Part shown: positions 1 through 64,000 of the stretch, in pieces
Layout of the letters: each line of letters begins with the position of its first letter
How positions within the stretch are numbered: the first letter of the stretch is position 1
Assembly (NCBI RefSeq): GCF_000504205.1
Contig: NZ_AZAJ01000001.1
Location: 2,392,879-2,456,878, forward strand
Length of the DNA stretch: 64,000 nucleotides
Source: Methanolobus tindarius DSM 2278
GTDB lineage: Archaea; Halobacteriota; Methanosarcinia; Methanosarcinales; Methanosarcinaceae
Direction: 5' to 3'
The notes under the pieces: generated by a model
What the model was told of the DNA's origin: nothing
Database searches by the model: none
The model's input: the letters and a program-made list of their open reading frames with translations, nothing else
Made by a program: the position numbers and the translations under genes

Positions 1-21
1 TTGAAATTTCGGAGAATCTCA

Positions 22-432
22 ATGGATAGCTGGATTAAGAATTTACTTGTAACTCTGGACGAAAAACTGGATGAAGCAACAAAGATCAAAATAATGGAAG
101 CATGTGGAGCGGACTGTCCTTTCACCCACCTTAATGATGAAAAACTGATGGAAATAAAAAAATCGTCAGGGAATGAATCTGAGTTTCTCCAAAAACTCTC
201 AAAAGAGTGGCGCGTAATATTTGAAAATGGAAATGTGTATGTGGTTTTTGACAAATGCTACTGTCCGCTTGTAAATGAAAATCCGGAAGGTGCTTCTAAG
301 ACACTCTGCTATTGTACAATGGGAAATCTCAAAAAGAAGTTCAGGCTTGGACTTGACAGGGATGTTGAAATTGTTATGGAGAAAACCGTACTTGCCGGAG
401 ATGAAGAATGTCGCTTCAGGGTGATGGTATGA
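22..432 (+). CDS. Cys-rich small protein, function unknown
   Basis: A 136-residue soluble protein. The frame is open back to base 1, but an SD-like GGAG at 10-13 sits correctly before the ATG at 22, so that start is preferred. Paired cysteines are visible: CGADC near residue 28, CYC near 77, CYC near 96, and a C-terminal G-D-E-E-C-R-F. The last element loosely resembles the C-terminal end of V4R/hydrocarbon-binding-like domains, where a late Cys is often functional; this is resemblance only. No membrane segment or signal peptide is seen. The gene converges on the MscS gene at 461. The cysteine arrangement fits a metal- or redox-sensing role, which is inference. Confidence is high for a real gene and low for function. 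Confidence 0.7.
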   Translation: MDSWIKNLLVTLDEKLDEATKIKIMEACGADCPFTHLNDEKLMEIKKSSGNESEFLQKLSKEWRVIFENGNVYVVFDKCYCPLVNENPEGASKTLCYCTMGNLKKKFRLGLDRDVEIVMEKTVLAGDEECRFRVMV

Positions 433-460
433 GTTGTTTGTCTGTTCAATAGCTGTCATC

Positions 461-1324
461 TCAATTACTGTCTCTATGGACTCTCCGGTTATTTAATTTT
501 AAGTCACGATTTTCATATCCCAATATATTTAACTCAGGAGCTTTAATCCCGGCTTTATGGAACTCATTCCATGCTCTTCTTGTTACATCCGATCTGTAAA
601 CAAATTCATCCCGAAGGTCATTTACATAAGCTTTTGCTGTGATGATTTTGTAAAACGGATGGTCGTTAAGGAGCATTATGACAGGTCTTGAAGATGAGAT
701 GTAAACAAAACGGGAAGTGACAACTGCTTCTCTTAATATCTTAATGGCCAGATCAGCATCAGAGTTGTTGTTAATATACACGTTAAGTTCGGCCATCATT
801 TCCGAACTGCCTGCATTGCCACTTGCCACACATTCTGTAAATATCAGGTTATTAGGAGCTGAGACAGTATTGTCATAGGGAGTTACAAGTCTGGTGGATC
901 TTAAACCTATGTCAGTTACCTCACCATAATATTCTCCTATTTCAATTCTGTCCCCTACCTGATATGGTTTTTCCATTACTATGACAAAACCAGCTGCAAG
1001 ATCCGCTAAATAATCCCTTAGTGCTAAACCTATTGCTGCACCAAGAAGTGCCATCAATATCATTACCTGACTTACTGAGAATGCAAAGACTGCTGTAAGA
1101 ATATAATAGATAGCGAAGAGGTAAATGAAGACTTTAATTATGGGGATTATTGTTTTTAGATGAAGCCTGTGTCTCCATATTTTTTCAGAGATGTAGCTGA
1201 GAAGGGATGCGACTATCTTTGTAATTAGAAACGCAATGAAAAATATGGCAACTGAAAGTAATATGGAAGTAAAGTCAATTCCCTGAAAATTTTCAATTAA
1301 TAATTCGATGTTGGATTCTGCCAT
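461..1324 (-). CDS. MscS-family mechanosensitive channel
   Basis: Small-conductance mechanosensitive channel of 287 residues that would release solutes on osmotic downshock. Three N-terminal hydrophobic segments lie at about residues 15-38, 55-85 and 88-115. The third has the small-residue helix (ALLGAAIGLALRDY) typical of the MscS pore, followed by the beta-domain signature GDRIEIGEYYGEVTDIGLRS and a T-x-DN...PN stretch. The ATG at 1322-1324 is chosen over the GTG six bases upstream because AGGTG lies five bases before it. That ATG overlaps the stop codon of the upstream ATPase gene by one base (TAATG), which indicates translational coupling. The C-terminal domain is short, as in minimal archaeal MscS proteins. 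Confidence 0.92.
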   Translation of the reverse strand: MAESNIELLIENFQGIDFTSILLSVAIFFIAFLITKIVASLLSYISEKIWRHRLHLKTIIPIIKVFIYLFAIYYILTAVFAFSVSQVMILMALLGAAIGLALRDYLADLAAGFVIVMEKPYQVGDRIEIGEYYGEVTDIGLRSTRLVTPYDNTVSAPNNLIFTECVASGNAGSSEMMAELNVYINNNSDADLAIKILREAVVTSRFVYISSSRPVIMLLNDHPFYKIITAKAYVNDLRDEFVYRSDVTRRAWNEFHKAGIKAPELNILGYENRDLKLNNRRVHRDSN

Positions 1325-2370
1325 TACCACACCTGCCTTATTTTTTCCAGATAACTAATTGCAGAATACATTTTCTCAGGCTTTATGCTGTAATAGTTAT
1401 CATCTTTGACAATGAGATCCATATCTGACAACTGGAAGAAAGCTTTGTTTATTTCCGTGGAATTTCCACTGCAATCCCAGCTTATTGAGTCTGCGATTTC
1501 ATCTTTTGTGATATGGCCGTATGAGATTATCAGGGCCAGAATGAACTGCCCGGTATTGTCAAGATCAATGTCAATATGGGCATCTGTGGTGCTGCTCACT
1601 TTTATCTGGTTATTGTCAAGCCATTTGGTCCATATTTCCTTTGCAAGTCCCGGATTGCCATAAGATATTTTTGTTATTTCTCTGAGTATTACCGATTCCG
1701 GACTTTCATCATTATTTCTCTGTAGCAAAGAGAGCAGGTAAGAATAATTGATGTGTACACTATACAAATGTAATTTGCTTTTTGTTATCTTTTCAAGTAC
1801 CGGTTTTCTGGCTATTTCAATAACGTTTTTCTCTTCTTTCTGAGTATCATCTACAAATTCGATATCACTATTATCCTGAAGTAAAAAGTCTTTCATTTCC
1901 TCTTTTTCAAGTGAAGGAATTGTGATCTTAACAGAGAAATATTTGCTTATGTTTAGTACCTGGTCGAGATAGTTCCATGAATGTATGTTCCATGTGGTGA
2001 TACAAATTCCGTTGTCCTGTAACAGCATTTTGTTTAGGAATTCCTCTATTGTATCAAAGCCGCCTATCTTTCTTGTGTACAGGTAATGACAGTTATCAAA
2101 TATCATTATCCTTTCTTTTTTATCAGGAAGTGGAATATCTGATTTGTTTTTGGGAACCGATGAAAAAGTAGTCCTCGTTGTCTGACCAGGATAGGTTTGA
2201 ATTATATCTTCCACAAGCTGGGATTTTCCTCCGTAGGGTAAGGACAGTATCGCAATATTAAGCTTTTTTTCAGGGACATTATCGCTTATGGCTTTATTGA
2301 TAGTTTCAACTGCTTTATCAAAACCATAATGCAATTTACCTCCTGAATAGGTATTATAAGACGTTGTCAT
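1324..2370 (-). CDS. P-loop ATPase coupled to MscS
   Basis: A 348-residue ATPase with a C-terminal winged-helix-like part. A P-loop is visible at about residues 43-52 as SLPYGGKSQL, which keeps GKS but lacks the usual first Gly of GxxxxGK[ST]. A Walker B-like RIMIFDNCH follows near residue 90. The centre resembles AAA/STAND-type ATPases; the last 80 residues (GHITKDEIADSISWDC) look like a small helix-turn-helix domain. It is the upstream gene of a two-gene operon, and its TAA overlaps the ATG of the MscS gene. The coupling suggests regulation of, or a shared role with, the channel (inference). I cannot name the family more precisely. Confidence 0.75.
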   Translation of the reverse strand: MTTSYNTYSGGKLHYGFDKAVETINKAISDNVPEKKLNIAILSLPYGGKSQLVEDIIQTYPGQTTRTTFSSVPKNKSDIPLPDKKERIMIFDNCHYLYTRKIGGFDTIEEFLNKMLLQDNGICITTWNIHSWNYLDQVLNISKYFSVKITIPSLEKEEMKDFLLQDNSDIEFVDDTQKEEKNVIEIARKPVLEKITKSKLHLYSVHINYSYLLSLLQRNNDESPESVILREITKISYGNPGLAKEIWTKWLDNNQIKVSSTTDAHIDIDLDNTGQFILALIISYGHITKDEIADSISWDCSGNSTEINKAFFQLSDMDLIVKDDNYYSIKPEKMYSAISYLEKIRQVW

Positions 2371-2796
2371 ATGTTCTGAAATTAATAAACATGTTAAATA
2401 TTTTGTTCAATAACCACTTGCAGAGAAGTGTTTGTAACTCCCAGAGAAAGTAAGCTGTAAAATTATAAATAGTTCATGATTGGTCATTCCATCTTTTTTT
2501 ATGTTTGTATATAAGTAAAGACATCAGTCAAACTTCACAATTAATTTGAATCTAAATTTTGATAAGTATCAATGAGCACAACATAATTTAGGAATTATAG
2601 TTAAATTTGTATATTTAATGCAGGAATACAATTACCTAGTTACTTTCAGGAATATGTGAACAAAAGATCTGATCCAATGAGAAACTTTGCTAATACTGAT
2701 GTCGAAATTCTCAGGTAAATATAGAAGTGCTGCTAAGTTTCAATTGATAAAGAGAGAATAAAAAGGAAATTAATGCAGATATGCAGGGGAATTTGA
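2371..2796. other. Divergent AT-rich intergenic region
   Basis: A 426-bp non-coding stretch between the leftward ATPase gene and the rightward Cache gene. TATA-like sequences occur on the plus strand around 2460-2470 (AATTATAAATAG) and further AT-rich blocks lie around 2580-2620. The Cache gene has an SD-like AGGGGAA just before its start. No ORF or tRNA was seen. Confidence 0.5.
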
Positions 2797-5196
2797 ATGG
2801 GAGAGGAAAAAAGCTTCAGTGTTTTTGATCCTTCGATACGTTTTGAACATCGGGAATTTTATGAAGAGATCGTTAATGAACTCAATGTTATTATTCCGGT
2901 ATGTTTTTACGGAGAAGCTATTGCTATTTCAATAAGTGAAAATGCAACAGAACAGGATCAGATTACCGAATTAATGAAACGCGTGGAAAACTTTTCACGC
3001 CAGTTGTTGCAAATAACAAAGAAATTATTTGACCAGTATTACATTGCCAAAGAAGAACAACATGAATCAATTCTTCATACCACTGCTTACAATAAGATCA
3101 ACACTCTGGACAGGAATCTTCTTGAGCGGACCTGTGATGTGAGGTGGTGGGCTCTTGAAACTGCTTTTAGTGATTGTATTGAGTTTTATGAAAAAATCAG
3201 GCAAGACTCGGGTCCCATTTTGCATATTCTGGAAAATGTCCAGTTTCAATCTCAAGCCGGCGGGCAGGAAATTGCAGAGAGAACTGATTTTTCCATTTCA
3301 GTTTCAGAATCAAAAATGCTTTCTCAAATCACCGATAAGCTCAGAGCTTTTTCCGGATTACTAAAAGATAACGCTTTAAAGAGCTTTATAAGTGTATTTA
3401 AGCAATTTTGCCATAAATTTCAGGGAAGGGAAGAAAGCAGAAAATCACTGGAAGCTTTTTTGCAGGACCTGTTGGAGCTTGATTCCAGGATATCCTTTGC
3501 TTGCTATCGGCTGGAGGACATAAAAAATTCGTATACACTTTATCGAGATCTGGTAATTGCGGATTCAGAAGGATATATACTTGCGAATTCAAACAGCCAT
3601 AGAAGAGCAGAAGTTCTGGGTACCAGGGTAAATGATGAAGACTGGTTTATCAGGGCTTTGAACACCCAGAACGGAACAGAATATGTTGCCCAGGATATTT
3701 GTCCATCAAAAGTAGAAGAACAGCTTTCTCTTGTGTATTCCACTGCTGTTCGTGAGAATAGTGATGAACGTGGAAAGGTGCTTGGTGCCATGGGAATCTT
3801 CTTTGATTTCCAGGGAGAAGCCGGAATTATTCTGGATGAATATATGCCTTTAACTGAGGATGGGCTCATACAGGATGGCTGTTATTCTATGTTTACCAGC
3901 AGCGATGGAAAAATCATAGCTTCTACGGATGAAGATATACTTGAGATCGGTAAAAAGGCGCATATTCCAAGAAATAATCGTGCTCTTGCTGATGGTGAGC
4001 AGGTTAATACCTATATGGCTTTTGAAGGAGTTGACTCCGCAATTTTCTCTTCCAGAACAGATGGCTATCTGGAATACCGTGGGCTTGGCTGGAGTTCCCA
4101 TGTAATTCTTCCAAAATCACATATTTTTGCGGACACAATTCAGGCTGATGGGTTCAATATTGAAGCAAAGGAGTTAATGAATTCCAATATTAATCCTGAT
4201 ATTAACAAACAGACTTACGCAAAAATACAGAATGATAAAGATGATATTCAATTAATATCACTTAACGGGACTATATACGCCTCTAAAATGGGAAACCGTG
4301 GTGATCAGCTGGGGCCAATTTTCAGTCAGATAACCCATTCCAGCAATTTTATTACCTCTAAAATGGAAGAACTGCTACAGGAGATGGCAACCGTTGAACT
4401 CCAATTGAATTTAAAGACGCTGGAAAACTTTGCTAAACAGGCAATTGATCTTGTTGACAGGAACCTCTTTGAAAGGTCGGCTGATATCCGCTGGTGGTCA
4501 ACTGATGAATATTTCTGGAAAGCTCTTTCACATCCTTCAGAAGAAGAATTCATGAAAGCCAGTGACCGGCTTAAAGTTATCAATGGCAGTTATACAATGT
4601 ACAGGAATCTGGTTTTAGCAGATTCAAGTGGTACTATCAAAGCATGTTCAAATACAGAGTTGATGGATGAGCTTAGTGAAATTGATGTTTCAGATCATAT
4701 CTGGTTTCAGGAGGGTAGCAATACTTCACGTTCAAGCCAGTATGCTGTTCAGGATGTTATGGATTCTCCTCTTGAAAAGGATAAACCACGTTCTCTGATT
4801 TATGCCGGTGGTGTTCGTGAAAATGGAGCACGCGAAGGCAAATCAATTGGTGTGCTTGGCGTACTGTTTGATTGGGACACTGAAGCGAAAACCATATTGG
4901 AAACGTGTCTTCCAAAAGACCGCAAAGGTGATGTTATCCCCGGCAGTGTTGCTGTGTACGTTAATCAGGACTTTGAAGTTATTGAGACAACAGGAGAGAA
5001 TGATTTTTCCGTAGGTTCTGTTCTCTCTCTTCCTCATGAAGTTTCTTTTCTGCATTCTGGTGAGAAAGTTTCCGGTCTTTTTGAATCCAATGGCCAAAAG
5101 TATATTTATGGTGCATGCAGGACAAAGGGATACCGTGAATATCCGGGTTTGAATTGGGTTGCCTGTGTCCTGAGGCCAATTTCTACAGGTGCCTGA
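2797..5196 (+). CDS. Cytosolic double-Cache sensor-like protein
   Basis: A 799-residue protein with an internally duplicated Cache (PDC-like) sensor unit. Both halves start with a helix ending in DRNLxERxxDxRWW (about residues 108-124 and 545-561), then a YTxYRxLVxADSxG beta element (about 247 and 601), a VQD/AQD plus VRENxxxxGKxxGxxGxxFD stretch, and an EYPGLxW or EYRGLGW strand at the end. Cache domains normally bind small ligands outside the cell, but no signal peptide or membrane helix is seen here and no methyl-accepting, kinase or cyclase output domain is present, so it appears to be a free cytosolic sensor. Start ATG follows AGGGGAA. It lies upstream of the potassium channel gene on the same strand, 110 bp apart. 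Confidence 0.8.
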   Translation: MGEEKSFSVFDPSIRFEHREFYEEIVNELNVIIPVCFYGEAIAISISENATEQDQITELMKRVENFSRQLLQITKKLFDQYYIAKEEQHESILHTTAYNKINTLDRNLLERTCDVRWWALETAFSDCIEFYEKIRQDSGPILHILENVQFQSQAGGQEIAERTDFSISVSESKMLSQITDKLRAFSGLLKDNALKSFISVFKQFCHKFQGREESRKSLEAFLQDLLELDSRISFACYRLEDIKNSYTLYRDLVIADSEGYILANSNSHRRAEVLGTRVNDEDWFIRALNTQNGTEYVAQDICPSKVEEQLSLVYSTAVRENSDERGKVLGAMGIFFDFQGEAGIILDEYMPLTEDGLIQDGCYSMFTSSDGKIIASTDEDILEIGKKAHIPRNNRALADGEQVNTYMAFEGVDSAIFSSRTDGYLEYRGLGWSSHVILPKSHIFADTIQADGFNIEAKELMNSNINPDINKQTYAKIQNDKDDIQLISLNGTIYASKMGNRGDQLGPIFSQITHSSNFITSKMEELLQEMATVELQLNLKTLENFAKQAIDLVDRNLFERSADIRWWSTDEYFWKALSHPSEEEFMKASDRLKVINGSYTMYRNLVLADSSGTIKACSNTELMDELSEIDVSDHIWFQEGSNTSRSSQYAVQDVMDSPLEKDKPRSLIYAGGVRENGAREGKSIGVLGVLFDWDTEAKTILETCLPKDRKGDVIPGSVAVYVNQDFEVIETTGENDFSVGSVLSLPHEVSFLHSGEKVSGLFESNGQKYIYGACRTKGYREYPGLNWVACVLRPISTGA

Positions 5197-5306
5197 ATAA
5201 ATGAATGAGGATTTAATGCACTTTTTCTCAGATTTATTCTCTCTCGTTATTTACAGGATTAGCGAATAGTATTTGGACAGGAAAAAAGAATGGGTAATAG
5301 AGAATC

Positions 5307-5726
5307 ATGCTATCATTTGTTCTGACATTCTTTATATTCATTCGTTCGCTCTTCAATATGTTCAAGGAGCCTGAATTTCGAAGCATTTTCACGCTTGTTA
5401 TATTTACCCTGACTCTGGGAACTGTAACCTATCATTCAATAGAAGGATGGACCTGGCTTGATTCCCTATATTTCTCTGTGATAACCCTGACAACAATAGG
5501 CTTCGGAGATTTAGCCCCAGCAACTGATATTGGTAAAATATTCACCATTATCTACGTTTTCATAGGACTTGGAATATTGCTAGGCTTTGTTAATGCCAGT
5601 GGCGAACATTTCAGAAAACAACAGGTAGAGAGAATGTCCCAGCGTAATCCTAATTTCCTGTGGGATTCCGGTGATACTCTGGAGGAGATGGAAAAGGATA
5701 TTCTGGAGAATATTAAGGATGATTAA
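5307..5726 (+). CDS. Two-TM potassium channel (TIGFGD filter)
   Basis: A 139-residue pore-only ion channel (Ion_trans_2 type). A short N-terminal hydrophobic segment (residues 2-15) is followed by TM1 at about 25-43, a pore helix, and the selectivity filter TLTTIGFGDLAP near residues 61-72. TM2 covers about 80-98. The TIGFGD filter is the hallmark of K+ selectivity. No RCK/TrkA-N domain is attached; the C-terminus is a short acidic tail. Whether the upstream Cache protein gates it is unknown, although shared orientation and the 110-bp gap would allow cotranscription. Confidence 0.9.
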   Translation: MLSFVLTFFIFIRSLFNMFKEPEFRSIFTLVIFTLTLGTVTYHSIEGWTWLDSLYFSVITLTTIGFGDLAPATDIGKIFTIIYVFIGLGILLGFVNASGEHFRKQQVERMSQRNPNFLWDSGDTLEEMEKDILENIKDD

Positions 5727-5795
5727 GATGGGTGCTAATGGTAGAGTTTTGTTTCTGGGATAAACTTCTAACTTTAGATTTGAAAGAATCCAGAA

Positions 5796-6635
5796 TTAAC
5801 ATGAAATATCACATATTTTGATAGTTAGTATTTGATTCCACTCAACTATAGTTAACATATTAGATTCAACAATAATTATAAAGTTCTCATCAAAAATAGA
5901 TTTTACTTTCCCTGTAATTGAACATTCTTTAGTGATAATCTCAACAACAGGATAAGATTGTAAACAAGATTCATTAATGGAATTACCAAATTCACGGGAA
6001 TGAGTGATATTTACTAGATGTATAGTTAAAAATACAGCTACCATAGCAAATATTGTAATACTAAATTGGATTATTATTTCCTGGATATCAGTATAAAAAT
6101 CAACTATGTTTGTATTTAAACTATTTATAAAGATCACAATTGATGTAATTATTCCCGCAAATATAACAAAATACACGTCTTTATACAAATTTGCAACCAA
6201 GTTAGAATGCTTTATTAAGTAAGCCTCATCCCTATTATACATATAATTTACAATGAAGGTTGAAATCATTAACATTAACATGGAAATTAAAGTTATCACT
6301 AGGATTTGATCAATAAAAGCTTCCATTAAGTTGCCATCAGCTTGCTTATATAAATACATAAAAGAAGTTCGTGCTCCTACCATACTTGCAATGACGACAA
6401 AAATAGCAAAGATTAATGACGCTGATCCCTGTGGATATTTTCCACTCTCGTATTTAGATAAACAAGAGTCAATTTCTTTATTCAATCTTAAAGCTTCAAT
6501 CCACTGATTTCTTTTGTTGGATTCATCTTTCTTTTTAGTCCATTTTGGAAAAAAATAATTACCAATTATAAGAAGAAGCAATGATAATACAAATGTAAAT
6601 ATTTCGTTAATTGGTATTGAAGTCATCTTTAGCAC
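5796..6635 (-). CDS. Membrane protein, paralogue of the element gene at 11348
   Basis: A 279-residue protein with about five hydrophobic segments (near residues 10-30, 70-92, 108-132, 155-172 and 185-207) and a soluble C-terminal domain. That domain (GKVKSIFDENFIIIVESN, then W-N-Q-I) matches the C-terminus of the gene at 11348 (GKVKDIFDEKFIVLDDGG, then W-E-D-I). Both have the same layout of membrane helices plus a small beta-rich tail. It lies only 247 bp outside the left end of the integrated element and is AT-rich like the element, so it may be older mobile DNA at the same tRNA locus (inference). Function is unknown. Confidence 0.75.
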   Translation of the reverse strand: MLKMTSIPINEIFTFVLSLLLLIIGNYFFPKWTKKKDESNKRNQWIEALRLNKEIDSCLSKYESGKYPQGSASLIFAIFVVIASMVGARTSFMYLYKQADGNLMEAFIDQILVITLISMLMLMISTFIVNYMYNRDEAYLIKHSNLVANLYKDVYFVIFAGIITSIVIFINSLNTNIVDFYTDIQEIIIQFSITIFAMVAVFLTIHLVNITHSREFGNSINESCLQSYPVVEIITKECSITGKVKSIFDENFIIIVESNMLTIVEWNQILTIKICDISC

Positions 6636-6881
6636 TCTTATTTTTACATAAATCGTGTTTCTAATATTATTTCTATTTTGTTATTTTTGTATTTAATGAT
6701 AAATATTTCCTGAATAATACTATTTTTCACCTTATTTGGTATAATTTATCGATAAAAATATCAACTAACATAATCCATTTTGATACTTACTACTTTGAAA
6801 ATACCATCGATTTTAATCTAATACATTAGTATTTCGATATTAAGTCGTAAATTAAAAGAACTGCCAACTCAAAAAAATAAG

Positions 6882-6955
6882 TAAGCCCCTGGAGAGATTC
6901 GAACCCTCGGCCTGCTGATTACGAATCAGCCGCTATACCGCTAAGCCACAGAGGC
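6882..6955. repeat. Left attachment repeat (74 bp)
   Basis: Direct repeat identical to 32022-32095. Identity stops sharply on both sides: GTAAG against CTAAG on the left, GGCTTGC against GGCAAAA on the right. This is the expected product of site-specific integration, but it spans the entire tRNA instead of only its 3' part. Confidence 0.9.
6884..6955 (-). tRNA. tRNA-Thr(CGU), left copy (att)
   Basis: On the minus strand a 72-nt cloverleaf can be drawn: acceptor GCCTCTG pairs with CAGGGGC; anticodon arm GCTGA-TTCGTAA-TCAGC gives anticodon CGU; T arm GAGGG-TTCGAAT-CTCTC. The discriminator is U and no CCA is encoded. The sequence equals the right copy at 32024. Its 5' flank is element DNA and shows no TATA box at the expected distance, so this copy is probably the att duplicate and may be silent. 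Confidence 0.88.
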
Positions 6956-7004
6956 TTGCGGGTTTTGCATTGAATGAGCGCTCAAAATCGACCTCCGTCA
7001 TCAA

Positions 7005-7022
7005 GGTTCAAATCCCTCTTTT
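7005..7022 (+). repeat. T-arm-like inverted repeat, left arm
   Basis: GGTTCAAATCCCTCTTTT occurs 50 bp inside the left tRNA repeat. Its near-perfect reverse complement (17 of 18) lies just inside the right tRNA repeat at 31994-32011. The GGTTCAAATC core resembles a tRNA T loop. Candidate recombinase arm sites or remains of an earlier att site. Confidence 0.6.
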
Positions 7023-7037
7023 CACGGATGGTTATTA

Positions 7038-8084
7038 ATGGAGATGGGAATTTATCGATTGAATCTTGCAAGGCGTATAGAAAAATTGAAACAATCTGAC
7101 ATATCGGATACGAATAAAAGCCTTATTCAAAGTTTTGTGCATTTTTGTGTGGTTACTGGTATTGGTGAGCATAGGATTCTCAAATATATTTCTACGCTGA
7201 AATGCATAGCAATCAGCATTCAAACCGATTTTGATAAAGTTGACCTTGAATGTCTTCAGTCATATGTTGCAACCCTTGAGCAATCGGATTATAGTGAGCA
7301 TACAAAGCACGATTACAAGGTCACCATCAAGAAATTCTATAGATGGCACTACGATGACGAAAACCCTAAACTCATCAAATGGATAAAAGCTAGAATCAAC
7401 ACTAAGCGGTGTAAATCGCCGGAAGCAGTTCTGAATGAACCAGAAGTACTTCAACTCATAGATATATCATCAAATCGTCGTGATAAGGCTCTTATCGCTC
7501 TTCTGTGGGACATTGGAGGGCGTATTGGAGAGATTGGTACATTGCTAATTAAGCATGTTCTTTTTGATGATATGGGGGCTGTCATTCATGTCAACGGTAA
7601 AACGGGTCCTAGAAGGGTGCGAGCAGTATTCTCCGTTCAGTATCTCAAGGAATGGATTTCCGAGCATCCCGGTAAAGATGACCCGGAGGCTCCACTGTGG
7701 ATTAAATTAAATTCTGGTAGTAAAGTTGTTATGCTTCAGTACGGTGCCATCAGGATGCAACTAATTAAAATTGCTAAACGAGCAGGCACAAATAAACGAA
7801 TTCATGCACATCTATTCAGACATAGCCGGGCCACTCATATGGCGAATTATCTAACAGAATTTCAGATGTGCCAATATTTTGGATGGACCCTTGGCTCTGA
7901 CATGCCAGCTACGTATGTTCACCTGTCAGGTCGTGACGTGGATGATGCGGTTCTTAAGGCAAATGGTGTGAAGCAAGGTGAAAGTTCCTTTATGAATGAG
8001 TATATGGGGAATTTGGATGTATCTGATATTGATGTGTTGGTGGAGCAGAAACTGAAATCGATGATGTTGAAATTATTGACTTAA
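7038..8084 (+). CDS. Tyrosine recombinase (integrase)
   Basis: A 348-residue site-specific recombinase expected to integrate and excise the element at the tRNA-Thr gene. An N-terminal SAM-like core-binding domain (about 1-125) precedes the catalytic domain. Catalytic residues can be read: Arg in GGRIGE (near 160), Lys in NGKTGPRR (near 190), HLFRHS (near 258), and the nucleophile in ATYVHLS (near 293). The usual second H/W before the Tyr appears as GWT. It starts 83 bp from the left att repeat, the usual integrase position, with a possible SD (GGATGG) before ATG 7038. The gene is intact and not split by att, so it is not of the SSV type that is disrupted on integration. Confidence 0.92.
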   Translation: MEMGIYRLNLARRIEKLKQSDISDTNKSLIQSFVHFCVVTGIGEHRILKYISTLKCIAISIQTDFDKVDLECLQSYVATLEQSDYSEHTKHDYKVTIKKFYRWHYDDENPKLIKWIKARINTKRCKSPEAVLNEPEVLQLIDISSNRRDKALIALLWDIGGRIGEIGTLLIKHVLFDDMGAVIHVNGKTGPRRVRAVFSVQYLKEWISEHPGKDDPEAPLWIKLNSGSKVVMLQYGAIRMQLIKIAKRAGTNKRIHAHLFRHSRATHMANYLTEFQMCQYFGWTLGSDMPATYVHLSGRDVDDAVLKANGVKQGESSFMNEYMGNLDVSDIDVLVEQKLKSMMLKLLT

Positions 8085-8189
8085 TCATCTTTTCTTACCA
8101 TATTCAAAACTTGTTTTATTATCATGTAAAATTAGCGAAATGATATGCCGTTTTTTAACTGTACTTTTTTTCTTCTTTCATTTTTTGAT

Positions 8190-8202
8190 AATCCGTATAC
8201 CT
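8190..8202 (+). promoter_or_regulatory. 13-bp element motif, copy 1
   Basis: AATCCGTATACCT. Identical copies occur at 14536-14548 and 31906-31918, all intergenic and all inside the element. Here it lies 45 bp upstream of the TATA box at 8248 that should drive the RHH and helicase genes. Candidate operator for an element regulator. Confidence 0.6.
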
Positions 8203-8247
8203 AACAATCTCACATTAGTCTATGTAAGTTTTCTACAGAAGGATACT

Positions 8248-8258
8248 TTTATATATAA
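8248..8258 (+). promoter_or_regulatory. TATA box for RHH-helicase operon
   Basis: TTTATATATAA, a strong archaeal TATA-like sequence. Transcription would start about 25 bp downstream, close to the ATG at 8271. Confidence 0.6.
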
Positions 8259-8270
8259 CTTAAACAAGCA

Positions 8271-8336
8271 ATGATGTCGACTGATATCGTTTTTGCCAAA
8301 ATGTATTTATTTGAATACGAGGATTATAACATGTGA
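8271..8336 (+). CDS. Possible 21-residue leader peptide
   Basis: A short ORF (MMSTDIVFAKMYLFEYEDYN plus a final M) begins where the TATA box at 8248 predicts the transcript start, so it could be translated leaderless. It ends in TGA at 8334-8336, four bases before the ATG of the RHH gene at 8341, which has no well-placed SD. Termination-reinitiation coupling is possible. No homology claim is made. Confidence 0.3.
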   Translation: MMSTDIVFAKMYLFEYEDYNM

Positions 8337-8340
8337 TAAA

Positions 8341-8499
8341 ATGATAAGAAGACATAACAGAACTTTTACTATTGACATAGTTCTAGATGACAAAATAAAC
8401 GACATAAAAGGCAATCACAGTCGTTCTGATGTAGTAAATAAAGCCCTAGCTCACTATTTTGAAAGCATTTACAATGAAGAAAAAGTAAATAATAATTAA
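8341..8499 (+). CDS. Ribbon-helix-helix regulator
   Basis: A 52-residue protein with the pattern of a CopG/Arc-type ribbon-helix-helix DNA-binding domain: a short basic start, the strand FTIDIVLDD, then helices KINDIKG and SRSDVVNKALAHYFESI. Such proteins commonly control copy number or early promoters in plasmids. The frame is open upstream to a TTG at 8293, but ATG 8341 leaves exactly the RHH fold. It is the first gene before the helicase and lies downstream of 13-bp motif copy 1, so autoregulation through that motif is an attractive but untested idea. Confidence 0.7.
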   Translation: MIRRHNRTFTIDIVLDDKINDIKGNHSRSDVVNKALAHYFESIYNEEKVNNN

Positions 8500-8515
8500 T
8501 CCTAAAAAGATGCGT

Positions 8516-8541
8516 AGCCGTCGTCTTTGCCCACAACGGCT
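8516..8541 (+). other. Hairpin before helicase gene
   Basis: AGCCGTCGT and ACAACGGCT can pair (8 of 9 positions) around an 8-base loop, between the RHH stop and the helicase ATG at 8559. It could limit translation of the helicase or partly terminate transcription. There is no T-run after it. Confidence 0.45.
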
Positions 8542-8558
8542 GCAAGCGAGTTGACTAT

Positions 8559-11162
8559 ATGCTAATTGATTTTGACAGATATAAACATTTTCCCATTCAT
8601 GATTCTAGACTTGAGATAGCTTACAAGCTTGTGAATTCATGTAACATTGGTGATTTACTTAAAATATGCAAAACAACCAGAGCGGGAGCTACGACTTCAT
8701 TATTGGTTGCACTATTAATGCTGAATCAGCCTTTTTTAGTGTTGGAGCCAACTAATAAAATTATAAAAGAAACAATCATTAAAAACGTAGCTAAACATAG
8801 TAAAAAAAATGTGCAAATAATACATGTCCCTTCAAATAAAGAATGCATCCGCAACAAACTCAAAATTGAAAATAACAAGGCTTTAGAGGCACTTCCTTAC
8901 TTATTCTTGCCCACAGACTGTGGAAAGGATTGCAAATATTATAATGAATGCCCAGTGACACAAATTCTGCGAGTTGAACGTTTTGATGGCATAGCGATGA
9001 CCTACGATAAACTCCTTGCACTGAAAATAAGTTCTGAGCTCTATGGAAATAAAACTTCTATAGAAATATTATCAAAAATAGAAAATGCAATCAAATTTAT
9101 TTTATTGGATGAAGCTCACGAGTTGATGTATGATACAATATCAAGTTTGGAAAAGAGAAACACGCATAACCGTGCCTTTGCTGAAAATCTCTATCGCAAA
9201 TTTAAAAAAATAAATGATATGAATTATAATCCAGATTTTCAGATTTTAAGACTGCTGATTTTGAATTATGCTTTACTTATAAATGAGCCTGATATTAAAA
9301 AAATAGATGATGAATTATTGCAAATGTTAAGAGATGATAAAAGACCTACATTTCAAAAACATCAATCAGCCTCTATTAAAAATCCACGTTCAAGAACTGT
9401 ATTTCACTGTGCAATTAAGCCAAAAAATGAAGATGATTTAATATCAGGAGACTTCTGCAAAAATGGATTCTTTATAGGAGAACTTACCGAAAATAGATGT
9501 CAAGAAGCTTATTTTAATATTTATAACCAAATAATCCAGCTTGCTGATTACACCAAAAAATTCGATATCACGGTTGAAGATTTGACCGCTTTATGTGACA
9601 TGCTGAACCTTGAAATTGAGGAAAATCTCTCTGTCCATTGTCAACAAAAAAGAAAAATAAAGATGATAGGCGATAAGCGTCTTGAGTTCTGGGAGGAGCA
9701 CACTGACCTTTGTGCTGTGGACAAAAATAAAATCAGAATGCTTCAGCAATTCATTACAACAATACAAGATAAAACCAGCATACTAGTCACATCTGCAACG
9801 TTTTGTAGTTATGATTATTCCCAGCTATCACATCCTGAAAAAACTGTTCGAGAAGTCTTGTTCGGGATAAATGGAGACCCACTCAACACGAATTCTAAAC
9901 TGACCATCTTCGCAGACACATACACGTTCTCAGCTACAGGGGAATATTCAGTCTACAACCGCCGGGAGGAAATCAAACAACGATGCCAAGATGTCATGGA
10001 CATATATGGCGACGACGACTGTTTGATTATCTGTGCTAATAAAGAAGATTCCAAGTTGATAAAAAACCTCTTCGAAGATACTGAATACAATCCCGAGATT
10101 ACTTATTACAGAGCCTCGGAAGTTATGGGTGTTGAATCTTCAAAAAGAGTTTGTATTCTCATCGGTCTCGCCCACAAACCCGGCCATGCTTTTGATGTAA
10201 TGCGAGGCACTGCTAATGAAAGTCAAATTCTAAAAGAAGAATCAATGCATGCGGATGTGATGCAAGCTGCTTCCCGTGTTAAGGACCCAGCCGGACTTGA
10301 GCCATCAATTGTCTTTGCTCTCGGATGCCGGGAATATGACCTCAATAATGTGTTCAAATGGGGAATCGGAAGGGATGTTCATATTACCCAATCTGGAGGC
10401 AAAACCGTCCGCAAAGATATCGATGTAACCATCTCCGGCGATGAGATACCTCAACCTAACATCAAATACCTTCACGATTGGCAGGAAACTCTCGTTGAGA
10501 GTATACTTTGCAAAGAATCTTTGTATTCTTATGCCAAAAAATTACCATTATTATCTAATGTATATGGTACTTTTCAGGCTTATCAATACAAAATAAATTC
10601 TAAAAGTAATCTATTCGACTCATTCTTTGGACACCAAAACGTGGATACGTCTATACGAAACAGCGACGGCAGTTTCACCAAACCGGAATTGATTACAGAT
10701 GAGCTTGTCTCCAAGCACTTGAGTGAAAAGATAGAACTCCACTTCAACTCACTCCAGCCTGACAACTCCGTCAATTTCGTCATGTTTGAGTCCTTCAATG
10801 AACAGGACATTCATCGCCTGAAGATTCATCTCGACAGCATGGAAATCCCCTACGTCATCGAAAAGCTGGTTCCCTATGTCAATATCTCCATTAGACCAGA
10901 CCCTCTACGTGTCTGGATACTGCTTGAACCTGTTCCGGCAAGTCTTGCAAACCAGTTTGCTAAGAACCTATTGAAGCAAGCCGGGTTCAAGGTAAGAGGT
11001 GATAAAGAGATTGACTTCTATCCGAAAAAAACAAAAAGGAATCCTCGCAACAAAGGTGCACGCATTCGAATGCCATTCGGAAAGGGCTCAAAAATTCTTG
11101 TGGATGGTGAATTTGTTGATGATTTTGAGGAACTGAACTTTGGAAATCTCATACTCACCTGA
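8559..11162 (+). CDS. Fe-S SF2 helicase fused to AEP-primase-like domain
   Basis: An 867-residue protein, probably the element's replication protein. The N-terminal part resembles XPD/DinG superfamily 2 helicases: a P-loop-like TTRAGATTS near residue 40, a Cys cluster (C near 95, then CGKDCKYYNEC near 120-131) suggesting a 4Fe-4S site, LLDEAHEL near 182, VTSATF near 409, and a motif VI-like QAASRVKDP near 569. The C-terminal 130 residues (RVWILLEPVPASLANQF, then IDFYPKKTKR, then ARIRMPFG) follow the motif order of archaeo-eukaryotic primases, including the TOTE-type primase. Oddities: the Walker A Lys is replaced (GAT for GKT), and the DxD of primase motif I is not apparent (FVMFES stands there). 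It may be a DNA-binding or structural relic of primpol. Family assignment is from motifs only. Confidence 0.75.
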   Translation: MLIDFDRYKHFPIHDSRLEIAYKLVNSCNIGDLLKICKTTRAGATTSLLVALLMLNQPFLVLEPTNKIIKETIIKNVAKHSKKNVQIIHVPSNKECIRNKLKIENNKALEALPYLFLPTDCGKDCKYYNECPVTQILRVERFDGIAMTYDKLLALKISSELYGNKTSIEILSKIENAIKFILLDEAHELMYDTISSLEKRNTHNRAFAENLYRKFKKINDMNYNPDFQILRLLILNYALLINEPDIKKIDDELLQMLRDDKRPTFQKHQSASIKNPRSRTVFHCAIKPKNEDDLISGDFCKNGFFIGELTENRCQEAYFNIYNQIIQLADYTKKFDITVEDLTALCDMLNLEIEENLSVHCQQKRKIKMIGDKRLEFWEEHTDLCAVDKNKIRMLQQFITTIQDKTSILVTSATFCSYDYSQLSHPEKTVREVLFGINGDPLNTNSKLTIFADTYTFSATGEYSVYNRREEIKQRCQDVMDIYGDDDCLIICANKEDSKLIKNLFEDTEYNPEITYYRASEVMGVESSKRVCILIGLAHKPGHAFDVMRGTANESQILKEESMHADVMQAASRVKDPAGLEPSIVFALGCREYDLNNVFKWGIGRDVHITQSGGKTVRKDIDVTISGDEIPQPNIKYLHDWQETLVESILCKESLYSYAKKLPLLSNVYGTFQAYQYKINSKSNLFDSFFGHQNVDTSIRNSDGSFTKPELITDELVSKHLSEKIELHFNSLQPDNSVNFVMFESFNEQDIHRLKIHLDSMEIPYVIEKLVPYVNISIRPDPLRVWILLEPVPASLANQFAKNLLKQAGFKVRGDKEIDFYPKKTKRNPRNKGARIRMPFGKGSKILVDGEFVDDFEELNFGNLILT

Positions 11163-11347
11163 AACACCACTCAATAACGTGCAGATTACTGGAAATTCTC
11201 AGGAGGGAGGTGGAATCGCTATATAATGACAATCATCTTGCTACAATCCTCTACGTTTTATTGGAAACCTGCCTGATATATTACCTAGACATTATGCCTC
11301 CAAAAAAATAAATACCCATATACCTTATAAAATTCTGGGGCAATTCT

Positions 11348-12268
11348 GTGACTAATCTTGTAGATGATATTTATTTAGAAGTTGTATCTGCTGTTATATC
11401 TGCTATTATCTTAGTATGTTTTAATTTTGTATATAAATATATAATAACAAAGTACCGTTTACCTGTTTTCTCATTACAAATATTGGATTCGAAAAATCAT
11501 TCAAAAAATTTAGTATTAAAAGAATTAAAAGAAAACATAAATTATAATGAGTATTTTGTCCTATTTCGGGATATAAAAAACAAATCTAAACTGAAAGGTT
11601 CTAGTTCATTCACATTAATTTCAATAATTGTTTCCATAAGTGCTTATATTTACATAATTCATTATTTTGATGAATACATTGATTTCTGGAATCGTGATTT
11701 CTGGAATTTTGTTTCATATGGTTTTTTGATGTTGAATTCACTTGGACTTGCCATCACAGCATCAGGCTCTATAGTTATCCTGATATTTGTAGCAAAATTT
11801 TATCAAAAATCAAAAAGTGCTACTGAAAGGTTACGTACTTTGTCTGGATATATTCTAAATCTACTTGACGGAATCAAGCTCTATTTCTTTGTGAGTAATT
11901 TATTCCATTTGCTTCTAATAGTTTTACTAGTTAAAAATTCGGATATTTTTTACTCTCATAATCTAACTGGTTCTGTTATTGTCAGATTAATAATATCTTT
12001 CTTTTTCATTATTAGTTCACGATACTGGCTAAGCATTCTTAAAAAAGTGTATATTATTGCTGTACAAAATGAGATTAATAATCTGGTGTTAACTAATTGT
12101 CCCTCTATTAGAATCACCACACATCAAACGGAGATAGGAGGAAAAGTAAAAGATATTTTTGATGAAAAATTCATTGTACTTGATGATGGAGGCTATAAAA
12201 GCATTACAAAATGGGAGGACATAAGAGGAATACGTATCATTGAAGATGATGGAATTGGATATGGGTGA
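11348..12268 (+). CDS. Membrane protein, paralogue of gene at 5796
   Basis: A 306-residue protein starting at GTG 11348. Hydrophobic segments are seen near residues 8-30, 95-113, 124-155, 180-200 and 215-232. The C-terminal cytosolic-looking domain (EIGGKVKDIFDEKFIVLDDG, then SITKWEDIRGIRI) matches that of the gene at 5796 just outside the element. The small beta-rich tail could be an SH3-like or PRC-like barrel; this is a guess. It follows the helicase gene after 185 bp on the same strand. Function is unknown. AT-rich codon use is like the rest of the element. Confidence 0.75.
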   Translation: MTNLVDDIYLEVVSAVISAIILVCFNFVYKYIITKYRLPVFSLQILDSKNHSKNLVLKELKENINYNEYFVLFRDIKNKSKLKGSSSFTLISIIVSISAYIYIIHYFDEYIDFWNRDFWNFVSYGFLMLNSLGLAITASGSIVILIFVAKFYQKSKSATERLRTLSGYILNLLDGIKLYFFVSNLFHLLLIVLLVKNSDIFYSHNLTGSVIVRLIISFFFIISSRYWLSILKKVYIIAVQNEINNLVLTNCPSIRITTHQTEIGGKVKDIFDEKFIVLDDGGYKSITKWEDIRGIRIIEDDGIGYG

Positions 12269-12565
12269 TTAACTTGAAATTACTTTATTAATCTTTAATG
12301 CTTTCAAAGGATGCACTTTTTTCTTCTATAACCAATCATTCAGGACCGGTATCCGGTTTCTCAATGTATCTTTATTGATGCTGTTTTCATTATCTCAAAT
12401 CTTCCGGTTACCAGATATCTTAGACGATATTTTCACCATTTGCGAAACCCCTACACCCAAGATTGGTAACTGACTTGATTGAATTGAAGATTCGATAGCC
12501 ATTGATGCCGTGTTGTATTAGCACTAGCAAAAATGTTTTTAAACAGATATTTTTAACATGGTTTT

Positions 12566-13036
12566 ATGACGAAACTGAAAATATTGCGCCTGCTTCAGCA
12601 TCAGGAGATGAAACCCAAAGAACTGGCACAGGAAATCGGCTTACAAAAGGTATATTCACATATTCGCAGCTTGAAAGACATGAGTCTGATTGAGAAGCAA
12701 AACAACAAATATCGTCTGACACCCAAGGGTATTGAATACCTTGAAAAGGGTGATTTCAGCGAAATCCTGCCACCGAAACTCTATGTAGATGACCTCACAG
12801 CCTTCATGTTGAAGCATGACAGACCAATGACAGCACGAGAGCTTCATGAAGCATTGCAAGACCCAAGGACGTTGCCGGATTTCCGGGCGTGGTTGAGTCA
12901 TCTGATACGAAGAAAGTATATCACAATCGACAAAACCCGGAGCGTGAGCACCTATCAAATCACAGCACGTGGAAGATTACATGGGGTTAATGGTGCTGAG
13001 TTCAGAAAACAAAGACATTGGACACGACTTTATTGA
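12566..13036 (+). CDS. Winged-helix DNA-binding protein
   Basis: A 156-residue protein with an N-terminal winged helix-turn-helix (KILRLLQHQEMKPKELAQEI, recognition helix VYSHIRSLKDMSLI, wing KNNKYRLTPKGIEYL) and a second helical unit (DRPMTARELHEAL, then FRAWLSHLIRRKYI, then VSTYQITARGRLHG) that looks like another winged helix. It is therefore probably a tandem wHTH transcription regulator. An AT-rich TTTTTAAA about 25-30 bp before the ATG fits a TATA box and a near-leaderless transcript. It is one of several regulators of the element; targets are unknown. Confidence 0.75.
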   Translation: MTKLKILRLLQHQEMKPKELAQEIGLQKVYSHIRSLKDMSLIEKQNNKYRLTPKGIEYLEKGDFSEILPPKLYVDDLTAFMLKHDRPMTARELHEALQDPRTLPDFRAWLSHLIRRKYITIDKTRSVSTYQITARGRLHGVNGAEFRKQRHWTRLY

Positions 13037-13190
13037 ATATCCTGATACGCAAGAGGTATTCCAAGGAAGTAATAAGCTTAAAATCTATATACCAATCAGG
13101 AAATAGGCTTAAATTAGAAACAAATAAGTAATAATCAGTATTATTTGGAATCGAGTTAAAACCAAAGCTTTTGTCAGGGATGTATAGAGA

Positions 13191-14075
13191 ATGAAATCAT
13201 TCAGAGATGGAACATTAAAATGGGCTATTTTGAACTATATACTCAACCATCCTGAATGCACCAGTCAGGATATTGCAAACCATGTCCAACATAGCAGCAT
13301 TAAGACTCTGCGTAGCGAAATCTATTATCTCCGCCGTTATGGTGGCTTCATTTCTGCTGACAAAAGCAGTATACCGCACCGTTTAACACTTTCGAAGTCA
13401 GGTAAAAATGAAACTCAGCAAGGTCCATATTCTGTGCAGATTAAGCGTCAGAAACGCCAAGAACGTATACTTGCGATGGTTTCTGCGATACTCAATGATG
13501 ATGAAAAGTTCGCTGAAGCTGTGAATGACGAAGTGGAAAAGGAAGTCAAACAGCGTATGAAAGAGATTGAATCCGGTGTCCGGGAAGCTCCTACGATAGT
13601 TGAGACCATTGAATCGAAGACTGACACTGAACTCAGGAAAGAGATTGAGAGCAAGGACATGCGTATTCATGAGTTACAGGCCCAAATCCAACATCTCCGG
13701 CTTCACAAAGCCAATGTCCCAACCCGTGCACCACCTGTTCAGAAATCACCTGAAGAGCAGAAAGCAGATGCAGAGAGAAGGCAACGAAGAGAACAACTTT
13801 CAATGAGGTATAGAGGAATGTTGCTGGATGCTCCTTTCTTTCACCATTGGAAAGACATGTTTCCCTTCCGTATGAAGCACTTGCAACTATACAAGGAAGG
13901 AAGTGTAGAAATCATGTCACCATCAAACCCAGAGCACCGAAGGGGTCATGCACGCCGTCCATTGAATCCGGCTGAGGTCATAGGTGGAAAGTATCACATT
14001 GTCAAGATGACAAAGCAAGGAATAGTCATTGAGGGTATGGGCCTTCCGGGTGGTCAAGCTTCATTACGATGGTAA
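13191..14075 (+). CDS. wHTH plus coiled-coil protein
   Basis: A 294-residue protein. Residues 1-65 form a winged-helix-like domain (LKWAILNYILNHPECTSQDI, then IKTLRSEIYYLRRYGGFIS, then HRLTLSKSGK). Residues 80-165 are highly charged with heptad spacing and should form a coiled coil (EVEKEVKQRMKEIESG, ELRKEIESKDMRIHELQAQI). A Pro-rich link follows, then a C-terminal segment rich in Arg/His with a GGKYHIV strand. Architecture suggests a DNA-binding protein that oligomerises, for example a replication/partition accessory or nucleoid-type protein (inference). Two tiny ORFs follow at once in the same direction. Confidence 0.7.
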   Translation: MKSFRDGTLKWAILNYILNHPECTSQDIANHVQHSSIKTLRSEIYYLRRYGGFISADKSSIPHRLTLSKSGKNETQQGPYSVQIKRQKRQERILAMVSAILNDDEKFAEAVNDEVEKEVKQRMKEIESGVREAPTIVETIESKTDTELRKEIESKDMRIHELQAQIQHLRLHKANVPTRAPPVQKSPEEQKADAERRQRREQLSMRYRGMLLDAPFFHHWKDMFPFRMKHLQLYKEGSVEIMSPSNPEHRRGHARRPLNPAEVIGGKYHIVKMTKQGIVIEGMGLPGGQASLRW

Positions 14076-14104
14076 TAAGAGATATGAATGTCATATAACC
14101 CATC

Positions 14105-14245
14105 ATGACCGAAAAACCAGAAGACTCAAGACCCTTTTACACACCGGCAAATCCCGGACGTGGATTTACAGATGCTGAATGGGAGAATGCAAAAAAGATT
14201 TTGGATGAGCACCGTAAAGAATTACTCGCAATAAGCGACGATTGA
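14105..14245 (+). CDS. 46-residue ORF, PGxG / E-W-rich
   Basis: Begins 30 bp after the wHTH/coiled-coil gene and ends one base before the next small ORF. Sequence features: FYTPANPGRGFTDAEW near residues 11-26, then a charged helix KKILDEHRKELLAI. The layout (a P/G-rich start, a T-x-x-E-aromatic step and a helix ending in K-E-L) resembles the 27218 and 27366 ORFs, so a family of mini-proteins or interaction tails in this element is suggested. No known family recognised. Confidence 0.5.
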   Translation: MTEKPEDSRPFYTPANPGRGFTDAEWENAKKILDEHRKELLAISDD

Positions 14246-14246
14246 T

Positions 14247-14393
14247 ATGACCAAATCCAGCAACCCAAAGCCCAAGTATGGACCGGGAAATCTTGGTGAG
14301 GAAGCAACACCGGAAGAGTTGCAAGAAATGGTTGCTGTAATCGAAAAAACCGCACCGTGGGTATTTTTAATCCCACTTGATGATGATGCTTAG
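14247..14393 (+). CDS. 48-residue ORF, tandem to 14105
   Basis: ATG lies one base after the previous TGA, so translation is likely coupled. It shares the motif layout of its neighbour: KYGPGNLGEEATPEELQEMV against FYTPANPGRGFTDAEW, then a hydrophobic end (WVFLIPLDDD). Probably a diverged duplicate. Function is unknown. Confidence 0.5.
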   Translation: MTKSSNPKPKYGPGNLGEEATPEELQEMVAVIEKTAPWVFLIPLDDDA

Positions 14394-14535
14394 TTCTTTC
14401 GATGCTGAAGAAACACGAAAAGTATCATTAATCGACATACTCTTATTTTCTCATTTGTCATAATTAGCCCTATTGTTCTCGATTTCAATACAAACATAAA
14501 ATCTTTTCATTTATAAATACATTTTCATTCTGGTA

Positions 14536-14548
14536 AATCCGTATACCT
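14536..14548 (+). promoter_or_regulatory. 13-bp element motif, copy 2
   Basis: AATCCGTATACCT, 28 bp upstream of the TATA box at 14577. See copies at 8190 and 31906. The spacing differs between copies, so this is not a fixed BRE/TATA part but more like an operator or activator site. Confidence 0.6.
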
Positions 14549-14576
14549 GAGCTTGATTGTGATTTTGTCAGATACC

Positions 14577-14584
14577 TATATAAA
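14577..14584 (+). promoter_or_regulatory. TATA box, leaderless promoter
   Basis: TATATAAA lies 30 bp before ATG 14607, which places the start point on or next to the initiation codon, so a leaderless mRNA is likely. No SD precedes the ATG. Confidence 0.65.
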
Positions 14585-14606
14585 GGAAATGAACTAATTT
14601 GGAATT

Positions 14607-15086
14607 ATGACAAATGAAGGAATCCACCAAGACAACTTCCACCGAGCTGAACAAGAACTCGTTGATTTGAAGAAATATTGGCACATGCTCGCTTGGTGGG
14701 AGCGAGATATGTCACTAGACGCTGTTTTTGATTATATTTCAGACATTGAAGAGCTTCCAGAGTATGCAGCTAGATGTGCTATAATGCAGGAGGTTGCTGA
14801 GGAATTGGCATTTAAGAATGAATCCAATTATCCCTCAGATGCTGAACTTGCAGCAGACAAGGATATGAAGCTGTATTACATGGGAAAACCACGCCTCTCT
14901 CATGGTCATGCTGTAAAAATCTTGAAAGCATTCACGCCAGAACAGGTCGAAGCGATTTGTTTTGATGAACCAGAGTATACTGTTGACACTATCATTGATG
15001 CAATGTTTCGGTCTACAGCTGCGTTTTTTGCTGTAAGAAATTCAATCGGACATGTATTCCAGCCTAGCCAAACAGTTTTCAGTTAG
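14607..15086 (+). CDS. Acidic helical protein, unknown
   Basis: A 159-residue soluble acidic protein, mostly helical by composition (QELVDLKKYWHMLAWWERDM, EYAARCAIMQEVAEELAF). It shows no motif I can name. It has its own promoter (TATA 14577) with 13-bp motif copy 2 upstream, so it is one of the genes most likely under the element's own control. It could be an anti-host or regulatory factor, as many such singleton ORFs are, but nothing in the sequence proves it. Confidence 0.6.
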   Translation: MTNEGIHQDNFHRAEQELVDLKKYWHMLAWWERDMSLDAVFDYISDIEELPEYAARCAIMQEVAEELAFKNESNYPSDAELAADKDMKLYYMGKPRLSHGHAVKILKAFTPEQVEAICFDEPEYTVDTIIDAMFRSTAAFFAVRNSIGHVFQPSQTVFS

Positions 15087-15506
15087 TGGCTTTAATACCT
15101 TTGCGTAGATGGTTTTTGACCACTTTGACCCAATGCAATCTTTTTTGTTGCTTGTGACCATATACGTACCACCGCCCTCACACCTCTGGTGTTCCCCGTT
15201 CCTCTCCAGCTTCTCACCCGTGAGAAGCCTGCGTTTTCACTACACAAATAGAATTGGATTTTATATTTTTTTGTAATGTGTGATGTGGTGTGTTTTGTCT
15301 CAGTATCCATTATAAGGATAAAAGAAAGGAGTATGGATTTTCGACTATTTTTTTGTTCAATTGAGTAAGTTCATGTGATTAATGAGTTAACGGGCCCAAC
15401 TTTCTAAAAATGGCATATAGGTTTAAATAGATATATATACATGTTGTATTAGAAAGAGGGAGAATTTATAAGTAGTAACACTTTCTAACACCAATGAGGT
15501 ATTAAC
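15087..15506. other. Non-coding stretch with perfect hairpin
   Basis: A 420-bp gap between two rightward genes. It contains a perfect 9-bp inverted repeat GCTTCTCAC-CC-GTGAGAAGC at 15209-15228 in a locally GC-richer segment, and an AT-rich promoter zone around 15420-15445 (TTTAAATAGATATATATACA) for the next gene. A weak minus-strand ORF (15092-15310) covers the hairpin but looks non-coding. Confidence 0.5.
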
Positions 15507-15836
15507 ATGAAAATAAAATTCGGCGTAGAAACCACAATGTTACCTGTAATTAAGGGGTACGAAGGCGAATATGAAATTGAAGAAATAACGATTGTCAATG
15601 AAACAAAAATATTTGCTCAAGTAATCGACTACCTAAAAGCTGATATCAAAGATTTGATATTCACCAGTGAAAACCTTGGCATGAGACTCAGAAAAATATA
15701 CCCCGAAGTCACTGAAAAGACCATCTTAAACAGGACCGGGAGTTACTTGAAGTATTTGACCACCGTTTCAGGTGAGCTTGAAGTACTGAAGACCACAGAT
15801 GGAAACAAAAAACCCCTTTACCGTTTCAAAGAATAA
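15507..15836 (+). CDS. Small protein, possible wHTH
   Basis: A 109-residue protein with SD GAGGT seven bases before its ATG. The C-terminal two-thirds (FAQVIDYLKADIKDLIFTSE, then LGMRLRKIYPEVTEKTI, then LKYLTTVSGELEVLKTTDGN) has the helix-helix-wing rhythm of a small winged-helix domain. The N-terminus is a beta-rich segment of about 30 residues. It precedes another small wHTH-like gene, with an 18-bp duplicated sequence after its stop. Role unknown, probably regulatory. Confidence 0.6.
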   Translation: MKIKFGVETTMLPVIKGYEGEYEIEEITIVNETKIFAQVIDYLKADIKDLIFTSENLGMRLRKIYPEVTEKTILNRTGSYLKYLTTVSGELEVLKTTDGNKKPLYRFKE

Positions 15837-15846
15837 GCCATAAGGT

Positions 15847-15864
15847 AGAGTATGAAGTAGGCAT
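15847..15864 (+). repeat. 18-bp direct repeat, copy 1
   Basis: AGAGTATGAAGTAGGCAT lies just after the stop of the gene at 15507. The same 18 bases occur at 16207-16224 inside the end of the next gene, exactly 360 bp away. This suggests a past duplication or deletion joining two related gene ends. Confidence 0.65.
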
Positions 15865-15898
15865 TCGTGCTTGATTATGATGAATAAGGTGATTTTCA

Positions 15899-16237
15899 AT
15901 GAATAAGAAAAGTGAATTAGTAGAAACAATGTACAGAAGAAAGATATTAGAAATCCTCAAGGATGTATGTCCAGAGGGCATTAATGCAGAGGATGTTAAT
16001 AACAGCAATAATGCTGACAAAGGTGTACTAAGGTCAAAGATTCGTGACACCATCAAATCAGATGGTTTAGACGATGATGGAAGGACTCATATCCCATGTA
16101 ACAAAATGCTGGATGAAGGTCTACTGGTACAGGTCAAATTGAGCTATAGAGTCGGGTACAGAATGTACATCACTCCAAAGGGTGTCGGATACTTGGAATC
16201 CATGACAGAGTATGAAGTAGGCATGCCAGCTGCCTGA
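15899..16237 (+). CDS. Small winged-helix-like protein
   Basis: A 112-residue protein. The pattern RRKILEILKDVCPEGINAED, then a helix LRSKIRDTIK, then MLDEGLLVQVKL and YRMYITPKGVGYLESM is that of a winged-helix domain in which ITPKGxxYLE is the common closing strand/helix. A short charged loop (NNSNNADKG) interrupts the fold. The last residues (EYEVGMPAA) are encoded by the second copy of the 18-bp repeat. A transcription regulator of the element is likely. Confidence 0.65.
   Translation: MNKKSELVETMYRRKILEILKDVCPEGINAEDVNNSNNADKGVLRSKIRDTIKSDGLDDDGRTHIPCNKMLDEGLLVQVKLSYRVGYRMYITPKGVGYLESMTEYEVGMPAA
16207..16224 (+). repeat. 18-bp direct repeat, copy 2
   Basis: Second copy of AGAGTATGAAGTAGGCAT, coding here for the C-terminal end of the gene at 15899. 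Confidence 0.65.
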
Positions 16238-16373
16238 AAGTGACTGTAATATCACCTAAAAGTCAGTCCTTTTTCCTTATTTTTTAATCTTATTTTATGA
16301 TAGCTACTGGAAGATGGTTTCCGAGAAGCTTGTGGAATTCGATAGACTCAACAAACTTCATCACTGAACATGA

Positions 16374-16775
16374 TTATACAATCACTCTTTCTTCTGTTCT
16401 ATCATCAAAATTGACATTATCCAATTTCCTTTTGATAGCCAATATATCACTTACACATTTGCTTTCTTCGCTATCAAGGTACGTATAAAAAGCATTTTCC
16501 TCATGGTCCTTTTCATAGATTGGATGATTAGGATATTTTTTCTTATAGTCTGATGTAAAACAATGAGGAATCCAATTATTTCCATCCATTACATATCTGA
16601 AAGTGGTCTTGTTCTTATATGAAATACTTCTAATTTCAACAATCCACGGACCATCTAAACCTTCTGGAAAATCATTTGTTGCAATGAATCCTCTATTATC
16701 AAATAATAATGCAAAACGACCTGTACTGTCAAATGATATTGTTTCTCGTAATATTTTTCTATTCTCTAACGACAT
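16374..16775 (-). CDS. Unknown 133-residue protein
   Basis: Second gene of a leftward pair. Its ATG directly follows the TGA of the upstream gene (TGAATG), so the two are almost certainly cotranscribed and coupled. The sequence is beta-rich in the first half (FALLFDNRGFIATND, WIVEIRSISYKNK, FRYVMDGNNW) and helical and charged at the end (CVSDILAIKRKLDNVNF). No family recognised. It faces the rightward gene at 15899. Confidence 0.6.
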   Translation of the reverse strand: MSLENRKILRETISFDSTGRFALLFDNRGFIATNDFPEGLDGPWIVEIRSISYKNKTTFRYVMDGNNWIPHCFTSDYKKKYPNHPIYEKDHEENAFYTYLDSEESKCVSDILAIKRKLDNVNFDDRTEERVIV

Positions 16776-17120
16776 TCATTCACCCTCAAATATTTCGTCA
16801 GTGTCATTCTTGTTCCAGTGTTCGCAATCATACACGTCAATTTCACAATGATGCATGCATTCATCCAGCCTACCCATTACTTTTCCTCTCATGAGTTCGT
16901 CTTTTTGAACCATAATCACTTTACCACACAGCATTGTGAGGGGTACTTCAATTTTGAGGAGTTCTTGAATCAAGTCGCTGGCTTCTTGGTTATTCAAGCC
17001 TTTGAGGGAAGTTCGTCCAAGATGTTGCATGAAATTCTCATAGCATTCACGGTCTTCATCCCTAGTTGCATATTCTGATGTAAGGGCCTTAATGTATACT
17101 TCTTGTTTCTCCGTTGTCAT
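16776..17120 (-). CDS. Unknown protein with SLKxLxxxEAxxLI motif
   Basis: A 114-residue protein. The stretch MQHLGRTSLKGLNNQEASDL followed by IQELL matches a helical motif (S-x-K-x-L-x-x-x-E-A-x-x-L-I) often seen at the ends of phage recombination and single-strand-annealing proteins and in GemA-like regulators. That is a pattern resemblance, not a family call. The C-terminus holds a Cys/His-containing stretch (ECMHHCEIDVYDCEHW), possibly a metal site. First gene of the leftward pair and divergent from the nuclease gene at 17278. Confidence 0.6.
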   Translation of the reverse strand: MTTEKQEVYIKALTSEYATRDEDRECYENFMQHLGRTSLKGLNNQEASDLIQELLKIEVPLTMLCGKVIMVQKDELMRGKVMGRLDECMHHCEIDVYDCEHWNKNDTDEIFEGE

Positions 17121-17221
17121 TTTCCTTCCTCTCTGTATAATAGCTCATTCAGGTAAGCCATGTTCATGCAATATTGTCATCCTCGTAAATTGATTTATGA
17201 AACTGTTTTAATTCTATGATA

Positions 17222-17229
17222 TTTATATA
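17222..17229 (+). promoter_or_regulatory. TATA box for membrane nuclease gene
   Basis: TTTATATA in the divergent intergenic region. The start point would be near 17250, giving a short leader that carries SD GAGG at 17267-17270, seven bases before ATG 17278. Confidence 0.6.
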
Positions 17230-17277
17230 CTATCAACATATATTTCCTTTGAGGTATAAGGAATTTGAGGTTGAAGG

Positions 17278-17976
17278 ATGGCAGCTAAGAGGAGAAAAAG
17301 AAAATCTGATGATGAAGAAATTGACCCGGTAGCAGTTGCAATTGCTGCTGTGATTTTTGCAGTGTATTTTGTTTACACAAAATATCTGTTACCGTTGTAC
17401 GAAGCATTCATGTCATTGTCACCTGTTTACATCTTTTTGATTACCCTGATAGTTGCTGTCACAGTTCTTGTTGTTATCAACTATATCTTCAAGTATCGCA
17501 GGATGAGAGCAGAGAAAAAGAAAGAACGCCGTAAGCAGCAAATCATTGCAAGGGGTGTTGAATTTGATAATACTATCAAGTTCCTAGAAAACGAAATTAA
17601 ACTTCGTTATGGTAAAAAGAAGATTGAGAAGGACTATCAACAGGATTTGGAACAAGCCATGAAGGTCTTGACCGACAGACATGGTTACAAAATCGAATAT
17701 GAAAGAAGCCACTCCAAAAAACATAGGATTGATTTGGTGATAAATGACTCTATTGGTGTTGAAATGAAGGTCTATAAGGGTGGGTCACAGGTCAAAAGAG
17801 CACTACTTAGTCAAATCTCAGAGTATTCTCAGTACTGTGACAAAATTATCGGATTTGTGGTCAATGTGACCGAAGAGAGCAACGAATCTATCAAATCTGA
17901 TATCGAATCTCAACTCAAGTTTCAAAAGGTTATTGACCCGAATGACTATCACATCATTGTTCACGGGGTCATCTAA
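17278..17976 (+). CDS. Membrane-anchored PD-(D/E)XK nuclease
   Basis: A 232-residue protein. A basic N-terminus is followed by two hydrophobic helices (about residues 20-40 and 48-69), a Lys/Arg-rich link, a helix, and a C-terminal restriction-like fold: HRIDLVINDSIGVEMKVYKG places Asp near 151 and the E-x-K pair near 161, the usual catalytic set. Helix QVKRALLSQISEYSQYC follows, then a strand IIGFVVN. Endonucleases tied to the membrane by two helices occur among restriction and defence proteins; whether this one protects the host, excludes rival elements or processes DNA is not shown. SD and TATA support the start. Confidence 0.75.
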   Translation: MAAKRRKRKSDDEEIDPVAVAIAAVIFAVYFVYTKYLLPLYEAFMSLSPVYIFLITLIVAVTVLVVINYIFKYRRMRAEKKKERRKQQIIARGVEFDNTIKFLENEIKLRYGKKKIEKDYQQDLEQAMKVLTDRHGYKIEYERSHSKKHRIDLVINDSIGVEMKVYKGGSQVKRALLSQISEYSQYCDKIIGFVVNVTEESNESIKSDIESQLKFQKVIDPNDYHIIVHGVI

Positions 17977-18122
17977 AATGTTTCATTTGGCATGAGAACT
18001 TCAGTTTCGATGATTGAAAGAAGTTCAGTCTTTGAACGAAACAGTTTCACCCTGCTTAGATTATGCGTATATGATGTCAGTCAAATGATAGTAGTTAACA
18101 ACTTAAAAATACGGTGACTGAC

Positions 18123-19292
18123 ATGGTTAAGTTTGAATACGCATTCGATTCTCAAGGGAAAATACACTACATCAACAATCTTTACAAAGGTCACAATCTT
18201 GGTCCATTCACATGTATCACATGTGGGGAACCTATGAAAGCTAGACCTGGAAAAGGTGTCGATAAAGGTGGAAACACCCCTCATTTTGCACATAAATCGT
18301 CATCATACAACCATGCTGATGAATCTGAATTGCATTATAATACCAAGGCATATCTATCCCTGAAACTAAATGAGATACTTGATTCCAATGACAAAAATGA
18401 ATTCATAATCAACGTTTTCTGCAATGACTGTAATTCAACCAAGAGGGCATCTTTGCTTTATGGTCTTGATGATGAATCGATGAAATCATTAAAGTTAGGT
18501 AATTATTCAAATAATCTTCATGAACAGCCAACAACACACAATTTTGAATATAATTTACTCCAAGATGTCACCAGTGTGAAGCCGGAAAAGAAAGTTGACA
18601 ACTTTGTACCTGATGTTTCACTATACCACGGTGAGGCTCTAATAAAGGCGATAGAAGTCGTTTACACTCATGAAGATGAAGATGTGAAAGTGCAATACTA
18701 CAGGAACGAAAAGATAGATGTTGTGCGGGTTTATGTTAAAACAGATGATGACTTGAGAGACTTAGAAAATGGTATATTGGACATGATTGAAGTTGAACTG
18801 AACCGTACTGTGTGTCAGTTTAAGTCACCTATAAGCAAAGATGAGATGTCTATCAATTTGTATTTTAGAAGCATGCAGTATTACCGATACATACGGGAAA
18901 TATTTGAGCCATTTTTCTCTAAAATGGATGATTACATCAATAGAGCTTTAATATCGAACAGAAAAGTGAATCTCAAGAAGATATTCAGTGATGAAAGCAA
19001 ATCTAATAGCAAAACAACAAGCGATTCCGAACTTCATGAGATAAGAAAACCTGATAACAAAATAAAAAACGATTCCGAACTTTACGAGATGATACGTAAA
19101 TACCGGAAAGCTCGTAGGACTGCTGCACTAACATCTTATGACGTACAAGAATTCATGGATGAAAACCCACATAGCGATATTGACCCTAAAAACGTGGATA
19201 GACTCATAAAAATGGGGAATGCATGTGGATGGGGATATTTCGTAAAAGCCATCGAGCATTATCACAAATATAAGCCATACAACAAATATTAG
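18123..19292 (+). CDS. CoiA-like nuclease with GNACGWG C-terminal module
   Basis: A 389-residue protein. ATG 18123 is preferred because GGTG lies six bases before it. Near residues 30-60 it has the CoiA-type zinc/HFAH start (CITCGEPMKARPGK, then PHFAHK). A PD-(D/E)XK-like core follows with NFVPDVSLY (Asp near 165) and KAIEVVYTHE (Glu near 180), lacking a clear Lys. After a charged linker with a small internal repeat (DSELHEI / DSELYEM) comes a C-terminal module of about 65 residues, ELYEMIRKYRKARRTAALTS through GNACGWG, that also exists as a separate gene at 25169. CoiA proteins act in DNA uptake or processing in bacteria; here the role is unknown. Confidence 0.75.
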   Translation: MVKFEYAFDSQGKIHYINNLYKGHNLGPFTCITCGEPMKARPGKGVDKGGNTPHFAHKSSSYNHADESELHYNTKAYLSLKLNEILDSNDKNEFIINVFCNDCNSTKRASLLYGLDDESMKSLKLGNYSNNLHEQPTTHNFEYNLLQDVTSVKPEKKVDNFVPDVSLYHGEALIKAIEVVYTHEDEDVKVQYYRNEKIDVVRVYVKTDDDLRDLENGILDMIEVELNRTVCQFKSPISKDEMSINLYFRSMQYYRYIREIFEPFFSKMDDYINRALISNRKVNLKKIFSDESKSNSKTTSDSELHEIRKPDNKIKNDSELYEMIRKYRKARRTAALTSYDVQEFMDENPHSDIDPKNVDRLIKMGNACGWGYFVKAIEHYHKYKPYNKY

Positions 19293-19353
19293 TGTAATTC
19301 TTATTTATAGTAGATTAAGCAGCGATAAAAAGTAGTGAAGGTGATTCTCAACA

Positions 19354-19566
19354 TCACCATTCAATGTAAGCAGTCCCACCAGAATCCTTGCCACCTTTAC
19401 AGTAACCTGTAGATTTTCCACAGTTTGTACAGTGTCTTCCATTGCGATGTAGAAGACCACTTACGATGAAAGTGTTACCACAGACCGGACACTTAAATGC
19501 TGCATTGTTTCCTATCCAGTCCTCATCTATGCTGAGGTTGTTTGGTTCTAAATATCTTTGATTCAT
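19354..19566 (-). CDS. Small zinc-ribbon protein
   Basis: A 70-residue protein with two CxxC knuckles: FKCPVCGNTF (about residues 24-33) and HCTNCGKSTGYC (about 45-56), a classic zinc ribbon. The N-terminus (RYLEPNNLSIDEDWIG) is acidic and probably flexible. It is convergent with the CoiA-like gene and upstream of the transglutaminase-like gene on the same strand. Likely a nucleic-acid or protein-binding mini-protein. Confidence 0.65.
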   Translation of the reverse strand: MNQRYLEPNNLSIDEDWIGNNAAFKCPVCGNTFIVSGLLHRNGRHCTNCGKSTGYCKGGKDSGGTAYIEW

Positions 19567-19678
19567 AGTATTTTCTCCATTTTATAGTCAAGTCAATGAG
19601 CATCCTCTACGTGACACGGGTGGCAGACCCCCCCATATATCCAATATTATGCAATTGCCTGTACTTCTTAATGTTATA

Positions 19679-20674
19679 TCAGAGCCAACGTAATTCCTTT
19701 TCAGTGATATTAATCAACAAAAATTGTGATGGTTTATTAAGTGTGATATTTTCTGCACCATAGTGCTCATAAATCATTCCATCATAACTCGATTTAATAT
19801 TGTAATAGGCATCTTTATGCATACCCAAGTTAATAGTGAGTGGAATCGAATCATTTGTCACCAAGTCTCGTTTATATCCCAGCACGGGAACTTCAGTATT
19901 GTTGTAGACCATGCTGACAAATACATTTGCTCCATTTACAGATTCATTGTTTTCCTCTACTTGGATATTCAACTGACATGTATTATTGACATAATTCGCA
20001 GTACAATCTGTAAAATAAGTGTTGTTTTCAATAACGCTCACATGTCCAATTAAAAACTTAGATTTAGATGTAAAATGGGACTGATTATCTTTTGGATACC
20101 ATAAATGAAAACCGGAGTCGGCAATTCTCCATCCATTATCAATCCAAACTTCGGACCATGCGTGGTCTCCACTCGAATTATCTCTTGTATTGATGAATCC
20201 TTCCATTTCCATGTGTCGATATGTTAGTCCACATCTTTCTACCATATCCTCAAAGATAATGGCACGCTCACCACAGTTTGCACTTCCTAAATAGACAAAC
20301 CACTTTGAATCATGATTGTTCAATCGAAAAATTGCAGTATAGCGATTGAATCGTTTTAAATCAACATTATCACTGTTTTCCCATTCAATAATATGCTGAA
20401 CAATTTCAGACTCGTTCTCTGAATACTTACATATTGTTGTACTTGTGTCATCCAAGTATGATTCCATTTGGGGTTCAATATAAAATTGATAGAAAGGACC
20501 ATAATAGACAATATATGGAAAAGCAAAAACTAAAATCAGAAGTATAAATGCATTACGAAACCCTAAATAAACTCCTTGAGCTATGTCTTTTTTTGTTACC
20601 TTAAATGCGTTTTTATCTTGTGTATTATTAATTTTGTCAAGAAGATAAGCTTTAAATTCATTAAAAAGAGACAT
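19679..20674 (-). CDS. Transglutaminase-like membrane protein
   Basis: A 331-residue protein with one membrane helix near residues 40-58 (AFILLILVFAFPYIVYY) and a large, probably extracytoplasmic domain. It has the transglutaminase/protease triad order: Cys in GSANCGERA (near 133), His in GDHAWSEVW (near 170), Asp in WRIADSGF (near 186). The last 100 residues are beta-rich with several N-x-S/T sites (ENNTYF, YVNNTCQL, NITEKEL), consistent with an S-layer-side location. Archaeal transglutaminase-like proteins may act as peptidases or cross-linking enzymes on surface proteins. It could alter the host envelope for the element (inference). Confidence 0.78.
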   Translation of the reverse strand: MSLFNEFKAYLLDKINNTQDKNAFKVTKKDIAQGVYLGFRNAFILLILVFAFPYIVYYGPFYQFYIEPQMESYLDDTSTTICKYSENESEIVQHIIEWENSDNVDLKRFNRYTAIFRLNNHDSKWFVYLGSANCGERAIIFEDMVERCGLTYRHMEMEGFINTRDNSSGDHAWSEVWIDNGWRIADSGFHLWYPKDNQSHFTSKSKFLIGHVSVIENNTYFTDCTANYVNNTCQLNIQVEENNESVNGANVFVSMVYNNTEVPVLGYKRDLVTNDSIPLTINLGMHKDAYYNIKSSYDGMIYEHYGAENITLNKPSQFLLINITEKELRWL

Positions 20675-20759
20675 TAGTAGGTGTATAGTGCTGTTTGTAT
20701 TAATACTATGTACAATTCAATAGGATGAATGTATTAATAAAATAAAGACTATTGCGTTC

Positions 20760-21126
20760 TTAGTACATCACTTTTTGATAAGCAAAAAGTGCCCTGTCAA
20801 TTTTCCTGATATCGCACCCTGTGTCCTTCACAATTCCCTCTATTTTGGCTTTGTAAGTCCTGTATGTCCTTTTGCTGATGGTGTAACTGGTCAATAATCC
20901 AACCTCATTGAGGACATCAATAGTCCTGAAATCAACAATAGGGAACCTTCAGGCTACATGAAATGCAAAATAGTGGAAGCACTGGGATGTCAATGCCGTC
21001 TAACCAGACCAAAAGTCCGGGATTAAGTGGACCAAGAACATCGAGAACATGAGTTATAGAACTCTGACATAGGTTTATTCTACCTTTGTTTATCCTGCTT
21101 TTTGCACGTGCTGCTTTCCAATACAT
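20760..21126 (-). pseudogene. Decayed HhH-glycosylase-like gene
   Basis: Two overlapping minus-strand frames read as one broken protein. The first gives MYWKAARAKSRINKG through WLDGIDIPVLP; the second, shifted one base, continues PIVDFRTIDVLNEVG through DRALFAYQKVMY and stops at 20760-20762. Y-W-K-x-A-R, G-I-x-I-P and P-I-V-D-x-R are the landmarks of helix-hairpin-helix DNA glycosylase-like proteins. A frameshift near 20945-20990 and an in-frame stop just upstream of the first part mark it as a relic. Assignment rests on motif order only. Confidence 0.55.
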
Positions 21127-21335
21127 GATAACAATGAATGTGTCATATGATATGGTTTTCTAGATTTTGACCCGAAAGGAGTTAATTTCAGAGATATTTA
21201 CTATATTGCAGTAATTTTTACACTTTTTTATATACTCTATTTTCCTAACAACTTCACAAAAACATATAAATATATTCATCAAAATATATTAGTGCATATG
21301 ATGCTTATAATGTATCACCATAAGAGGTGTTAAAA

Positions 21336-21788
21336 ATGAAAAACAATGAAAAAACAGAAATGAAATGGCGTGAAGCGACAGTCAAAGTACTATGTATGGA
21401 CAAAAATGCAACAAAATTTATAGATAAATGGAATGGTAAAGACAATCCTTATGAAAATGACCGTTTTTCAAAAGAACCATGTAAAATTGAGATATTTGAC
21501 ACGGAATATGGAAAACGTGTATTATTTTCACATAATGCAAGTGCTTACGAAATAGCGTTCGACGACGCAATACTAGCTGTTTCACATAGAATTCATATAT
21601 TTCTTCAGACGCAGTTCCTAGCTACATTAGATGTATCTTATATCGTAGAAAATGAGAGAATTGAACCCATTACATACATGTTCCATCAAAGTTTCACTGA
21701 TGATGAGCTTGATACACTGACTGAACATGAACTTCTGTACACTAATGTACTCAATATGAATCATGAGGCACGTGAAAAGATGGAATGA
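21336..21788 (+). CDS. Unknown 150-residue protein
   Basis: The start is ATG 21336 because SD GAGGTG (21324-21329) lies six bases before it. The protein is acidic, with no membrane helix. It has a central beta-rich part (CKIEIFDTEYGKRVLFSHNA), a helix, then YIVENERIEPITYMFHQSFT and an acidic end. No family recognised. It stands alone between two long non-coding stretches, with AT-rich promoter sequence at about 21240-21300. Confidence 0.6.
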   Translation: MKNNEKTEMKWREATVKVLCMDKNATKFIDKWNGKDNPYENDRFSKEPCKIEIFDTEYGKRVLFSHNASAYEIAFDDAILAVSHRIHIFLQTQFLATLDVSYIVENERIEPITYMFHQSFTDDELDTLTEHELLYTNVLNMNHEAREKME

Positions 21789-22663
21789 AAAGATAAAACT
21801 GGAATTCCAAAACTAAATTTATTCCCTAATGCCAAATTTAACAAACATGGGATAACAGTCTAACACATCAACTCTCATCGAGCCCAAAATCAAATTGAAA
21901 CCAAAACATATCTAGTTCGCCGGTGAGTATACTGACCTTAGTAAAGATATAACACTAAGTACAATTTCCGAACCTTCCTATGATGATAGTATGCAAAATC
22001 ATCGACATTTTGAACGCTTGTGCTTTTGTTCTCTGGTCTTTTTTCTCATTCTATGCTTGTAATTATCCACGAATACTTGCTCTGAAGGGTCCATAAATAA
22101 AGATTCTTTTGACTATATATGCCTCTGAGCCAAGCACCGTGAAAGTGATGTGCATTTCATATCTCGACATATTCATAGAAAGGCAAGTATGCCCTCAAAT
22201 TCTTCTTCTGTGTCAATTTCTGCCCTTTAGACTTACATTGACACGGCTGGTAAAATATCGAGGCTTCAACCATTCTTTAGAAAGTGCTTTGAATTTCAAA
22301 CTGCTGTGACACTGATGGACGGTGTAGATGTTGCAGACAACGTAGATTCAAGTTCTTAGTGTACACAGCGTCTGTCACTACATGCATCATCTACAGGTGT
22401 GGATGTGGTAGTCCATAATCATCATGCACAACATATCAGCTTTAGCTATCGGATTATCTCTTAAAATTTGAATGAAAAAGGTATTTGCACCTTGTTTACA
22501 GGCTGCCCAAAAGCTTGTAATCTTTAACAGATACATAAATATAATATAGTTCTAAAAATATTATAATCATAGACTAATGATATTTTAACACTACATGTGG
22601 TTGAAAATGCCAACATGCTTTGTGGTCTAAGGAAAAATACTACCAAATTCCTGTACAAAATCT
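21789..22663. other. 875-bp gap without convincing genes
   Basis: No ORF with coding character was found in either strand; the 66-residue frame at 22109-22309 looks accidental. Features: AT-rich promoter-like sequence at about 22537-22580 upstream of the MATE gene, and a split 8-bp inverted repeat TGTAGATG/CATCTACA about 60 bp apart near 22323-22397. It may contain eroded gene remains like the neighbouring pseudogene. Confidence 0.45.
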
Positions 22664-24022
22664 ATGGGTGGACACGTGCATAAAACAATAGAATCGATTA
22701 GAAGAATTGACTTGCGTTTATTTTTAGCGTTGCTTTTGACTGGATTGTTACCAACAATATACACTACGGTACGCATATTTTTCCTTGGAAACCTTCCAAA
22801 TGATTGGGGAATCAACATTGCTTCACAACTTATGTGGGTAAATCTTCTTTACGAAATATTGCAGGAATCCTTAATTCTACCACTGTACTTCATACTTGGT
22901 AAGGCAATATCAAATACTGAAGAGTTCACTAATCGCCTGAAAGGCAGCATGGTAATAGTGTTCTCAATATATCTCACACTCTCAGCATTGATATCAATAT
23001 TTGCCGAACCTATGGTAGTAGCGATGGCACAAAATTCTGCATTGGTAGATGCTACAGTGTCATACATACGTCTGGAAACAATAGCATACATCTTTCTGAC
23101 AATGTGGAAATTCTTGATGCTCATACTTCTCTTGATTGGAAGAGATAAACTGATTTACATCATGCTCACGGTTCAGATGATTCTTACTGTACTATTGGAT
23201 ACATTGTTCATCTCAGAATTTAGTTTTTCATTACAGCTAGGTGTTAATGGTATCGCAATAACCAACATTATCGTAAATATTGTTCTACTTGCAGTCTTTT
23301 TCATATTACTCAAGAAAGAAAAGAATATCAATATCTTCCAAAGGAAGAAATTGAACTTTGCTTGGGTCAAACAATGGACAACAATCGCAGGTTATTCCGG
23401 TCTTGAGACTTTGGTTCGAAACCTGGCATTTATGTATATGGTAGTTCGAATGGTAAACATCATCAATGAGCCGGGAACTTTCTGGGTCACTAATAGTTTT
23501 ATCTGGGGATGGTTGCTTCTTCCAGTACTGCAACTGAGCGAGTTGATAAAAAGTGATTGTTCAAAGGATGAAGAGAACATAAAACTGAATTTCAGAGGAT
23601 ATGTAGGAGTCACAACAATAATAATTGCAATATGGCTTGTGACAATACCATTGTGGGAGCCGTTCATTAAAAATGTGCTAAATATGAGCAACTATGAAGT
23701 GATATCCCACTTGGTGATGATATCACTACCTTTCTACATCCTATTTGCATATAACAACATCATAGATTCAATCTTTTATGGAATAGGTAAAACAGAGTAC
23801 ATGTTGTTCCAATCAGTATTTGTGAATGTCACATTTTATGGTACTCTTTTCATCCTTTTCCAAAAGGGTATATACGTCCCTACATTGGAATTAATCACAT
23901 TGATGTTCGCAGCAGGAATTGCAGTAGATTCATTGCTCACTTTTGTAATGTATTGGTACTTATCGAAGAAAGGTAAGATAGTACACAAGTATGAGCTGAC
24001 TGTTCCATTGGTTACAGATTGA
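22664..24022 (+). CDS. MATE-like membrane exporter
   Basis: A 452-residue polytopic membrane protein with about 12 hydrophobic segments, the length and two-bundle layout of the MATE/MOP flippase superfamily. Typical elements include the first-bundle QxxxxNLLYEIL-like segment, GVNGIAITNIIVNIVLLAVF in helix 6 and the related second half. Members export drugs or lipid-linked compounds using ion gradients. It is cargo of the element with no partner that reveals a substrate. The start is uncertain: ATG 22664 has no good SD, only AAGGAAA about 30 bp upstream. Confidence 0.72.
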   Translation: MGGHVHKTIESIRRIDLRLFLALLLTGLLPTIYTTVRIFFLGNLPNDWGINIASQLMWVNLLYEILQESLILPLYFILGKAISNTEEFTNRLKGSMVIVFSIYLTLSALISIFAEPMVVAMAQNSALVDATVSYIRLETIAYIFLTMWKFLMLILLLIGRDKLIYIMLTVQMILTVLLDTLFISEFSFSLQLGVNGIAITNIIVNIVLLAVFFILLKKEKNINIFQRKKLNFAWVKQWTTIAGYSGLETLVRNLAFMYMVVRMVNIINEPGTFWVTNSFIWGWLLLPVLQLSELIKSDCSKDEENIKLNFRGYVGVTTIIIAIWLVTIPLWEPFIKNVLNMSNYEVISHLVMISLPFYILFAYNNIIDSIFYGIGKTEYMLFQSVFVNVTFYGTLFILFQKGIYVPTLELITLMFAAGIAVDSLLTFVMYWYLSKKGKIVHKYELTVPLVTD

Positions 24023-24077
24023 ATCCCAAAAAGTTCTGAAACTGCCGAATGACTTGCAAAAAATAGTAGTGAGAGTA

Positions 24078-24953
24078 TCATTGATACTGATACTCTGTCA
24101 CTTTCCTATAAATATCGTAGGCTTCTTCAGCTGTAATACCATAGTGATTAGCAACATTCTGCTTGACTAAATCCTCATCAACAGTTGCATATGGGTCACT
24201 CAAGTCAACTTCATCCCATGCAGCATCATACGATATCTTGTAAAAGTCGTAAATTTCAAATTCTAATTCCGTAGGTTTGGTTAAAGTAGAATTTACAACT
24301 CTTTTTGTCAAGGTGAATACATATTCATAAGATGACCTATCGTTTGACCTTGCAATTTCATTCGGTACATTCCATTCTCCGTCAGGACACCAATCAACTG
24401 TACCAATGGTATAAGCATAACCAACATCAACTTCCCTATCATATGCAAATATGCATATTGCATCAATGTCAGGATTTTTGGACGTTTCATCCATAATAAG
24501 TTGAATAAAAGTTGCTTTTGCCTCCGTTTCAGATATATCAGAAGGAACCACTATCCAATACTGTTTGCGAATAGCATCCATCCTGTTGTCATCTTCAATA
24601 AATATAATTTCGTAATCCTTTGCTAAACTACTATCGTACCCTGGTATATTAGATTCAGCCGTATTTGCAGCAGCATGTGCAAGTGCTGCTTGTTCATCAG
24701 CTTCTCTTAAATCTTCTAATTCTTCTGCTGCTTTTATTGATGCCTGTGATTCTTTCTCTGCTAATTCTTCGTCAGATGTTGTTAGCAAATCAACGCATCC
24801 ATAAGCAAGAAAACAGAATAAGACTAATAATATTAACCAATTATTTCTCTTATTTTTTTTCCGTTGCTGTTCACTTGGTGGATTAGCTTTTATGCTCTCA
24901 AGTTCTGTATTTAATTTTTCCATTCTATCGGTGAATGTTATTTTCTCTACCAT
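24078..24953 (-). CDS. Single-TM protein with DUF4875-like domain
   Basis: A 291-residue protein. A charged N-terminal cytosolic part (1-37) is followed by one membrane helix (NWLILLVLFCFLAYGCVDLL, about 38-57), an Ala/Glu-rich coiled-coil stalk (about 60-100), and a domain starting DYEIIFIEDDNRMDAIRKQY near 112. That domain, with IVVPSDISETEAKATFIQ and DAICIFAYDREVD, resembles DUF4875, found at the ends of many phage- and plasmid-borne proteins. A further helical segment (HYGITAEEAYDIYRKV) closes it. Function is unknown. Convergent with the MATE gene. Confidence 0.68.
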   Translation of the reverse strand: MVEKITFTDRMEKLNTELESIKANPPSEQQRKKNKRNNWLILLVLFCFLAYGCVDLLTTSDEELAEKESQASIKAAEELEDLREADEQAALAHAAANTAESNIPGYDSSLAKDYEIIFIEDDNRMDAIRKQYWIVVPSDISETEAKATFIQLIMDETSKNPDIDAICIFAYDREVDVGYAYTIGTVDWCPDGEWNVPNEIARSNDRSSYEYVFTLTKRVVNSTLTKPTELEFEIYDFYKISYDAAWDEVDLSDPYATVDEDLVKQNVANHYGITAEEAYDIYRKVTEYQYQ

Positions 24954-25168
24954 TTTGTTACCTCGATAATTGAGGATTTCCTTTTATTAAGTAATATATA
25001 ATCAAAAATTAATATATTTAGTATGCAATGCACATGTGTTGATTATAAATCCATTTAATAGTTATGGTCACTTGAAACAATGTGCAAACGTTTAACAAAT
25101 TACATACAAGTCTTTTTATCATGTGAAAACGTCGTTTTTATGACAATATTTTACCCATCAAATTGAGT

Positions 25169-25429
25169 TCACACATTAAAGACTTGAAAGTGTCTGAATG
25201 CCTGCATATGGTTCTCAAAATGCTCACAGGCAATGTCATAAGTTCCCCACCCGCAAGCATTTCCAAGAATGATGTTCTTCAGCACTATGTCGGGAAGCAG
25301 GTCAGTTGATTGTGTTTCAATGAAGGACTGAACGTCAAGTGAGGTCAGTGCACCGGTTCTTTTGTTCTTTCGGTATTCATTGATTCGGTCATAAAGTTCA
25401 TTTTCACTCTGGATGGTTGTGTCATTCAT
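25169..25429 (-). CDS. Stand-alone GNACGWG module
   Basis: An 86-residue protein almost entirely made of the module that ends the CoiA-like nuclease at 18123: ENELYDRINEYRKNKRTGAL, TSLDVQSFI, then GNACGWGTYDIACEHF, against DSELYEMIRKYRKARRTAAL, TSYDVQEFM, then GNACGWGYFVKAIEHY. The module is helical with an invariant-looking N-A-C-G-W-G turn. The same module both fused and free in one element implies a shared partner or a regulator/antagonist relation (inference). No known domain name comes to mind. Confidence 0.68.
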   Translation of the reverse strand: MNDTTIQSENELYDRINEYRKNKRTGALTSLDVQSFIETQSTDLLPDIVLKNIILGNACGWGTYDIACEHFENHMQAFRHFQVFNV

Positions 25430-25510
25430 AATTGACAGTATGTTGGTAGCGTATATGCTGATACTCCAAGCAGGTTGAAAGTATTCAGCATTAGTACACT
25501 TTTGAGCTAA

Positions 25511-26107
25511 TTAGTCTTCAAAATGGAAATCAACACACTCCTTGACTTTCATCAATTCATCAGGACTCATCATTTCAATGAAGTATCCGGTCTCCTTCAA
25601 TGGAGAATCGTTCTTTCTGCAATGTGCTACACGATGACCATTTCCTATTCCATGCCTGTGCCATTCGTGACAGTAGGGGCATAAGAACATCATACCACCG
25701 TCAAGGTCTTTTCGTGGAATGCATTTGAATGTAGGGACTTTGATTACTTCTTCCCCCCTTACCATTACATTTCCAATATTCCTTGCATGCTCGTCACATG
25801 CTGTTATTGATATAGGAACACCACTAATCTCAATTGTGGCGATTTTTGAAATGAGGCTATCGCATCCTTTTTCAAGGCAGAATCCATCTGCATTAGGATT
25901 TTCAATTACCTTAGTCCATAATTCTTCTTCAAGCTCATTGGCATGTTTATCGCATAAATCAATGAAAACATCAACATCATTGAGCTTGATATTTACGTAA
26001 TGAGTACTCCATTCATTGCAACCCTTTACAGAACAGGCCCCATCATTGACAGAATCATGGTCAGTAACATCCCTAAATGAGATATTTTGATTTATTTCAG
26101 TAAGCAT
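25511..26107 (-). CDS. Tandem Cys/His zinc protein
   Basis: A 198-residue protein. AGGAG eight bases before the second in-frame ATG fixes the start at 26107. Two similar half-domains are visible: CSVKGCNEW...CDKHANELE and CLEKGCDSL...CDEHARNIG, each with CxxxxC and CxxH spaced about 30 residues apart. A third metal site follows: FLCPYCHEWHRHGIGNGHRV, then AHC. Three zinc sites in under 200 residues suggest a DNA- or protein-binding factor. The last type (CPYC-W-HRHG) is common in archaeal virus and plasmid proteins. Confidence 0.7.
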   Translation of the reverse strand: MLTEINQNISFRDVTDHDSVNDGACSVKGCNEWSTHYVNIKLNDVDVFIDLCDKHANELEEELWTKVIENPNADGFCLEKGCDSLISKIATIEISGVPISITACDEHARNIGNVMVRGEEVIKVPTFKCIPRKDLDGGMMFLCPYCHEWHRHGIGNGHRVAHCRKNDSPLKETGYFIEMMSPDELMKVKECVDFHFED

Positions 26108-26151
26108 AGTAGCAGCTCCTATCATTTTAAGGCAAAATTAGGTGGTTCTGT

Positions 26152-26523
26152 TCAGAACCATGCCCCTGCGTGATTGCTCTCTACAGCTACACTCCCTATC
26201 ATCATGGCAATAACTAGTAGAATTACACTAAATAGAGGGGCTGAGATAAGCAAAAGCCCACCAACAAAAGCAATTCCAATTGCAATCATTCCAATTTTTC
26301 CACCCATCGCATAAGCTCCCATTACTGAACCTATGGTTAACAGTAGAGGGAATAAGGTAAACATGAAGCTAAATCCAGAATCAGGATTTAATGTTTCCAT
26401 TACGGTTCTTAGTGATTCGAAAATAACTGTTTCTGGATTTACGCCTACTGCTATCCAAAAACCACTAAAGAAGCCCAATCCGATGATGAATTCTTTGAAA
26501 AATACTTCACTTTTCGTCATCAA
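26152..26523 (-). CDS. Small polytopic membrane protein
   Basis: A 123-residue hydrophobic protein with about four helices (near residues 12-28, 48-68, 72-95 and 98-113). SD GGTGA sits five bases before ATG 26523. Gly-rich helices (MGAYAMGGKIGMIAIGIAFV) suggest close packing, as in holin-like or small integral proteins, but no family is evident. It is 44 bp upstream of the zinc-protein gene on the same strand, so probably in one transcript. Confidence 0.6.
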   Translation of the reverse strand: MMTKSEVFFKEFIIGLGFFSGFWIAVGVNPETVIFESLRTVMETLNPDSGFSFMFTLFPLLLTIGSVMGAYAMGGKIGMIAIGIAFVGGLLLISAPLFSVILLVIAMMIGSVAVESNHAGAWF

Positions 26524-26604
26524 ATCACCGCCATAGTGGTTGCAGTTATGCTTTTTTCAATCTGTACCATCGACACTGAGTCGACAGGTTTATGTAGAGT
26601 TTTG

Positions 26605-26672
26605 TATACACACATATTTGTTAACCTATTTATTGTGTATAACAGGTTTTTTGTCGCAATTAAACCTGTTAT
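26605..26672. promoter_or_regulatory. Nested inverted-repeat operator cluster
   Basis: Two overlapping inverted repeats: TATACACA (26605-26612) with TGTGTATA (26634-26641), and ATAACAGGTTT (26639-26649) with AAACCTGTTAT (26662-26672), both perfect. A further half-site ACAGGTTT lies at 26584-26591, and a TATA-like TTTATATA near 26694. The cluster lies upstream of the leftward membrane-protein gene (start 26523) and faces a long rightward gap. Confidence 0.6.
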
Positions 26673-26864
26673 CAGCCTTTTTCCAAAAGGTAATTTATAT
26701 AAGTGGCTTTTAGCTTAATAATCGTTTTTCAAACTGCATTTGAATATCCAGTGGAGTATACCATACCAGAGAAGGAACAGACTATGAACAGACATGATAA
26801 CATATAGACTTGGAGTAGGTTGGCAGTATATGCCGCTGTACCATTCATAGCATAAGTATTCACT

Positions 26865-27053
26865 TCATCCATCTGACAGCTTTCTACGTTTCACGTCAAC
26901 ACGGTCCAAAATCCCGGCCCTGACAAGCAAAACAGGGACTTTTCCATACAATGACACCTTGGGATATCTCAGGCCCGGAAATCCAACAGTATAAACATTC
27001 AAAACCACGTCATGAAGTCGATGGATGCGGGTTTTGTGGTCATGTGTTGTCAT
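26865..27053 (-). CDS. Possible small protein or fragment
   Basis: A 62-residue minus-strand frame (it can extend to 27098). The stretch NVYTVGFPGLRYPKVSLYGK, then VPVLLVRAGILDRVDVKRRK looks protein-like: alternating hydrophobic strands with a basic end and GC-richer codons than its surroundings. It has no clear SD. It may be a short gene or the remains of a longer one. The region is flanked by a direct repeat ACAATGACAACAC. Confidence 0.35.
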   Translation of the reverse strand: MTTHDHKTRIHRLHDVVLNVYTVGFPGLRYPKVSLYGKVPVLLVRAGILDRVDVKRRKLSDG

Positions 27054-27217
27054 TGTATGCAGTGTAGATGGCGTGTTGTCATTGTAGTCAGCGTCCACAG
27101 CAACGACACAGACAGACTCACAGGCTCATTGATTGCGATAATATCTTAAAAACGAGAACAGCAGCATTTGTGAGTGTTGCGATGTTGATATTAAGGATGC
27201 ATGATATATCAGTATTC

Positions 27218-27361
27218 ATGACCAAGGAAAATAGAGCACAATCGGTAGTCCCGGAAGGACATAGAACCGGCGGATTACCTACCAGTGAGGAATTCGAGCG
27301 ACTATTGCCGGTTGTTTTGAATGAAAACAAGGAGCTAATTGAAGCCCTTGCAAGGAAGTGA
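27218..27361 (+). CDS. 47-residue ORF with E-E-F / KELIEAL tail
   Basis: The frame is open further upstream, but ATG 27218 gives a compact protein ending PTSEEFERLLPVVLNENKEL, IEALARK. The same ending occurs in the next gene (NRAEFEKLLPIVIEENKDL, IEALSKK), so the two are duplicates of one helical module. Its TGA is four bases before the GTG start of the next gene, implying coupled translation. Confidence 0.5.
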   Translation: MTKENRAQSVVPEGHRTGGLPTSEEFERLLPVVLNENKELIEALARK

Positions 27362-27365
27362 TAAC

Positions 27366-27713
27366 GTGCCAGTAGATAACGAAAGTGAGTTTAAGATTTC
27401 AACCCTTCCTCGTGGTCATGGTGCGCTGAGTCCAACTTTCATGAATACCATGAAGGGAGTTTACGAAAGTATGAAGCCCTTAATGGATGCGTTGAGGAAA
27501 GGTTACATCATCGAAGACAGGTCATTCATCCGTGGTGAAGAGCATCTTTTGCCATCGGATGAGCTTGCATGGTTGAATCAGAAGCTCATTGAACGTCATT
27601 GTTTGCCTATTATACCACGTGGCGGACTGCTGAATCGTGCTGAATTTGAGAAATTACTCCCCATTGTGATTGAAGAAAACAAAGACCTTATCGAAGCATT
27701 GTCAAAAAAGTGA
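27366..27713 (+). CDS. Small protein with duplicated C-terminal module
   Basis: A 115-residue protein. GTG 27366 is chosen because AGGAAGTG at 27352-27359 is a plausible SD; a longer frame begins at TTG 27339. Residues 20-75 are helical (FMNTMKGVYESMKPLMDALR, then LAWLNQKLIERHCL), and the last 35 residues (IIPRGGLLNRAEFEKLLPIV and on) repeat the whole of the upstream ORF. The short module also resembles the 14105 and 14247 ORFs. Function unknown; such tails often mediate protein contacts. Confidence 0.55.
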   Translation: MPVDNESEFKISTLPRGHGALSPTFMNTMKGVYESMKPLMDALRKGYIIEDRSFIRGEEHLLPSDELAWLNQKLIERHCLPIIPRGGLLNRAEFEKLLPIVIEENKDLIEALSKK

Positions 27714-27740
27714 ATTTAGTATTGATATCACTGTTCTTTA

Positions 27741-28583
27741 TCACATGTATTCATCATCATGGAACATGTCTTCTGCCATGCTTTCCAGTATTGATATTGT
27801 AACAGGCAGAGTTTCAGAATCAATAATCTCATTAACGTCATACAGGTGCAAAATTCCGTGTCTGGAGAAGTAGACTCCAATTTTATCTATGGTTGAGCCA
27901 TCTATCTTTTCTTCCCCGATTCCGCCTATGACTCCAAGAAGGTAATAGCCCACGATTTGGTTAAAAATGTCCCTTGTCACTGATAAGTTCTTGGTGGTCT
28001 TTATGTCTATCATCATGTTATCAATGACTAAATCAGCATCAGCACCACCTACAAGGTAAGAACCTTCATTGAATATTGGGTTCAATAAACAATGCTTTTT
28101 AGCCTTGAATAGGTCGAAATCAACAATGCTGATTAGGTTTTTGAGGTCTTGGATGTCTTCAGGTTCAATCTGCATTGGAATATCATATACATCCCTTCCT
28201 GCTCTGTAATACATATCGAGGTGTGCCAGCATCAGAGACGATTTCAGTAAATCATCGGTGAGTATACCATCATTCAGGAACTGATTATATGCATTTGTTG
28301 CAAAATCAAGGTCATTCTTCGCTTTTGCGTAATACTCAACGGATTCACGCTCTTCCATTCTGGCACAGGCTCCTTCTGCAACCCATCTATCTGTGATTGC
28401 ATCAGGATTGTGGTATTTCAGGTGAAATCGCATAAGATAGTCAAATGCAGTGCCAATCATAGGGGGCTTATTTGTCAGAAGTGGTGCTTTGATTTCACCG
28501 GCAATTTTACCTCTTGGCTTCTGGAATTCATCTGCAAATATTGCCTTTACGTCCTTATCCTTCAGAAAATCAGTTAAACTCAT
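27741..28583 (-). CDS. RecB-like PD-(D/E)XK nuclease
   Basis: A 280-residue protein of the RecB/Cas4-like PD-(D/E)XK class. Motif set: MIGTAFDYLMRFHL near residue 42 (the helical entry motif), GGADADLVIDNMMIDIKTTK with Asp near 185 and D-x-K near 195, followed by the helix FNQIVGYYLLG with the typical Q-x-x-x-Y. No helicase domain or 4-Cys Fe-S cluster is present. It could serve element recombination or defence. It is convergent with the 27366 gene and divergent from the membrane-protein gene at 28706. Confidence 0.75.
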   Translation of the reverse strand: MSLTDFLKDKDVKAIFADEFQKPRGKIAGEIKAPLLTNKPPMIGTAFDYLMRFHLKYHNPDAITDRWVAEGACARMEERESVEYYAKAKNDLDFATNAYNQFLNDGILTDDLLKSSLMLAHLDMYYRAGRDVYDIPMQIEPEDIQDLKNLISIVDFDLFKAKKHCLLNPIFNEGSYLVGGADADLVIDNMMIDIKTTKNLSVTRDIFNQIVGYYLLGVIGGIGEEKIDGSTIDKIGVYFSRHGILHLYDVNEIIDSETLPVTISILESMAEDMFHDDEYM

Positions 28584-28705
28584 GCAGGATTATATATTTT
28601 GCAAGAATATATAATTTGTTAAAAAGTTTCACTTATAAATCTGGTAGCCGTAAACAATATGGATTATTAAAAAAGTATATCTGTCTACAAAGAATCTTTA
28701 CTAAC

Positions 28706-29737
28706 ATGATAATAACAGCGAATTCAACATTTCAGGGTCTAGTATCATGGACAGATGGACATGACAGCCTATTGACTCTCTTTTTCACTGCTGTAGTTGC
28801 TGCTGCAACTGTTGTGTATGCAATATTGACTTGGAAGTTAGTTTCTGAAACAAGAAAGATGCGAAAGGTACAAACAGAACCCCATATTTCAATAATCATA
28901 CAACCAAGAGAAGATACTATAGGTTTTATAGATTTGATTGTGCAAAACATTGGATTAGGACCTGCTTATGATGTTAAATTTGATATTGAACCCGATTTTG
29001 ATTTGATGGTAAATAGGAAACTATCAGAAGTTGGTTTTTTCAAATATGGCTTAAAATACTTTGCACCCGATGAAAGAAGAAAACTTTTCCTGACAAGTAC
29101 GTATGAAAACTATGAGGAGAAAATCAAGACAAAGATTCGAATTGTTGCAAAGTACACTAATGGAGCAGGAACTGACTATTCTTCAACATACATGATAGAT
29201 TTCTCTGAAATGGAAGGAATGATTTCAGCAGGCAAACCGCCTATTTATGAAATATCGGACTCGTTGGGTAAAATACGCTCAGAACTACATGATTTCAGAA
29301 TTGGTAATCCTAAATTCAGCGTCATCGCTTATTCAGAAGATGAATATGAGCAAAAGAACATCGAAAATCGAGAACGTAGAAATAAATTCAGAAATCAATC
29401 ACATGTTCCTAAATGGGGCGAACGCTTACCTTTCGAGTATGAGGGTTCCATTAAAGAGGGTAATATCATAGAAGTGGGAAATGAAGAAGTCTCGATTTCA
29501 TCATTACAATATTATGATTTGCTCTGTAAATTCCGTGGGAAAACAGTAAATATTGGACTTCCTGATTCTAATGATGTAATCCCCAATGACAGTCTAGGTG
29601 CTTGGCTAAGGGATAATGTGAGAAGAATACCTTTAGCAGCTTATGTAGGTCCAATACTCGTGAAAGAAGGATATGCTGAAAAAGGTGATGATGTTGCTTT
29701 CATCACTTTCAAACAAGAATATCCTACTGATAGTTAG
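28706..29737 (+). CDS. Single-TM protein, unknown
   Basis: A 343-residue protein. The frame is open upstream into the nuclease promoter region; ATG 28706 is the sensible start since a single membrane helix follows (LLTLFFTAVVAAATVVYAIL, about residues 24-43). Then comes a charged turn (KLVSETRKMRKVQTEPHI) and a beta-rich domain (FIDLIVQNIGLGPAYDVKFD), a layout seen in many archaeal/phage membrane-tethered beta-sandwich proteins. The C-terminal part (SLGAWLRDNVRRIPLAAYVG) is mixed. No family is named; possibly paired with the polytopic protein downstream. Confidence 0.65.
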   Translation: MIITANSTFQGLVSWTDGHDSLLTLFFTAVVAAATVVYAILTWKLVSETRKMRKVQTEPHISIIIQPREDTIGFIDLIVQNIGLGPAYDVKFDIEPDFDLMVNRKLSEVGFFKYGLKYFAPDERRKLFLTSTYENYEEKIKTKIRIVAKYTNGAGTDYSSTYMIDFSEMEGMISAGKPPIYEISDSLGKIRSELHDFRIGNPKFSVIAYSEDEYEQKNIENRERRNKFRNQSHVPKWGERLPFEYEGSIKEGNIIEVGNEEVSISSLQYYDLLCKFRGKTVNIGLPDSNDVIPNDSLGAWLRDNVRRIPLAAYVGPILVKEGYAEKGDDVAFITFKQEYPTDS

Positions 29738-29825
29738 GTATCACACAATTCAGAATTCATCTTTTTCCCTTTTTGATAAGCTGAACCTATATTGATACTA
29801 GGGATAATCGATAACATTACACATA

Positions 29826-30884
29826 TTGATTGTAACTTATCGAATAGATTCGAATCACTTCGAAATAAATAAGTATATAAGTAACCCTTTTAGGTATGTG
29901 GGAAATAACAACATAAATGAAAGTCTAGCTCTCAACATCACAATGAACGTGGTGCTTATCACTGCAATCTCGGTCTTGATGAAGAAAGATTTCTTCGATG
30001 ATGTGTTATACATTGCTGCTATAGCTGAATTCTATGGCCTGTCACTAATTTTACTGGTGTTGTTTTATGTTGCACTGGAATTGAAAGGAATAAACCATTT
30101 TGAACAGAGAATGGACTTTTACACAAAGGGTCTATTGATTAACCTTGCAGTTGCTTGTCTTGTACTAGGTGCAAGCATGTACCCGCTGGTATTGTATACA
30201 GTAGGTGGACAAGGGTTGTTTGTTTTTGCCATAACAGCCCTTGTACTCGTTAACATATCAATTCCTTTCCTAATGTTTCTCTCTGTATTGGGTAGAATCA
30301 TGTATGATATCGGAACTGGGAGTGGAGAGAGGTATCTGAAAATGTCAAATGATAATCGTAAAAGAAGTTGGAATATGAATAAATATATCGGAAGAAAAAG
30401 AGGATTTGTATATACTTTTGCAACGTATCTCCTAATATTAGTGATACTTTTCTCCGCTCGTTCCATAATTCCTTTTGTTTCTGATTTATCAGATATTGCA
30501 ACAATTGTGATACTCACAATAACGGCAATAATCTACTTACTTCAAAATCATCTAAATTTTAATAACCATTTAGAGTTACTTGATTCAACATATAGGATAA
30601 AGCAGCTTGAAGAACTCTACATGCCATTATACAGTGTTTCACCTGATTTCTGGAAACTTGATGTTAAGGAGATAGAGAGATTTTCATACCTTGCATCAGA
30701 TGAATTAGGTCAAATGGTGCAAATGGATGATAAAGAAATCTCCCTTATTGATAAATTCATCAAATACCTCAAGTCACCGGATGATTTCACATTTCATGAG
30801 AAGAATGAAGTCTATGAAAAGGTTGCAAGTGCAATTGAGGAAGATATCAAGTTATTAAAAAAGGATTTGAATATACATTTATAA
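29826..30884 (+). CDS. Polytopic membrane protein, unknown
   Basis: Up to 352 residues with about six hydrophobic helices in three pairs (near 38-55, 63-85, 104-128, 135-155, 195-215 and 222-240) and a helical cytosolic C-terminus (about 250-352) rich in Glu/Lys. The start is uncertain: TTG 29826, GTG 29898 or ATG 29943 are possible. A TATA-like AAGTATATAAG around 29869-29879 points to a transcript start near 29900, which favours one of the later codons. It follows the single-TM gene on the same strand, but this internal promoter suggests separate control. Confidence 0.6.
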   Translation: MIVTYRIDSNHFEINKYISNPFRYVGNNNINESLALNITMNVVLITAISVLMKKDFFDDVLYIAAIAEFYGLSLILLVLFYVALELKGINHFEQRMDFYTKGLLINLAVACLVLGASMYPLVLYTVGGQGLFVFAITALVLVNISIPFLMFLSVLGRIMYDIGTGSGERYLKMSNDNRKRSWNMNKYIGRKRGFVYTFATYLLILVILFSARSIIPFVSDLSDIATIVILTITAIIYLLQNHLNFNNHLELLDSTYRIKQLEELYMPLYSVSPDFWKLDVKEIERFSYLASDELGQMVQMDDKEISLIDKFIKYLKSPDDFTFHEKNEVYEKVASAIEEDIKLLKKDLNIHL

Positions 30885-30995
30885 GGAAAGTAATACCCTT
30901 GTCAAATATCACCTTTTCTCTTCCAATTAAGCTGAATAGACACACAGGCATCCAGATATTGCCCTGTTCTCAAAGGATTATACACCCATTTTGTA

Positions 30996-31023
30996 ATGCA
31001 ACAGAAGGTACATTTTGTTGCAT
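30996..31023. promoter_or_regulatory. Inverted repeat upstream of second recombinase
   Basis: ATGCAACA (30996-31003) and TGTTGCAT (31016-31023) form a perfect 8-bp inverted repeat. A third TGTTGCAT lies at 31123-31130, ten bases before the recombinase ATG and between its likely TATA (about 31110) and start. Candidate operator or recombinase arm sites. Confidence 0.55.
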
Positions 31024-31140
31024 TTTATTATTAAAGTTGATTTTGCGTGTTTTTTAAAATCCAGGTACCTGAAAGCCTTTAATTTTTGAATTAAAGGGCG
31101 TAGGAAACTTTTTTAATGTAGTTGTTGCATTTTCATAACT

Positions 31141-31719
31141 ATGTACTCGAAAGAATGGCTAAGAGTTGAGGAAATCGAAAGCATGCTTTCATTGCCTAAT
31201 CTCGAAGAAAAGTATGAGATTTGGATTCTTTTGCTCTACGTTCCAGCACTGAGGGTTACCGAGGCTATTAATGTCAGAGACCGAGACCTTGACCTTGAGG
31301 GTGAATCTATTGACATATGGAAGGGAAAAGGGAAAGACGGGTATATGGAGAAAGTACCTTGTGATATTGCTACCTTGAAACGAATCAAGAGGTATTCACA
31401 GCATAATAATCTCAGACCAAACGACTACATAATGTTTAGCAACAAATCCGGCAAAGTGCACCGAAGCCATGTTTACAAGGTTGTGAACAAGATATTGCAA
31501 CAGGTCAACCCGGATAAGACGATTGGAACACACACCTTCAGAAGGTCCAGAGCACAGCATCTATTGGACTCAGGACTGCCATTGGTCTATGTTTCGAAGC
31601 TGTTGAGACATAAGAACCTGTCAACCACTATGCATTACTTGAACGTCTCTGTGACCGACATACAGCGTGAAATGGAGAAAATCAGTGACCCAATGGATAA
31701 GATTAGTGCTGTGATTTGA
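31141..31719 (+). CDS. Catalytic-domain-only tyrosine recombinase
   Basis: A 192-residue XerA/Int-type catalytic domain with all expected residues: Arg in ALRVTE (near 37), Lys in KGKGKDG (near 64), HTFRRS (near 132), LLRHKN (near 157) and MHYLN (Tyr near 166). The N-terminal core-binding domain is missing, and no coding sequence for it is seen upstream. No SD; the T-rich TATA-like sequence 30 bp upstream suggests a leaderless mRNA. It lies near the right end of the element. It could be an excisionase-like helper, a resolvase acting on multimers, or a competitor of the left integrase (all inference). Confidence 0.85.
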   Translation: MYSKEWLRVEEIESMLSLPNLEEKYEIWILLLYVPALRVTEAINVRDRDLDLEGESIDIWKGKGKDGYMEKVPCDIATLKRIKRYSQHNNLRPNDYIMFSNKSGKVHRSHVYKVVNKILQQVNPDKTIGTHTFRRSRAQHLLDSGLPLVYVSKLLRHKNLSTTMHYLNVSVTDIQREMEKISDPMDKISAVI

Positions 31720-31746
31720 TGTAGTTTTGAGCAAAGTAAATTCACT

Positions 31747-31848
31747 CTATTCTCTTGAATAATATTGAATTAATTCATCAATACTCTGTGAATTTGTTGA
31801 TTTAAGCAGATTGACAATTTTAATATCGAGACTTTCTGTCATGTTCAT
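31747..31848 (-). CDS. Possible 33-residue ORF
   Basis: Minus-strand ORF starting MNMTESLDIKIVNLLKSTN and ending in YYSRE. The hydrophobic spacing fits one amphipathic helix pair. It is convergent with the second recombinase. There is no SD and composition is AT-rich, so it could be chance. Confidence 0.25.
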   Translation of the reverse strand: MNMTESLDIKIVNLLKSTNSQSIDELIQYYSRE

Positions 31849-31905
31849 AATTTCATATCAGCACGCAATATTAAATCATGCAATAAATCAATATTATGAA
31901 TAGAA

Positions 31906-31918
31906 AATCCGTATACCT
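31906..31918 (+). promoter_or_regulatory. 13-bp element motif, copy 3
   Basis: AATCCGTATACCT, followed by a GGGGGG run and, 60 bp on, a TATA-like TTTATATA (31979-31986). It lies about 104 bp inside the right att repeat. See copies at 8190 and 14536. Confidence 0.55.
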
Positions 31919-31957
31919 TAGGGGGGAAAGATTTTTTGCACTTCGAAGCTGAAAGGG

Positions 31958-31979
31958 ATGTGGCCCAAGTAGGCCACAT
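31958..31979. repeat. Perfect inverted repeat near right end
   Basis: ATGTGGCC-CAAGTA-GGCCACAT, 8-bp arms with a 6-base loop, 43 bp inside the right att repeat. It may be a recombinase/accessory protein site or a terminator hairpin without a T-run. Confidence 0.55.
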
Positions 31980-31993
31980 TTATATACAAACTC

Positions 31994-32011
31994 AAAAGAG
32001 AGATTTGAACC
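31994..32011 (-). repeat. T-arm-like inverted repeat, right arm
   Basis: On the minus strand this reads GGTTCAAATCTCTCTTTT, matching 7005-7022 at 17 of 18 positions in opposite orientation. It also resembles the T arm of the adjacent tRNA (GGGTTCGAATCTCTC), with which it is in tandem. Confidence 0.6.
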
Positions 32012-32021
32012 CTTATTCGCC

Positions 32022-32095
32022 TAAGCCCCTGGAGAGATTCGAACCCTCGGCCTGCTGATTACGAATCAGCCGCTATACCGCTAAGCCACAGAGGC
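32022..32095. repeat. Right attachment repeat (74 bp)
   Basis: Identical to 6882-6955. The flank at and beyond 32096 is chromosomal and carries the tRNA promoter. Confidence 0.9.
32024..32095 (-). tRNA. tRNA-Thr(CGU), right copy, probably the active one
   Basis: Same 72-nt cloverleaf as the left copy, anticodon CGU, discriminator U, no encoded CCA. A TATA box (CTATATAAT on the plus strand at 32118-32126) sits 23-31 bp upstream of the 5' end. This copy therefore keeps the native promoter, with at least part of its 3' end supplied by the element. It faces away from Trm5. Confidence 0.93.
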
Positions 32096-32117
32096 AAAAC
32101 TGAACGACAGTATAATT

Positions 32118-32126
32118 CTATATAAT
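32118..32126 (-). promoter_or_regulatory. TATA box of tRNA-Thr
   Basis: On the minus strand ATTATATAG lies about 27 bp before the mature tRNA 5' end, the expected archaeal TATA position. No equivalent is seen at the left copy. Confidence 0.7.
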
Positions 32127-32162
32127 GATTTAATAATTTCGCTTAAGCTTTACTAATATCAG

Positions 32163-33164
32163 CTAGAGCACTCTCACTTCAATGCAGACATTGAACTGGT
32201 GTGGAGCATAGGACCGGACGACTCGTGACTCTACAAGTTCAGTAGTTCTTCCTGCTCTTTTTGCTGCTTCATCGATAAGTTTCAGGGAACTCTCAAAAAG
32301 GTCGTCCTCTGGAGTAATATCGTAATAGTGAATAATACCGTTTGTAGCACAAAGTTTCACAGCAGCATCAAGGAAATCATTAGCATTATGGGGCAGGTTC
32401 ATAATCACATGATCTGCAATACCGGCATATTTTTCAGCTTCAAGGTTCGCATCGCCTTCTATAGCTTCCACGTTTGGAACTGAATTGAGTTCAACATTGT
32501 GGCGCAGGAACTCAACAGCATACGGGTTTTTGTCAATTGCAATCACGCGAATGTTAGGGCTTTTCCTAGCGAACATAATGCTATATGGGCCAACACCTGC
32601 GAACATGTCTACAACGGTTTCGCCTTCTTTAACTTGGTCAAGGATGCGTGAACGCTCGGTTGCAAGGCGTGGTGTGAAGTAAGCTCTTTCAAGATCGATG
32701 TAAAATCGTGAACCGTATTCCTTGTGAATTGTTGATGTCCTCTCCTCCCCTGCAACAGTCCTGAACCTGCGGGTTCTGAACTCTCCCTCAACAGGACTCT
32801 GGGCTGCAAGTACGGTCTTGACGTTTTTCTTCACTTTCATTATGGCATCTGCCACTTTCTCAGGTTCAGCAACGTCATCCTCAATAAGCGCAATATCTCC
32901 GACTATTTCAAAGTGAGGTATAACGTCCAGCAGTTCTTCAAATTTAAGCTGGCCTTTCTGCTCCTCAAACTCATGCTCGGTAAGTTCAAACTCTCCGGGT
33001 AATTCCTTTAGCTCTACTTCTTCTGGTTTTCGTGTGAGTGGAAGCAAAAGGTAATCTTCTTTTGAACTAATTCGTGCGGAATTGTCCAGCAGGTCCATTT
33101 CCAGCAGTAACCTGCGTATTGGCTCGCCTTTTTTCTTCAGAACTTTAATGCAACTTCTATTCAT
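32163..33164 (-). CDS. trm5: tRNA (guanine37-N1)-methyltransferase Trm5
   Basis: A 333-residue enzyme that makes m1G37 in tRNAs and prevents frameshifting. The N-terminal domain (CIKVLKKKGEPIRRLLLEMD) matches the archaeal Trm5 D1 domain. The middle recognition segment contains TRRFRTVAGEERT. The SAM-binding Rossmann motif VVDMFAGVGPYSIMFARK lies near residue 193, AIDKNPYAVE follows, and the catalytic NLPHN is near 266. Length is like the Methanocaldococcus jannaschii enzyme (about 336). Its ATG lies one base after the TAA of the upstream LysE gene, so the two are in one operon. First chromosomal gene right of the element. Confidence 0.93.
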   Translation of the reverse strand: MNRSCIKVLKKKGEPIRRLLLEMDLLDNSARISSKEDYLLLPLTRKPEEVELKELPGEFELTEHEFEEQKGQLKFEELLDVIPHFEIVGDIALIEDDVAEPEKVADAIMKVKKNVKTVLAAQSPVEGEFRTRRFRTVAGEERTSTIHKEYGSRFYIDLERAYFTPRLATERSRILDQVKEGETVVDMFAGVGPYSIMFARKSPNIRVIAIDKNPYAVEFLRHNVELNSVPNVEAIEGDANLEAEKYAGIADHVIMNLPHNANDFLDAAVKLCATNGIIHYYDITPEDDLFESSLKLIDEAAKRAGRTTELVESRVVRSYAPHQFNVCIEVRVL

Positions 33165-33165
33165 A

Positions 33166-33777
33166 TTATGTACCTATGATAAACCATGATCCAAACAGGA
33201 CAAGGAACAGTCCGCAAGATAGCAGTACCCTTTCATAAATCTTTGGTGACATGAGTTTCTTTCCCTTGCTGAAAGATGCGGAAACAACAGTGAAATATCC
33301 AAGGTCAGCGAGCCAGTGTCCTGCCATAAACATCACAGCTGCTATCAGACCGATCTCCATTCCCCGGAGCACAAGTGCACTTCCCGCTGCCAGCCACCAT
33401 ATCCAGAAATAAGGATTTGATGCTGATGTGACAACTCCTGCAAGTACAGGTTTAGAGGTGCCTTTGTCGTGCTCATGCATGGAGTCTGCTGCACCTTTTG
33501 CACTTCTCATTGTCATCAGGCCAAATATCACAAGGGTGGCTCCACCAAGTAATGATATTGCCATTACAGTGCTGTCACTCACTGCTGTAATACCGTAGAT
33601 TATCAGAATGCATACCATGAACTCAAGGATTGCATGACCTACAAAGATTTCGGGACCTGCTTTCCATCCTCTTTTCAGGGATGTATCTATTGTCACAAAA
33701 AGCATGGGTCCTGGTACAAGTGCACCTGTAAGTCCCAGGACAAATCCTATTGTCAGCATTTCCAGCAGTTCTAACAT
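33166..33777 (-). CDS. LysE/RhtB-family exporter
   Basis: A 203-residue inner-membrane exporter with about six helices. The family signature is in the first helix pair (GFVLGLTGALVPGPMLFVTI, about residues 12-31). The N-P-Y-F-W step appears as SNPYFWIWW near residue 118. Family members export amino acids or related small molecules; the substrate is not predictable. Directly upstream of trm5 with a TAA-T-ATG junction. Confidence 0.88.
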   Translation of the reverse strand: MLELLEMLTIGFVLGLTGALVPGPMLFVTIDTSLKRGWKAGPEIFVGHAILEFMVCILIIYGITAVSDSTVMAISLLGGATLVIFGLMTMRSAKGAADSMHEHDKGTSKPVLAGVVTSASNPYFWIWWLAAGSALVLRGMEIGLIAAVMFMAGHWLADLGYFTVVSASFSKGKKLMSPKIYERVLLSCGLFLVLFGSWFIIGT

Positions 33778-33890
33778 AGTCTACACTGCTTAAGTCAGTT
33801 AAATGTTAAAAAAGATTTGTAAAAAAGTGTATGTAACAAAGGAAGAGGTTGTACAGTCTTCCTCTGTCGACTATCAAATTATTATTTGTT

Positions 33891-34904
33891 TTAGAGAATA
33901 ATTTCTATGTCAAGCTCTTCGGCAAGTTCCTTGTACCTGTTACGGATAGTGACTTCTGTCACACCTGCAACATCAGCGACTTCACGCTGAGTACGGCGCT
34001 CGCCACAAAGGATTGAAGCAATGTAAATTGCTGCTGCTGCCACGCCAGTTGGGCCACGGCCACTGGTAAGTTCCTTTTCGGAAGCCTGCCTGAGAATCTC
34101 CACACCCCTGGACTGTACTTCACCTTTGAGGTTAAGTCCTGAACAGAACCTTGGTACATAGTCTATTGGTGAGGTTGGCATAAGTTTCAGTGAAAGCTCT
34201 CTTGAGATGAAACGGTATGTTCTTCCAATCTCTTTCCTGCTTACTCTTGATACTTCTCCTATCTCGTCAAGCGTTCTTGGAACACTGCACTGACGGCATG
34301 CTGCATAAAGTGCTGCTGCTGCAACACCTTCAATACTTCTTCCACGGATGAGGTTCTTGTCAACTGCCTTTCTGTAAACTACAGCAGCAGTCTCACGAAC
34401 AGTTCTTGGCAGACCAAGAGCTGATGCCATACGGTCAAGTTCGGACAGAGCAAACGCAAGGTTCCTTTCCGTAGCGTTACTTACCCTTATCCTACGTTGC
34501 CATTTTCTCAACCTGTAAAGCTGTGCCCTGTTCTTTGATGAAATGGATTTACCGTATGAGTCACGATTTCTCCAGTCGATCATTGTGGACAGACCTTTGT
34601 CGTGGATGGTGTAGGTCATTGGTGCACCCACACGGGAACGTTTCATCCTCTGGTCATGATCGAAAGCACGCCATTCAGGTCCTTCGTCAACAAATTCTGC
34701 GTCAACTACAAGTCCACAGTCAGAACACACGAGTTCAGCTCTCTCGTAGTCCTGTACGAGGTTGCGGCTGCCACACTCAGGACACTGAACTTTTGCTTTT
34801 TCGACTTCAGCACTCTTATCTTTCTCTTTACGTGCTTTAATCATTGCACGTATCTTCTCCCTTTCGGAAGTATCGGAATATCGTACCCTTTCTACTTCGA
34901 CCAT
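33891..34904 (-). CDS. tfb: Transcription initiation factor TFB
   Basis: A 337-residue TFIIB homologue that bridges TBP-TATA and RNA polymerase. N-terminal zinc ribbon [20 protein letters not shown], then SDCG at about residues 40-63, followed by the B-finger/linker ([19 protein letters not shown]) and two cyclin repeats (about 145-235 and 240-335). Each repeat has the [17 protein letters not shown] or [16 protein letters not shown] helix. The C-terminal [10 protein letters not shown] contributes BRE recognition. Length is normal for archaeal TFB. ATG 34904 follows a purine-rich leader with GGTGA. Confidence 0.97.
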
Positions 34905-35009
34905 TCATTTCACCTTTAAATAATCTCTCATGAAAATATATTTGATATGTGTATCCTCAATCATTCACAGCTCACAGCATAAGTAATATATCATATAACC
35001 TGCAATCCT

Positions 35010-35270
35010 TCATTGAACGTATACTCGTTCATTTACAAGTCGTTCCAATCCGGAAGCTACAATTCGCTTGTCAGGCTTCAGAGTAAAATAAGGCTGATCC
35101 ACTGGACCAAATATGCAGGAAACCTTTCCGATGGGTTTTATGGATTTGTCAAGAACAAAAGAGTTTATTCGCGGCAAGTCCTTCATTGACCCGGAAAACT
35201 GTTTTTCATCGCCTCTGACGACGATTTCATTCTGCTTAGAAATATGCAGGATCTGACCTAATCTTTTCAT
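35010..35270 (-). CDS. gar1: H/ACA RNP protein Gar1
   Basis: An 86-residue beta-barrel protein of the archaeal H/ACA ribonucleoprotein that guides pseudouridylation with Cbf5, Nop10 and L7Ae. The central strand pattern NSFVLDKSIKPIGKVSCIFG followed by PVDQPYFTLKP is the Gar1 signature. It lies upstream of tfb on the same strand with a 105-bp gap, a gene pair common in methanogens. Size is typical for archaeal Gar1, which lacks the eukaryotic RGG tails. Confidence 0.93.
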   Translation of the reverse strand: MKRLGQILHISKQNEIVVRGDEKQFSGSMKDLPRINSFVLDKSIKPIGKVSCIFGPVDQPYFTLKPDKRIVASGLERLVNERVYVQ

Positions 35271-35612
35271 ATGCTTTCGTTTATTGTATTTAGGTTTTTG
35301 TACTATATGTTCTATTCATAGTATATAAAGATATCGTAAGCATTTTAATATCAGTTTTTTTAGTACAAAAACATATCTATAATCCTCCAGATTATGCCTG
35401 AACAGAGTCAATATGCTCCTGATACAGGATTTTGATCATAGTTTGTGTTTAATGACTCCAATGTCGTTTTTATGTTCTCGTTTAAATAATTATGTGATGA
35501 CTATGTCACTTAATCGCAGACCACAACCTTAAAGTTGTAAAAGAACAATTGGGGCATCGACTTAATAATAGTAATGAATGTCCATCATATTCTTATGCAT
35601 GGAGGAAATTCG
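35271..35612. other. Divergent promoter region gar1/ppdK
   Basis: A 342-bp region. A TATA-like TTTAAATAAT at 35481-35490 would give ppdK a leader of about 100 nt. A short palindrome TCCTG-ATA-CAGGA lies at 35417-35429. AT-rich GTATATAAAGATAT near 35318-35333 faces gar1. No ORF seen. Confidence 0.5.
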
Positions 35613-38270
35613 GTGGCAGATAACAAATTCGTATATTTTTTCGGAAACGAAGAAACTGAAGGTAAAAATAGTATGAAAGATCTGCTGGGTGGCAAAGGGG
35701 CTAACCTGGCAGAGATGGCCAATCTGGGAATCCCTGTCCCTCCAGGATTTACTATAACAACAGAAGTTTGTTTACTTTATCTTGAAAAAGGGGTTTATCC
35801 TGAAGAGGTTATAGACCAGATAAACAAAGCAATAATAAAGCTCGAAAAGGCAACTGGCAAGAAATTTGGGGACAACGAGAATCCTTTACTTCTATCTGTC
35901 AGATCCGGTGCAAGAGTATCCATGCCAGGAATGATGGACACTGTTCTGAACCTTGGTTTAAATGATGATACCGTCACAGCCCTGTCTAAGAAGACAGGTA
36001 ATGAAAGGTTTGCCTATGACAGTTACCGCAGGTTCCTCACCATGTTTGGTGATGTCGTACTTGACATTGAGCATGAGAAATTCGAATCTGCTCTCAGCGC
36101 TAAGAAGAAGAACCTTGGTGTTGAACTAGACACTGATCTGAATGCAGCTGCCCTAAATGAACTTGCAGAAGAGTTCAAGGGAATTATCAGGAAGGAAACC
36201 GGAAACGATTTTCCACAGGATCCACGCGAGCAGCTTCAGATGGCAATCGATGCGGTTTTCAATTCATGGAACAACCAGCGTGCCATAACTTACAGGCGTC
36301 TTAACAACATTCCAGGTGAATGGGGTACAGCCGTTAACGTGCAGTCTATGGTTTACGGTAACATGGGCGAAACATCAGGAACCGGTGTGGCATTTACAAG
36401 GGACCCGGCAACCGGGGATAAGCGCTTCTTTGGTGAATATTTAATGAATGCACAGGGGGAGGATGTTGTTGCAGGTATAAGAACTCCGGAACCAATATCC
36501 ACTCTCAGGGATAACATGCCTGATGCATACGCTCAACTTGAAGAGATCTACATGAAACTGGAAGATCACTTCAAGGACATGCAGGATATCGAATTTACCA
36601 TTGAGGAAGGCAGATTATACATGCTGCAGACCCGTACTGGTAAAAGAACGGCGGCGGCGGCGTTAAAAATTGCTGTTGAAATGGTCAATGAAGGTCTCAT
36701 TGACAAACGAACAGCAGTTACAAGAGTCTCCCCCGAACAGATCGATCGTCTTTTACATCCTACAATTGATTCTCAGGCCGAATATGAAGTTGTTGCAACC
36801 GGCCTTCCAGCATCCCCCGGCGCTGCTGTGGGTAAAGTCGTTTTCACCGCAGAGCATGCCGAAGAAATGGCAAAAGCCAATGAAAAAGTAATTCTGGTAC
36901 GTACTGAAACTTCACCAGAGGACATTGGCGGCATGGATGCAGCACAGGGAATCCTTACCGTAAGAGGTGGAATGACCTCACACGCAGCAGTAGTTGCAAG
37001 AGGTATGGGTAAGCCATGTGTTGCAGGATGTGGCTCAGTAAACATCGATATGGCAAGCTGTTCATTCTCTGTTTGTGATGTCACAATCAACGAAGGGGAC
37101 TATGTGACCATTGACGGAAGTACAGGTGGTCTCATTCTCGGTGAGGTTGAGCTTGTAACTCCTGGTGTAAGCGGTGAACTTGATACGCTTCTTGCATGGG
37201 CAGATGAGGTAAGGGAAATGGGTGTCAGAACAAATGCGGACACACCTCATGACGCTCAGGTAGCAAGAGACTTCGGTGCAGAAGGTATCGGTCTTTGCAG
37301 GACAGAGCACATGTTCTTTGGAGAAGACCGTATTCCTGCAGTAAGGGAAATGATCCTTGCAGAAGATACAGAAACCAGGAAAGCAGCTCTTGAAAAGCTC
37401 CTTCCAATGCAGAAAGAGGACTTTATTGGAATCTTTAAGGTTATGGAAGGTTTCCCGGTCACAATCCGTCTTCTTGACCCACCACTTCACGAGTTCCTTC
37501 CAAAACATGATGAGATTGCAGAGAAACTTGCATCCCTTGAAACAGAAGGTGCAAGTGAATCAGAGATCGAGCGTATTCACAAGATTCTGGAACGTGTAGA
37601 GTCCATGGAAGAGACAAACCCTATGCTGGGACATCGTGGATGCCGTCTTGGAATCACCTATCCTGAAATTTATGCAATGCAGGTCAAAGCAATTATTGAG
37701 GCAGCATGTGAGCTTAAAGCAGGCGGAATGGATATAGTTCCTGAAATTATGATTCCACTTATTTCACATGTAAATGAACTCAGTTCCACAAAGAAAGACC
37801 TTGTGGAAGTTGCAGAATCTGTAATGACTGAAAAAGGCTGCAAACTTGAGTACATGGTAGGTACCATGATAGAGCTTCCAAGGGCAGCACTCACAGCAGA
37901 CAAGATTGCACAGGAAGCAGAATTCTTTTCATTCGGAACTAATGATCTCACTCAGACTACATTTGGTTTCAGCAGGGATGATGCAGGCAAGTTCCTTCCG
38001 TTCTACATTGAGAACTCCATTCTTCCAGGCGATCCATTCGCAGTCCTTGATCAGGAAGGCGTTGGTGAACTTGTGAAAATAGGTATTGAGAAAGGGCGTT
38101 CCACAAGACCTGATATTAAAATTGGAATCTGTGGTGAACATGGTGGCGAACCAAGTTCTGTTAAGTTCGGATACAACATCGGACTGAACTATGTAAGCTG
38201 TTCACCTTTCCGTGTGCCAATTGCAAGACTTGCAGCAGCACAGGCAGTAATTGAAAAGCAGGATAATTAA
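35613..38270 (+). CDS. ppdK: Pyruvate, phosphate dikinase
   Basis: An 885-residue enzyme interconverting pyruvate + ATP + Pi and PEP + AMP + PPi, central to gluconeogenesis from methanogenic precursors. GTG 35613 is chosen because a full SD (GGAGG, 35601-35605) precedes it; the frame is open to ATG 35574. Order of domains: ATP-grasp N-terminus (LLGGKGANLAEM, SVRSGARVSMPGMMDTVLNL), the swivelling phospho-His domain with GGMTSHAAVVARGMGKPC (catalytic His near 450), and the PEP/pyruvate TIM barrel (HRGCRLGITYPEIYAMQ, GTMIELPRAAL, FSFGTNDLTQTTFGF, GICGEHGG). Length is standard. Bacterial-type regulators (RP/PPDK kinase) are not in view. Confidence 0.97.
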   Translation: MADNKFVYFFGNEETEGKNSMKDLLGGKGANLAEMANLGIPVPPGFTITTEVCLLYLEKGVYPEEVIDQINKAIIKLEKATGKKFGDNENPLLLSVRSGARVSMPGMMDTVLNLGLNDDTVTALSKKTGNERFAYDSYRRFLTMFGDVVLDIEHEKFESALSAKKKNLGVELDTDLNAAALNELAEEFKGIIRKETGNDFPQDPREQLQMAIDAVFNSWNNQRAITYRRLNNIPGEWGTAVNVQSMVYGNMGETSGTGVAFTRDPATGDKRFFGEYLMNAQGEDVVAGIRTPEPISTLRDNMPDAYAQLEEIYMKLEDHFKDMQDIEFTIEEGRLYMLQTRTGKRTAAAALKIAVEMVNEGLIDKRTAVTRVSPEQIDRLLHPTIDSQAEYEVVATGLPASPGAAVGKVVFTAEHAEEMAKANEKVILVRTETSPEDIGGMDAAQGILTVRGGMTSHAAVVARGMGKPCVAGCGSVNIDMASCSFSVCDVTINEGDYVTIDGSTGGLILGEVELVTPGVSGELDTLLAWADEVREMGVRTNADTPHDAQVARDFGAEGIGLCRTEHMFFGEDRIPAVREMILAEDTETRKAALEKLLPMQKEDFIGIFKVMEGFPVTIRLLDPPLHEFLPKHDEIAEKLASLETEGASESEIERIHKILERVESMEETNPMLGHRGCRLGITYPEIYAMQVKAIIEAACELKAGGMDIVPEIMIPLISHVNELSSTKKDLVEVAESVMTEKGCKLEYMVGTMIELPRAALTADKIAQEAEFFSFGTNDLTQTTFGFSRDDAGKFLPFYIENSILPGDPFAVLDQEGVGELVKIGIEKGRSTRPDIKIGICGEHGGEPSSVKFGYNIGLNYVSCSPFRVPIARLAAAQAVIEKQDN

Positions 38271-38283
38271 TCCTGATTTCAAT

Positions 38284-38411
38284 TCTCTTTTTTATTTTTG
38301 TTTCAATTTCTTATTTTGCTTTTTGCGATTGCTATTATTTTTATCATTATTGTTTTTCCAGACATAGCCACAGCTATGCAAAAAAAATGAGAATAGAAAA
38401 AAAGAAGGAAA
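38284..38411. terminator. Convergent T-rich terminators
   Basis: After ppdK the plus strand has CTCTTTTTTATTTTTG near 38281-38300. After the polyprenyl synthase gene the minus strand has T-runs at 38381-38402. A perfect hairpin CATAGC-CACA-GCTATG lies between at 38363-38378. T-runs are the usual archaeal termination signal. Confidence 0.6.
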
Positions 38412-38413
38412 GA

Positions 38414-39382
38414 TTAGTATGATCTTGTGATCATATAATCTGCAATTGCTTTGAGTATTGTTTTAGATTCAGAATCTTCAACAACGTTAAGAAGTTCCTT
38501 GCCCCTTGCAATGTAGTCAAGTGCAAGGTCTCTTACATAATCAATGGAACCCGCTTCCTCAAGCTGGTGCACTGCTTCATTGATTTCTTCTGTTGTAGCT
38601 TCTCCCTTGCCGAATATCTTAAGTTCAACACCCTTGTTAAGTGCATGTATGGCAATAAGGGTCTTCTTGCCTTCCATAAGGTCACTGCCTCTTACCTTAC
38701 CCAGAACTTCTTCAGGAGTAGTCATGTCAATGACATCATCATAGATCTGGAATGCAATACCTATGAGCCTTCCGCATTCATAGAATGCATCTGATACTTC
38801 CTCGGGTGCTCCCCCAAGAATTGCTCCTATCTGCATGGAAGCTGCGTAGAGTACACCGGTCTTCTTCTCGATCATCTCAAGGTATTCTTCCTTTGTGACA
38901 TCGTCACGGTTCTCAAACTCAACATCCATCCACTGACCTTCACAGATATCCCTGCAAGCCTTGGAAAGAATGTCAATACATTTAAGGTTGCGTTCAGGTG
39001 CTTCTGCCGGTGCATGGGTAAGTATTTCGAAAGCCTTTGAATAGAGTGTATCACCTGCAAGGATGGCTCCTGCTTCTCCCCATTTTACATGGACTGCCGG
39101 CATTCCACGACGAATATCGTCTCTGTCCATGATATCATCATGGACAAGTGTGAAATTGTGGACCAGCTCGACTGCCACTGCTGCAGGAAGAACGGTTTCA
39201 AGATCTGAACCAACAGCTTCTGCTGCAAGTATCACTGTTGCAGGGCGCAGTCTTTTACCACCTGCATCAGGGAGATATCTTGCTGCCTTGTAAAGTTCAT
39301 ACGGCTTGTCAATAGGAAGGTATTCCTCTATTCCTTTATCGACATGTGATGAACGTTTTTTAATCTCTTCAATAAGATCCAT
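38414..39382 (-). CDS. idsA: Short-chain isoprenyl diphosphate synthase
   Basis: A 322-residue all-helical prenyltransferase making farnesyl/geranylgeranyl diphosphate, the precursor of archaeal ether lipids. First Asp-rich motif LVHDDIMDRDD (near residue 80) and second QIYDDVIDM (near 210) bind Mg-diphosphate; GGKRLRP near 43 binds IPP. The start is placed at the internal ATG 39382 (MDLIEEIKKR): GGGATG precedes it, and a longer frame would overlap the RNase J gene. It ends the leftward cluster that also encodes mevalonate kinase, IPK and IPP isomerase. Confidence 0.93.
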   Translation of the reverse strand: MDLIEEIKKRSSHVDKGIEEYLPIDKPYELYKAARYLPDAGGKRLRPATVILAAEAVGSDLETVLPAAVAVELVHNFTLVHDDIMDRDDIRRGMPAVHVKWGEAGAILAGDTLYSKAFEILTHAPAEAPERNLKCIDILSKACRDICEGQWMDVEFENRDDVTKEEYLEMIEKKTGVLYAASMQIGAILGGAPEEVSDAFYECGRLIGIAFQIYDDVIDMTTPEEVLGKVRGSDLMEGKKTLIAIHALNKGVELKIFGKGEATTEEINEAVHQLEEAGSIDYVRDLALDYIARGKELLNVVEDSESKTILKAIADYMITRSY

Positions 39383-39401
39383 AAACATCCCTATTTTTAT
39401 T

Positions 39402-40748
39402 TTACTCTTCATCTATGTAGAGCTCTTCTCCATTCCTCAGAAGGTGAAGTGTGTCACCGAGCACGTATCCGGCATCCTCTGCCATCTGGATGTACTCGCT
39501 GTGCATCTGTATAGTTCCATGTGCAGGGATAACGTGCTCTGGTTTAAGCATCCTGAGAAGTTCCCAGTGATCCTCACGGTATGCGTGCCCTGAAACATGG
39601 ACATTATCGTAAATCCTGGCTCCGCGCATCTTCAATTTTGTCTCAAGAGCATAGCGGTTTGCCTGTGTCATTGGATTTGGAATAATATTTGCAGAGAAAA
39701 TAATGCGGTCTCCCCTGTCAATTTTGAAAGGTGTCTCGCCTGCTGCGATTCTTCCAAGCACAGCACCTGGTTCACCCTGATGGCCTGTGACCACTGGAAG
39801 GTATTTGTTCTTGCCCTTTTCCATTATCCTTGCAAAAGCTTTGTCTATTTCCCTGCGGTTTCCGTATATTTCGACATTCTCCGGAAGTTCAATGTAACCC
39901 ATCTGGTGAGCAGTTGCGATATATCTCTCCATGGAACTTCCCATAAGGACCGGGATTCTTCCCATTTCCTGAGCGAACTTGACAATGGAGTTAACACGGG
40001 CAACATGTGATGCAAAAGTAGTAACAATCATGCCGACATCGGATTCTTCCGTCTCAAGGAGTACATCTCTGAGCATGGAATGTGCGATCATCTCGGAAGG
40101 TGCTTTTCCATTGCGTCCTGCGTTTGTGCTCTCTGTAATCAATGCTATAACACCTTCTTCCCCAAGTTCCTTGAGCCTGTTAAAGTCAGGAGCTTCTCCA
40201 AGTGTCGGAGTCCTGTCAAGCTTGAAGTCACATGCATAGACGATTGATCCGCTTACGGTGTGGATTACGAGAAAAATCGTGTCTATTATACTATGCTGTG
40301 TGTTAACAAATTCAATGGAAATTTCTTTTGTAATCTCCAGTGATTCACCTGCGTCCAGAGATACGATATTGTTCTTTACTCCGAATTTTCTCTCAGACTC
40401 TATCTGATGCTTTATGAGTGTTGTTGTGTATGGGGTTCCGATTATAGGTGCAGTATACCTGTGTGCCAGCTTTGGGATAGCACCAATGTGATCAAGGTGT
40501 CCGTGTGTACAGACTATTGCACGTACATTACCGTTCACTTCTTTCATGATGGTATCATCTGGTATGGCTCCCATCTCGATAAGTTCAAGTGAATGCATTT
40601 TATCTGTTTCAACATCTTCATGTATCTGAACCCGGTCAAGACGAAGACCCATATCGACGATGATAATATCTTCGTCGATCCTGATGGCAGTCATGTTACG
40701 GCCCATTTCATTGTATCCGCCGACTGCAATAATTCCTATTTCTGTCAT
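39402..40748 (-). CDS. rnj: Archaeal ribonuclease J
   Basis: A 448-residue metallo-beta-lactamase/beta-CASP exonuclease for RNA decay and 5' end processing. The catalytic HGHLDH lies near residue 81, with further motifs VNTQHSI (near 153), ACDFKLD (near 172), and the beta-CASP elements ATTSHVAR-like FASHVARV and HVSGHAYREDH, then PAHGTIQMH. It lacks the C-terminal domain of bacterial RNase J, as usual in euryarchaea. It lies 19 bp before idsA and is part of the lipid/translation cluster, a gene order common in methanogens. Confidence 0.93.
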   Translation of the reverse strand: MTEIGIIAVGGYNEMGRNMTAIRIDEDIIIVDMGLRLDRVQIHEDVETDKMHSLELIEMGAIPDDTIMKEVNGNVRAIVCTHGHLDHIGAIPKLAHRYTAPIIGTPYTTTLIKHQIESERKFGVKNNIVSLDAGESLEITKEISIEFVNTQHSIIDTIFLVIHTVSGSIVYACDFKLDRTPTLGEAPDFNRLKELGEEGVIALITESTNAGRNGKAPSEMIAHSMLRDVLLETEESDVGMIVTTFASHVARVNSIVKFAQEMGRIPVLMGSSMERYIATAHQMGYIELPENVEIYGNRREIDKAFARIMEKGKNKYLPVVTGHQGEPGAVLGRIAAGETPFKIDRGDRIIFSANIIPNPMTQANRYALETKLKMRGARIYDNVHVSGHAYREDHWELLRMLKPEHVIPAHGTIQMHSEYIQMAEDAGYVLGDTLHLLRNGEELYIDEE

Positions 40749-40810
40749 ATATATTAACCTCTAATTATTAAATTCAATTTATTTAAATTTTCCCTGTAAA
40801 TTGATGAATG

Positions 40811-41914
40811 TTAAACTCTCTGGAAATCCTTGTTAGTTGAGCGCAGAGCAAAGTCCTTTACATTAAAACCACGCAGTTCCAGATACTCGTGTGTCCAGCC
40901 ACTGATAACTGTCGGTGCAAGATGCAGATCCTTAAGATCCCTGCATCCGCAAAGGAACATTGCAACTTCCATTTCTTTGAGCATATGTTCTATGTTTTTA
41001 ACTACTGCATCCTTTCCCTGTAAGGCTGGTCCGACAAAAGGAAGGGCAGCACTTGCAACTGAAGCCCCAAGAGCGAGTGATTTTGCAATATCAAGTCCAG
41101 TTCTTAAGCCTCCGGTTGCTATTACCGGGAGTGAAACACTACATTCCACTATGCTTGGAACAGTGGGTATTCCGAAATCCCAGAATAATTCTCCAAGCAT
41201 TTCAGATTCTGTGTCTTTTCTTTCCCTGGCACGATATACTTCTACTCCTGACCAGCTTGTGCCTCCGACACCGCCAACATCAATGGCAGCAACTCCCGCT
41301 TCTTTTAGTATGAATGCGTCCTCATGTGAAATGCCTGCACCGGTTTCTTTAATTATGACCGGTACTGCCAGTGAACAAATATCCTTTATTACTTCAAGAG
41401 CACCTGATGCGTCCCTGTCACCTTCTGGCTGGATTGCTTCCTGAAGGAAATTCAGGTGAACTGCAATAGCATCCGCATCTATCATTTCTATTATCTTTTC
41501 AACACCTTCAACGCCGTATTCTCTTATCTGGGCTGCACCGATGTTACCATAAACAAATGCACTGGGTGCTTTATCCCTTACAATACTGAATGATTCTTCC
41601 TGAGATGGATCTTCAATGGCAGCACGCTGACTGCCAACACCTATTCCCAGTCCGAGTTCTTCAACTGCTTCAGCAAGAGCGGCATTAACTGCGGTAGTTT
41701 CAGGATGTCCTCCTGTAATGGAGGCTATCATGAAAGGTGCGTTCATTTCCTTTTCCAGAAAACGGATCGATGTATCAATGTCATCCATGTTCATTTCGGG
41801 TAGTGCCCTGTGAACAAGCATTACATCATCAAACCCTGCTCCTGTTTTCCTTGATTCTACCGGACTTGCAGCGCATAGTTCTAGATGCTCGATCTTTCTT
41901 CTGGATGTGCTCAT
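40811..41914 (-). CDS. fni: Type 2 isopentenyl-diphosphate isomerase
   Basis: A 367-residue FMN enzyme that interconverts IPP and DMAPP. Seen: IEHLELCAASPVESRKTGAG at the start, the ITGGHPETT loop near residue 65, GLGIGVGSQRAAIEDP, VHLNFLQEAIQPEGD with the Gln/Glu metal site near 155, KETGAGISHEDA near 190, and the phosphate loops GGVGGTSW and ATGGLRTGLDIAKSLALGA. It follows isopentenyl phosphate kinase, supporting the modified archaeal mevalonate pathway. Length normal. Confidence 0.95.
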   Translation of the reverse strand: MSTSRRKIEHLELCAASPVESRKTGAGFDDVMLVHRALPEMNMDDIDTSIRFLEKEMNAPFMIASITGGHPETTAVNAALAEAVEELGLGIGVGSQRAAIEDPSQEESFSIVRDKAPSAFVYGNIGAAQIREYGVEGVEKIIEMIDADAIAVHLNFLQEAIQPEGDRDASGALEVIKDICSLAVPVIIKETGAGISHEDAFILKEAGVAAIDVGGVGGTSWSGVEVYRARERKDTESEMLGELFWDFGIPTVPSIVECSVSLPVIATGGLRTGLDIAKSLALGASVASAALPFVGPALQGKDAVVKNIEHMLKEMEVAMFLCGCRDLKDLHLAPTVISGWTHEYLELRGFNVKDFALRSTNKDFQRV

Positions 41915-41952
41915 GATTAATACCTTTATAATATGTATATAAAATGCCTTTT

Positions 41953-42729
41953 TTATATAGTCCCGGCTCCTATTGCGGTACCAATATTCTTACCACTGAG
42001 GAAATCTGATATGTTTCCTGTATTGCCTGCATTAAATATATAAGAAGTGCTGTTTGACTGCTCACTTAGTTCTAAAAGCTCAAGTACTTTTCCCAGCATT
42101 CCGCCGGTAACATCGGTGTTAGCAGAACCACTGAGATATGCCTTAATTTCATCAAAATTTTCGTTGTTGATTAGGGGTATTACTCCTCCTTTGTCATCAA
42201 GCACACCTTCTTCCGCACTTCCAATTCCGATTCTTGATGCTTTCATCTGTATTGCAAGATACGGAACAATCTGATCACCGGACAGGACCGAAGTCCCAAG
42301 GTCGGTGTCCATTACCATGTCGCCATGAAGAACGGGTACAAATCCATTAGCAAGCATTTCCTCTATTTGTTCACGGAACATACTCTTTATGCGGCTGTTG
42401 CTTGATATTGCACATGCCATAGGATGTACTGGCAATGCGTTAATTCCTGCAGAGTTTAAGGTTTCAACAACCATTGTGTTGAGTTTCCTTACTGACATGT
42501 GTGTAATTATGGAACCTTCGTGGTCAAATTTACCGGTAAGTCCGAAACGTTTGACCTGCGGATGTCCGAATGATCCTGCACCATGTACAATGATAAGTTT
42601 TCCTTCAAAACCTGAGATCTCAGCTGCTATTCTTTCTATTTCACTTAATCTTGCAGTACCATCATCAGCACTTTTATCTGTGATGACACTACCGCCTATC
42701 TTCAGGATAGTAATATTATTGTTATCCAT
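41953..42729 (-). CDS. ipk: Isopentenyl phosphate kinase
   Basis: A 258-residue amino-acid-kinase-fold enzyme converting isopentenyl phosphate to IPP, the last step of the modified archaeal mevalonate route. The nucleotide loop KIGGSVITDKS is at the start, and the substrate His lies in IIVHGAGSFGHPQVKRFGL near residue 50. Later DVTGGMLGKVLELLELSE is the usual GM-K segment. It overlaps the 3' end of the mevalonate kinase gene by eight bases, so translation is coupled. Confidence 0.94.
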   Translation of the reverse strand: MDNNNITILKIGGSVITDKSADDGTARLSEIERIAAEISGFEGKLIIVHGAGSFGHPQVKRFGLTGKFDHEGSIITHMSVRKLNTMVVETLNSAGINALPVHPMACAISSNSRIKSMFREQIEEMLANGFVPVLHGDMVMDTDLGTSVLSGDQIVPYLAIQMKASRIGIGSAEEGVLDDKGGVIPLINNENFDEIKAYLSGSANTDVTGGMLGKVLELLELSEQSNSTSYIFNAGNTGNISDFLSGKNIGTAIGAGTI

Positions 42730-43645
42730 GCAATGACTCCAATCGCACGCCTTCTTTTGTATTGTTTGTAATTATGGCTTCTCCGCCGGCATTCTCAATT
42801 GCTCTTGCGATATCTTCCGCATTATTTTCTCCGGCAAGTGCAACCATGCACCCTCCTCCGCCGGCACCTGTTATTTTGGCACTGATGGCACCACTTCCAC
42901 GGGCAGCATATACCAGTGAGGATAACTCTGCACTTCCAACACCAATGGCATCCAGAAGCCCTTGATTTATATTCATGAGTTTTCCAATAGTTTTGTAGTC
43001 GCCTTCAGATACCAGTTTTTCAGCCAGTATGGACATCTGTCCTATATTGTAAAGTATTGGTTCAATAACAGAAGGGAAATCGCTGCGTAGTTTTGCAACA
43101 TTGCCTACAAGTTCTTTTGTAGAAGAAAATTTGTGGGTGTTACCTACAACAATAGGACAATTGATAAGATCCAGTTTTTTCCTCTGTGGAATCATTACAA
43201 CGCCGCCCATGGTACTGACGTATGTATCAGTAGGACTTGCATTGCCCTGAACCATTTTTTCAATTTCATGTGCTGTTTTTGCTATGCCTTCAAGGGAAAG
43301 ACCGCATTCATAAAGATGATTCAATGCCTGGATACTTGCAACAGTGACTGCTGCAGATGATCCCAGGCCCGATCCTACTGGAAGTTCTGATTCTATAATT
43401 ATCCGTACACCTTTTATATCTGCAAACCTGCGCATTTTTTCGATGACATAAGAAACATAAGGATGGGTATCATGGTCAAGTCCAGTTCGTCCCAGAATAG
43501 ATTCTATAATTATTTCATTTTCATCAGATTTTTCCACACTTACTTTTGTGCGAAGCTCAACAGCGCAGCAGATCGCGCTTTCTCCATATACTACTGCGTG
43601 TTCACCAAAAAGATAAACTTTTCCGGGTGCTGAGCATGTGATCAT
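42722..43645 (-). CDS. mvk: Mevalonate kinase
   Basis: A 307-residue GHMP kinase phosphorylating mevalonate. Motifs: SAPGKVYLFGEHAVVYGE (residues 5-22), ELPVGSGLGSSAAVTVASIQ (near 86-105; ATP loop), SPTDTYVSTMGGV with the catalytic Asp near 138, and ITGAGGGGCMVAL near 265. Its end overlaps the ipk start. Upstream lies a MEMO-family gene. Typical size. Confidence 0.95.
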   Translation of the reverse strand: MITCSAPGKVYLFGEHAVVYGESAICCAVELRTKVSVEKSDENEIIIESILGRTGLDHDTHPYVSYVIEKMRRFADIKGVRIIIESELPVGSGLGSSAAVTVASIQALNHLYECGLSLEGIAKTAHEIEKMVQGNASPTDTYVSTMGGVVMIPQRKKLDLINCPIVVGNTHKFSSTKELVGNVAKLRSDFPSVIEPILYNIGQMSILAEKLVSEGDYKTIGKLMNINQGLLDAIGVGSAELSSLVYAARGSGAISAKITGAGGGGCMVALAGENNAEDIARAIENAGGEAIITNNTKEGVRLESLHG

Positions 43646-43706
43646 AGGTTTCCTGATCCTTTATTTACTGTTATGATCTAGTTTATGAATACAAGCCTTG
43701 ACAACC

Positions 43707-44504
43707 TTATTCAATAGTGATTGCTGCGTATCCGACAACTCTTGATGTATCCCCGCTTACATCACCGCTGGTTGCATATTTGATAAGTGAGGCTTTGCTT
43801 GCACCCAGCTCTTTTGTAGCTGCAAGCATGGACGCTATCGGTCCAAACCCACATGCAGAAATACTCCTTTCTTCCCTGCGCCTATAAAACTCAGGAATAT
43901 CCATATCCAGTATGGCTTCTATCAGGTAAGTGTCCTGTTCTTTTGCAACAGAATCCGGCTGATAGTGTGTAAAGTCACTGGATGCTATAAAAACCACTTT
44001 CTTTCCGGTAGCTTTTACTGCACGGGCAACTTCTACTCCTACTTCCATTGCAGTTTCTTCGTCCTGAAGTCCCATGCATATTGGAAGTATTGAAAAGTCA
44101 TTGCCAAAACGATATTGCAAAAATGGTATCTGCACTTCTATGGAATGCTCAAAATGATGTGCAAGCTCATCAAAGTCTATTATGGATCCGGCTAGCTGCT
44201 TTCCTATTTCCCTGTCTGTTTCGATAACTCCAAGGGGAGTTGTCCAACTGTCCTGGGAAAGAGCTACTGCAGACCCATATCCTGTATGATTCGGACCAAA
44301 CAGGATGTATGTATCTGCTTTTGGAAGCCGGGCATATGCATGCGCTGCCACTTCTCCGGAATAGATATATCCGGCGTGAGGTACGACAGCACCAAGGATG
44401 GGCTCCTCTGAGATGGCCACATCCTTAAAGCATCTGCTAAGTTCCTTTTTCAGACTCTTCGGATTTTGCGGGTAGAATTGACCGGCAACGGTTGTTTGTC
44501 TCAT
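43707..44504 (-). CDS. MEMO family protein
   Basis: A 265-residue MEMO1-like protein (AmmeMemoRadiSam system protein B type), structurally related to non-haem iron dioxygenases. His residues expected for the metal site are visible: VVPHAGYIYSGEVAAHAYA near residue 46 and FGPNHTG near 75, plus DFTHYQPD near 180. The start is placed at the fourth codon after the first ATG because GGTG is correctly spaced before it (ATG 44504, MRQTTVAGQF). Universal in this ribosomal/lipid cluster of euryarchaea, with biochemical role unresolved. Confidence 0.9.
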   Translation of the reverse strand: MRQTTVAGQFYPQNPKSLKKELSRCFKDVAISEEPILGAVVPHAGYIYSGEVAAHAYARLPKADTYILFGPNHTGYGSAVALSQDSWTTPLGVIETDREIGKQLAGSIIDFDELAHHFEHSIEVQIPFLQYRFGNDFSILPICMGLQDEETAMEVGVEVARAVKATGKKVVFIASSDFTHYQPDSVAKEQDTYLIEAILDMDIPEFYRRREERSISACGFGPIASMLAATKELGASKASLIKYATSGDVSGDTSRVVGYAAITIE

Positions 44505-44576
44505 ACTACTGATCACCCTATATTATTCTATAAGGGTTTTTGATTATATGTAGTATGCTTTTAACAAGTTGTCAGT

Positions 44577-45233
44577 TCAGACTCCTGCTTCAAAGTCTTC
44601 AAGTTCATAAGTGAACATTGAGTCATTGGACTTTGCAATCTCTCTTGCAAGCAGCCAGTAAACAAGGGAAAGTGCCTTTCTACCCTTGTTGTTTGTTGGG
44701 ATTACAAGGTCAACGTTTGATGTCATGTTGTTAGTGTCACAGAGTGCGACAACAGGAATTCCTACATTTACAGTTTCCTTGATTACCTGTGCGTCACCGG
44801 TTGGGTCGGTTACGATTACTACATCAGGTTCGTAGAAGTTTTCGACCTTAGGGTTTGTAAGTGTTCCTGGTATGAATCTTCCTACCATTGACTTCGCACC
44901 GATTGCTTTTGCGAACATCTTTGCAGGGAACTGGCCATACTGTCTTGCGGAAACCACAAGTATTCTCTGTGGGTCGTAATTTGCAAGGAATGCAGCTGCA
45001 AGCTTTATTCTCTCGTCGGTTGCCTGAATATCAAGTACGTAAAGACCATCTGTTCTGACACGGTACACGAATTTCATCATGTTCTCGGTCTTCTGCTGGG
45101 TACCGATGTGTACGCCTGCTGCAAGGTACTCGTCTATAGGTACAAGGGAAGTTGTTTTCGCTTCCTCTCCTGCCTCGGTTATTGTTTCTTCAGTAGTAAC
45201 TTCATTAGTTGTAGTTTCTTCAATTGAATCCAT
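44577..45233 (-). CDS. rpsB: 30S ribosomal protein S2
   Basis: A 218-residue ribosomal protein of the small subunit. [20 protein letters not shown] near residue 38 and the later [33 protein letters not shown] and [20 protein letters not shown] are archaeal S2 hallmarks. An acidic Thr/Glu-rich extension of about 30 residues precedes the core ([20 protein letters not shown]), common in haloadapted or methylotrophic methanogens. It is 25 bp downstream of rpoK; the enolase gene often placed between them in archaea is absent here. Confidence 0.97.
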
Positions 45234-45258
45234 AAAATCACCTTAATAAATTTGAAAA

Positions 45259-45435
45259 TTAAATCTCTCTCTTAACAGTAATTGGGATTACCCCAAGTTC
45301 GTATTCTCTCTTGGCAAGGAATAATGAGTTCATGCTTGGATCATCGATGAGCACCGGAGCTCCCATTGAAATCTGAAGTGCTCTCGCACCAACGATTCTT
45401 GCCTTTTCATACCTGGTGTAGTGTTCAGTAGTCAA
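45259..45435 (-). CDS. rpoK: RNA polymerase subunit K (RpoK)
   Basis: A 58-residue polymerase subunit (homologue of omega/Rpb6). The start is TTG 45435, supported by AGGTGATC just upstream (plus-strand 45437-45445). The protein begins [20 protein letters not shown] and ends [14 protein letters not shown]-x-A-R-I-x-G-x-R-A-L is the Rpb6/omega core, followed by SMGAPVLID. It sits between the structured intergenic region and rpsB. Confidence 0.93.
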
Positions 45436-45569
45436 TAGATCACCTGATCAAAATACATATAGAAATATCAACAGCCCATTTATAGATAGCTACCCCTATT
45501 GCTTCCAAAAAGTGTTCCTGTATGAATAGCCATTAATGCGGTCAATGATAACCCTGATAAATAAATTTT

Positions 45570-45719
45570 ATTCGGAATCCCTCCGAATGTGGTCATATAT
45601 TGTTTCAGATCAAACCAGTATGGTTTATTGAAGGGCATGGACCACTGAGATTTTTTCTCAGTTTCCGACGTATTTTTGCGTAGCAAATACATGTGTCCCA
45701 TACGTCGTATGATGGTCCA
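45570..45719 (-). ncRNA. Candidate structured RNA between rpoN and rpoK
   Basis: A run of perfect stems in the rpoN-rpoK gap. TGGACCA (45638-45644) pairs with TGGTCCA (45713-45719) and encloses two hairpins: CTGAGA/TCTCAG (45645-45661) and CGACGTAT/ATACGTCG (45666-45673 with 45700-45707, containing an inner TTTGC/GCAAA), giving a three-way junction. Downstream on the minus strand follow AAACC/GGTTT (45612-45626) and ATTCGGA/TCCGAAT (45570-45588). A 73-residue ORF overlaps but looks accidental. Could be a stable small RNA processed from the operon, a regulatory leader for rpoK-rpsB, or an attenuator. It lacks tRNA features. Confidence 0.5.
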
Positions 45720-45739
45720 GGCAACCTTGTGGTCCCCTC

Positions 45740-45928
45740 TTACTGGTATGGGGCAAGTGTATCTACTAGCTCGACGTGTGAAAGGATCATCCTTCTGCAG
45801 CAGTAACGAACAACACCAAGGTCATCCAGTACAGCAGCCGCGTCTTCACCTTCAGCAACACGCTGTTTGTATTCTTCCCAAACGTTTGAGACAACTTTTC
45901 CACAGCTGAAACATCGAACTGGTAACAT
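45740..45928 (-). CDS. rpoN: RNA polymerase subunit N (RpoN)
   Basis: A 62-residue zinc-bundle polymerase subunit (homologue of Rpb10). The signature MLPVRCFSCGKVV opens the protein and RYCCRRM near residue 42 supplies the paired Cys, with CxxC...CC zinc binding. Part of the L18e-L13-S9-RpoN-RpoK-S2 cluster. A short GC stem (CCCC at 45734-45737 with GGGG at 45750-45753) spans its stop codon. Confidence 0.96.
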   Translation of the reverse strand: MLPVRCFSCGKVVSNVWEEYKQRVAEGEDAAAVLDDLGVVRYCCRRMILSHVELVDTLAPYQ

Positions 45929-45936
45929 CTTTTCGC

Positions 45937-46341
45937 CTACCTGTATGATTTCTGATATTTGGCACGTGCACCTGGTCCACCAAACTTCTTGGTTTCCTTC
46001 TGCCTGGAGTCGTTTACCAGGAGATTACGGTCGTATGCCATGTAAGTATCTCTGAGGGCTGTATCATTGGTCCAGTCTACAATGCCTCTTGCAATTGCAG
46101 TTCTTGCAGCACTTGCCTGACCGATAATTCCGCCGCCTTTTACTATTACATCTATGTCCACGCTTTCAGCAGTCTCGCCTGCAAGCATAACCGCTTCTGT
46201 GATCTTGAGTTTTGCAAATTCCGGGTCAAAGATTTCCAGTGGCTTCTTGTTGATGCGCACCTTTCCGGTTCCCTTCTTCACTGTTGCGCGTGCAATAGCT
46301 GTCTTCTTTTTACCTGATGAGGTTATAACTTTAGTAGTCAT
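45937..46341 (-). CDS. rps9: 30S ribosomal protein S9
   Basis: A 134-residue ribosomal protein. The N-terminal [20 protein letters not shown] and the C-terminal tail with [11 protein letters not shown], whose end contacts the P-site tRNA, are typical of S9. It is followed after eight bases by rpoN and preceded by L13 with a 17-bp gap. Confidence 0.97.
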
Positions 46342-46358
46342 TATGATCTTCCTCCTTC

Positions 46359-46778
46359 TTAGAACTTAGCACCGAGTTTCTTACTGAGGTCGCCGAGTTT
46401 GAGGTACTTGTTTGAACTGAGACGGTCCATGTTTGCCTCTTCAATCTTTATACATTCCTTGTTTTCGAGTTCCACTGGAATGCCAACGTATACCTTAAGG
46501 TTAGCCATTGCTGCTCTTCCCCTTGCACGTTTGTAAGGGAGCATACCTCTTACTGTTCTCTTAAGAATGCGGTCTGGTCTCTTTGGGAAATAAGGACCGA
46601 ATTCAGGCTTTCCTCTTCTCAGTGTTTCATCGTACTCTCTCATTGTGGTGTACTTTGATCCAGAGATTACTGCCTTTTCAGCATTGACGATCTCGACCTT
46701 CTCACCAGCAAGCAGCTTTTTTGCAACAGTACTTGCAAGCCTGCCCATAATAAGTCCTTCTGCATCGATAATTGTCAT
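46359..46778 (-). CDS. rpl13: 50S ribosomal protein L13
   Basis: A 139-residue ribosomal protein. Start ATG 46778 is preferred over the GTG three codons upstream because GGTGA is placed six bases before it. [20 protein letters not shown] at the start and [20 protein letters not shown] plus [15 protein letters not shown] are L13 hallmarks. Cotranscribed with L18e and S9. Confidence 0.97.
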
Positions 46779-46787
46779 CTTCTTCAC

Positions 46788-47168
46788 CTACTGCAAGATC
46801 TTGATACCTGAACCCTTTGGGTTCTCTTCCATGATCTGTTCAATGGTCAGGCATTTGCCACCAACCTCTGCGATCTTGTCCATTGCAGTTGCGCTGAAGT
46901 TGTATGCAACAACGGTGACTTCCTTTTCAAGGAGTCCTGCACCAAGTACTTTTCCTGCAATAAGGACAGTTTCTCCATCCTTTGCGTACCTGTTGATCTT
47001 ACTGAGGTTTACCTGTGCATAATTCTTGCCAGGTTTTTCCAGCCTCTTAGCCACATCTCTCCAGATTGCGACTTCGTTCAGGCGTGACCCTTCCTTCAGT
47101 GCTGCAATGAGCACAGGAGTACGAGGGTTTGTCTTTCTTTGGATTTTTACGTTTGTAGTCTTGCTCAT
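46788..47168 (-). CDS. rpl18e: 50S ribosomal protein L18e
   Basis: A 126-residue archaeal/eukaryotic-type ribosomal protein. ATG 47168 (MSKTTNVKIQ) follows a full GGAGG; a longer frame to 47183 begins upstream of this SD and is not used. RKTNPRTPVLIAALKEGSRL and the YNFSATAMDKIAEVGGKC segment identify L18e. First gene of the leftward cluster, so the main promoter lies in 47169-47301. Confidence 0.96.
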   Translation of the reverse strand: MSKTTNVKIQRKTNPRTPVLIAALKEGSRLNEVAIWRDVAKRLEKPGKNYAQVNLSKINRYAKDGETVLIAGKVLGAGLLEKEVTVVAYNFSATAMDKIAEVGGKCLTIEQIMEENPKGSGIKILQ

Positions 47169-47301
47169 AATGTTCCTCCGCAAGAGTTTGTCTCACTCAC
47201 GCACGATGTGCGTTCGAACATCCGTTAGGTGTCAGTTAAGTAAGAACATAGGGTCTGTAAACTCAGACTGGTGTCTGAATAACATTAATAGTACATAAAG
47301 A
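47169..47301 (-). other. Leader/promoter of ribosomal cluster
   Basis: A 133-bp gap upstream of rpl18e with two small perfect hairpins: TCAGAC/GTCTGA (47263-47278) and CGCAC/GTGCG (47200-47212). A leader of this size with hairpins could host autoregulation. A tRNA, often present at this spot in other archaea, was looked for and not found. Confidence 0.4.
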
Positions 47302-47778
47302 TTATGTGGATTTTTCCCCGGTTCTAAATACTTTATCAAAAACACGGTCATAAATAGAATCAATATTGCATCCAATTTCTCTTGCAACCAGAAGTCCTGC
47401 TACCTCTATGTCAACAAGGTCTCCAAGCTCCTCCTGCTTCTTATTGATCATTACTATAGTGTCTTTAGTATTCTTTCCGCAGCTGGCAACGATCATGGCA
47501 ATAATGTCTTCTATTATTGATCTTTCCTGAAACAAAGAACCAGAAGGTTTGAATCCATGAGGTATCTCTATTTTTGAAATATCAAATGCAGGAATCAGTT
47601 CTGCCCCTTCAAACTTTAGTAAGTGTGCCCCTATTGCTTTATCCCTTATTTTAGATGCAGCGTCAGGTGCCATCCATTTCATATCAAAGGACAGCACGAA
47701 TTCAAAATCCTTAATTGACAGGGATTTTTTATTATTTCTTTTGAAAGGGGTTGCTGCAACAAGCATCAGCTCGTCCAT
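47302..47778 (-). CDS. DUF2240 family protein
   Basis: A 158-residue protein matching the archaeal DUF2240 family: MLVAATPFKRNNKKSLSIKD at the start, FVLSFDMKWMAPDAASKIRD in the middle (a winged-helix-like DNA-binding core), then EVAGLLVAREIGCNID at the end. Function is unknown; the family is confined to euryarchaea. Its ATG overlaps the TGA of the upstream gene by one base. Confidence 0.8.
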   Translation of the reverse strand: MDELMLVAATPFKRNNKKSLSIKDFEFVLSFDMKWMAPDAASKIRDKAIGAHLLKFEGAELIPAFDISKIEIPHGFKPSGSLFQERSIIEDIIAMIVASCGKNTKDTIVMINKKQEELGDLVDIEVAGLLVAREIGCNIDSIYDRVFDKVFRTGEKST

Positions 47779-48260
47779 CAGGAACCTCTGCGAAGTTCAT
47801 CAATAATGGTATCAGCAACTCTGCCGCATTCAGTTCTCTTCGGACCGTCTATGTGATTTATCTGCAGGACAAGCAGTTCATGCTCAAGAATGGCCCTTAC
47901 AAGATAGATATCTCCCCGGAAAGGTACGCGGTTGTACTTTCCATCAAGGTAGCTGTATCTCAGGTGAATTCTGAAATCCACAATACCTTCAGGGTCAAGT
48001 GTATCAAGCACTCCTTCAACAGTATCATAATTGAGAGGCGAGAAGTCTATTCCATTTGCAACAATTTCCACACCTATCTCCCTTTTAGCCTGGATACGGT
48101 GTCCTCTCTTGGTTACTGATTCGGTAACGAACATACCGAACTTACCATCCATATTTGCCATCACTTTCACAAAAAAAGGAAGGTCCGAATGGTAGCGGTA
48201 TTTTTGTTCAAACTCCACAGTCCTGTGCGGAAATCGATGATATATTCGCTTTCGCATCAT
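47778..48260 (-). CDS. Conserved methanogen protein, unknown
   Basis: A 160-residue basic protein with mixed strands and helices (YRYHSDLPFFVKVMANMDGK, FGMFVTESVTKRGHRIQAKR, then VDFRIHLRYSYLDGKYNRV). No membrane segment and no known motif. Translationally coupled to the DUF2240 gene, so the two probably act together. Composition is typical of a core gene. Confidence 0.75.
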   Translation of the reverse strand: MMRKRIYHRFPHRTVEFEQKYRYHSDLPFFVKVMANMDGKFGMFVTESVTKRGHRIQAKREIGVEIVANGIDFSPLNYDTVEGVLDTLDPEGIVDFRIHLRYSYLDGKYNRVPFRGDIYLVRAILEHELLVLQINHIDGPKRTECGRVADTIIDELRRGS

Positions 48261-48310
48261 TTTTAACTGCTACCATCCTTTTAGTTTATAATAATTTCTG
48301 GATTCAATTC

Positions 48311-49882
48311 TTATAATTTGATGAGCTTAGCATCGATAATTCCTTCAACCGCTCTCATCTCTTTCAATATACCCTCAGGTACTTCTGAATCAACATTAAG
48401 CACCATTATGGTAGTTCCTCCTATTTCAGCTCTTCCTACCTGCATACCGGATATATTAATGTCATTCTTTCCAAGTACAAGGCAGCATGGTCCGATGACA
48501 TTTGGTTTGTTAACGTGTTTTGCAACAATCATATGTCCTGCCGGCACAATATCTACATGCTCTCCATTGACAATGATAATCTTTCCTTTACCACCAACAA
48601 CAGTACCACCAATAGATACTTTCTCATCACCCATAGTGACTTCTATCTTTATTGTGGAGCTGAACTCTTCTGTGGTTTCGGATTTGCTTTCAATAACTTC
48701 AACTTTCCTGGACTTGGCAAGGGCGCCTGCGTTCACATAGTTTACTGCAGAACCGAGTGCAACCTGAAGCATTCCTTTAATAGCAGCCACAGTTACAGGT
48801 CTTGTATCTTTCTCAGCAATGTCGCCGTTATATGATATTGAAATCTTCTCGTAGTTTTTACCGAGGAGTTGCGCACATGCATTGCTCATTGTCTCAGCAA
48901 GCTGGATATAAGGAGCAAGCATTGTCATAAGTTCTGGTTTTACGGAAGGAATGTTAATTGCATTCTTTGCAGTTCCTCCGTTAAGTACAGCCACAACTTC
49001 TTCTGCAACGGAAACAGCCACATTTATCTGTGCTTCCTTAGTTGAAGCGCCCAGATGCGGAGTAACTATAATGTTCTTACAGTCAATAAGTGGTCCGTCA
49101 AACGGTGGTTCACTGGTGAAAACATCTATTGCTGCACCTGCTATTCTCTCACTGTTAAGAGCTTCTGCAAGAGCTTCTTCATTAATGATACCTCCACGCG
49201 CACAATTGATGATTCTTGCGTTGCTTTTCATCATGCCAAATTCTTCAGTATCGATGATATTTCTGGTATCTTTTGTAAGTGGTGTGTGAACTGTAATGAA
49301 ATCAGCTTCTTTTGCGATTTCCTGAACGGACATCATCTTTACACCCATCTCCTTTGCTCTCTCATCTGAGACAAAAGGATCGTATGCAAGGATATTCATA
49401 TTCATTCCCTGTGCTCTTTTGGCAACCTCAGCACCAATACGTCCAAGTCCGATTACACCAAGGGTCTTTCCATTGACTTCAACTCCCATGAATTTGCTGC
49501 GTTCCCACTTTTTGGATTTGAGGGATGCATCAGCCTGTGGCACATTCCTTGCAAGTGCCATCATCATGGCAATGGTATGCTCTGCGGCAGAAAGCATGTT
49601 ACCTTCAGGCGCATTGACTACTATTATTCCCTTCTCTGTTGCTGCTTCTACATCAACATTGTCTACACCAACGCCTGCCCTGCCTACTATCTTCATCTTG
49701 TCGGCAGCCTCGATGACCTTTCTTGTAACCTGTGTTCCGCTTCTTATGACAAGCGCGTCATATTCCGGTATTTTCTCAACAAGTTCCTCTTCGGAAAGTT
49801 TTGTAATAACATCAACTGTGAAATGCTGCTGAAGTATTGTTAATCCCTGTTCTGATAATGGATCACTGACTAGTACTTTCAT
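48311..49882 (-). CDS. serA: D-3-phosphoglycerate dehydrogenase
   Basis: A 523-residue long-form SerA making 3-phosphohydroxypyruvate, the first step of serine synthesis. ATG 49882 follows GGAGATAG; the nine-codon extension upstream is not used. NAD-binding LGVIGLGRIGAEVAKRAQGM lies near residue 142; catalytic residues fall in NCARGGIINEEAL (Arg near 232) and TPHLGASTKEAQ (His near 280). The ASB domain and the C-terminal ACT domain (VLNVDSEVPEGILKEMRAVE near 490) that senses serine are both present. Confidence 0.95.
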   Translation of the reverse strand: MKVLVSDPLSEQGLTILQQHFTVDVITKLSEEELVEKIPEYDALVIRSGTQVTRKVIEAADKMKIVGRAGVGVDNVDVEAATEKGIIVVNAPEGNMLSAAEHTIAMMMALARNVPQADASLKSKKWERSKFMGVEVNGKTLGVIGLGRIGAEVAKRAQGMNMNILAYDPFVSDERAKEMGVKMMSVQEIAKEADFITVHTPLTKDTRNIIDTEEFGMMKSNARIINCARGGIINEEALAEALNSERIAGAAIDVFTSEPPFDGPLIDCKNIIVTPHLGASTKEAQINVAVSVAEEVVAVLNGGTAKNAINIPSVKPELMTMLAPYIQLAETMSNACAQLLGKNYEKISISYNGDIAEKDTRPVTVAAIKGMLQVALGSAVNYVNAGALAKSRKVEVIESKSETTEEFSSTIKIEVTMGDEKVSIGGTVVGGKGKIIIVNGEHVDIVPAGHMIVAKHVNKPNVIGPCCLVLGKNDINISGMQVGRAEIGGTTIMVLNVDSEVPEGILKEMRAVEGIIDAKLIKL

Positions 49883-50335
49883 TTTGTCTATCTCCGCAGA
49901 TAAGTGCAATAATTATTGCGCATTTTGATTTTATAGGTTTAAAGGACAAATGCAATTATATCTTTTTCTACATAATGTCCTTAAGGTTTTATTTCGTTCA
50001 AGTGACCTCAACCTATTTTAACCTACTTTGTAAATGCGCCATTTTACATATACTTGTCTCTTTAAGAATTTAAGTGCGTAATAATATAAAGAAGAATTGT
50101 AAAGAAATATGCACTTTGTGACTAAAATCAGTTCAATGTAATTAATGGTCTCTCTTTTTACTCCGTCATATTTTTTATTTGTTACTCACACTGCTTATTT
50201 TTTTAATCGGGATTAAATAGGAAGCTATATATAAAATATTCTATATTTGCCTTATGTAAGCCTAAATGCCCTTGAAAAAGAATTAAAGCATGAATTATGC
50301 TGAAATGAATTTTTCTTTCTGTAGTAGGAACGTAT
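49883..50335. other. Divergent promoter region serA/kinase
   Basis: A 453-bp non-coding region. TATATATAAA at 50226-50235 is a strong TATA for the kinase, giving a leader of about 80 nt that carries AGGA before ATG 50336. Upstream of serA the sequence is T-rich. No ORF or RNA gene seen. Confidence 0.55.
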
Positions 50336-52726
50336 ATGAGAAAAGACGTAAGTATAATCCTGATTTCAATATGTTTCGGTCTGACATTTTTAATTGCAGA
50401 TACTTACATAGCCCATCTACTCTTTTCCGTGAATATACTGCCTTTTTCAATTGAAGAAAAAGAGACTTTTTATGACTTTTACGTCAGATCCTTTGTATTT
50501 CTTGGTTTTCTTCTTTTTGGGATGACAGTTTCAAAAATGGCTCAGAAATGTCATTTTGCAGAAAATGAACTCCTGTCCCAGTTAAGGTTTGAAAACCTTG
50601 TTGCAGAGATTTCTTCAAACTTCATTGGAAAGAAATCAGAAGATATTGATAATGCTATTAAGCAGTCACTTAAAAAAATGGCAGACTTTGCAGATGCTGA
50701 TCGCAGTTATCTAATATTACTGTCCCTGGAACCGGACTCCAATGATACGGTATATCAATGGCACACTAATAATGATGACAATAGAAAAATTTACAATTAC
50801 CCTGGTCGCGATTTTCCATGGTGGATGGAAAAAATGGCCAGTCCCGAGATTGTCCATATACCCGATACATCTAAATTACCACCTTCTGCCAGTAAGGAAA
50901 AAACAGTATTGCAGGAGGAATGCATAGAATCCGTACTTTCCATACCTTTACAGTCAGATGGGAAAATGATTGGTTTTCTTGGATTTGATACCATTGGGCG
51001 AAAAAAACAATGGCCACAGAATTATATAAAGCTCATGAGAGTTGTCGGGGATATTTTTATCGACAGTATCGAACGAAAAAAAGCAGAAGAATCTATACTT
51101 ATGCATCGTGAAAGGCTGTCAAGGGCTCAGGAAATTTCGCATGTGGGAAGCTGGGAGGTAGACATGCGTACAAAGAAACATTTCTGGTCAGACGAAATGT
51201 ATCACTTAATGGGTTACTCTCCTGATGAAATAAACATTGGAAGAGAACACTATTATGAAAGAATGCACCCGGAAGACAGGGAAGCTTTCACTTCATGCGT
51301 AGAACTGGCACTTTCCATACCCGGATACAAATTTGACATTAAAACCAGGTTTATAAAAAAAAATGGAAGCATCTGTATCCTGCATTCTCTTGGTGAAGTT
51401 ACATGGGACAGTGAAGGTAGGCAAATGCTTTTCCAGGGAACAACCCAGGATATAACAGAAATATCCCTTGCACAGGAAGATTTACAAAGAAAAAACCGCA
51501 ATCTTGTGATACTCCAGTCCACAGCCATGATAGCTGCAAGCTCAATGGAAATGGAGGATTTCCTCAGGGATATTCTTAAAGAAATAAACTCATACGTTGG
51601 ATGTTCTGCAGGTTCTGTTTATCTTTTTAATTCCACTGAGCACAGTTTTAATCTATGCTCTTCTACAGGTTTCAGGGATAAGATTGTAGAAAGATTAGAT
51701 TGCTTAAAGGAAGATGATCCTCTGTTCAAACTGATTCCGGACGCCAAGAAAACATGGATTACGGGAAAAGTTGATGAGATAGAGGGATGCCTGAAATGGA
51801 TCATCAATTCCGAATGCATCGGCAAACTGGTTTATATCCCTATTATGGCCCGTGAGAACCTTGTAGGTGTTATTTTATTACTGCCTGATCAGGATACTGT
51901 TATCTCAAAATCTGATCTTAACATACTGGGTAATGTGGGTCGCCAGATAGGTATAACTGTGGAGAATATACGTCTTCTTAACGAGACTCGCAACGCCTAT
52001 GAGGAATTGAAATCACTTGATAGGATGAAAGATGAGTTTGTTGCCAATATTACTCATGAACTAAAAACCCCTCTCATATCCATAAAAGGGTATAGTGAAG
52101 TAATATATGAGGGTCTTCTGGGTGAGCTGGAAGACAAGCAGAAGCAGTGTATGAAGATTATTGTTTCCAATTCCGAACGTCTGGAAAGGCTGATAGAATC
52201 ATTACTTAATATGAATTCCCTGTATTTTGAAAAATATCATGTGCTGTCACCTATATACCTGAAAGATGTCATGGAAAATGCAATTACAAGCCTTTCAATG
52301 AAAACTGAGGAAAAAGAGATCAGTATCATTAAAGACTGTCCGGCTGACATGCATCTTGTTTACGGAAATTGTGAATTCCTGAAATACCTTTTTGTTTACA
52401 TTCTCGACAATGCTGTCAAATTCTCTTCAAAAGGGTCTAAAGTCATCATTAAGATAACTGAATCAGAGGCAGATGCTCATATAGCTGTAACTGACCATGG
52501 AATAGGTATCCCCGGCTCATGTATGGATAGGATATTTGACAGGTTTTATCAGGTAGACGGGTCAGCCACTCGTATTTATGGCGGAAATGGCCTTGGTCTT
52601 TATCTTTCAAAAAATATTGTGGAATTACATTCCGGAGCAATAGAAATTGAAAGTGAAGAAGGAGTGGGGACAACAGTGCACATCACCATTCCCCTGTTCA
52701 ATCCTGATATCCACGATTCTGAATGA
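50336..52726 (+). CDS. Membrane histidine kinase GAF-PAS-GAF
   Basis: A 796-residue sensor kinase. Two N-terminal helices (about residues 7-32 and 52-73) with a short outside loop, a GAF domain (about 90-245), a PAS domain (HVGSWEVDMRTKKHFWSDEM near 263-380), a second GAF (about 395-545), HisKA with the phosphoacceptor in ITHELKTPLISIKGYSEV (near 580), and HATPase with N box ILDNAVKFSS, G1 DHGIGIPG and G2 GGNGLGLYLS. Ligands are unknown. No response regulator is adjacent, as is common in Methanosarcinales. Convergent with AlaX, with four bases between stops. Confidence 0.93.
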   Translation: MRKDVSIILISICFGLTFLIADTYIAHLLFSVNILPFSIEEKETFYDFYVRSFVFLGFLLFGMTVSKMAQKCHFAENELLSQLRFENLVAEISSNFIGKKSEDIDNAIKQSLKKMADFADADRSYLILLSLEPDSNDTVYQWHTNNDDNRKIYNYPGRDFPWWMEKMASPEIVHIPDTSKLPPSASKEKTVLQEECIESVLSIPLQSDGKMIGFLGFDTIGRKKQWPQNYIKLMRVVGDIFIDSIERKKAEESILMHRERLSRAQEISHVGSWEVDMRTKKHFWSDEMYHLMGYSPDEINIGREHYYERMHPEDREAFTSCVELALSIPGYKFDIKTRFIKKNGSICILHSLGEVTWDSEGRQMLFQGTTQDITEISLAQEDLQRKNRNLVILQSTAMIAASSMEMEDFLRDILKEINSYVGCSAGSVYLFNSTEHSFNLCSSTGFRDKIVERLDCLKEDDPLFKLIPDAKKTWITGKVDEIEGCLKWIINSECIGKLVYIPIMARENLVGVILLLPDQDTVISKSDLNILGNVGRQIGITVENIRLLNETRNAYEELKSLDRMKDEFVANITHELKTPLISIKGYSEVIYEGLLGELEDKQKQCMKIIVSNSERLERLIESLLNMNSLYFEKYHVLSPIYLKDVMENAITSLSMKTEEKEISIIKDCPADMHLVYGNCEFLKYLFVYILDNAVKFSSKGSKVIIKITESEADAHIAVTDHGIGIPGSCMDRIFDRFYQVDGSATRIYGGNGLGLYLSKNIVELHSGAIEIESEEGVGTTVHITIPLFNPDIHDSE

Positions 52727-52730
52727 GTTC

Positions 52731-53444
52731 TCACTCATCTGCAAATTTAAAATATACTCTTCTGTTGTTTTTTCCTTTGTTTTCAGCTTTTATAATTGAT
52801 ATGTGTGGAATATCTCCGGTATTTGCAATGTGTGTTCCTCCGCATGCCTGCACATCAACATCAGGGATGCTGATTATTCTTATTTCTTCAATCTCAGGAG
52901 GGAATGCATCCTTGAGTTTGACAACTGAAGGAATGCTGAAAGCTTCTTCGCGTGGCATAATATCAATACTAACAGGGATATTGCGGTCAATAATCTCATT
53001 GACTTTGCTTTCGTATGATGCTATCTGCTCGCGGTCAAAGTCTTCCAGATTGAAATCCACACGAGTCTTATCCTCTCCAAGCTGGTTTCCGGTTATCATG
53101 GCACCAGTCTCACTATGAATAATTGCGCTAAGAATGTGACACGCAGTATGATACTGCATGAAACGGTATCTTCTGTCCCAGTCAATTATTCCCTTTACCT
53201 TATCTCCAGCTTTAAGTCCTGGATTTGAAACCTCATGGCTGATATCTGTTCCAAATTTACCGGCAAAGATTACAGGAAATTCAGTTCCATCTTTCCTGAC
53301 AAGTTTTCCTGTATCATTCGGCTGTCCGCCGGATTTAGGATAAAATGCAGTCTTATCCAGAACCACAAATTTGTCATCCTTTACACTTTCAACAGTTGCA
53401 TCAAACTCTTTCAGGTAACAATCAGTAAGGTATAGTTCTTCCAT
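52731..53444 (-). CDS. alaX: Alanyl-tRNA editing protein AlaX
   Basis: A 237-residue free-standing editing domain that deacylates Ser- or Gly-tRNA(Ala). Zinc ligands are HTACH (near 103-107) and CGGTH (near 205-209). An N-terminal glycine-rich beta segment (KTAFYPKSGGQPNDTGKLVR) corresponds to the AlaX-M type. Length fits AlaX-M. Archaea use these proteins alongside AlaRS. Confidence 0.93.
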   Translation of the reverse strand: MEELYLTDCYLKEFDATVESVKDDKFVVLDKTAFYPKSGGQPNDTGKLVRKDGTEFPVIFAGKFGTDISHEVSNPGLKAGDKVKGIIDWDRRYRFMQYHTACHILSAIIHSETGAMITGNQLGEDKTRVDFNLEDFDREQIASYESKVNEIIDRNIPVSIDIMPREEAFSIPSVVKLKDAFPPEIEEIRIISIPDVDVQACGGTHIANTGDIPHISIIKAENKGKNNRRVYFKFADE

Positions 53445-53541
53445 GGATGCATTAAAAGCAACTAATCAAAATTAATTTTTTGCTTTTTCTTTCGGATTAC
53501 AAAAAAATCATATACTAGCCGCACCCTAAAAATATTAACAA

Positions 53542-54840
53542 ATGCCGGATGAGAATAAAGACAAAATATCTCTGTATCCTCTTCTCATGGTGAATTTTAT
53601 TGGTACCATGGGGGTAAGTCTAGTTCTTCCCTTCCTTATTTTTCTGGTTGAAAGATTTGGAGGTAATGCTCTGGTATATGGCCTTCTTTCTTCAATGTAT
53701 CCGTTTTTTCAATTGATAGGTTCGCCTCTTCTTGGTAAATGGTCTGATATTTACGGCAGGAAAAAAGTTCTGTTTGTCAGCCAGGCGGGAACCCTGTTCT
53801 CGTGGATATTGTTTTTCATTGCACTTTTTGTGCCGGTAATAATACTGACTAACGTTGACTCGGATCTTCTTGGAAAATTCATGATTACCATACCTCTGCT
53901 TATACTCTTTTTTGCAAGAGGTCTGGATGGTCTGACCGGTGGCAACGTTTCCGTGTCAAACGCCTATATTGCCGATATCAGTACTGATAGCGACCGCAGC
54001 AGTAATTTCGGCAAACTGTCGGTTTCTACAAATCTTGGTTTTATTCTGGGTCCGGCGCTTGCAGGTCTTTTGAGCGTGACGATATATGGTGAAGCTCTCC
54101 CGGTTATGGCTGCAATTTTAATAGCTCTTGCAGGACTGATAATGATAGCGCTGTATATTCCGGAAACACGTAGCAATATGCAGGATACAAACAACAGTAA
54201 TGTAACTTTCAATCCTGAATCAATTGGTGGGAATAATGTAAGTGAAAATCATAAACAAGGCATCAGGGATGTCTGGAAAATGCAGTCTCTACGCTTGATG
54301 TTCATAATTTATTTCCTGCTCTTTCTGGGCTTCAATACCTTTTATACTGCATTCCCTGTCCATGCGGCAAATTATCTTCAATGGAGTATTGCAGAGCTGG
54401 GTTTCTTTTTTTCATTCCTGAGTATCGTGCTTGTAATTGTTGAAGGGCCTGTTCTTTCATATGTGTCAAAAAGAGCAAGAGATTCCACTATGATATTCGG
54501 GGGTAGTTTTATTCTCGGCCTGAACTTTGTGGTACTGCTATTGGGAAATACCTTCTTCACCTATGTGGCAGCAGTATTACTGGCTCTGGGTAACGGCTTG
54601 ATGTGGCCTTCCATACAATCAATGCTTGCAAGACTAGCAGGAAAAGATAATCAGGGACTGGTACAGGGAGTTTCAGGCAGTGTAATGAGCTTTGCCGGTA
54701 TTTTCGGTCTGATAGGTGGAGGTTTTATTTACGAACTTGTAGGAATATGGTCTTTCCTTCTGACGGCAGCCATAATTGCCTGTGTAGTAATTCTGTCCAC
54801 GCGCCTGCGTTCATTTGATGCACCTGCTATTCAGGAGTAA
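53542..54840 (+). CDS. MFS transporter
   Basis: A 432-residue major facilitator with 12 helices. Loop 2-3 motif GKWSDIYGRKKVL (near 66-78) is the family A motif. A central cytosolic loop (about 205-245) rich in Asn/Ser separates the two six-helix bundles. Helix 5 carries LGFILGPALAGLL as in drug:proton antiporters (motif C like), so a multidrug or metabolite efflux function is likely. Substrate unknown. Convergent with the flavoprotein gene. Confidence 0.9.
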   Translation: MPDENKDKISLYPLLMVNFIGTMGVSLVLPFLIFLVERFGGNALVYGLLSSMYPFFQLIGSPLLGKWSDIYGRKKVLFVSQAGTLFSWILFFIALFVPVIILTNVDSDLLGKFMITIPLLILFFARGLDGLTGGNVSVSNAYIADISTDSDRSSNFGKLSVSTNLGFILGPALAGLLSVTIYGEALPVMAAILIALAGLIMIALYIPETRSNMQDTNNSNVTFNPESIGGNNVSENHKQGIRDVWKMQSLRLMFIIYFLLFLGFNTFYTAFPVHAANYLQWSIAELGFFFSFLSIVLVIVEGPVLSYVSKRARDSTMIFGGSFILGLNFVVLLLGNTFFTYVAAVLLALGNGLMWPSIQSMLARLAGKDNQGLVQGVSGSVMSFAGIFGLIGGGFIYELVGIWSFLLTAAIIACVVILSTRLRSFDAPAIQE

Positions 54841-54880
54841 AATCTTAGAAGAAAAAATAACCTGGAAAAGAATCCAGTAT

Positions 54881-56290
54881 TCATCTGAGCATGTATTTCA
54901 CATCATAACTGCTGGCAGGATATGCATACATTGCTTCTCTGACATCTGAAAGTGTAAGTCCTGCTTTAATTGCCAGTGTAAAGATATTAATGACATCATC
55001 TGCCGCAGGTCCGATAAGATGTGCGCCAACTATCTTTTCCGTATCCTTCTCAATAATTACTTTGGAATAAGAGTATCCCAGATTTGTCCTTCTTGCAGAA
55101 TAGAATTTGCTGAGATCGCTGGAGAGTACTTTATGTTTTTCTGTGAGATTCTTCTGTGACAACCCAACTGCTGCAAGAGTTGGAATTGTAAAAACGGCAG
55201 ATGCAATGCCTGTATAGTCTGCTGTATGTTTGTTGCCGTCTATTATGTTAGAAGCAACCACATTTGCCTGAAGACTTGCAGTAGGGGTCAGCGCAGGTCC
55301 GGGTAGAATACAATCTCCTGCAGCATAAACTGCTGGATTTGAAATACTCTGCAGGTACTCATTCACTGCAATTGCACCATGTTCAAGTTTCACGCCGCCT
55401 TTTTCAGTTTCAAGTCCTTCAATGTCAGGAACCCGTCCAAGGCCATGGACCACCATGTCGCATTTGTGAGTGACTTCTTTTTTGGATTTTTTATCAAAGG
55501 TGACCAGTTCCAGTTTGGAATTAATATCGTTTGATTCAGTATTTTCAATATTTTTAGTATTTTTAATATTTTCAGTTTTGTTTAGATGTTTTCTGATCTC
55601 CCTGAGTTCCTGTCCGGTTATTACTTTAATACCAACTTTTTCTGATGCATCCACCAATATGTTGACAAGATCCTGATCGAAGTTCTTGAGCAGATTTTCT
55701 CCTCTGTGAAGTATAGTTACATCTGCCCCTGCTCTTGCAGCTATGTGTGCAAATTCAAATGAAATATATCCTCCTCCGGCAAAGATTATTTTTTCAGACA
55801 AAGATTCCAGGTCAAGAAACTCATCACTTGTGGTCAGGTATTCTGCACCGGTAATGTCTATTTTTCTTGAGGTTGCACCGACTGCCAGCAATATATACTT
55901 TGCAGACAGGAGTTTTTCACCCACAAGTAAGGTATTGTGGTCATGGAAGCTTACCGTGCCATGATATGTATCAATACCTGCCTTTTTGAAAGCTGCTTCT
56001 TTAGGAGCGGTATATGAATGGACAAGCTCATCCTTGAAACGGATTATGTCACTCCACTGAAGTTTAGGGTTACAGTTAACACCTTTATCGTGCATGCGTC
56101 TTCCACTGTCTACGATTTCGGCTGCGCCGCTGAGTATCTTCTTTGGAATACATCCGTGAAAAGCACATATGCCGCCAAAGCCTGCTTTATCTGCAATGGC
56201 AACTTTCATCCCTGCCGTCTTAAGTTTGTATGCGAGTGAAGAGCCTGCAACTCCGGTACCAACTATAAAAGCATCGTAATCCATGTCCAT
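54881..56290 (-). CDS. FAD-dependent disulfide reductase homologue
   Basis: A 469-residue protein of the dihydrolipoamide dehydrogenase / glutathione reductase / mercuric reductase class. ATG 56290 has GGAG eight bases upstream. FAD motif GTGVAGSSLAYKL, redox Cys pair GGICAFHGCIPKK (near 41-53), NAD(P) motif FAGGGYISFEFAHIAARAGA, and AAGDCILPGPALTP are present. Odd: the C-terminal HxxHPTxxE dyad is replaced by YAYPASSYD, so the catalytic base His is missing. A short repetitive N/T/E insert (TENIKNTKNIENTESN) lies in the middle. Substrate unknown; methanogens lack the 2-oxoacid complexes lipoyl enzymes serve. Confidence 0.85.
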   Translation of the reverse strand: MDMDYDAFIVGTGVAGSSLAYKLKTAGMKVAIADKAGFGGICAFHGCIPKKILSGAAEIVDSGRRMHDKGVNCNPKLQWSDIIRFKDELVHSYTAPKEAAFKKAGIDTYHGTVSFHDHNTLLVGEKLLSAKYILLAVGATSRKIDITGAEYLTTSDEFLDLESLSEKIIFAGGGYISFEFAHIAARAGADVTILHRGENLLKNFDQDLVNILVDASEKVGIKVITGQELREIRKHLNKTENIKNTKNIENTESNDINSKLELVTFDKKSKKEVTHKCDMVVHGLGRVPDIEGLETEKGGVKLEHGAIAVNEYLQSISNPAVYAAGDCILPGPALTPTASLQANVVASNIIDGNKHTADYTGIASAVFTIPTLAAVGLSQKNLTEKHKVLSSDLSKFYSARRTNLGYSYSKVIIEKDTEKIVGAHLIGPAADDVINIFTLAIKAGLTLSDVREAMYAYPASSYDVKYMLR

Positions 56291-56372
56291 TATCATGACT
56301 CCAGTAACTAGTCTAATTAAAATATACTTACTTAAGATTATAATTTTTCTTTCAAAAAACAGCAATTAAGAT

Positions 56373-56579
56373 TCAGGAATCTTCATCGTACTTTATTGTA
56401 ATTATACTGTCCACAGAAACATGGGAATACCGGTCTTTAGTTATCTCAAGGGTAAGGACTCCGTCACTACATGCTTTAACATTTCCACGGAATGTGAGAA
56501 TGCCGCCACAATATACTATGACATCTTTCCCAAGTAAATGTTCGACAATAAAAGGTTGAATTTTTGATTTGTCTTCCAT
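56373..56579 (-). CDS. Sm-like small protein (MM0924 type)
   Basis: A 68-residue protein. LLGKDVIVYCGGILTFRGNV followed by KACSDGVLTLEI is an Sm-fold-like arrangement of strands, resembling the MM0924 family of Methanosarcina. Such small beta barrels may bind RNA or assemble rings. It is divergent from the Hsp20 gene by about 180 bp. Function unknown. Confidence 0.7.
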   Translation of the reverse strand: MEDKSKIQPFIVEHLLGKDVIVYCGGILTFRGNVKACSDGVLTLEITKDRYSHVSVDSIITIKYDEDS

Positions 56580-56755
56580 CTGGTTTCTCTCCCTGTTCTC
56601 TTACATTTACAAATTATATTGACACGGTTAATATAAGTATTGATTACTGTTTTTTATATATAATATGCCTGAAACTTCCCCTTCCAAAAGAAAGAAATAG
56701 TTCCCAAAGAATAAATAGTGCGACTTCTATCTACCTAGCAAAGCGGAGTATACCT

Positions 56756-57298
56756 ATGGCTGATAAAAGAAAAAAGAGAGGTTTTTTTGACGATATCTTT
56801 AACGAAGGCAGTTTTACCGATATAGAAGACATCATCGATCAGATGATGGAAAAGTTCGGTCTTAACTTCGAAGATTTTGAAAAGCAGCCCTTCTTCTATG
56901 GTTTTTCAGTATCCCGTCATCCTGGTGAGGAGCCTGAGATCAGGGAATTTGGAAACATCTTCTCAGATGATGAAGATGAGGACGATGATGAAGAATCCAT
57001 TATTCAGCAGTTTAAGGTAAATGAAAGAAAGCCACTCATGGACGTATTTGAGATAGACGATAAAGTACATGTCATGATTGAGCTTCAGGATGTTAGAAAA
57101 GAGGATATCAATCTTAATGTTACTGAAACATCACTTGAGATCAGTGCGGAAAACGAAGATGTGGTGTATGAAGAAAGTATAGATCTTCCTTCAAGTGTTG
57201 ATCCTGACTCTGCAAAAGCAAGATATCATAATGGTGTCCTTGAAGTAATAATGGAAATGAAAGAACTGGGCATTTCCCGCTCTGTGCATATTGATTAA
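56756..57298 (+). CDS. hsp20: Hsp20/alpha-crystallin chaperone
   Basis: A 180-residue small heat-shock protein that holds unfolding proteins. GGAG at 56745-56748 fixes ATG 56756; the frame is open far upstream. N-terminal hydrophobic/acidic arm (FFDDIFNEGSFTDIEDIIDQ), a very acidic link (DDEDEDDDEES), then the alpha-crystallin domain from about residue 95 (PLMDVFEIDDKVHVMIELQD, KEDINLNVTETSLEISAE, ARYHNGVLEVIMEMKE). No clear C-terminal I-x-I tail is seen, which is unusual for oligomer contacts. Confidence 0.9.
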   Translation: MADKRKKRGFFDDIFNEGSFTDIEDIIDQMMEKFGLNFEDFEKQPFFYGFSVSRHPGEEPEIREFGNIFSDDEDEDDDEESIIQQFKVNERKPLMDVFEIDDKVHVMIELQDVRKEDINLNVTETSLEISAENEDVVYEESIDLPSSVDPDSAKARYHNGVLEVIMEMKELGISRSVHID

Positions 57299-57403
57299 AG
57301 CTATCTGGCTTTATCTCTTTTTTTGTAATCGTTGACCACAATGTATTTATGAGCTACGCGTGTACACTAGTTAGTCTGCTGAAATATAATAAATGGGATG
57401 TAA

Positions 57404-59425
57404 ATGTCTGCGAGTTCAGAAAACATAAATGACTCGGTTCTGCCGTTATTGTTGCAGAATACCGATCAGGATCTGTTCACCAGATTAAATATTGGGGTAA
57501 TCTATCTGGATGAGCATAACAGGGTGCTTTGTTCCAACAAAGTGCTGAGTGACCTTACGGGTTTCACGGCAGAAGATATTTTAAGTCCGGAACATACTGA
57601 GCCAGACTTTAGCTCCAGGGAAGATTATGCTTCTCTCCGTGATTTCTTTTTATCATCTCAACCTTTGGGCAAAAACGGAAAGTCACGCAAATTCAGACTG
57701 GCAGATAAACATGGAAATCTCAAATGTTTGATGTGTGACGTATTTTCGTTCCCTGATAAATGTAAAAGCAAATGTGGAAAAATTTGCATTATACGAGCCG
57801 ATGCATCACAGTATACTTATGAAAATGATTATTCATTCGATGAAGACAAAATTGAAAATATGTATCTCAGGGAGAAAGTGCTTTCAAAACTCGGAGAAAA
57901 AGCTCTCTCATGCAATAATATCAACATATTAATGGATTATGCATTAAAAACAGCAGCACAAGCCCTGAATGTAAAATTCTCTCTTATTATGGAACTACTG
58001 CAGGATGGAAAATTCCTGATGAGGTATGGATACGGTTTTAGCGAGTGGTGTGTGGGTTCCGCACTCGTGGATAAAGATCTGGGCTCTCCTTCAGGATATA
58101 CGGCTTTAATCGGAAAACCACTTGTAGTAGATGATATGCGAACAGAGGACAGGTTCTTCATTCCTCGTTTTCTTCATGAACACAATATTGTGAGCAGTGT
58201 CACTGTTATTATCGGCGACAGGAGTTATATGTATGGTGTGATGTGCATCCACACTGATAAACAACGGAAATTCACTGAACATGATGTAAACTTCCTGCAA
58301 TCTGTTGCTAATATCCTTGCTGAAAAAATCAAACTCAGGGATTCTTTTAAGTCGCTGGAACTTTACAGGAATCTGATAAACCAGTCCAGTGATTACATAA
58401 TGGTGCTCAATGCTGTCACAAAGAAGTTCATTTATGTTAGTGACAAAGTATTTCAGGACCTTGGTTTCACGGAAGCTGAGATGCTAGATCAGGATATCTT
58501 TGATCCAGGTTGCTTTATAAATGGGCATGATATGCATGAACTTATCGGTAACGTGGCTGAGGATGGCGATCTTGTAGTTGAATTTGAATTATTGGCAAAG
58601 AATGGCTTGCTAATTCCTGTCGAGATAAGCTTCTCGTTTGTTGAAGATGAAGGTATTGCTTATATTGTGCTAATCGGTCGTGACATCAGTGAACGCCGCA
58701 TACTTGAACACGCAATAAAAGAACGTGCAAAGCAGCTTGAATACTCCAACGAGATCAAAAATATGTTTGCAGATGTTACAAGTCATGATCTTATTGGTTC
58801 CATCTCTCTGATAGAAGGATTTGCAGCTTATCTTGAGGAACTGGAAACTGACGATGAAAAAAAGCATCTTCTGGGGCATGTTGTAAGCAGTACGGCCAAA
58901 TTGAAAAAGACAATAGACTCTGCAGCTGTTTTTGCAAAACTGAATTGTGCTTCAGATATGAGTATTGAAGAACTTGATCTTCGTTTGCTTTATTATAGTG
59001 CCCTTGAACGGCTGTTATCAAAAGTATCTGAAAAAGCTATCAATGTCGAGTTTGACTGTCCCAGGCAGTGTGATGCACATATTAATCCAATTATCGAGGA
59101 AGTTTTCTACAACCTGCTTTCAAACGCTATAAAATATTCTCCTGACAGCGGTACAATTAATGTGGCTATTAAACAGGAAGTCAGCAAATGGAAAGTAAGC
59201 ATATCCGACGAAGGGCCTGGAATCTCTGATGAGGATAAAATTAAGATATTTGACAGGTTCAGACGAGCTGATACTTCGCATAAAAGTGGTCATGGCCTTG
59301 GCCTTGCAATTTCCCGCATGGCATTGAAATGTCATGGTGAGGATATTCATGTTGAAGACAATTGCACCGGTGTCGGCACTACTTTCTGGTTTACTGTTAC
59401 TGTTGCCGGTATGTCTGAGTCATAA
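57404..59425 (+). CDS. Soluble histidine kinase PAS-GAF-PAS
   Basis: A 673-residue cytosolic sensor kinase with no membrane helix. PAS1 (about 25-135, LNIGVIYLDEHNRVLCSNKV), GAF (about 165-310), PAS2 (about 320-430, YIMVLNAVTKKFIYVSDKVF), a HisKA-like helix with DVTSHDLIGSISLIEGFAAY (His near 464), and HATPase with NLLSNAIKYSPDSG, SDEGPGISDED and GHGLGLAISR. The H-D-L-x-G sequence after the phospho-His differs from the usual H-E-[FL]-[RK]-[TN]-P and is typical of methanogen HisKA variants. Partner regulator not in view. Confidence 0.92.
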   Translation: MSASSENINDSVLPLLLQNTDQDLFTRLNIGVIYLDEHNRVLCSNKVLSDLTGFTAEDILSPEHTEPDFSSREDYASLRDFFLSSQPLGKNGKSRKFRLADKHGNLKCLMCDVFSFPDKCKSKCGKICIIRADASQYTYENDYSFDEDKIENMYLREKVLSKLGEKALSCNNINILMDYALKTAAQALNVKFSLIMELLQDGKFLMRYGYGFSEWCVGSALVDKDLGSPSGYTALIGKPLVVDDMRTEDRFFIPRFLHEHNIVSSVTVIIGDRSYMYGVMCIHTDKQRKFTEHDVNFLQSVANILAEKIKLRDSFKSLELYRNLINQSSDYIMVLNAVTKKFIYVSDKVFQDLGFTEAEMLDQDIFDPGCFINGHDMHELIGNVAEDGDLVVEFELLAKNGLLIPVEISFSFVEDEGIAYIVLIGRDISERRILEHAIKERAKQLEYSNEIKNMFADVTSHDLIGSISLIEGFAAYLEELETDDEKKHLLGHVVSSTAKLKKTIDSAAVFAKLNCASDMSIEELDLRLLYYSALERLLSKVSEKAINVEFDCPRQCDAHINPIIEEVFYNLLSNAIKYSPDSGTINVAIKQEVSKWKVSISDEGPGISDEDKIKIFDRFRRADTSHKSGHGLGLAISRMALKCHGEDIHVEDNCTGVGTTFWFTVTVAGMSES

Positions 59426-59554
59426 CTTTAATTAGGAATTGCGCAGATAAATTAAATCTCATTATTTGTTCCTGAATGGTATCTATGATTACTAATTACC
59501 ATAAGTAATATATAGGTATCAAAAAATTACTGTTATGCTTTAGAGGTATATGGC

Positions 59555-61057
59555 ATGGTTAAGAAAACAATTCACGAGATCAATAGCAAGATCAGAGATG
59601 GAAGTGTCAATGTGGTCACTGCCGAGGAAATGGTTCACATTGTAGGTGAACTTGGTGCAGAAGGGGCTGCAAAGGAAGTTGATGTTGTAACTACCGGGAC
59701 ATTTGGTGCTATGTGTTCATCGGGTGTCTGGCTGAACTTCGGTCACTCAGAACCACCTATCAAGATGCAAAAGGTCTTCCTCAATGACGTGGAGGCATAT
59801 ACTGGTGTTGCGGCAGTTGACGCTTTTATCGGTGCAACACAGATCTCTGAAACACTTGGCATGGATTACGGTGGCGCCCATGTAATTGAAGACCTGATAA
59901 GCGGTAAGTCCGTGCATCTTCATTCAATGTCCCATGGAACGGACTGTTATCCCAGAAAGGTTCTTGATACCACACTTTCCCTTGATGATATGAACCAGGC
60001 CATCATGATGAACCCTCGTAATGCATATCAGAAATATAATGCTGCGACAAACAGTACCCGGAGCACAATTCACACTTATATGGGATCCTTACTCCCTTCA
60101 TTTGGAAACGTCACTTACTCAGGTGCCGGTGTTCTTTCACCATTATCAAATGATCCGGATTACATGACCATCGGTACCGGCACAAGAATATTCCTCGGAG
60201 GTGCCCAGGGTTACATAGTCGGAGAAGGAACCCAGCATTCATCCGGCGGAGGTTTTGGTACGCTAATGGTTCAGGGTGACCTTAAGAAAATGAGTACTGA
60301 TTATATCAGGGCTGCAAATTTCACCGGTTACGGTACTTCACTTTACGTTGGAATGGGTGTTCCAATTCCAATACTGAATGAGCAGATAGCCCAGGCAACT
60401 GCGGTGAGTGATGCGGGTGTAACTACCAAAATTCTGGATTATGGTATCCCAAGCAGGGACAGGCCGGCAATACGGGATGTGACCTATGAGGAACTTCGCA
60501 GTGGCTTTGTAGATATCAATGGAAAGGAAGTTCCGACATCTTCGCTTTCAAGTTTCAAGAAATCCAGGATAATTGCAAATGAACTTAAAGACTGGATAGC
60601 AAAAGGGGAGTTTTTCGTATCAATGCCTGTTGAGCGGCTTCCAAAACACATATCCGCAAAACCAATGAAACAGACAGAAGGTATTGCTATTGTTTCCGAT
60701 ATTATGGCTGTAAATGTGGTGACCATAAACAAGGATGCCAGTGTCTATGATGCGGCAAAGATTATACAGGATACTTCATTTAACCATCTCCCTGTGCTGA
60801 ATGATGACAGGACTCTGGCAGGAATTATTACTGCATGGGATATCGCAAAGGCGGTTTCTCTCAACAAATTCGATCTTGTGGAAGATATAATGACCCGCAA
60901 GGTCATAACTGCAAATGTGGATGAACAGGTGGCGGTAGTTGCAAGGCGGCTCGATCTGAATGAGGTTTCCGCAATGCCTGTAATTAATAAAGACGGACAT
61001 GTCATAGGTATGATTACAAGTGACGACATCAGCAAATTGTATGCCAGGAGGTCATAG
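59555..61057 (+). CDS. Homocysteine biosynthesis protein (DUF39 + CBS)
   Basis: A 500-residue protein homologous to Methanosarcina acetivorans MA1821 (COG1900), which with its ferredoxin partner turns aspartate semialdehyde and sulfide into homocysteine. AGGT before ATG 59555 supports the start. The DUF39 domain (about 1-365) keeps the conserved Cys54 (FGAMCSSGVW) and Cys131 (SHGTDCYPRK). Two CBS repeats follow (SDIMAVNVVTINKDASVYDA near 388; VEDIMTRKVITANVDEQVAV near 445), which may sense adenine nucleotides or SAM. The next gene encodes the ferredoxin partner, with SD AGGAGGT inside this gene's 3' end. Confidence 0.95.
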   Translation: MVKKTIHEINSKIRDGSVNVVTAEEMVHIVGELGAEGAAKEVDVVTTGTFGAMCSSGVWLNFGHSEPPIKMQKVFLNDVEAYTGVAAVDAFIGATQISETLGMDYGGAHVIEDLISGKSVHLHSMSHGTDCYPRKVLDTTLSLDDMNQAIMMNPRNAYQKYNAATNSTRSTIHTYMGSLLPSFGNVTYSGAGVLSPLSNDPDYMTIGTGTRIFLGGAQGYIVGEGTQHSSGGGFGTLMVQGDLKKMSTDYIRAANFTGYGTSLYVGMGVPIPILNEQIAQATAVSDAGVTTKILDYGIPSRDRPAIRDVTYEELRSGFVDINGKEVPTSSLSSFKKSRIIANELKDWIAKGEFFVSMPVERLPKHISAKPMKQTEGIAIVSDIMAVNVVTINKDASVYDAAKIIQDTSFNHLPVLNDDRTLAGIITAWDIAKAVSLNKFDLVEDIMTRKVITANVDEQVAVVARRLDLNEVSAMPVINKDGHVIGMITSDDISKLYARRS

Positions 61058-61059
61058 AT

Positions 61060-61452
61060 TTGAAGATCAAGATCAATATTTCAAGTGATATACTCACAAA
61101 ACCAATAATGGCGGAAGCTATACTGGAAACTGGTGTACTGCTGAACATCTCCCAGGCACATTTTGACCGTTCCCACGGCGAAGTCGTTGCGGATGTTGAA
61201 TCGGATAGGTTTGATGAAATGTGTAAGGCACTGACAAATAAAGGTGCAATGGTCATAAAGCTGGATATACCTATCAAATGGGATGAGGATGAGTGTGTTG
61301 AGTGCAGTGCATGTGTTTCTGTCTGTCCGACAAAGGTTTTCTCTCTTGCAGAAGATTTCAGTCTGGTTGTAGATGATAAAAAATGCATCCAGTGTGGAAC
61401 ATGCGTAGATATGTGTCCCCACAACGCTTTATCACTTGGCAATAACAAGTGA
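61060..61452 (+). CDS. NIL-domain ferredoxin
   Basis: A 130-residue protein like MA1822: an N-terminal NIL (ACT-like) domain (about 1-70, [20 protein letters not shown]) and two 4Fe-4S motifs, [16 protein letters not shown] and [16 protein letters not shown]. It supplies electrons or sulfur handling to the DUF39 protein for homocysteine formation. The start is TTG 61060, two bases after the TAG of the previous gene, with the strong SD AGGAGGT. Confidence 0.94.
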
Positions 61453-61489
61453 TACATTCTTTTTTTATTCTTTTACCGGATGCATTGTT

Positions 61490-62203
61490 ATGAAAGAGTA
61501 TTTCAGGCTGAAGGAGACCATTGTTACAATTCAGGCAGACTCAGAAGTATATATTGAAGTTGCCCGTGAGTCAATAAGGAAAAATCGCAGGGAACTTGAA
61601 TCATTTATTGCATATGACCCTTTTTTCCAGAGTACCCTTGAGCCTTATGACCACAATGGTGATTTTCCTGAAGTTGTCAGCAGGCTGATAAACGCAGGAA
61701 ATGCCATGGGTATCGGACCAATGAGTGCCGTGGCAGGCACGATATCTGCCCTTGCGGTGGAAGCTATGGTTGATGCCGGGGCTAAGTTTGCTATTGTGGA
61801 TAACGGCGGTGACATTGCTATTATCAACGATCGGCCTGTACTTATGGGGATTTATGCAGGTAATTCCGCTCTAAAGAATCTTGGTTTTGTAATGGAAGCA
61901 AGAGACTCAATCACAGGTGTTTGTACATCTTCTGGTAGTGTTGGTCCTTCCATAAGTTTTGGAATGGCAGATGCTGCGGTTGTATTTTCAGATGATGTAT
62001 CCCTTGCAGATGCTGCGGCAACTGCTCTTGGAAATGCTACTGATGTCGGGAGGGATGCAGTTGAAGCTTCCTTTGATGTTGTAAAGAATGTCGAAGGAAT
62101 AAAAGGAGCAATTGTTATTCAGGGTGAGTTCATGGGTTTCTGGGGAGATGTGCCTGATATCCAGAGGGCTGATGTAAAATATGAATGCATCACCAAAGGC
62201 TGA
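61490..62203 (+). CDS. COG2122/UPF0280 sulfide assimilation protein
   Basis: A 237-residue protein homologous to M. acetivorans MA1715 (COG2122), a protein tied to efficient sulfide use for homocysteine. ApbE-like fold features: [20 protein letters not shown] near 80, NGGDIAI near 105, and [20 protein letters not shown] near 145. The Cys in CTSSGSVG is a candidate persulfide carrier. ATG 61490 is chosen because the 18 codons before it overlap the ferredoxin end and look non-coding. It completes a three-gene sulfur cluster that in M. acetivorans is at two loci. Confidence 0.92.
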
Positions 62204-62302
62204 GGCATTCTGTGCAAGCTTTTGAAACAAAAATCTTTTATTGTTCTGTTCCAATCCTGAATCTGTTTATTTTCTGTAATGCGCACATAGCTTGCGCGGA
62301 CG

Positions 62303-63463
62303 ATGAGTAACATGTTATCTGAAAAAGTCGCAAACATTCCTCCATTTTACGTAATGGAGGTACTGGAAAGGGCACAACAGCTTGAAGAAGAGGGAAGAAG
62401 CATAATCCACCTTGAGATAGGTGAACCTGATTTTCCAACAGCTTCGCATATCTGTGATGCTGCAAAGGCTGCAATGTGCGCAGGTAATACAAGATACACA
62501 CACAGCCAGGGGCTTATAGAACTGCGGCAGGCTATTGCAAAGAACTATAAAGACAGGTTTGATGTGGATATTGATCCCGGGCAGATAATTGTAACTTCAG
62601 GTACCAGTCCTGCGATGCTCTTGCTTTTCCTTGCGCTTATTGATCAGGGTGATGAGATTATAATGTCAAATCCGCATTATGCATGTTATCCGAATTTTGT
62701 AACAACTGCTGGTGGAGTGCCTGATTTCATTTACACCAATGAGGACAATGGTTTCATGTTACAGCCAGATGAGCTTGCCACACATATCAATCCTAAAACA
62801 AAAGCGATTCTTATCAATTCCCCATCTAATCCTACTGGACAGGTGCTGCCCGCAGAAACTCTGCAGAGGATTGCAAAGGTTGCAGGCGATGTCCCAGTTA
62901 TATCTGATGAAATTTATCAGGGACTTGTCTATGAAGGTGAGGATCATACTATATTAGAGTATACTGATAATGCCTTTGTTCTTAATGGTTTTTCCAAGTT
63001 GTATGCCATGACCGGCTGGCGGCTTGGCTATCTGATTTCACCGATGCAGTATGTCAGAACCTTGCAGAAAGTGCAGCAGAACCTTTTCATTTCCACAAAT
63101 GCATTTGTCCAGCATGCAGGTGTTGCCGCTCTAGAAGGTCCGCAGGAGCAGACGCTGGAGATGGTAAAGACATACAACGAGAGACGTCTTTATCTTATTA
63201 AGAGGCTCAGGGGGATTGGTTTTGATATAAAGGTCGAGCCCAAAGGCGCTTATTATGTTCTTGCAGATGCTCGTAAGTTCAGTGAGGATTCACTTGCACT
63301 TAGCAGGCAGATACTTGAGGATATTGGGGTTGCCGTTACTCCTGGTATTGATTTTGGTCAGGGTGGCGAAGGACATTTACGTTTTTCCTATGCTAACAGT
63401 CTCGGGAACATAAAGGAAGGTATGGACAGGCTTGAAAAATACCTGAATAAAGAACGATGTTAA
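62303..63463 (+). CDS. PLP-dependent aminotransferase (class I)
   Basis: A 386-residue fold-type I aminotransferase. SNMLSEKVANIPPFYVMEVL at the start, HLEIGEPDFPTA near 36, SGTSPAMLLLFLALIDQGDE near 98, INSPSNPTGQVLPAETL near 170, and the Schiff-base Lys in LNGFSKLYAMTGWRLGYL near 234. The C-terminal Arg lies in GHLRFSYANS. Likely an aspartate-type enzyme acting on methionine, aspartate or related amino acids. Placement after the homocysteine genes is suggestive but it has its own spacing (99 bp). Confidence 0.93.
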   Translation: MSNMLSEKVANIPPFYVMEVLERAQQLEEEGRSIIHLEIGEPDFPTASHICDAAKAAMCAGNTRYTHSQGLIELRQAIAKNYKDRFDVDIDPGQIIVTSGTSPAMLLLFLALIDQGDEIIMSNPHYACYPNFVTTAGGVPDFIYTNEDNGFMLQPDELATHINPKTKAILINSPSNPTGQVLPAETLQRIAKVAGDVPVISDEIYQGLVYEGEDHTILEYTDNAFVLNGFSKLYAMTGWRLGYLISPMQYVRTLQKVQQNLFISTNAFVQHAGVAALEGPQEQTLEMVKTYNERRLYLIKRLRGIGFDIKVEPKGAYYVLADARKFSEDSLALSRQILEDIGVAVTPGIDFGQGGEGHLRFSYANSLGNIKEGMDRLEKYLNKERC

Positions 63464-63476
63464 TACAGCATCGTTC
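63452..63476 (+). terminator. Hairpin terminator of aminotransferase gene
   Basis: GAACGATG (63452-63459) pairs with CATCGTTC (63469-63476) across a 9-base loop that contains the stop codon TAA, and is followed by a T-rich run at 63481-63497. Confidence 0.65.
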
Positions 63477-63560
63477 TGTATTTCTATCCTTTTTTATCCG
63501 TCACTTATTTACTTATTTTTATATTAACTATTTTTTGTAGGTTTAATTGGTAAACTTAAA

Positions 63561-63576
63561 ATACTACCTGTAGTAT
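63561..63576. promoter_or_regulatory. Palindromic operator candidate for DtxR-type gene
   Basis: ATACTAC-CT-GTAGTAT, a perfect 16-bp palindrome, is flanked by an outer inverted pair TTGTAGGTT (63535-63543) and AACCTACAA (63587-63595). It lies 55 bp upstream of ATG 63631. Palindromes of this size are usual for DtxR/MntR/IdeR-class metal regulators. Confidence 0.6.
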
Positions 63577-63630
63577 ACAAAATTATAACCTACAATTATT
63601 AGATTGAAGGGCAACCTGTTTACAAAATCC

Positions 63631-64000
63631 ATGGGTAGTTTTGAAATGACAACTGAGAGAACTGAAGATTATCTGAAGGTCATCGAGAAGATAATTGAAA
63701 GAAAAGGCTATGCACAGGTCAAGGATGTTTCAAGGGAACTTGATATTAGTTCTCCGAGTGTCACCGGAATGTTCAAGAAGCTTACCAAGATGGGTTACAT
63801 CAATTATGAGAAATACGGTGGTGTCACACTTACTTCTGAAGGTGAAAAAATAGCAAAATGCACCATGGAGAAGCACGGTGTCATTAAAGACTTTTTACTC
63901 ATTTTGGGTCTGGATAAGGAAATTGCAGATCAGGATGCCTGTAAGATAGAGCATGTACTGGCACCGGAAACATTTGAAACGCTCACCAAGTTCGTAGAGT
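63631..64000 (+). CDS. DtxR/MntR-family regulator (truncated at window end)
   Basis: First 123 codons of a metal-dependent repressor. ATG 63631 or ATG 63646 could start it. RTEDYLKVIEKIIERKGYAQ then VKDVSRELDISSPSVTGMFK and KLTKMGYINYEKYGGVTLT is the DtxR-type winged helix, followed by the dimerisation helix with metal-ligand-like residues (EKHGVIKDFLLILGLDKEIA, DACKIEHVLAP). It probably senses Fe2+ or Mn2+ and represses itself through the palindrome at 63561. The window cuts the gene. Confidence 0.88.
   Translation, partial: MGSFEMTTERTEDYLKVIEKIIERKGYAQVKDVSRELDISSPSVTGMFKKLTKMGYINYEKYGGVTLTSEGEKIAKCTMEKHGVIKDFLLILGLDKEIADQDACKIEHVLAPETFETLTKFVE

Follow-up and report, generated by a model that had tools for sequence, protein, structure and literature searches.

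Archaeal integrases mostly use the 3′ part of a tRNA gene, and their sites may span the D-loop and run beyond the gene (PMC8371274). Thaumarchaeal att sites are mostly shorter than 26 bp (PMC6563490). The window analyzed here, 64,000 nucleotides of Methanolobus tindarius DSM 2278 (positions 2,392,879-2,456,878 of a 3.15-Mb contig), contains a 25.1-kb stretch bounded at either end by a complete tRNA-Thr(CGU) gene. We read this stretch as an integrative element of a known kind in which an attP carrying the entire tRNA gene is an unusual variant, and we assign this reading a probability of about 0.85. The features on which it is based are collected in Table 1.

Table 1. Features of the tRNA-Thr-bounded element and its flanks, in window coordinates.
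Position	Strand	Feature	Basis
2797-5196		Cache-domain gene	
6882-6955	-	Displaced complete tRNA-Thr(CGU) copy (attL), promoterless	ARAGORN, repeat search, promoter weight matrix
7000-7022	+	Putative integrase arm site (P side), paired in inverted orientation with 31994-32016	
7038-8084	+	Tyrosine integrase, 348 aa, without C-terminal zinc ribbon	Pfam PF00589 1.8e-15; catalytic R/K/HxxR/W/Y present (alignment)
8559-11162	+	DEAH-type helicase with C-terminal AEP-TOTE-like domain, 867 aa, without DxD and sxH primase motifs	Pfam PF22548 3.7e-7; alignment
11348-12268	+	306-aa membrane protein; C-terminus similar to ORF 5796-6635 just outside the element	
12566-13036	+	Winged-helix regulator, family backbone	
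13191-14075	+	HTH/coiled-coil protein, family backbone	69% in the same genome's second element
14607-15086	+	159-aa backbone protein	86% in the same genome's second element
17278-17976	+	Membrane-anchored PD-(D/E)XK-like nuclease	Pfam PF13366
18114-19292	+	392-aa protein; N-terminus weakly CoiA_N-like, C-terminal domain a paralogue of 25169-25429	
19679-20674	-	Transglutaminase-like protein; homologue in the G045 element	
22664-24022	+	MATE-family efflux transporter, cargo	NCBIfam NF045539, 565 bits
25169-25429	-	86-aa backbone protein	90% in the same genome's second element
27741-28583	-	PD-(D/E)XK-type nuclease	phrog_34041; PDC-S61
29826-30884	+	352-aa membrane protein adjoining the small recombinase	
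30997-31022	.	dif-like palindrome TGCAACAGAA-GGTACA-TTTTGTTGCA, upstream of the small recombinase	
31141-31719	+	192-aa catalytic-domain-only tyrosine recombinase, right end	Pfam PF00589 1.3e-24
31994-32016	-	Putative integrase arm site (P′ side)	
32022-32095	-	Complete tRNA-Thr(CGU) gene (attR) with the native promoter; presumed functional	ARAGORN, repeat search, promoter weight matrix
32096-32145	-	Promoter region native to tRNA-Thr, including a TATATA box; conserved among congeners	
32163-33164		trm5	

A repeat search of the region returned, as its longest repeat, a pair of 74-nt direct repeats with 100% identity and a spacing of 25,140 bp, each of which ARAGORN calls as a complete tRNA-Thr(CGU) on the minus strand. 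This bears out the preliminary description of the locus, which had proposed an integrative element of 25.1 kb flanked by identical 74-bp repeats, each holding the whole tRNA, with recombinases at both ends; tyrosine recombinase genes do lie at the two ends (348 and 192 aa). The repeat has no other match in the 3.15-Mb single-contig genome. Identity between the copies stops exactly at tRNA nucleotide 1, and the sequences upstream of them are unrelated. The promoter region before the right copy, with its TATATA box, is common to the congeners; a weight matrix built from 19 congener promoters scored 61.1 at the right copy and -48.6 at the left one (random 54-mers of the element: median -35, maximum -0.6). 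Because of this difference in score, the left copy is a displaced, promoterless duplicate, while the right copy, next to trm5, presumably supplies the functional tRNA. The AT-rich interior of the same description stands in part: at ~36% G+C the interior is below the right flank (~42%) but not below the left flank (~37%).

Nearly all congeners carry one tRNA-Thr(CGU) just downstream of trm5. In three of them (G004, G005, and G022) the site is empty: trm5 is followed by a single tRNA-Thr and then by the Cache-domain gene, which lies 25 to about 2,500 bp from the tRNA, and the 25-kb interior is missing from the locus. In no relative do the two tRNA copies stand without an intervening insertion, and none has a chromosomal gene order conserved over the 25 kb. 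The empty sites, which the preliminary description had suggested looking for, and the absence of interior synteny support its claim of a single integrated element. The tRNA-Thr site is also a hotspot, as many other congeners have unrelated DNA 3′ of the same tRNA. Among congeners the 3′ part of the tRNA itself exists in two very different versions, ending CCGAGGGTTCGAATCTCTCCAGGGGCT or TCGGGGGTTCAAATCCCCCCGGRGGCT, which follow nearly identical 5′ parts and promoters; two such versions would be the trace expected from repeated integrations swapping the 3′ part. A tRNA-Thr pair beside trm5 in another congener (G024) was considered and set aside, since it encloses a histidine kinase gene and no integrative element.

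The integrase gene is divergent from the left tRNA copy, with 82 bp between its start and the 5′ end of that copy. Its ORF is complete and lies outside the repeat, so that the att site is not within the gene, as it would be in a split (SSV-type, suicidal) integrase. Methanosarcinaceae genomes supplied its nearest relatives, whose surroundings were examined; none of this subgroup was found in IMG/VR. Those relatives that also lack the zinc ribbon (about 348-358 aa where complete) adjoin duplicated tRNA-Thr genes with CGU, UGU, or GGU anticodons in at least three other genera. G054 and G045, each of another genus, have a pair of identical complete tRNA-Thr CGU genes, 6.3 kb apart in the first and 14.5 kb apart in the second; the G045 copies are near-identical for about 66 bp upstream as well, and the small recombinase is also present there. 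The UGU copies of G024 lie 9.3 kb apart, with two differences at the 5′ end and identity reaching 46 bp upstream. The integrases of both G045 and G024 are frameshifted, and the layout of an integrase and a divergent complete tRNA recurs in G054, G045, and G024. The displaced GGU copy of G002 is full-length and decayed, with its last 17 nt intact, and the displaced full-length UGU copy of Methanosarcina sp. KYL-1 (G139) is broken in the T-loop by an insertion. Altogether, the displaced copy was full length in six of six cases with both ends visible, the window included (one decayed, one interrupted). Next to integrases with a zinc ribbon (G001, G040, and G002 at 2,384 kb, three close relatives of one another) the displaced part is just ~22 nt, from the T-loop to the 3′ end, and more distant integrases of the family follow a tRNA-Thr, Ser, Arg, or Asp gene in the usual layout. 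This distribution is suggestive of a link between whole-gene att sites and the zinc-ribbon-free subgroup, with few independent lineages behind it. An inverted 23-bp pair flanks att on the element side and matches at 20 of 23 positions, a level reached in 0 of 10,000 shuffles and in about 6 of 5,000 real pairs. It resembles a pair of integrase arm sites, and a related motif precedes the integrase start in relatives.

The 867-aa helicase/AEP-like protein has its nearest relative on contig 41 of G013 (39% identity), and in an alignment the AEP motifs DxD and sxH are absent from these two proteins and present in the other relatives; since the motifs are missing, priming by this protein is not expected. 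Its relatives are found in congeners and in three virus-classified IMG/VR contigs, and they adjoin terminase and head genes in one of these (L172) and a terminase gene in G005. A protein search of plasmid and phage collections found no match to it, nor did a scan of genome contigs with this protein alone, and megablast of the interior matched no plasmid record. AlphaFold, run with three sequences, gave a mean pLDDT of 34.5. Outside cellular genomes, the replication gene has its closest relatives in contigs classified as viral, of which one carries tailed-virus genes. The gene set had been called plasmid-like, which the helicase/AEP-like gene and the small regulators fit; however, no partition gene was found in the interior, and a Pfam scan of the main ORFs, which divergent proteins could escape, returned no VirB4/TraC-like ATPase, relaxase, or coupling protein of the kind carried by conjugative plasmids and ICEs. 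Nor were there family matches in the 25 kb to the terminase, portal, capsid, or tail genes of a tailed provirus.

Both elements of this genome have the small recombinase at their right end, the G045 element has it as well, and a dif-like palindrome precedes it in several relatives. It probably acts on this site of its own, e.g., in multimer resolution, rather than in tRNA integration. A motif, AATCCGTATACCT (at 8190, 14536, and 31906), was considered as its site and rejected; since further copies precede backbone genes of G007 and of the second element, it looks like a regulatory motif. That second element, at about 1,234,700-1,256,150 of the genome, has the same backbone in the same order by DNA and protein comparison (genes at 12566, 13191, 14607, 21327, 25169, and 27068, and the small recombinase at 31141). 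At that position the backbone follows a 545-aa recombinase-like gene and a helicase-like gene, both distinct from those described above, and the element carries an apparent type I restriction-modification operon, all three named by reading the protein sequences rather than by family search. Portions of this backbone are found on G013 contig 41 as well, and at three loci in G007. The suggestion that the element may be undescribed is thus qualified: literature on whole-tRNA att sites and Methanolobus elements yielded no direct description and the papers available did not contradict it, but the element belongs to a recurrent family with a colinear relative in the same genome.

The best account would have the 25.1-kb element enter the chromosome by site-specific recombination between the chromosomal tRNA-Thr(CGU) and an attP with a complete tRNA-Thr, presumably performed by the 348-aa integrase beside the left copy. 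The trm5-side copy would retain its native promoter and supply the tRNA, and the other copy, pushed 25 kb away and without a promoter, would be a passive duplicate marking the far end. Homologous recombination between a tRNA-Thr-bearing circular plasmid and the chromosomal gene, with the integrase incidental, would make use of the same 74 bp of perfect identity, and polyploidy and efficient recombination are features of methanogens in this group. We nevertheless hold it to be very improbable, since integrases of one subgroup stand beside tRNA-Thr or its displaced copy at several loci, in different genera and with different anticodons. Somewhat less improbable, though still unlikely, is that the element is a degraded provirus or a tailed-virus satellite and not of plasmid type. 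The terminase and head genes beside helicase/AEP relatives in L172, and the terminase in G005, speak for such an origin; against it are the lack of virion family matches noted above and the nearest relative of the replication protein, which is likewise without primase motifs. A tandem duplication of the chromosomal tRNA region with no mobile element would also leave two identical tRNA genes in one genome, but it is refuted by the empty sites, and the want of interior synteny, the recombinases at the ends, and the colinear relative in the genome speak against it as well.

Where within the tRNA the strands are exchanged bears on which copy came with the element. As both copies in the window are identical, the crossover cannot be placed from this element. 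All differences between the G002 copies fall within the first ~53 aligned positions, and the last 17 are identical (p about 0.01, a hypergeometric estimate by hand), and for the zinc-ribbon sister integrases only nt 51-72 are common to both copies. Because the differences spare the last 17 nt and the sister group has 22-nt sites, exchange probably takes place in the T-arm, and the 5′ part of the displaced copy would then have been brought by the element. Without a promoter, a 5′ part that came with the element would be expected to decay, but those of the window and of G054 are perfect; recent capture, gene conversion, or exchange close to the 5′ end would account for this. A further point against the favored account is the identity running about 46-66 bp into the promoter in G024 and G045. 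The same element and integrase may instead exchange strands at or near the tRNA 5′ end, in which case the element would have brought the whole functional tRNA body and the displaced copy would be the host original. This would account for 74-bp identity that ends at nucleotide 1 without a special capture step, would make the decay of displaced copies in G002, G024, and G139 the ordinary decay of an unexpressed gene, and has a precedent in the 5′-half att sites of archaeal pTN3-type integrases (PMC8371274). It is at odds with the distribution of differences in G002 and with the short common segment in the sister group, and we consider it possible but the less favored of the two placements.

Tentatively, a distinct archaeal integrase subgroup marked by loss of the C-terminal zinc ribbon may use whole-tRNA att sites; its elements would then move isoacceptor-matched tRNA-Thr genes from host to host and, in cases such as G045 and G024 (with promoter), could replace the host gene. 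The locus offers a precise, repeatable case of an att site equal to a complete tRNA gene, and with it both the reason for the use of tRNA genes by integrases and the possibility that elements supply or replace host tRNAs can be put to the test in culturable methanogens (Methanolobus, Methanosarcina). It also defines a modular Methanolobus element family with two recombinases, and cautions that extra tRNA-Thr genes in such genomes can be displaced copies.

Compared with known systems, the element has the features of those that target tRNA genes by a tyrosine integrase, namely tRNA-overlapping repeats at both ends, an empty site in relatives, a catalytic integrase near att, and a restored tRNA with its native promoter, and it lacks those of split-integrase, tailed-provirus, and conjugative elements. 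It is most like the elements of unsplit "classical" archaeal integrases of the pNOB8, SNJ2, and PYG1 type (PMC8371274), with an intact integrase at one end, a tRNA as attB, direct repeats at both ends, and a functional tRNA restored with its native promoter; it differs in that att is the whole tRNA gene, ending at nucleotide 1, whereas the reviewed sites usually lie at the 3′ end. With the pTN3-type integrases, whose att is a tRNA 5′ half, it shares an att that reaches the tRNA 5′ end, but att does not interrupt its integrase gene, and the functional copy retains a promoter of its own. The pT26-2 family plasmids of Thermococcales and Methanococcales (PMC6972569), compared by att alone, likewise include the T-arm palindrome of the tRNA, though their att covers the 3′ part and has a mean length of 58 nt in Thermococcales. 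Helicase-primases of tailed archaeal viruses (L172 and L074) belong to the same helicase/AEP family at 31-36% identity, whereas the window protein is without DxD and sxH and has no virion gene alongside. What is new here is a whole-gene att site common to an integrase subgroup, and because it is common to that subgroup, the element is a variant within an already known type rather than a new type.

The M. tindarius genome carries a second element whose backbone, a gene set that recurs in part in other genomes, is colinear with that of the window element. This second element also has a gene for a 545-aa recombinase-like protein and an operon resembling type I restriction-modification systems. 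At its right end lies the small recombinase gene; no tRNA gene was found near the element. In several elements, backbone genes are preceded by a 13-bp motif that keeps one orientation throughout and is likely a regulatory site common to these elements. Sequences similar to the dif-like palindrome of the window were found ahead of relatives of the 192-aa recombinase at other loci (L122, L127, L128, L129, and L131).

Coordinates of the second element and of the recurrent motifs (C1, contig of the M. tindarius genome, G000; G007, a comparison genome)
Feature	Position	Remark
Second element region	G000:C1:1229226-1256150 (L196-L198)	Region coordinates, not element ends
13-bp motif AATCCGTATACCT	window 8190, 14536, 31906; G000:C1 1235227; G007 loci	
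dif-like palindrome, 6-bp spacer	window 30997-31022	Upstream of 192-aa recombinase

Among helicase/AEP-like proteins (alignment A1), the AEP catalytic motifs are lost in the window protein (8559-11162) and in that of contig 41 of G013, and are retained in viral relatives. The MATE transporter gene (window 22664-24022) has 80% DNA identity to a gene from another genus (G043:C1:1424470), which suggests recently transferred cargo.

Outside the element, an AT-rich stretch of 1.1 kb (window 5768-6881) is missing beside the Cache gene in the empty-site relatives, and may be the remnant of an older insertion at the same tRNA. Directly outside the left tRNA copy, ORF 5796-6635 is distantly paralogous to the membrane protein encoded at 11348-12268 in the element.

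In Methanosarcina sp. KYL-1, a displaced tRNA-Thr(UGU) (L157:7935-8038) has about 34 nt with an inverted repeat in place of the T-loop, and is intact at every position outside it. In comparison genome G024 (L057:11660-17804), a tRNA-Thr(CGU) pseudogene with an intact promoter adjoins trm5, and an intact tRNA-Thr(CGU) with its own promoter lies past a gene for a 1798-aa histidine kinase; tRNA-Thr(CGU) function has here shifted to the distal copy.

Follow-up and report, generated by a model that had tools for sequence, protein, structure and literature searches.

The window, a 64,000-nucleotide stretch of the Methanolobus tindarius DSM 2278 genome, contains an integrated mobile element near whose left end lies an intact open reading frame for an 867-residue protein that combines a helicase part with a primase fold. 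The features of the element are as follows, where att denotes the attachment sites at its ends.

6956-32021: integrated mobile element of ~25.1 kb, with tRNA repeats at its ends and an empty site in a relative
6883-6956 (-): copy of tRNA-Thr(CGT), left end (att), found by ARAGORN and identical to the right copy
7038-8084 (+): tyrosine integrase adjoining the left att (Pfam Phage_integrase, 57.6 bits)
8341-8499 (+): small ribbon-helix-helix-like (CopG-like) ORF, 52 residues, 59 bp upstream of the helicase gene
8559-11162 (+): helicase/pseudo-primase fusion, 867 residues (model pLDDT 84.3, pTM 0.82)
12566-13036 (+): winged-helix protein (Pfam HTH_45, 30.8 bits)
13191-14075 (+): winged-helix and coiled-coil protein
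31141-31719 (+): short tyrosine recombinase, 192 residues (Pfam Phage_integrase, 87.4 bits)
32024-32095 (-): native tRNA-Thr(CGT) beside a trm5-like gene, right end (att), found by ARAGORN

The element is framed by identical 74-bp repeats (6882-6955 and 32022-32095), each of which is a tRNA-Thr(CGT), and this tRNA was matched together with its neighbouring gene in 26 of the 27 genomes of the genus Methanolobus. In one related genome (L124), the sequence of the window's left flank occurs within ~0.8 kb of the tRNA and nothing there matches the element; this arrangement therefore represents the empty site. Several features recur at loci of the lineage to which the window protein belongs, which is defined below. 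At all eight lineage loci, the helicase gene is closely preceded on its own strand by a ribbon-helix-helix-like ORF, as judged partly by inspection and counting one locus (L067) where only the N-terminal part of the helicase is visible; the Pfam model for this fold scored above its cut-off in two of the seven small ORFs tested, with the window ORF below it. A winged-helix and coiled-coil protein neighbours four of the lineage genes, and the ORF at 13191-14075 is distantly related to this protein (hhalign probability 95.6, E 1.2e-8). Relatives of the short recombinase are found at three other lineage loci (L058, L059 and L018, with 65%, 50% and 25% identity, respectively). A search upstream of and near the helicase gene found no iterons, origin-like repeats or clear origin.

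The remaining ORFs of the element include winged-helix, CoiA-like, transglutaminase-like and nuclease-like proteins. The C-terminal segment of the CoiA-like protein (18114-19289) recurs on the other strand as a separate 86-residue ORF (25172-25429), and a PD-(D/E)XK-like protein at 27741-28583 (-) matches the PADLOC candidate PDC-S61 (E 2.5e-12). Neither a second replication protein nor a terminase was recognised among the scanned element ORFs; in the latter respect the element is unlike the tailed proviruses that hold several relatives of the fusion protein with an intact primase site.

The architecture of the 867-residue protein was analysed with an AlphaFold2 model built from 15 aligned relatives, by fold comparison and from the alignments, from which the positions of the motifs listed here were taken.

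8568-10526 (+): XPD/DinG-type SF2 helicase part, residues 4-656
8670-8693 (+): P-loop, K38-T-T-R-A-G-A-T45, with lysine at position 1 but absent from position 7
8844-8951 (+): four cysteines, C96, C121, C125 and C131, of a probable Fe-S cluster
9108-9119 (+): DEAH box (motif II), residues 184-187
9792-9800 (+): SAT (motif III), residues 412-414
10263-10289 (+): motif VI, QAASRVKDP, residues 569-577
10599-11159 (+): archaeo-eukaryotic primase (AEP) fold, residues 681-867
10788-10796 (+): AEP motif I site, E744-S-F746 instead of D-x-D
10908-10910 (+): R784 instead of the motif II histidine

As an initial sequence-only reading had proposed, the protein joins an XPD/DinG-like part to a C-terminal AEP, an assignment that fold matches, Pfam and the aligned relatives all bear out. 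Its key features recur in aligned relatives with 28-51% identity and are therefore not due to chance. The helicase part comes first (residues 4-656) and the AEP last (residues 681-867), which confirms that the order is the reverse of that in pRN1-type primpol-helicases, where an N-terminal AEP precedes the helicase. Fusions of the PrimPol-PV1 supergroup resemble the window protein in that an AEP and a helicase are combined in integrated elements or prophages, and some of these AEPs are fused to UL9-like putative helicases (PMC5862659). However, the helicase in those fusions mostly follows the AEP, whereas in the window protein the AEP is last and lacks catalytic residues. Searches of the open-access literature found neither an XPD/DinG-AEP fusion nor an SF2 helicase with a displaced P-loop lysine. 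Taken as a whole, the features suggest a replication protein of a kind about which little is known.

In the predicted model, residues 4-656 match DinG (VIA Z 23.3 to 6fws_A, 492 residues aligned at 8.9 Å), and Foldseek matches the same segment to DinG and XPD (E 8.4e-11). The only PADLOC model to match the protein, typeIV_DinG, covers residues 43-509 (E 3.5e-4). A Pfam scan recognised only the C-terminal AEP-TOTE domain, and profile comparison succeeded for one half of the protein: an AEP profile built from the lineage alone matched the solved MsCAPP structure (E 5.3e-8), whereas a sequence profile of the helicase alone matched no solved helicase. The helicase assignment is a predicted one that rests on the fold together with PADLOC and NCBIfam matches. 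The DEAH box and the Fe-S-type cysteines noticed at the outset stand; the latter follow motif Ia and precede the DEAH box, as in XPD and DinG, and probably bind an Fe-S cluster. Thus, the fold over residues 4-656, the DEAH and SAT motifs and the cysteines between motifs Ia and II are shared with XPD, DinG and type IV CasDinG, whereas the P-loop lysine at position 1 rather than 7, the motif VI pattern Q-x-x-S-R-x-K-D and the attached AEP set the window protein apart. In motif VI, where QxxGRxxR is expected, the first arginine is present and the position of the second is occupied by D576, a substitution that may leave ATP hydrolysis weak or absent. Despite 21-51% identity to the window protein, all rows of a 14-row alignment share K38, G43, T45, P64, T65, C125, C131, D184, E185, Q569, R573 and K575. 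Motif III reads SAT or TAT in the window lineage and SGT in the relatives L104-L111, which belong to a different family of the class.

Genome searches across the class Methanosarcinia detected the helicase family in 25 of 238 genomes, distributed over several families, and scans of IMG/VR contigs detected it there as well. Several relatives with an intact AEP occur in viral contigs or beside a terminase gene, as in L019, and catalytic relatives of the L006 type lie near terminase and ParB-methylase genes. Scans of genome contigs and viral contigs with the window protein as the single query returned no relative, and tblastn of this protein against plasmids and phages gave no match; with the catalytic relative L006, plasmids and phages were matched within the AEP range only. 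Individual relatives vary in layout. A viral protein of 1282 residues (L081:5352-9197, +) carries the displaced-lysine helicase C-terminally, reversing the layout of the window protein, behind an N-terminal part that contains a D-I-D stretch, although Pfam did not confirm an AEP there. In a 1217-residue relative (L112:799-4449, +), ~250 extra residues separate the helicase from the AEP and motif VI deviates (QTTGRFKS). A catalytic-type relative in G180 (L065:7716-11638, +) is split by a transposase-like ORF.

The P-loop indeed reads GAT (G43-A44-T45) where the Walker A sequence GK[T/S] is expected, and in the predicted model it is framed by a strand (residues 33-37) and a helix (residues 44-54). 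The further reading of it as a second lost active site was not supported, as every relative shares the change. In the 27 rows of a 30-row alignment that show this stretch, lysine is present at position 1 in all and at position 7 in none, the latter being A, C, G, V, F, M or Y, so a change peculiar to the window protein was rejected. The missing position-7 lysine spans the class Methanosarcinia and viral contigs, and it includes relatives with an intact primase site. The aligned sequences thus show that the whole family lacks the classical lysine and carries an invariant one at another place in the loop. Because the position-1 lysine is invariant and shared by the intact-primase relatives, the ATP site is changed but strongly conserved, and it is probably a working one. 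There is precedent among DNA-packaging motors: in the HK97 terminase TerL, ATPase activity requires K57, which precedes the classical lysine in the sequence, and in lambda gpA the classical lysine is missing and the upstream one is present (PMC9410871). As in these proteins, the important lysine of the window protein would lie upstream of the classical Walker A position with an arginine in the same loop. However, they are packaging motors and the window protein is of a helicase type. The likeness between the loops is most likely convergent, and it is by analogy that the displaced-lysine precedent would extend to an SF2 helicase.

These substitutions bear on a rival explanation in which both halves of the protein are catalytically dead, and it acts as a DNA-binding initiator that melts or marks the origin and recruits host proteins without ATP. 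The lack of a classical Walker lysine (A44), the aspartate in place of the second motif VI arginine and the missing DxD of the primase would all fit such a role. Nevertheless, we consider it unlikely, as the position-1 lysine, D184-E185 and the Q-R-K residues of motif VI are conserved across the diverged proteins of the 14-row alignment, and the ATP-site residues are kept in relatives with an intact primase too; had the protein no use for ATP, some of them should have been lost.

The C-terminal part, modelled on its own, adopts an AEP fold, as the sequence had led us to expect. It superimposes on the Marinitoga CRISPR-associated PrimPol (7nqd_A) with Z 16.4 and 3.0 Å over 176 residues, Foldseek retrieves the same protein with E 8.6e-9 followed by other AEPs, and Pfam AEP-TOTE (PF22548) matches residues 707-855 with 30.4 bits (cut-off 27). 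MsCAPP (PDB 7nqd/7p9j) is its closest solved structure; compared with the CRISPR-associated PrimPol, the window AEP lacks the DxD and the motif II histidine and is fused behind a helicase. Residues 681-862 also match HP0184 of Helicobacter pylori (PDB 2atz, Z 12.2), whose title names no function and which may be another AEP-fold protein. The absence of DxD from the primase part was correctly noted: E744-S-F746 occupies its place, and the motif II histidine is replaced as well (R784). In MpCAPP, the double mutation D177A+D179A abolishes activity (PMC8211822), and E744 and F746 are the window residues at the matching places. Some AEP families have glutamine at the motif II histidine position (PMC5862659); therefore, loss of the histidine is by itself no proof of inactivity. 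An acidic pair at another position, which would have spoken against the loss, was sought in the lineage alignment and rejected, as no other conserved acid pair is present.

The altered primase is not a single odd protein, as it had first appeared, since its loss of catalytic residues is shared by at least seven proteins of the Methanosarcinaceae. This lineage consists of the window protein, L002, L036, L037, L040, L041 and L004, and all seven lack D-x-D and the motif II histidine; the latter position is arginine or lysine throughout. By contrast, the 18 other relatives with an AEP in the alignment all keep the DxDxH acidic pair and the histidine, and in catalytic relatives a tail matching PriL models (best E 1.2e-4) is found that is absent from the window lineage. 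Judged by the alignment, the loss of primase residues is real and confined to one lineage, and the two altered sites differ in kind, the P-loop change being family-wide. The AEP is as conserved as the helicase, with identities of 53.0% versus 51.6% between the window protein and L036 and of 43.6% versus 42.5% between it and L037, which is the pattern that purifying selection, not decay, would give. Eleven of its residues (H720, E744, E768, K769, W786, K806, P839, F840, S844, G850 and F852) are invariant in six lineage rows. In the combined maximum-likelihood tree, the dead primase arises once (support 81); the helicase-only tree does not show this but does not reject it either (AU 0.163), and a single origin is compatible with, though not proven by, these trees. 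One lineage member, L004 of G052 (1423-4185, -), has an in-frame TAG at codon 713, between the helicase and the AEP, and its AEP was read from a second frame. Methanosarcinaceae can read TAG as pyrrolysine, and the L004 gene may be either read through or split.

Some room is left by these residues for an AEP that continues to synthesize or elongate primers at a rearranged active site, in which E744 would act with another acid and R784 would stand in for the histidine. The first motif I acid is kept in the lineage (glutamate in six of the seven proteins, aspartate in one), the motif reads EVD in L041 and ESE in L002, the domain is conserved and, as noted above, families without the histidine exist. 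We nonetheless regard this as quite improbable, since F746 sits at the second metal-ligand position of the window protein, no alternative conserved acid pair exists in the lineage and the PriL-like tail of the catalytic relatives is missing.

The match to typeIV_DinG and the nuclease-like ORFs raise the question of whether the protein instead acts in defence or in competition between elements, as type IV CasDinG and further DinG-type helicases of conflict systems do. However, a Pfam scan of element ORFs recognised no cas families, and the gene does not lie beside cas1/cas2, the placement by which a CRISPR PrimPol would be identified. Moreover, relatives include viral and proviral helicase-primases and the element contains no other recognised replication protein, and we give the defence role only a slim chance, ranking it behind the rearranged primase. 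That the protein is a decaying remnant in a dead element is hardly credible: catalytic residues are lost, and related genes carry an in-frame TAG or are split by a transposase-like ORF, but the 867-codon frame is intact, in several separate elements the dead domain is conserved to the same degree as the helicase, and the trees can accommodate a single ancient loss that was inherited in common.

We therefore favor, with a modest degree of confidence, the explanation that an integrative plasmid-like element uses the protein as its replication helicase or initiator, and that the protein combines a variant ATP site with a non-catalytic AEP. The integrase, the att sites, the empty site, the ribbon-helix-helix-like ORFs of the lineage and the lack of another recognised replication protein support this assignment; the aspartate in motif VI and the failure to find iterons or a clear origin upstream speak against it. 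A replication initiator had been suggested from the sequence, and it fits the genetic setting best; the other half of that suggestion, a protein that only binds and guides, is retained as the rival weighed above. We infer the functional steps, namely ATP hydrolysis, unwinding, origin binding, primer supply and copy control. In the proposed mechanism, the motor, which is of XPD/DinG type and includes the Fe-S domain, would hydrolyze ATP through the variant P-loop, with K38 as the phosphate-contacting lysine and R41 and motif VI residues R573 and K575 assisting, and the helicase would open the element DNA and track along it. The AEP domain would no longer make primers; it would be retained to hold DNA or to dock a partner, and would thereby place the helicase on the template or at the origin. 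Primers would come from the host PriS/PriL; a PriS gene is present in the host and could be their source. The upstream ribbon-helix-helix-like protein probably sets the amount of the helicase protein, as in copG-rep operons.

More broadly, and tentatively, for we place it a little short of an even chance, the Methanosarcinia and their viruses may harbor a family of ATP-hydrolyzing helicases with a displaced lysine, in one lineage of which, carried by plasmid-like elements, the primase became a non-catalytic, DNA-holding part that directs the initiation of replication. If this is true, a helicase ATP site can be built on a displaced lysine and such proteins should not be dismissed as dead, and the lineage would offer an example from nature of a primase that has become a structural component. 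The presence of catalytic and non-catalytic sisters within one archaeal family would allow both questions to be addressed by direct comparison.
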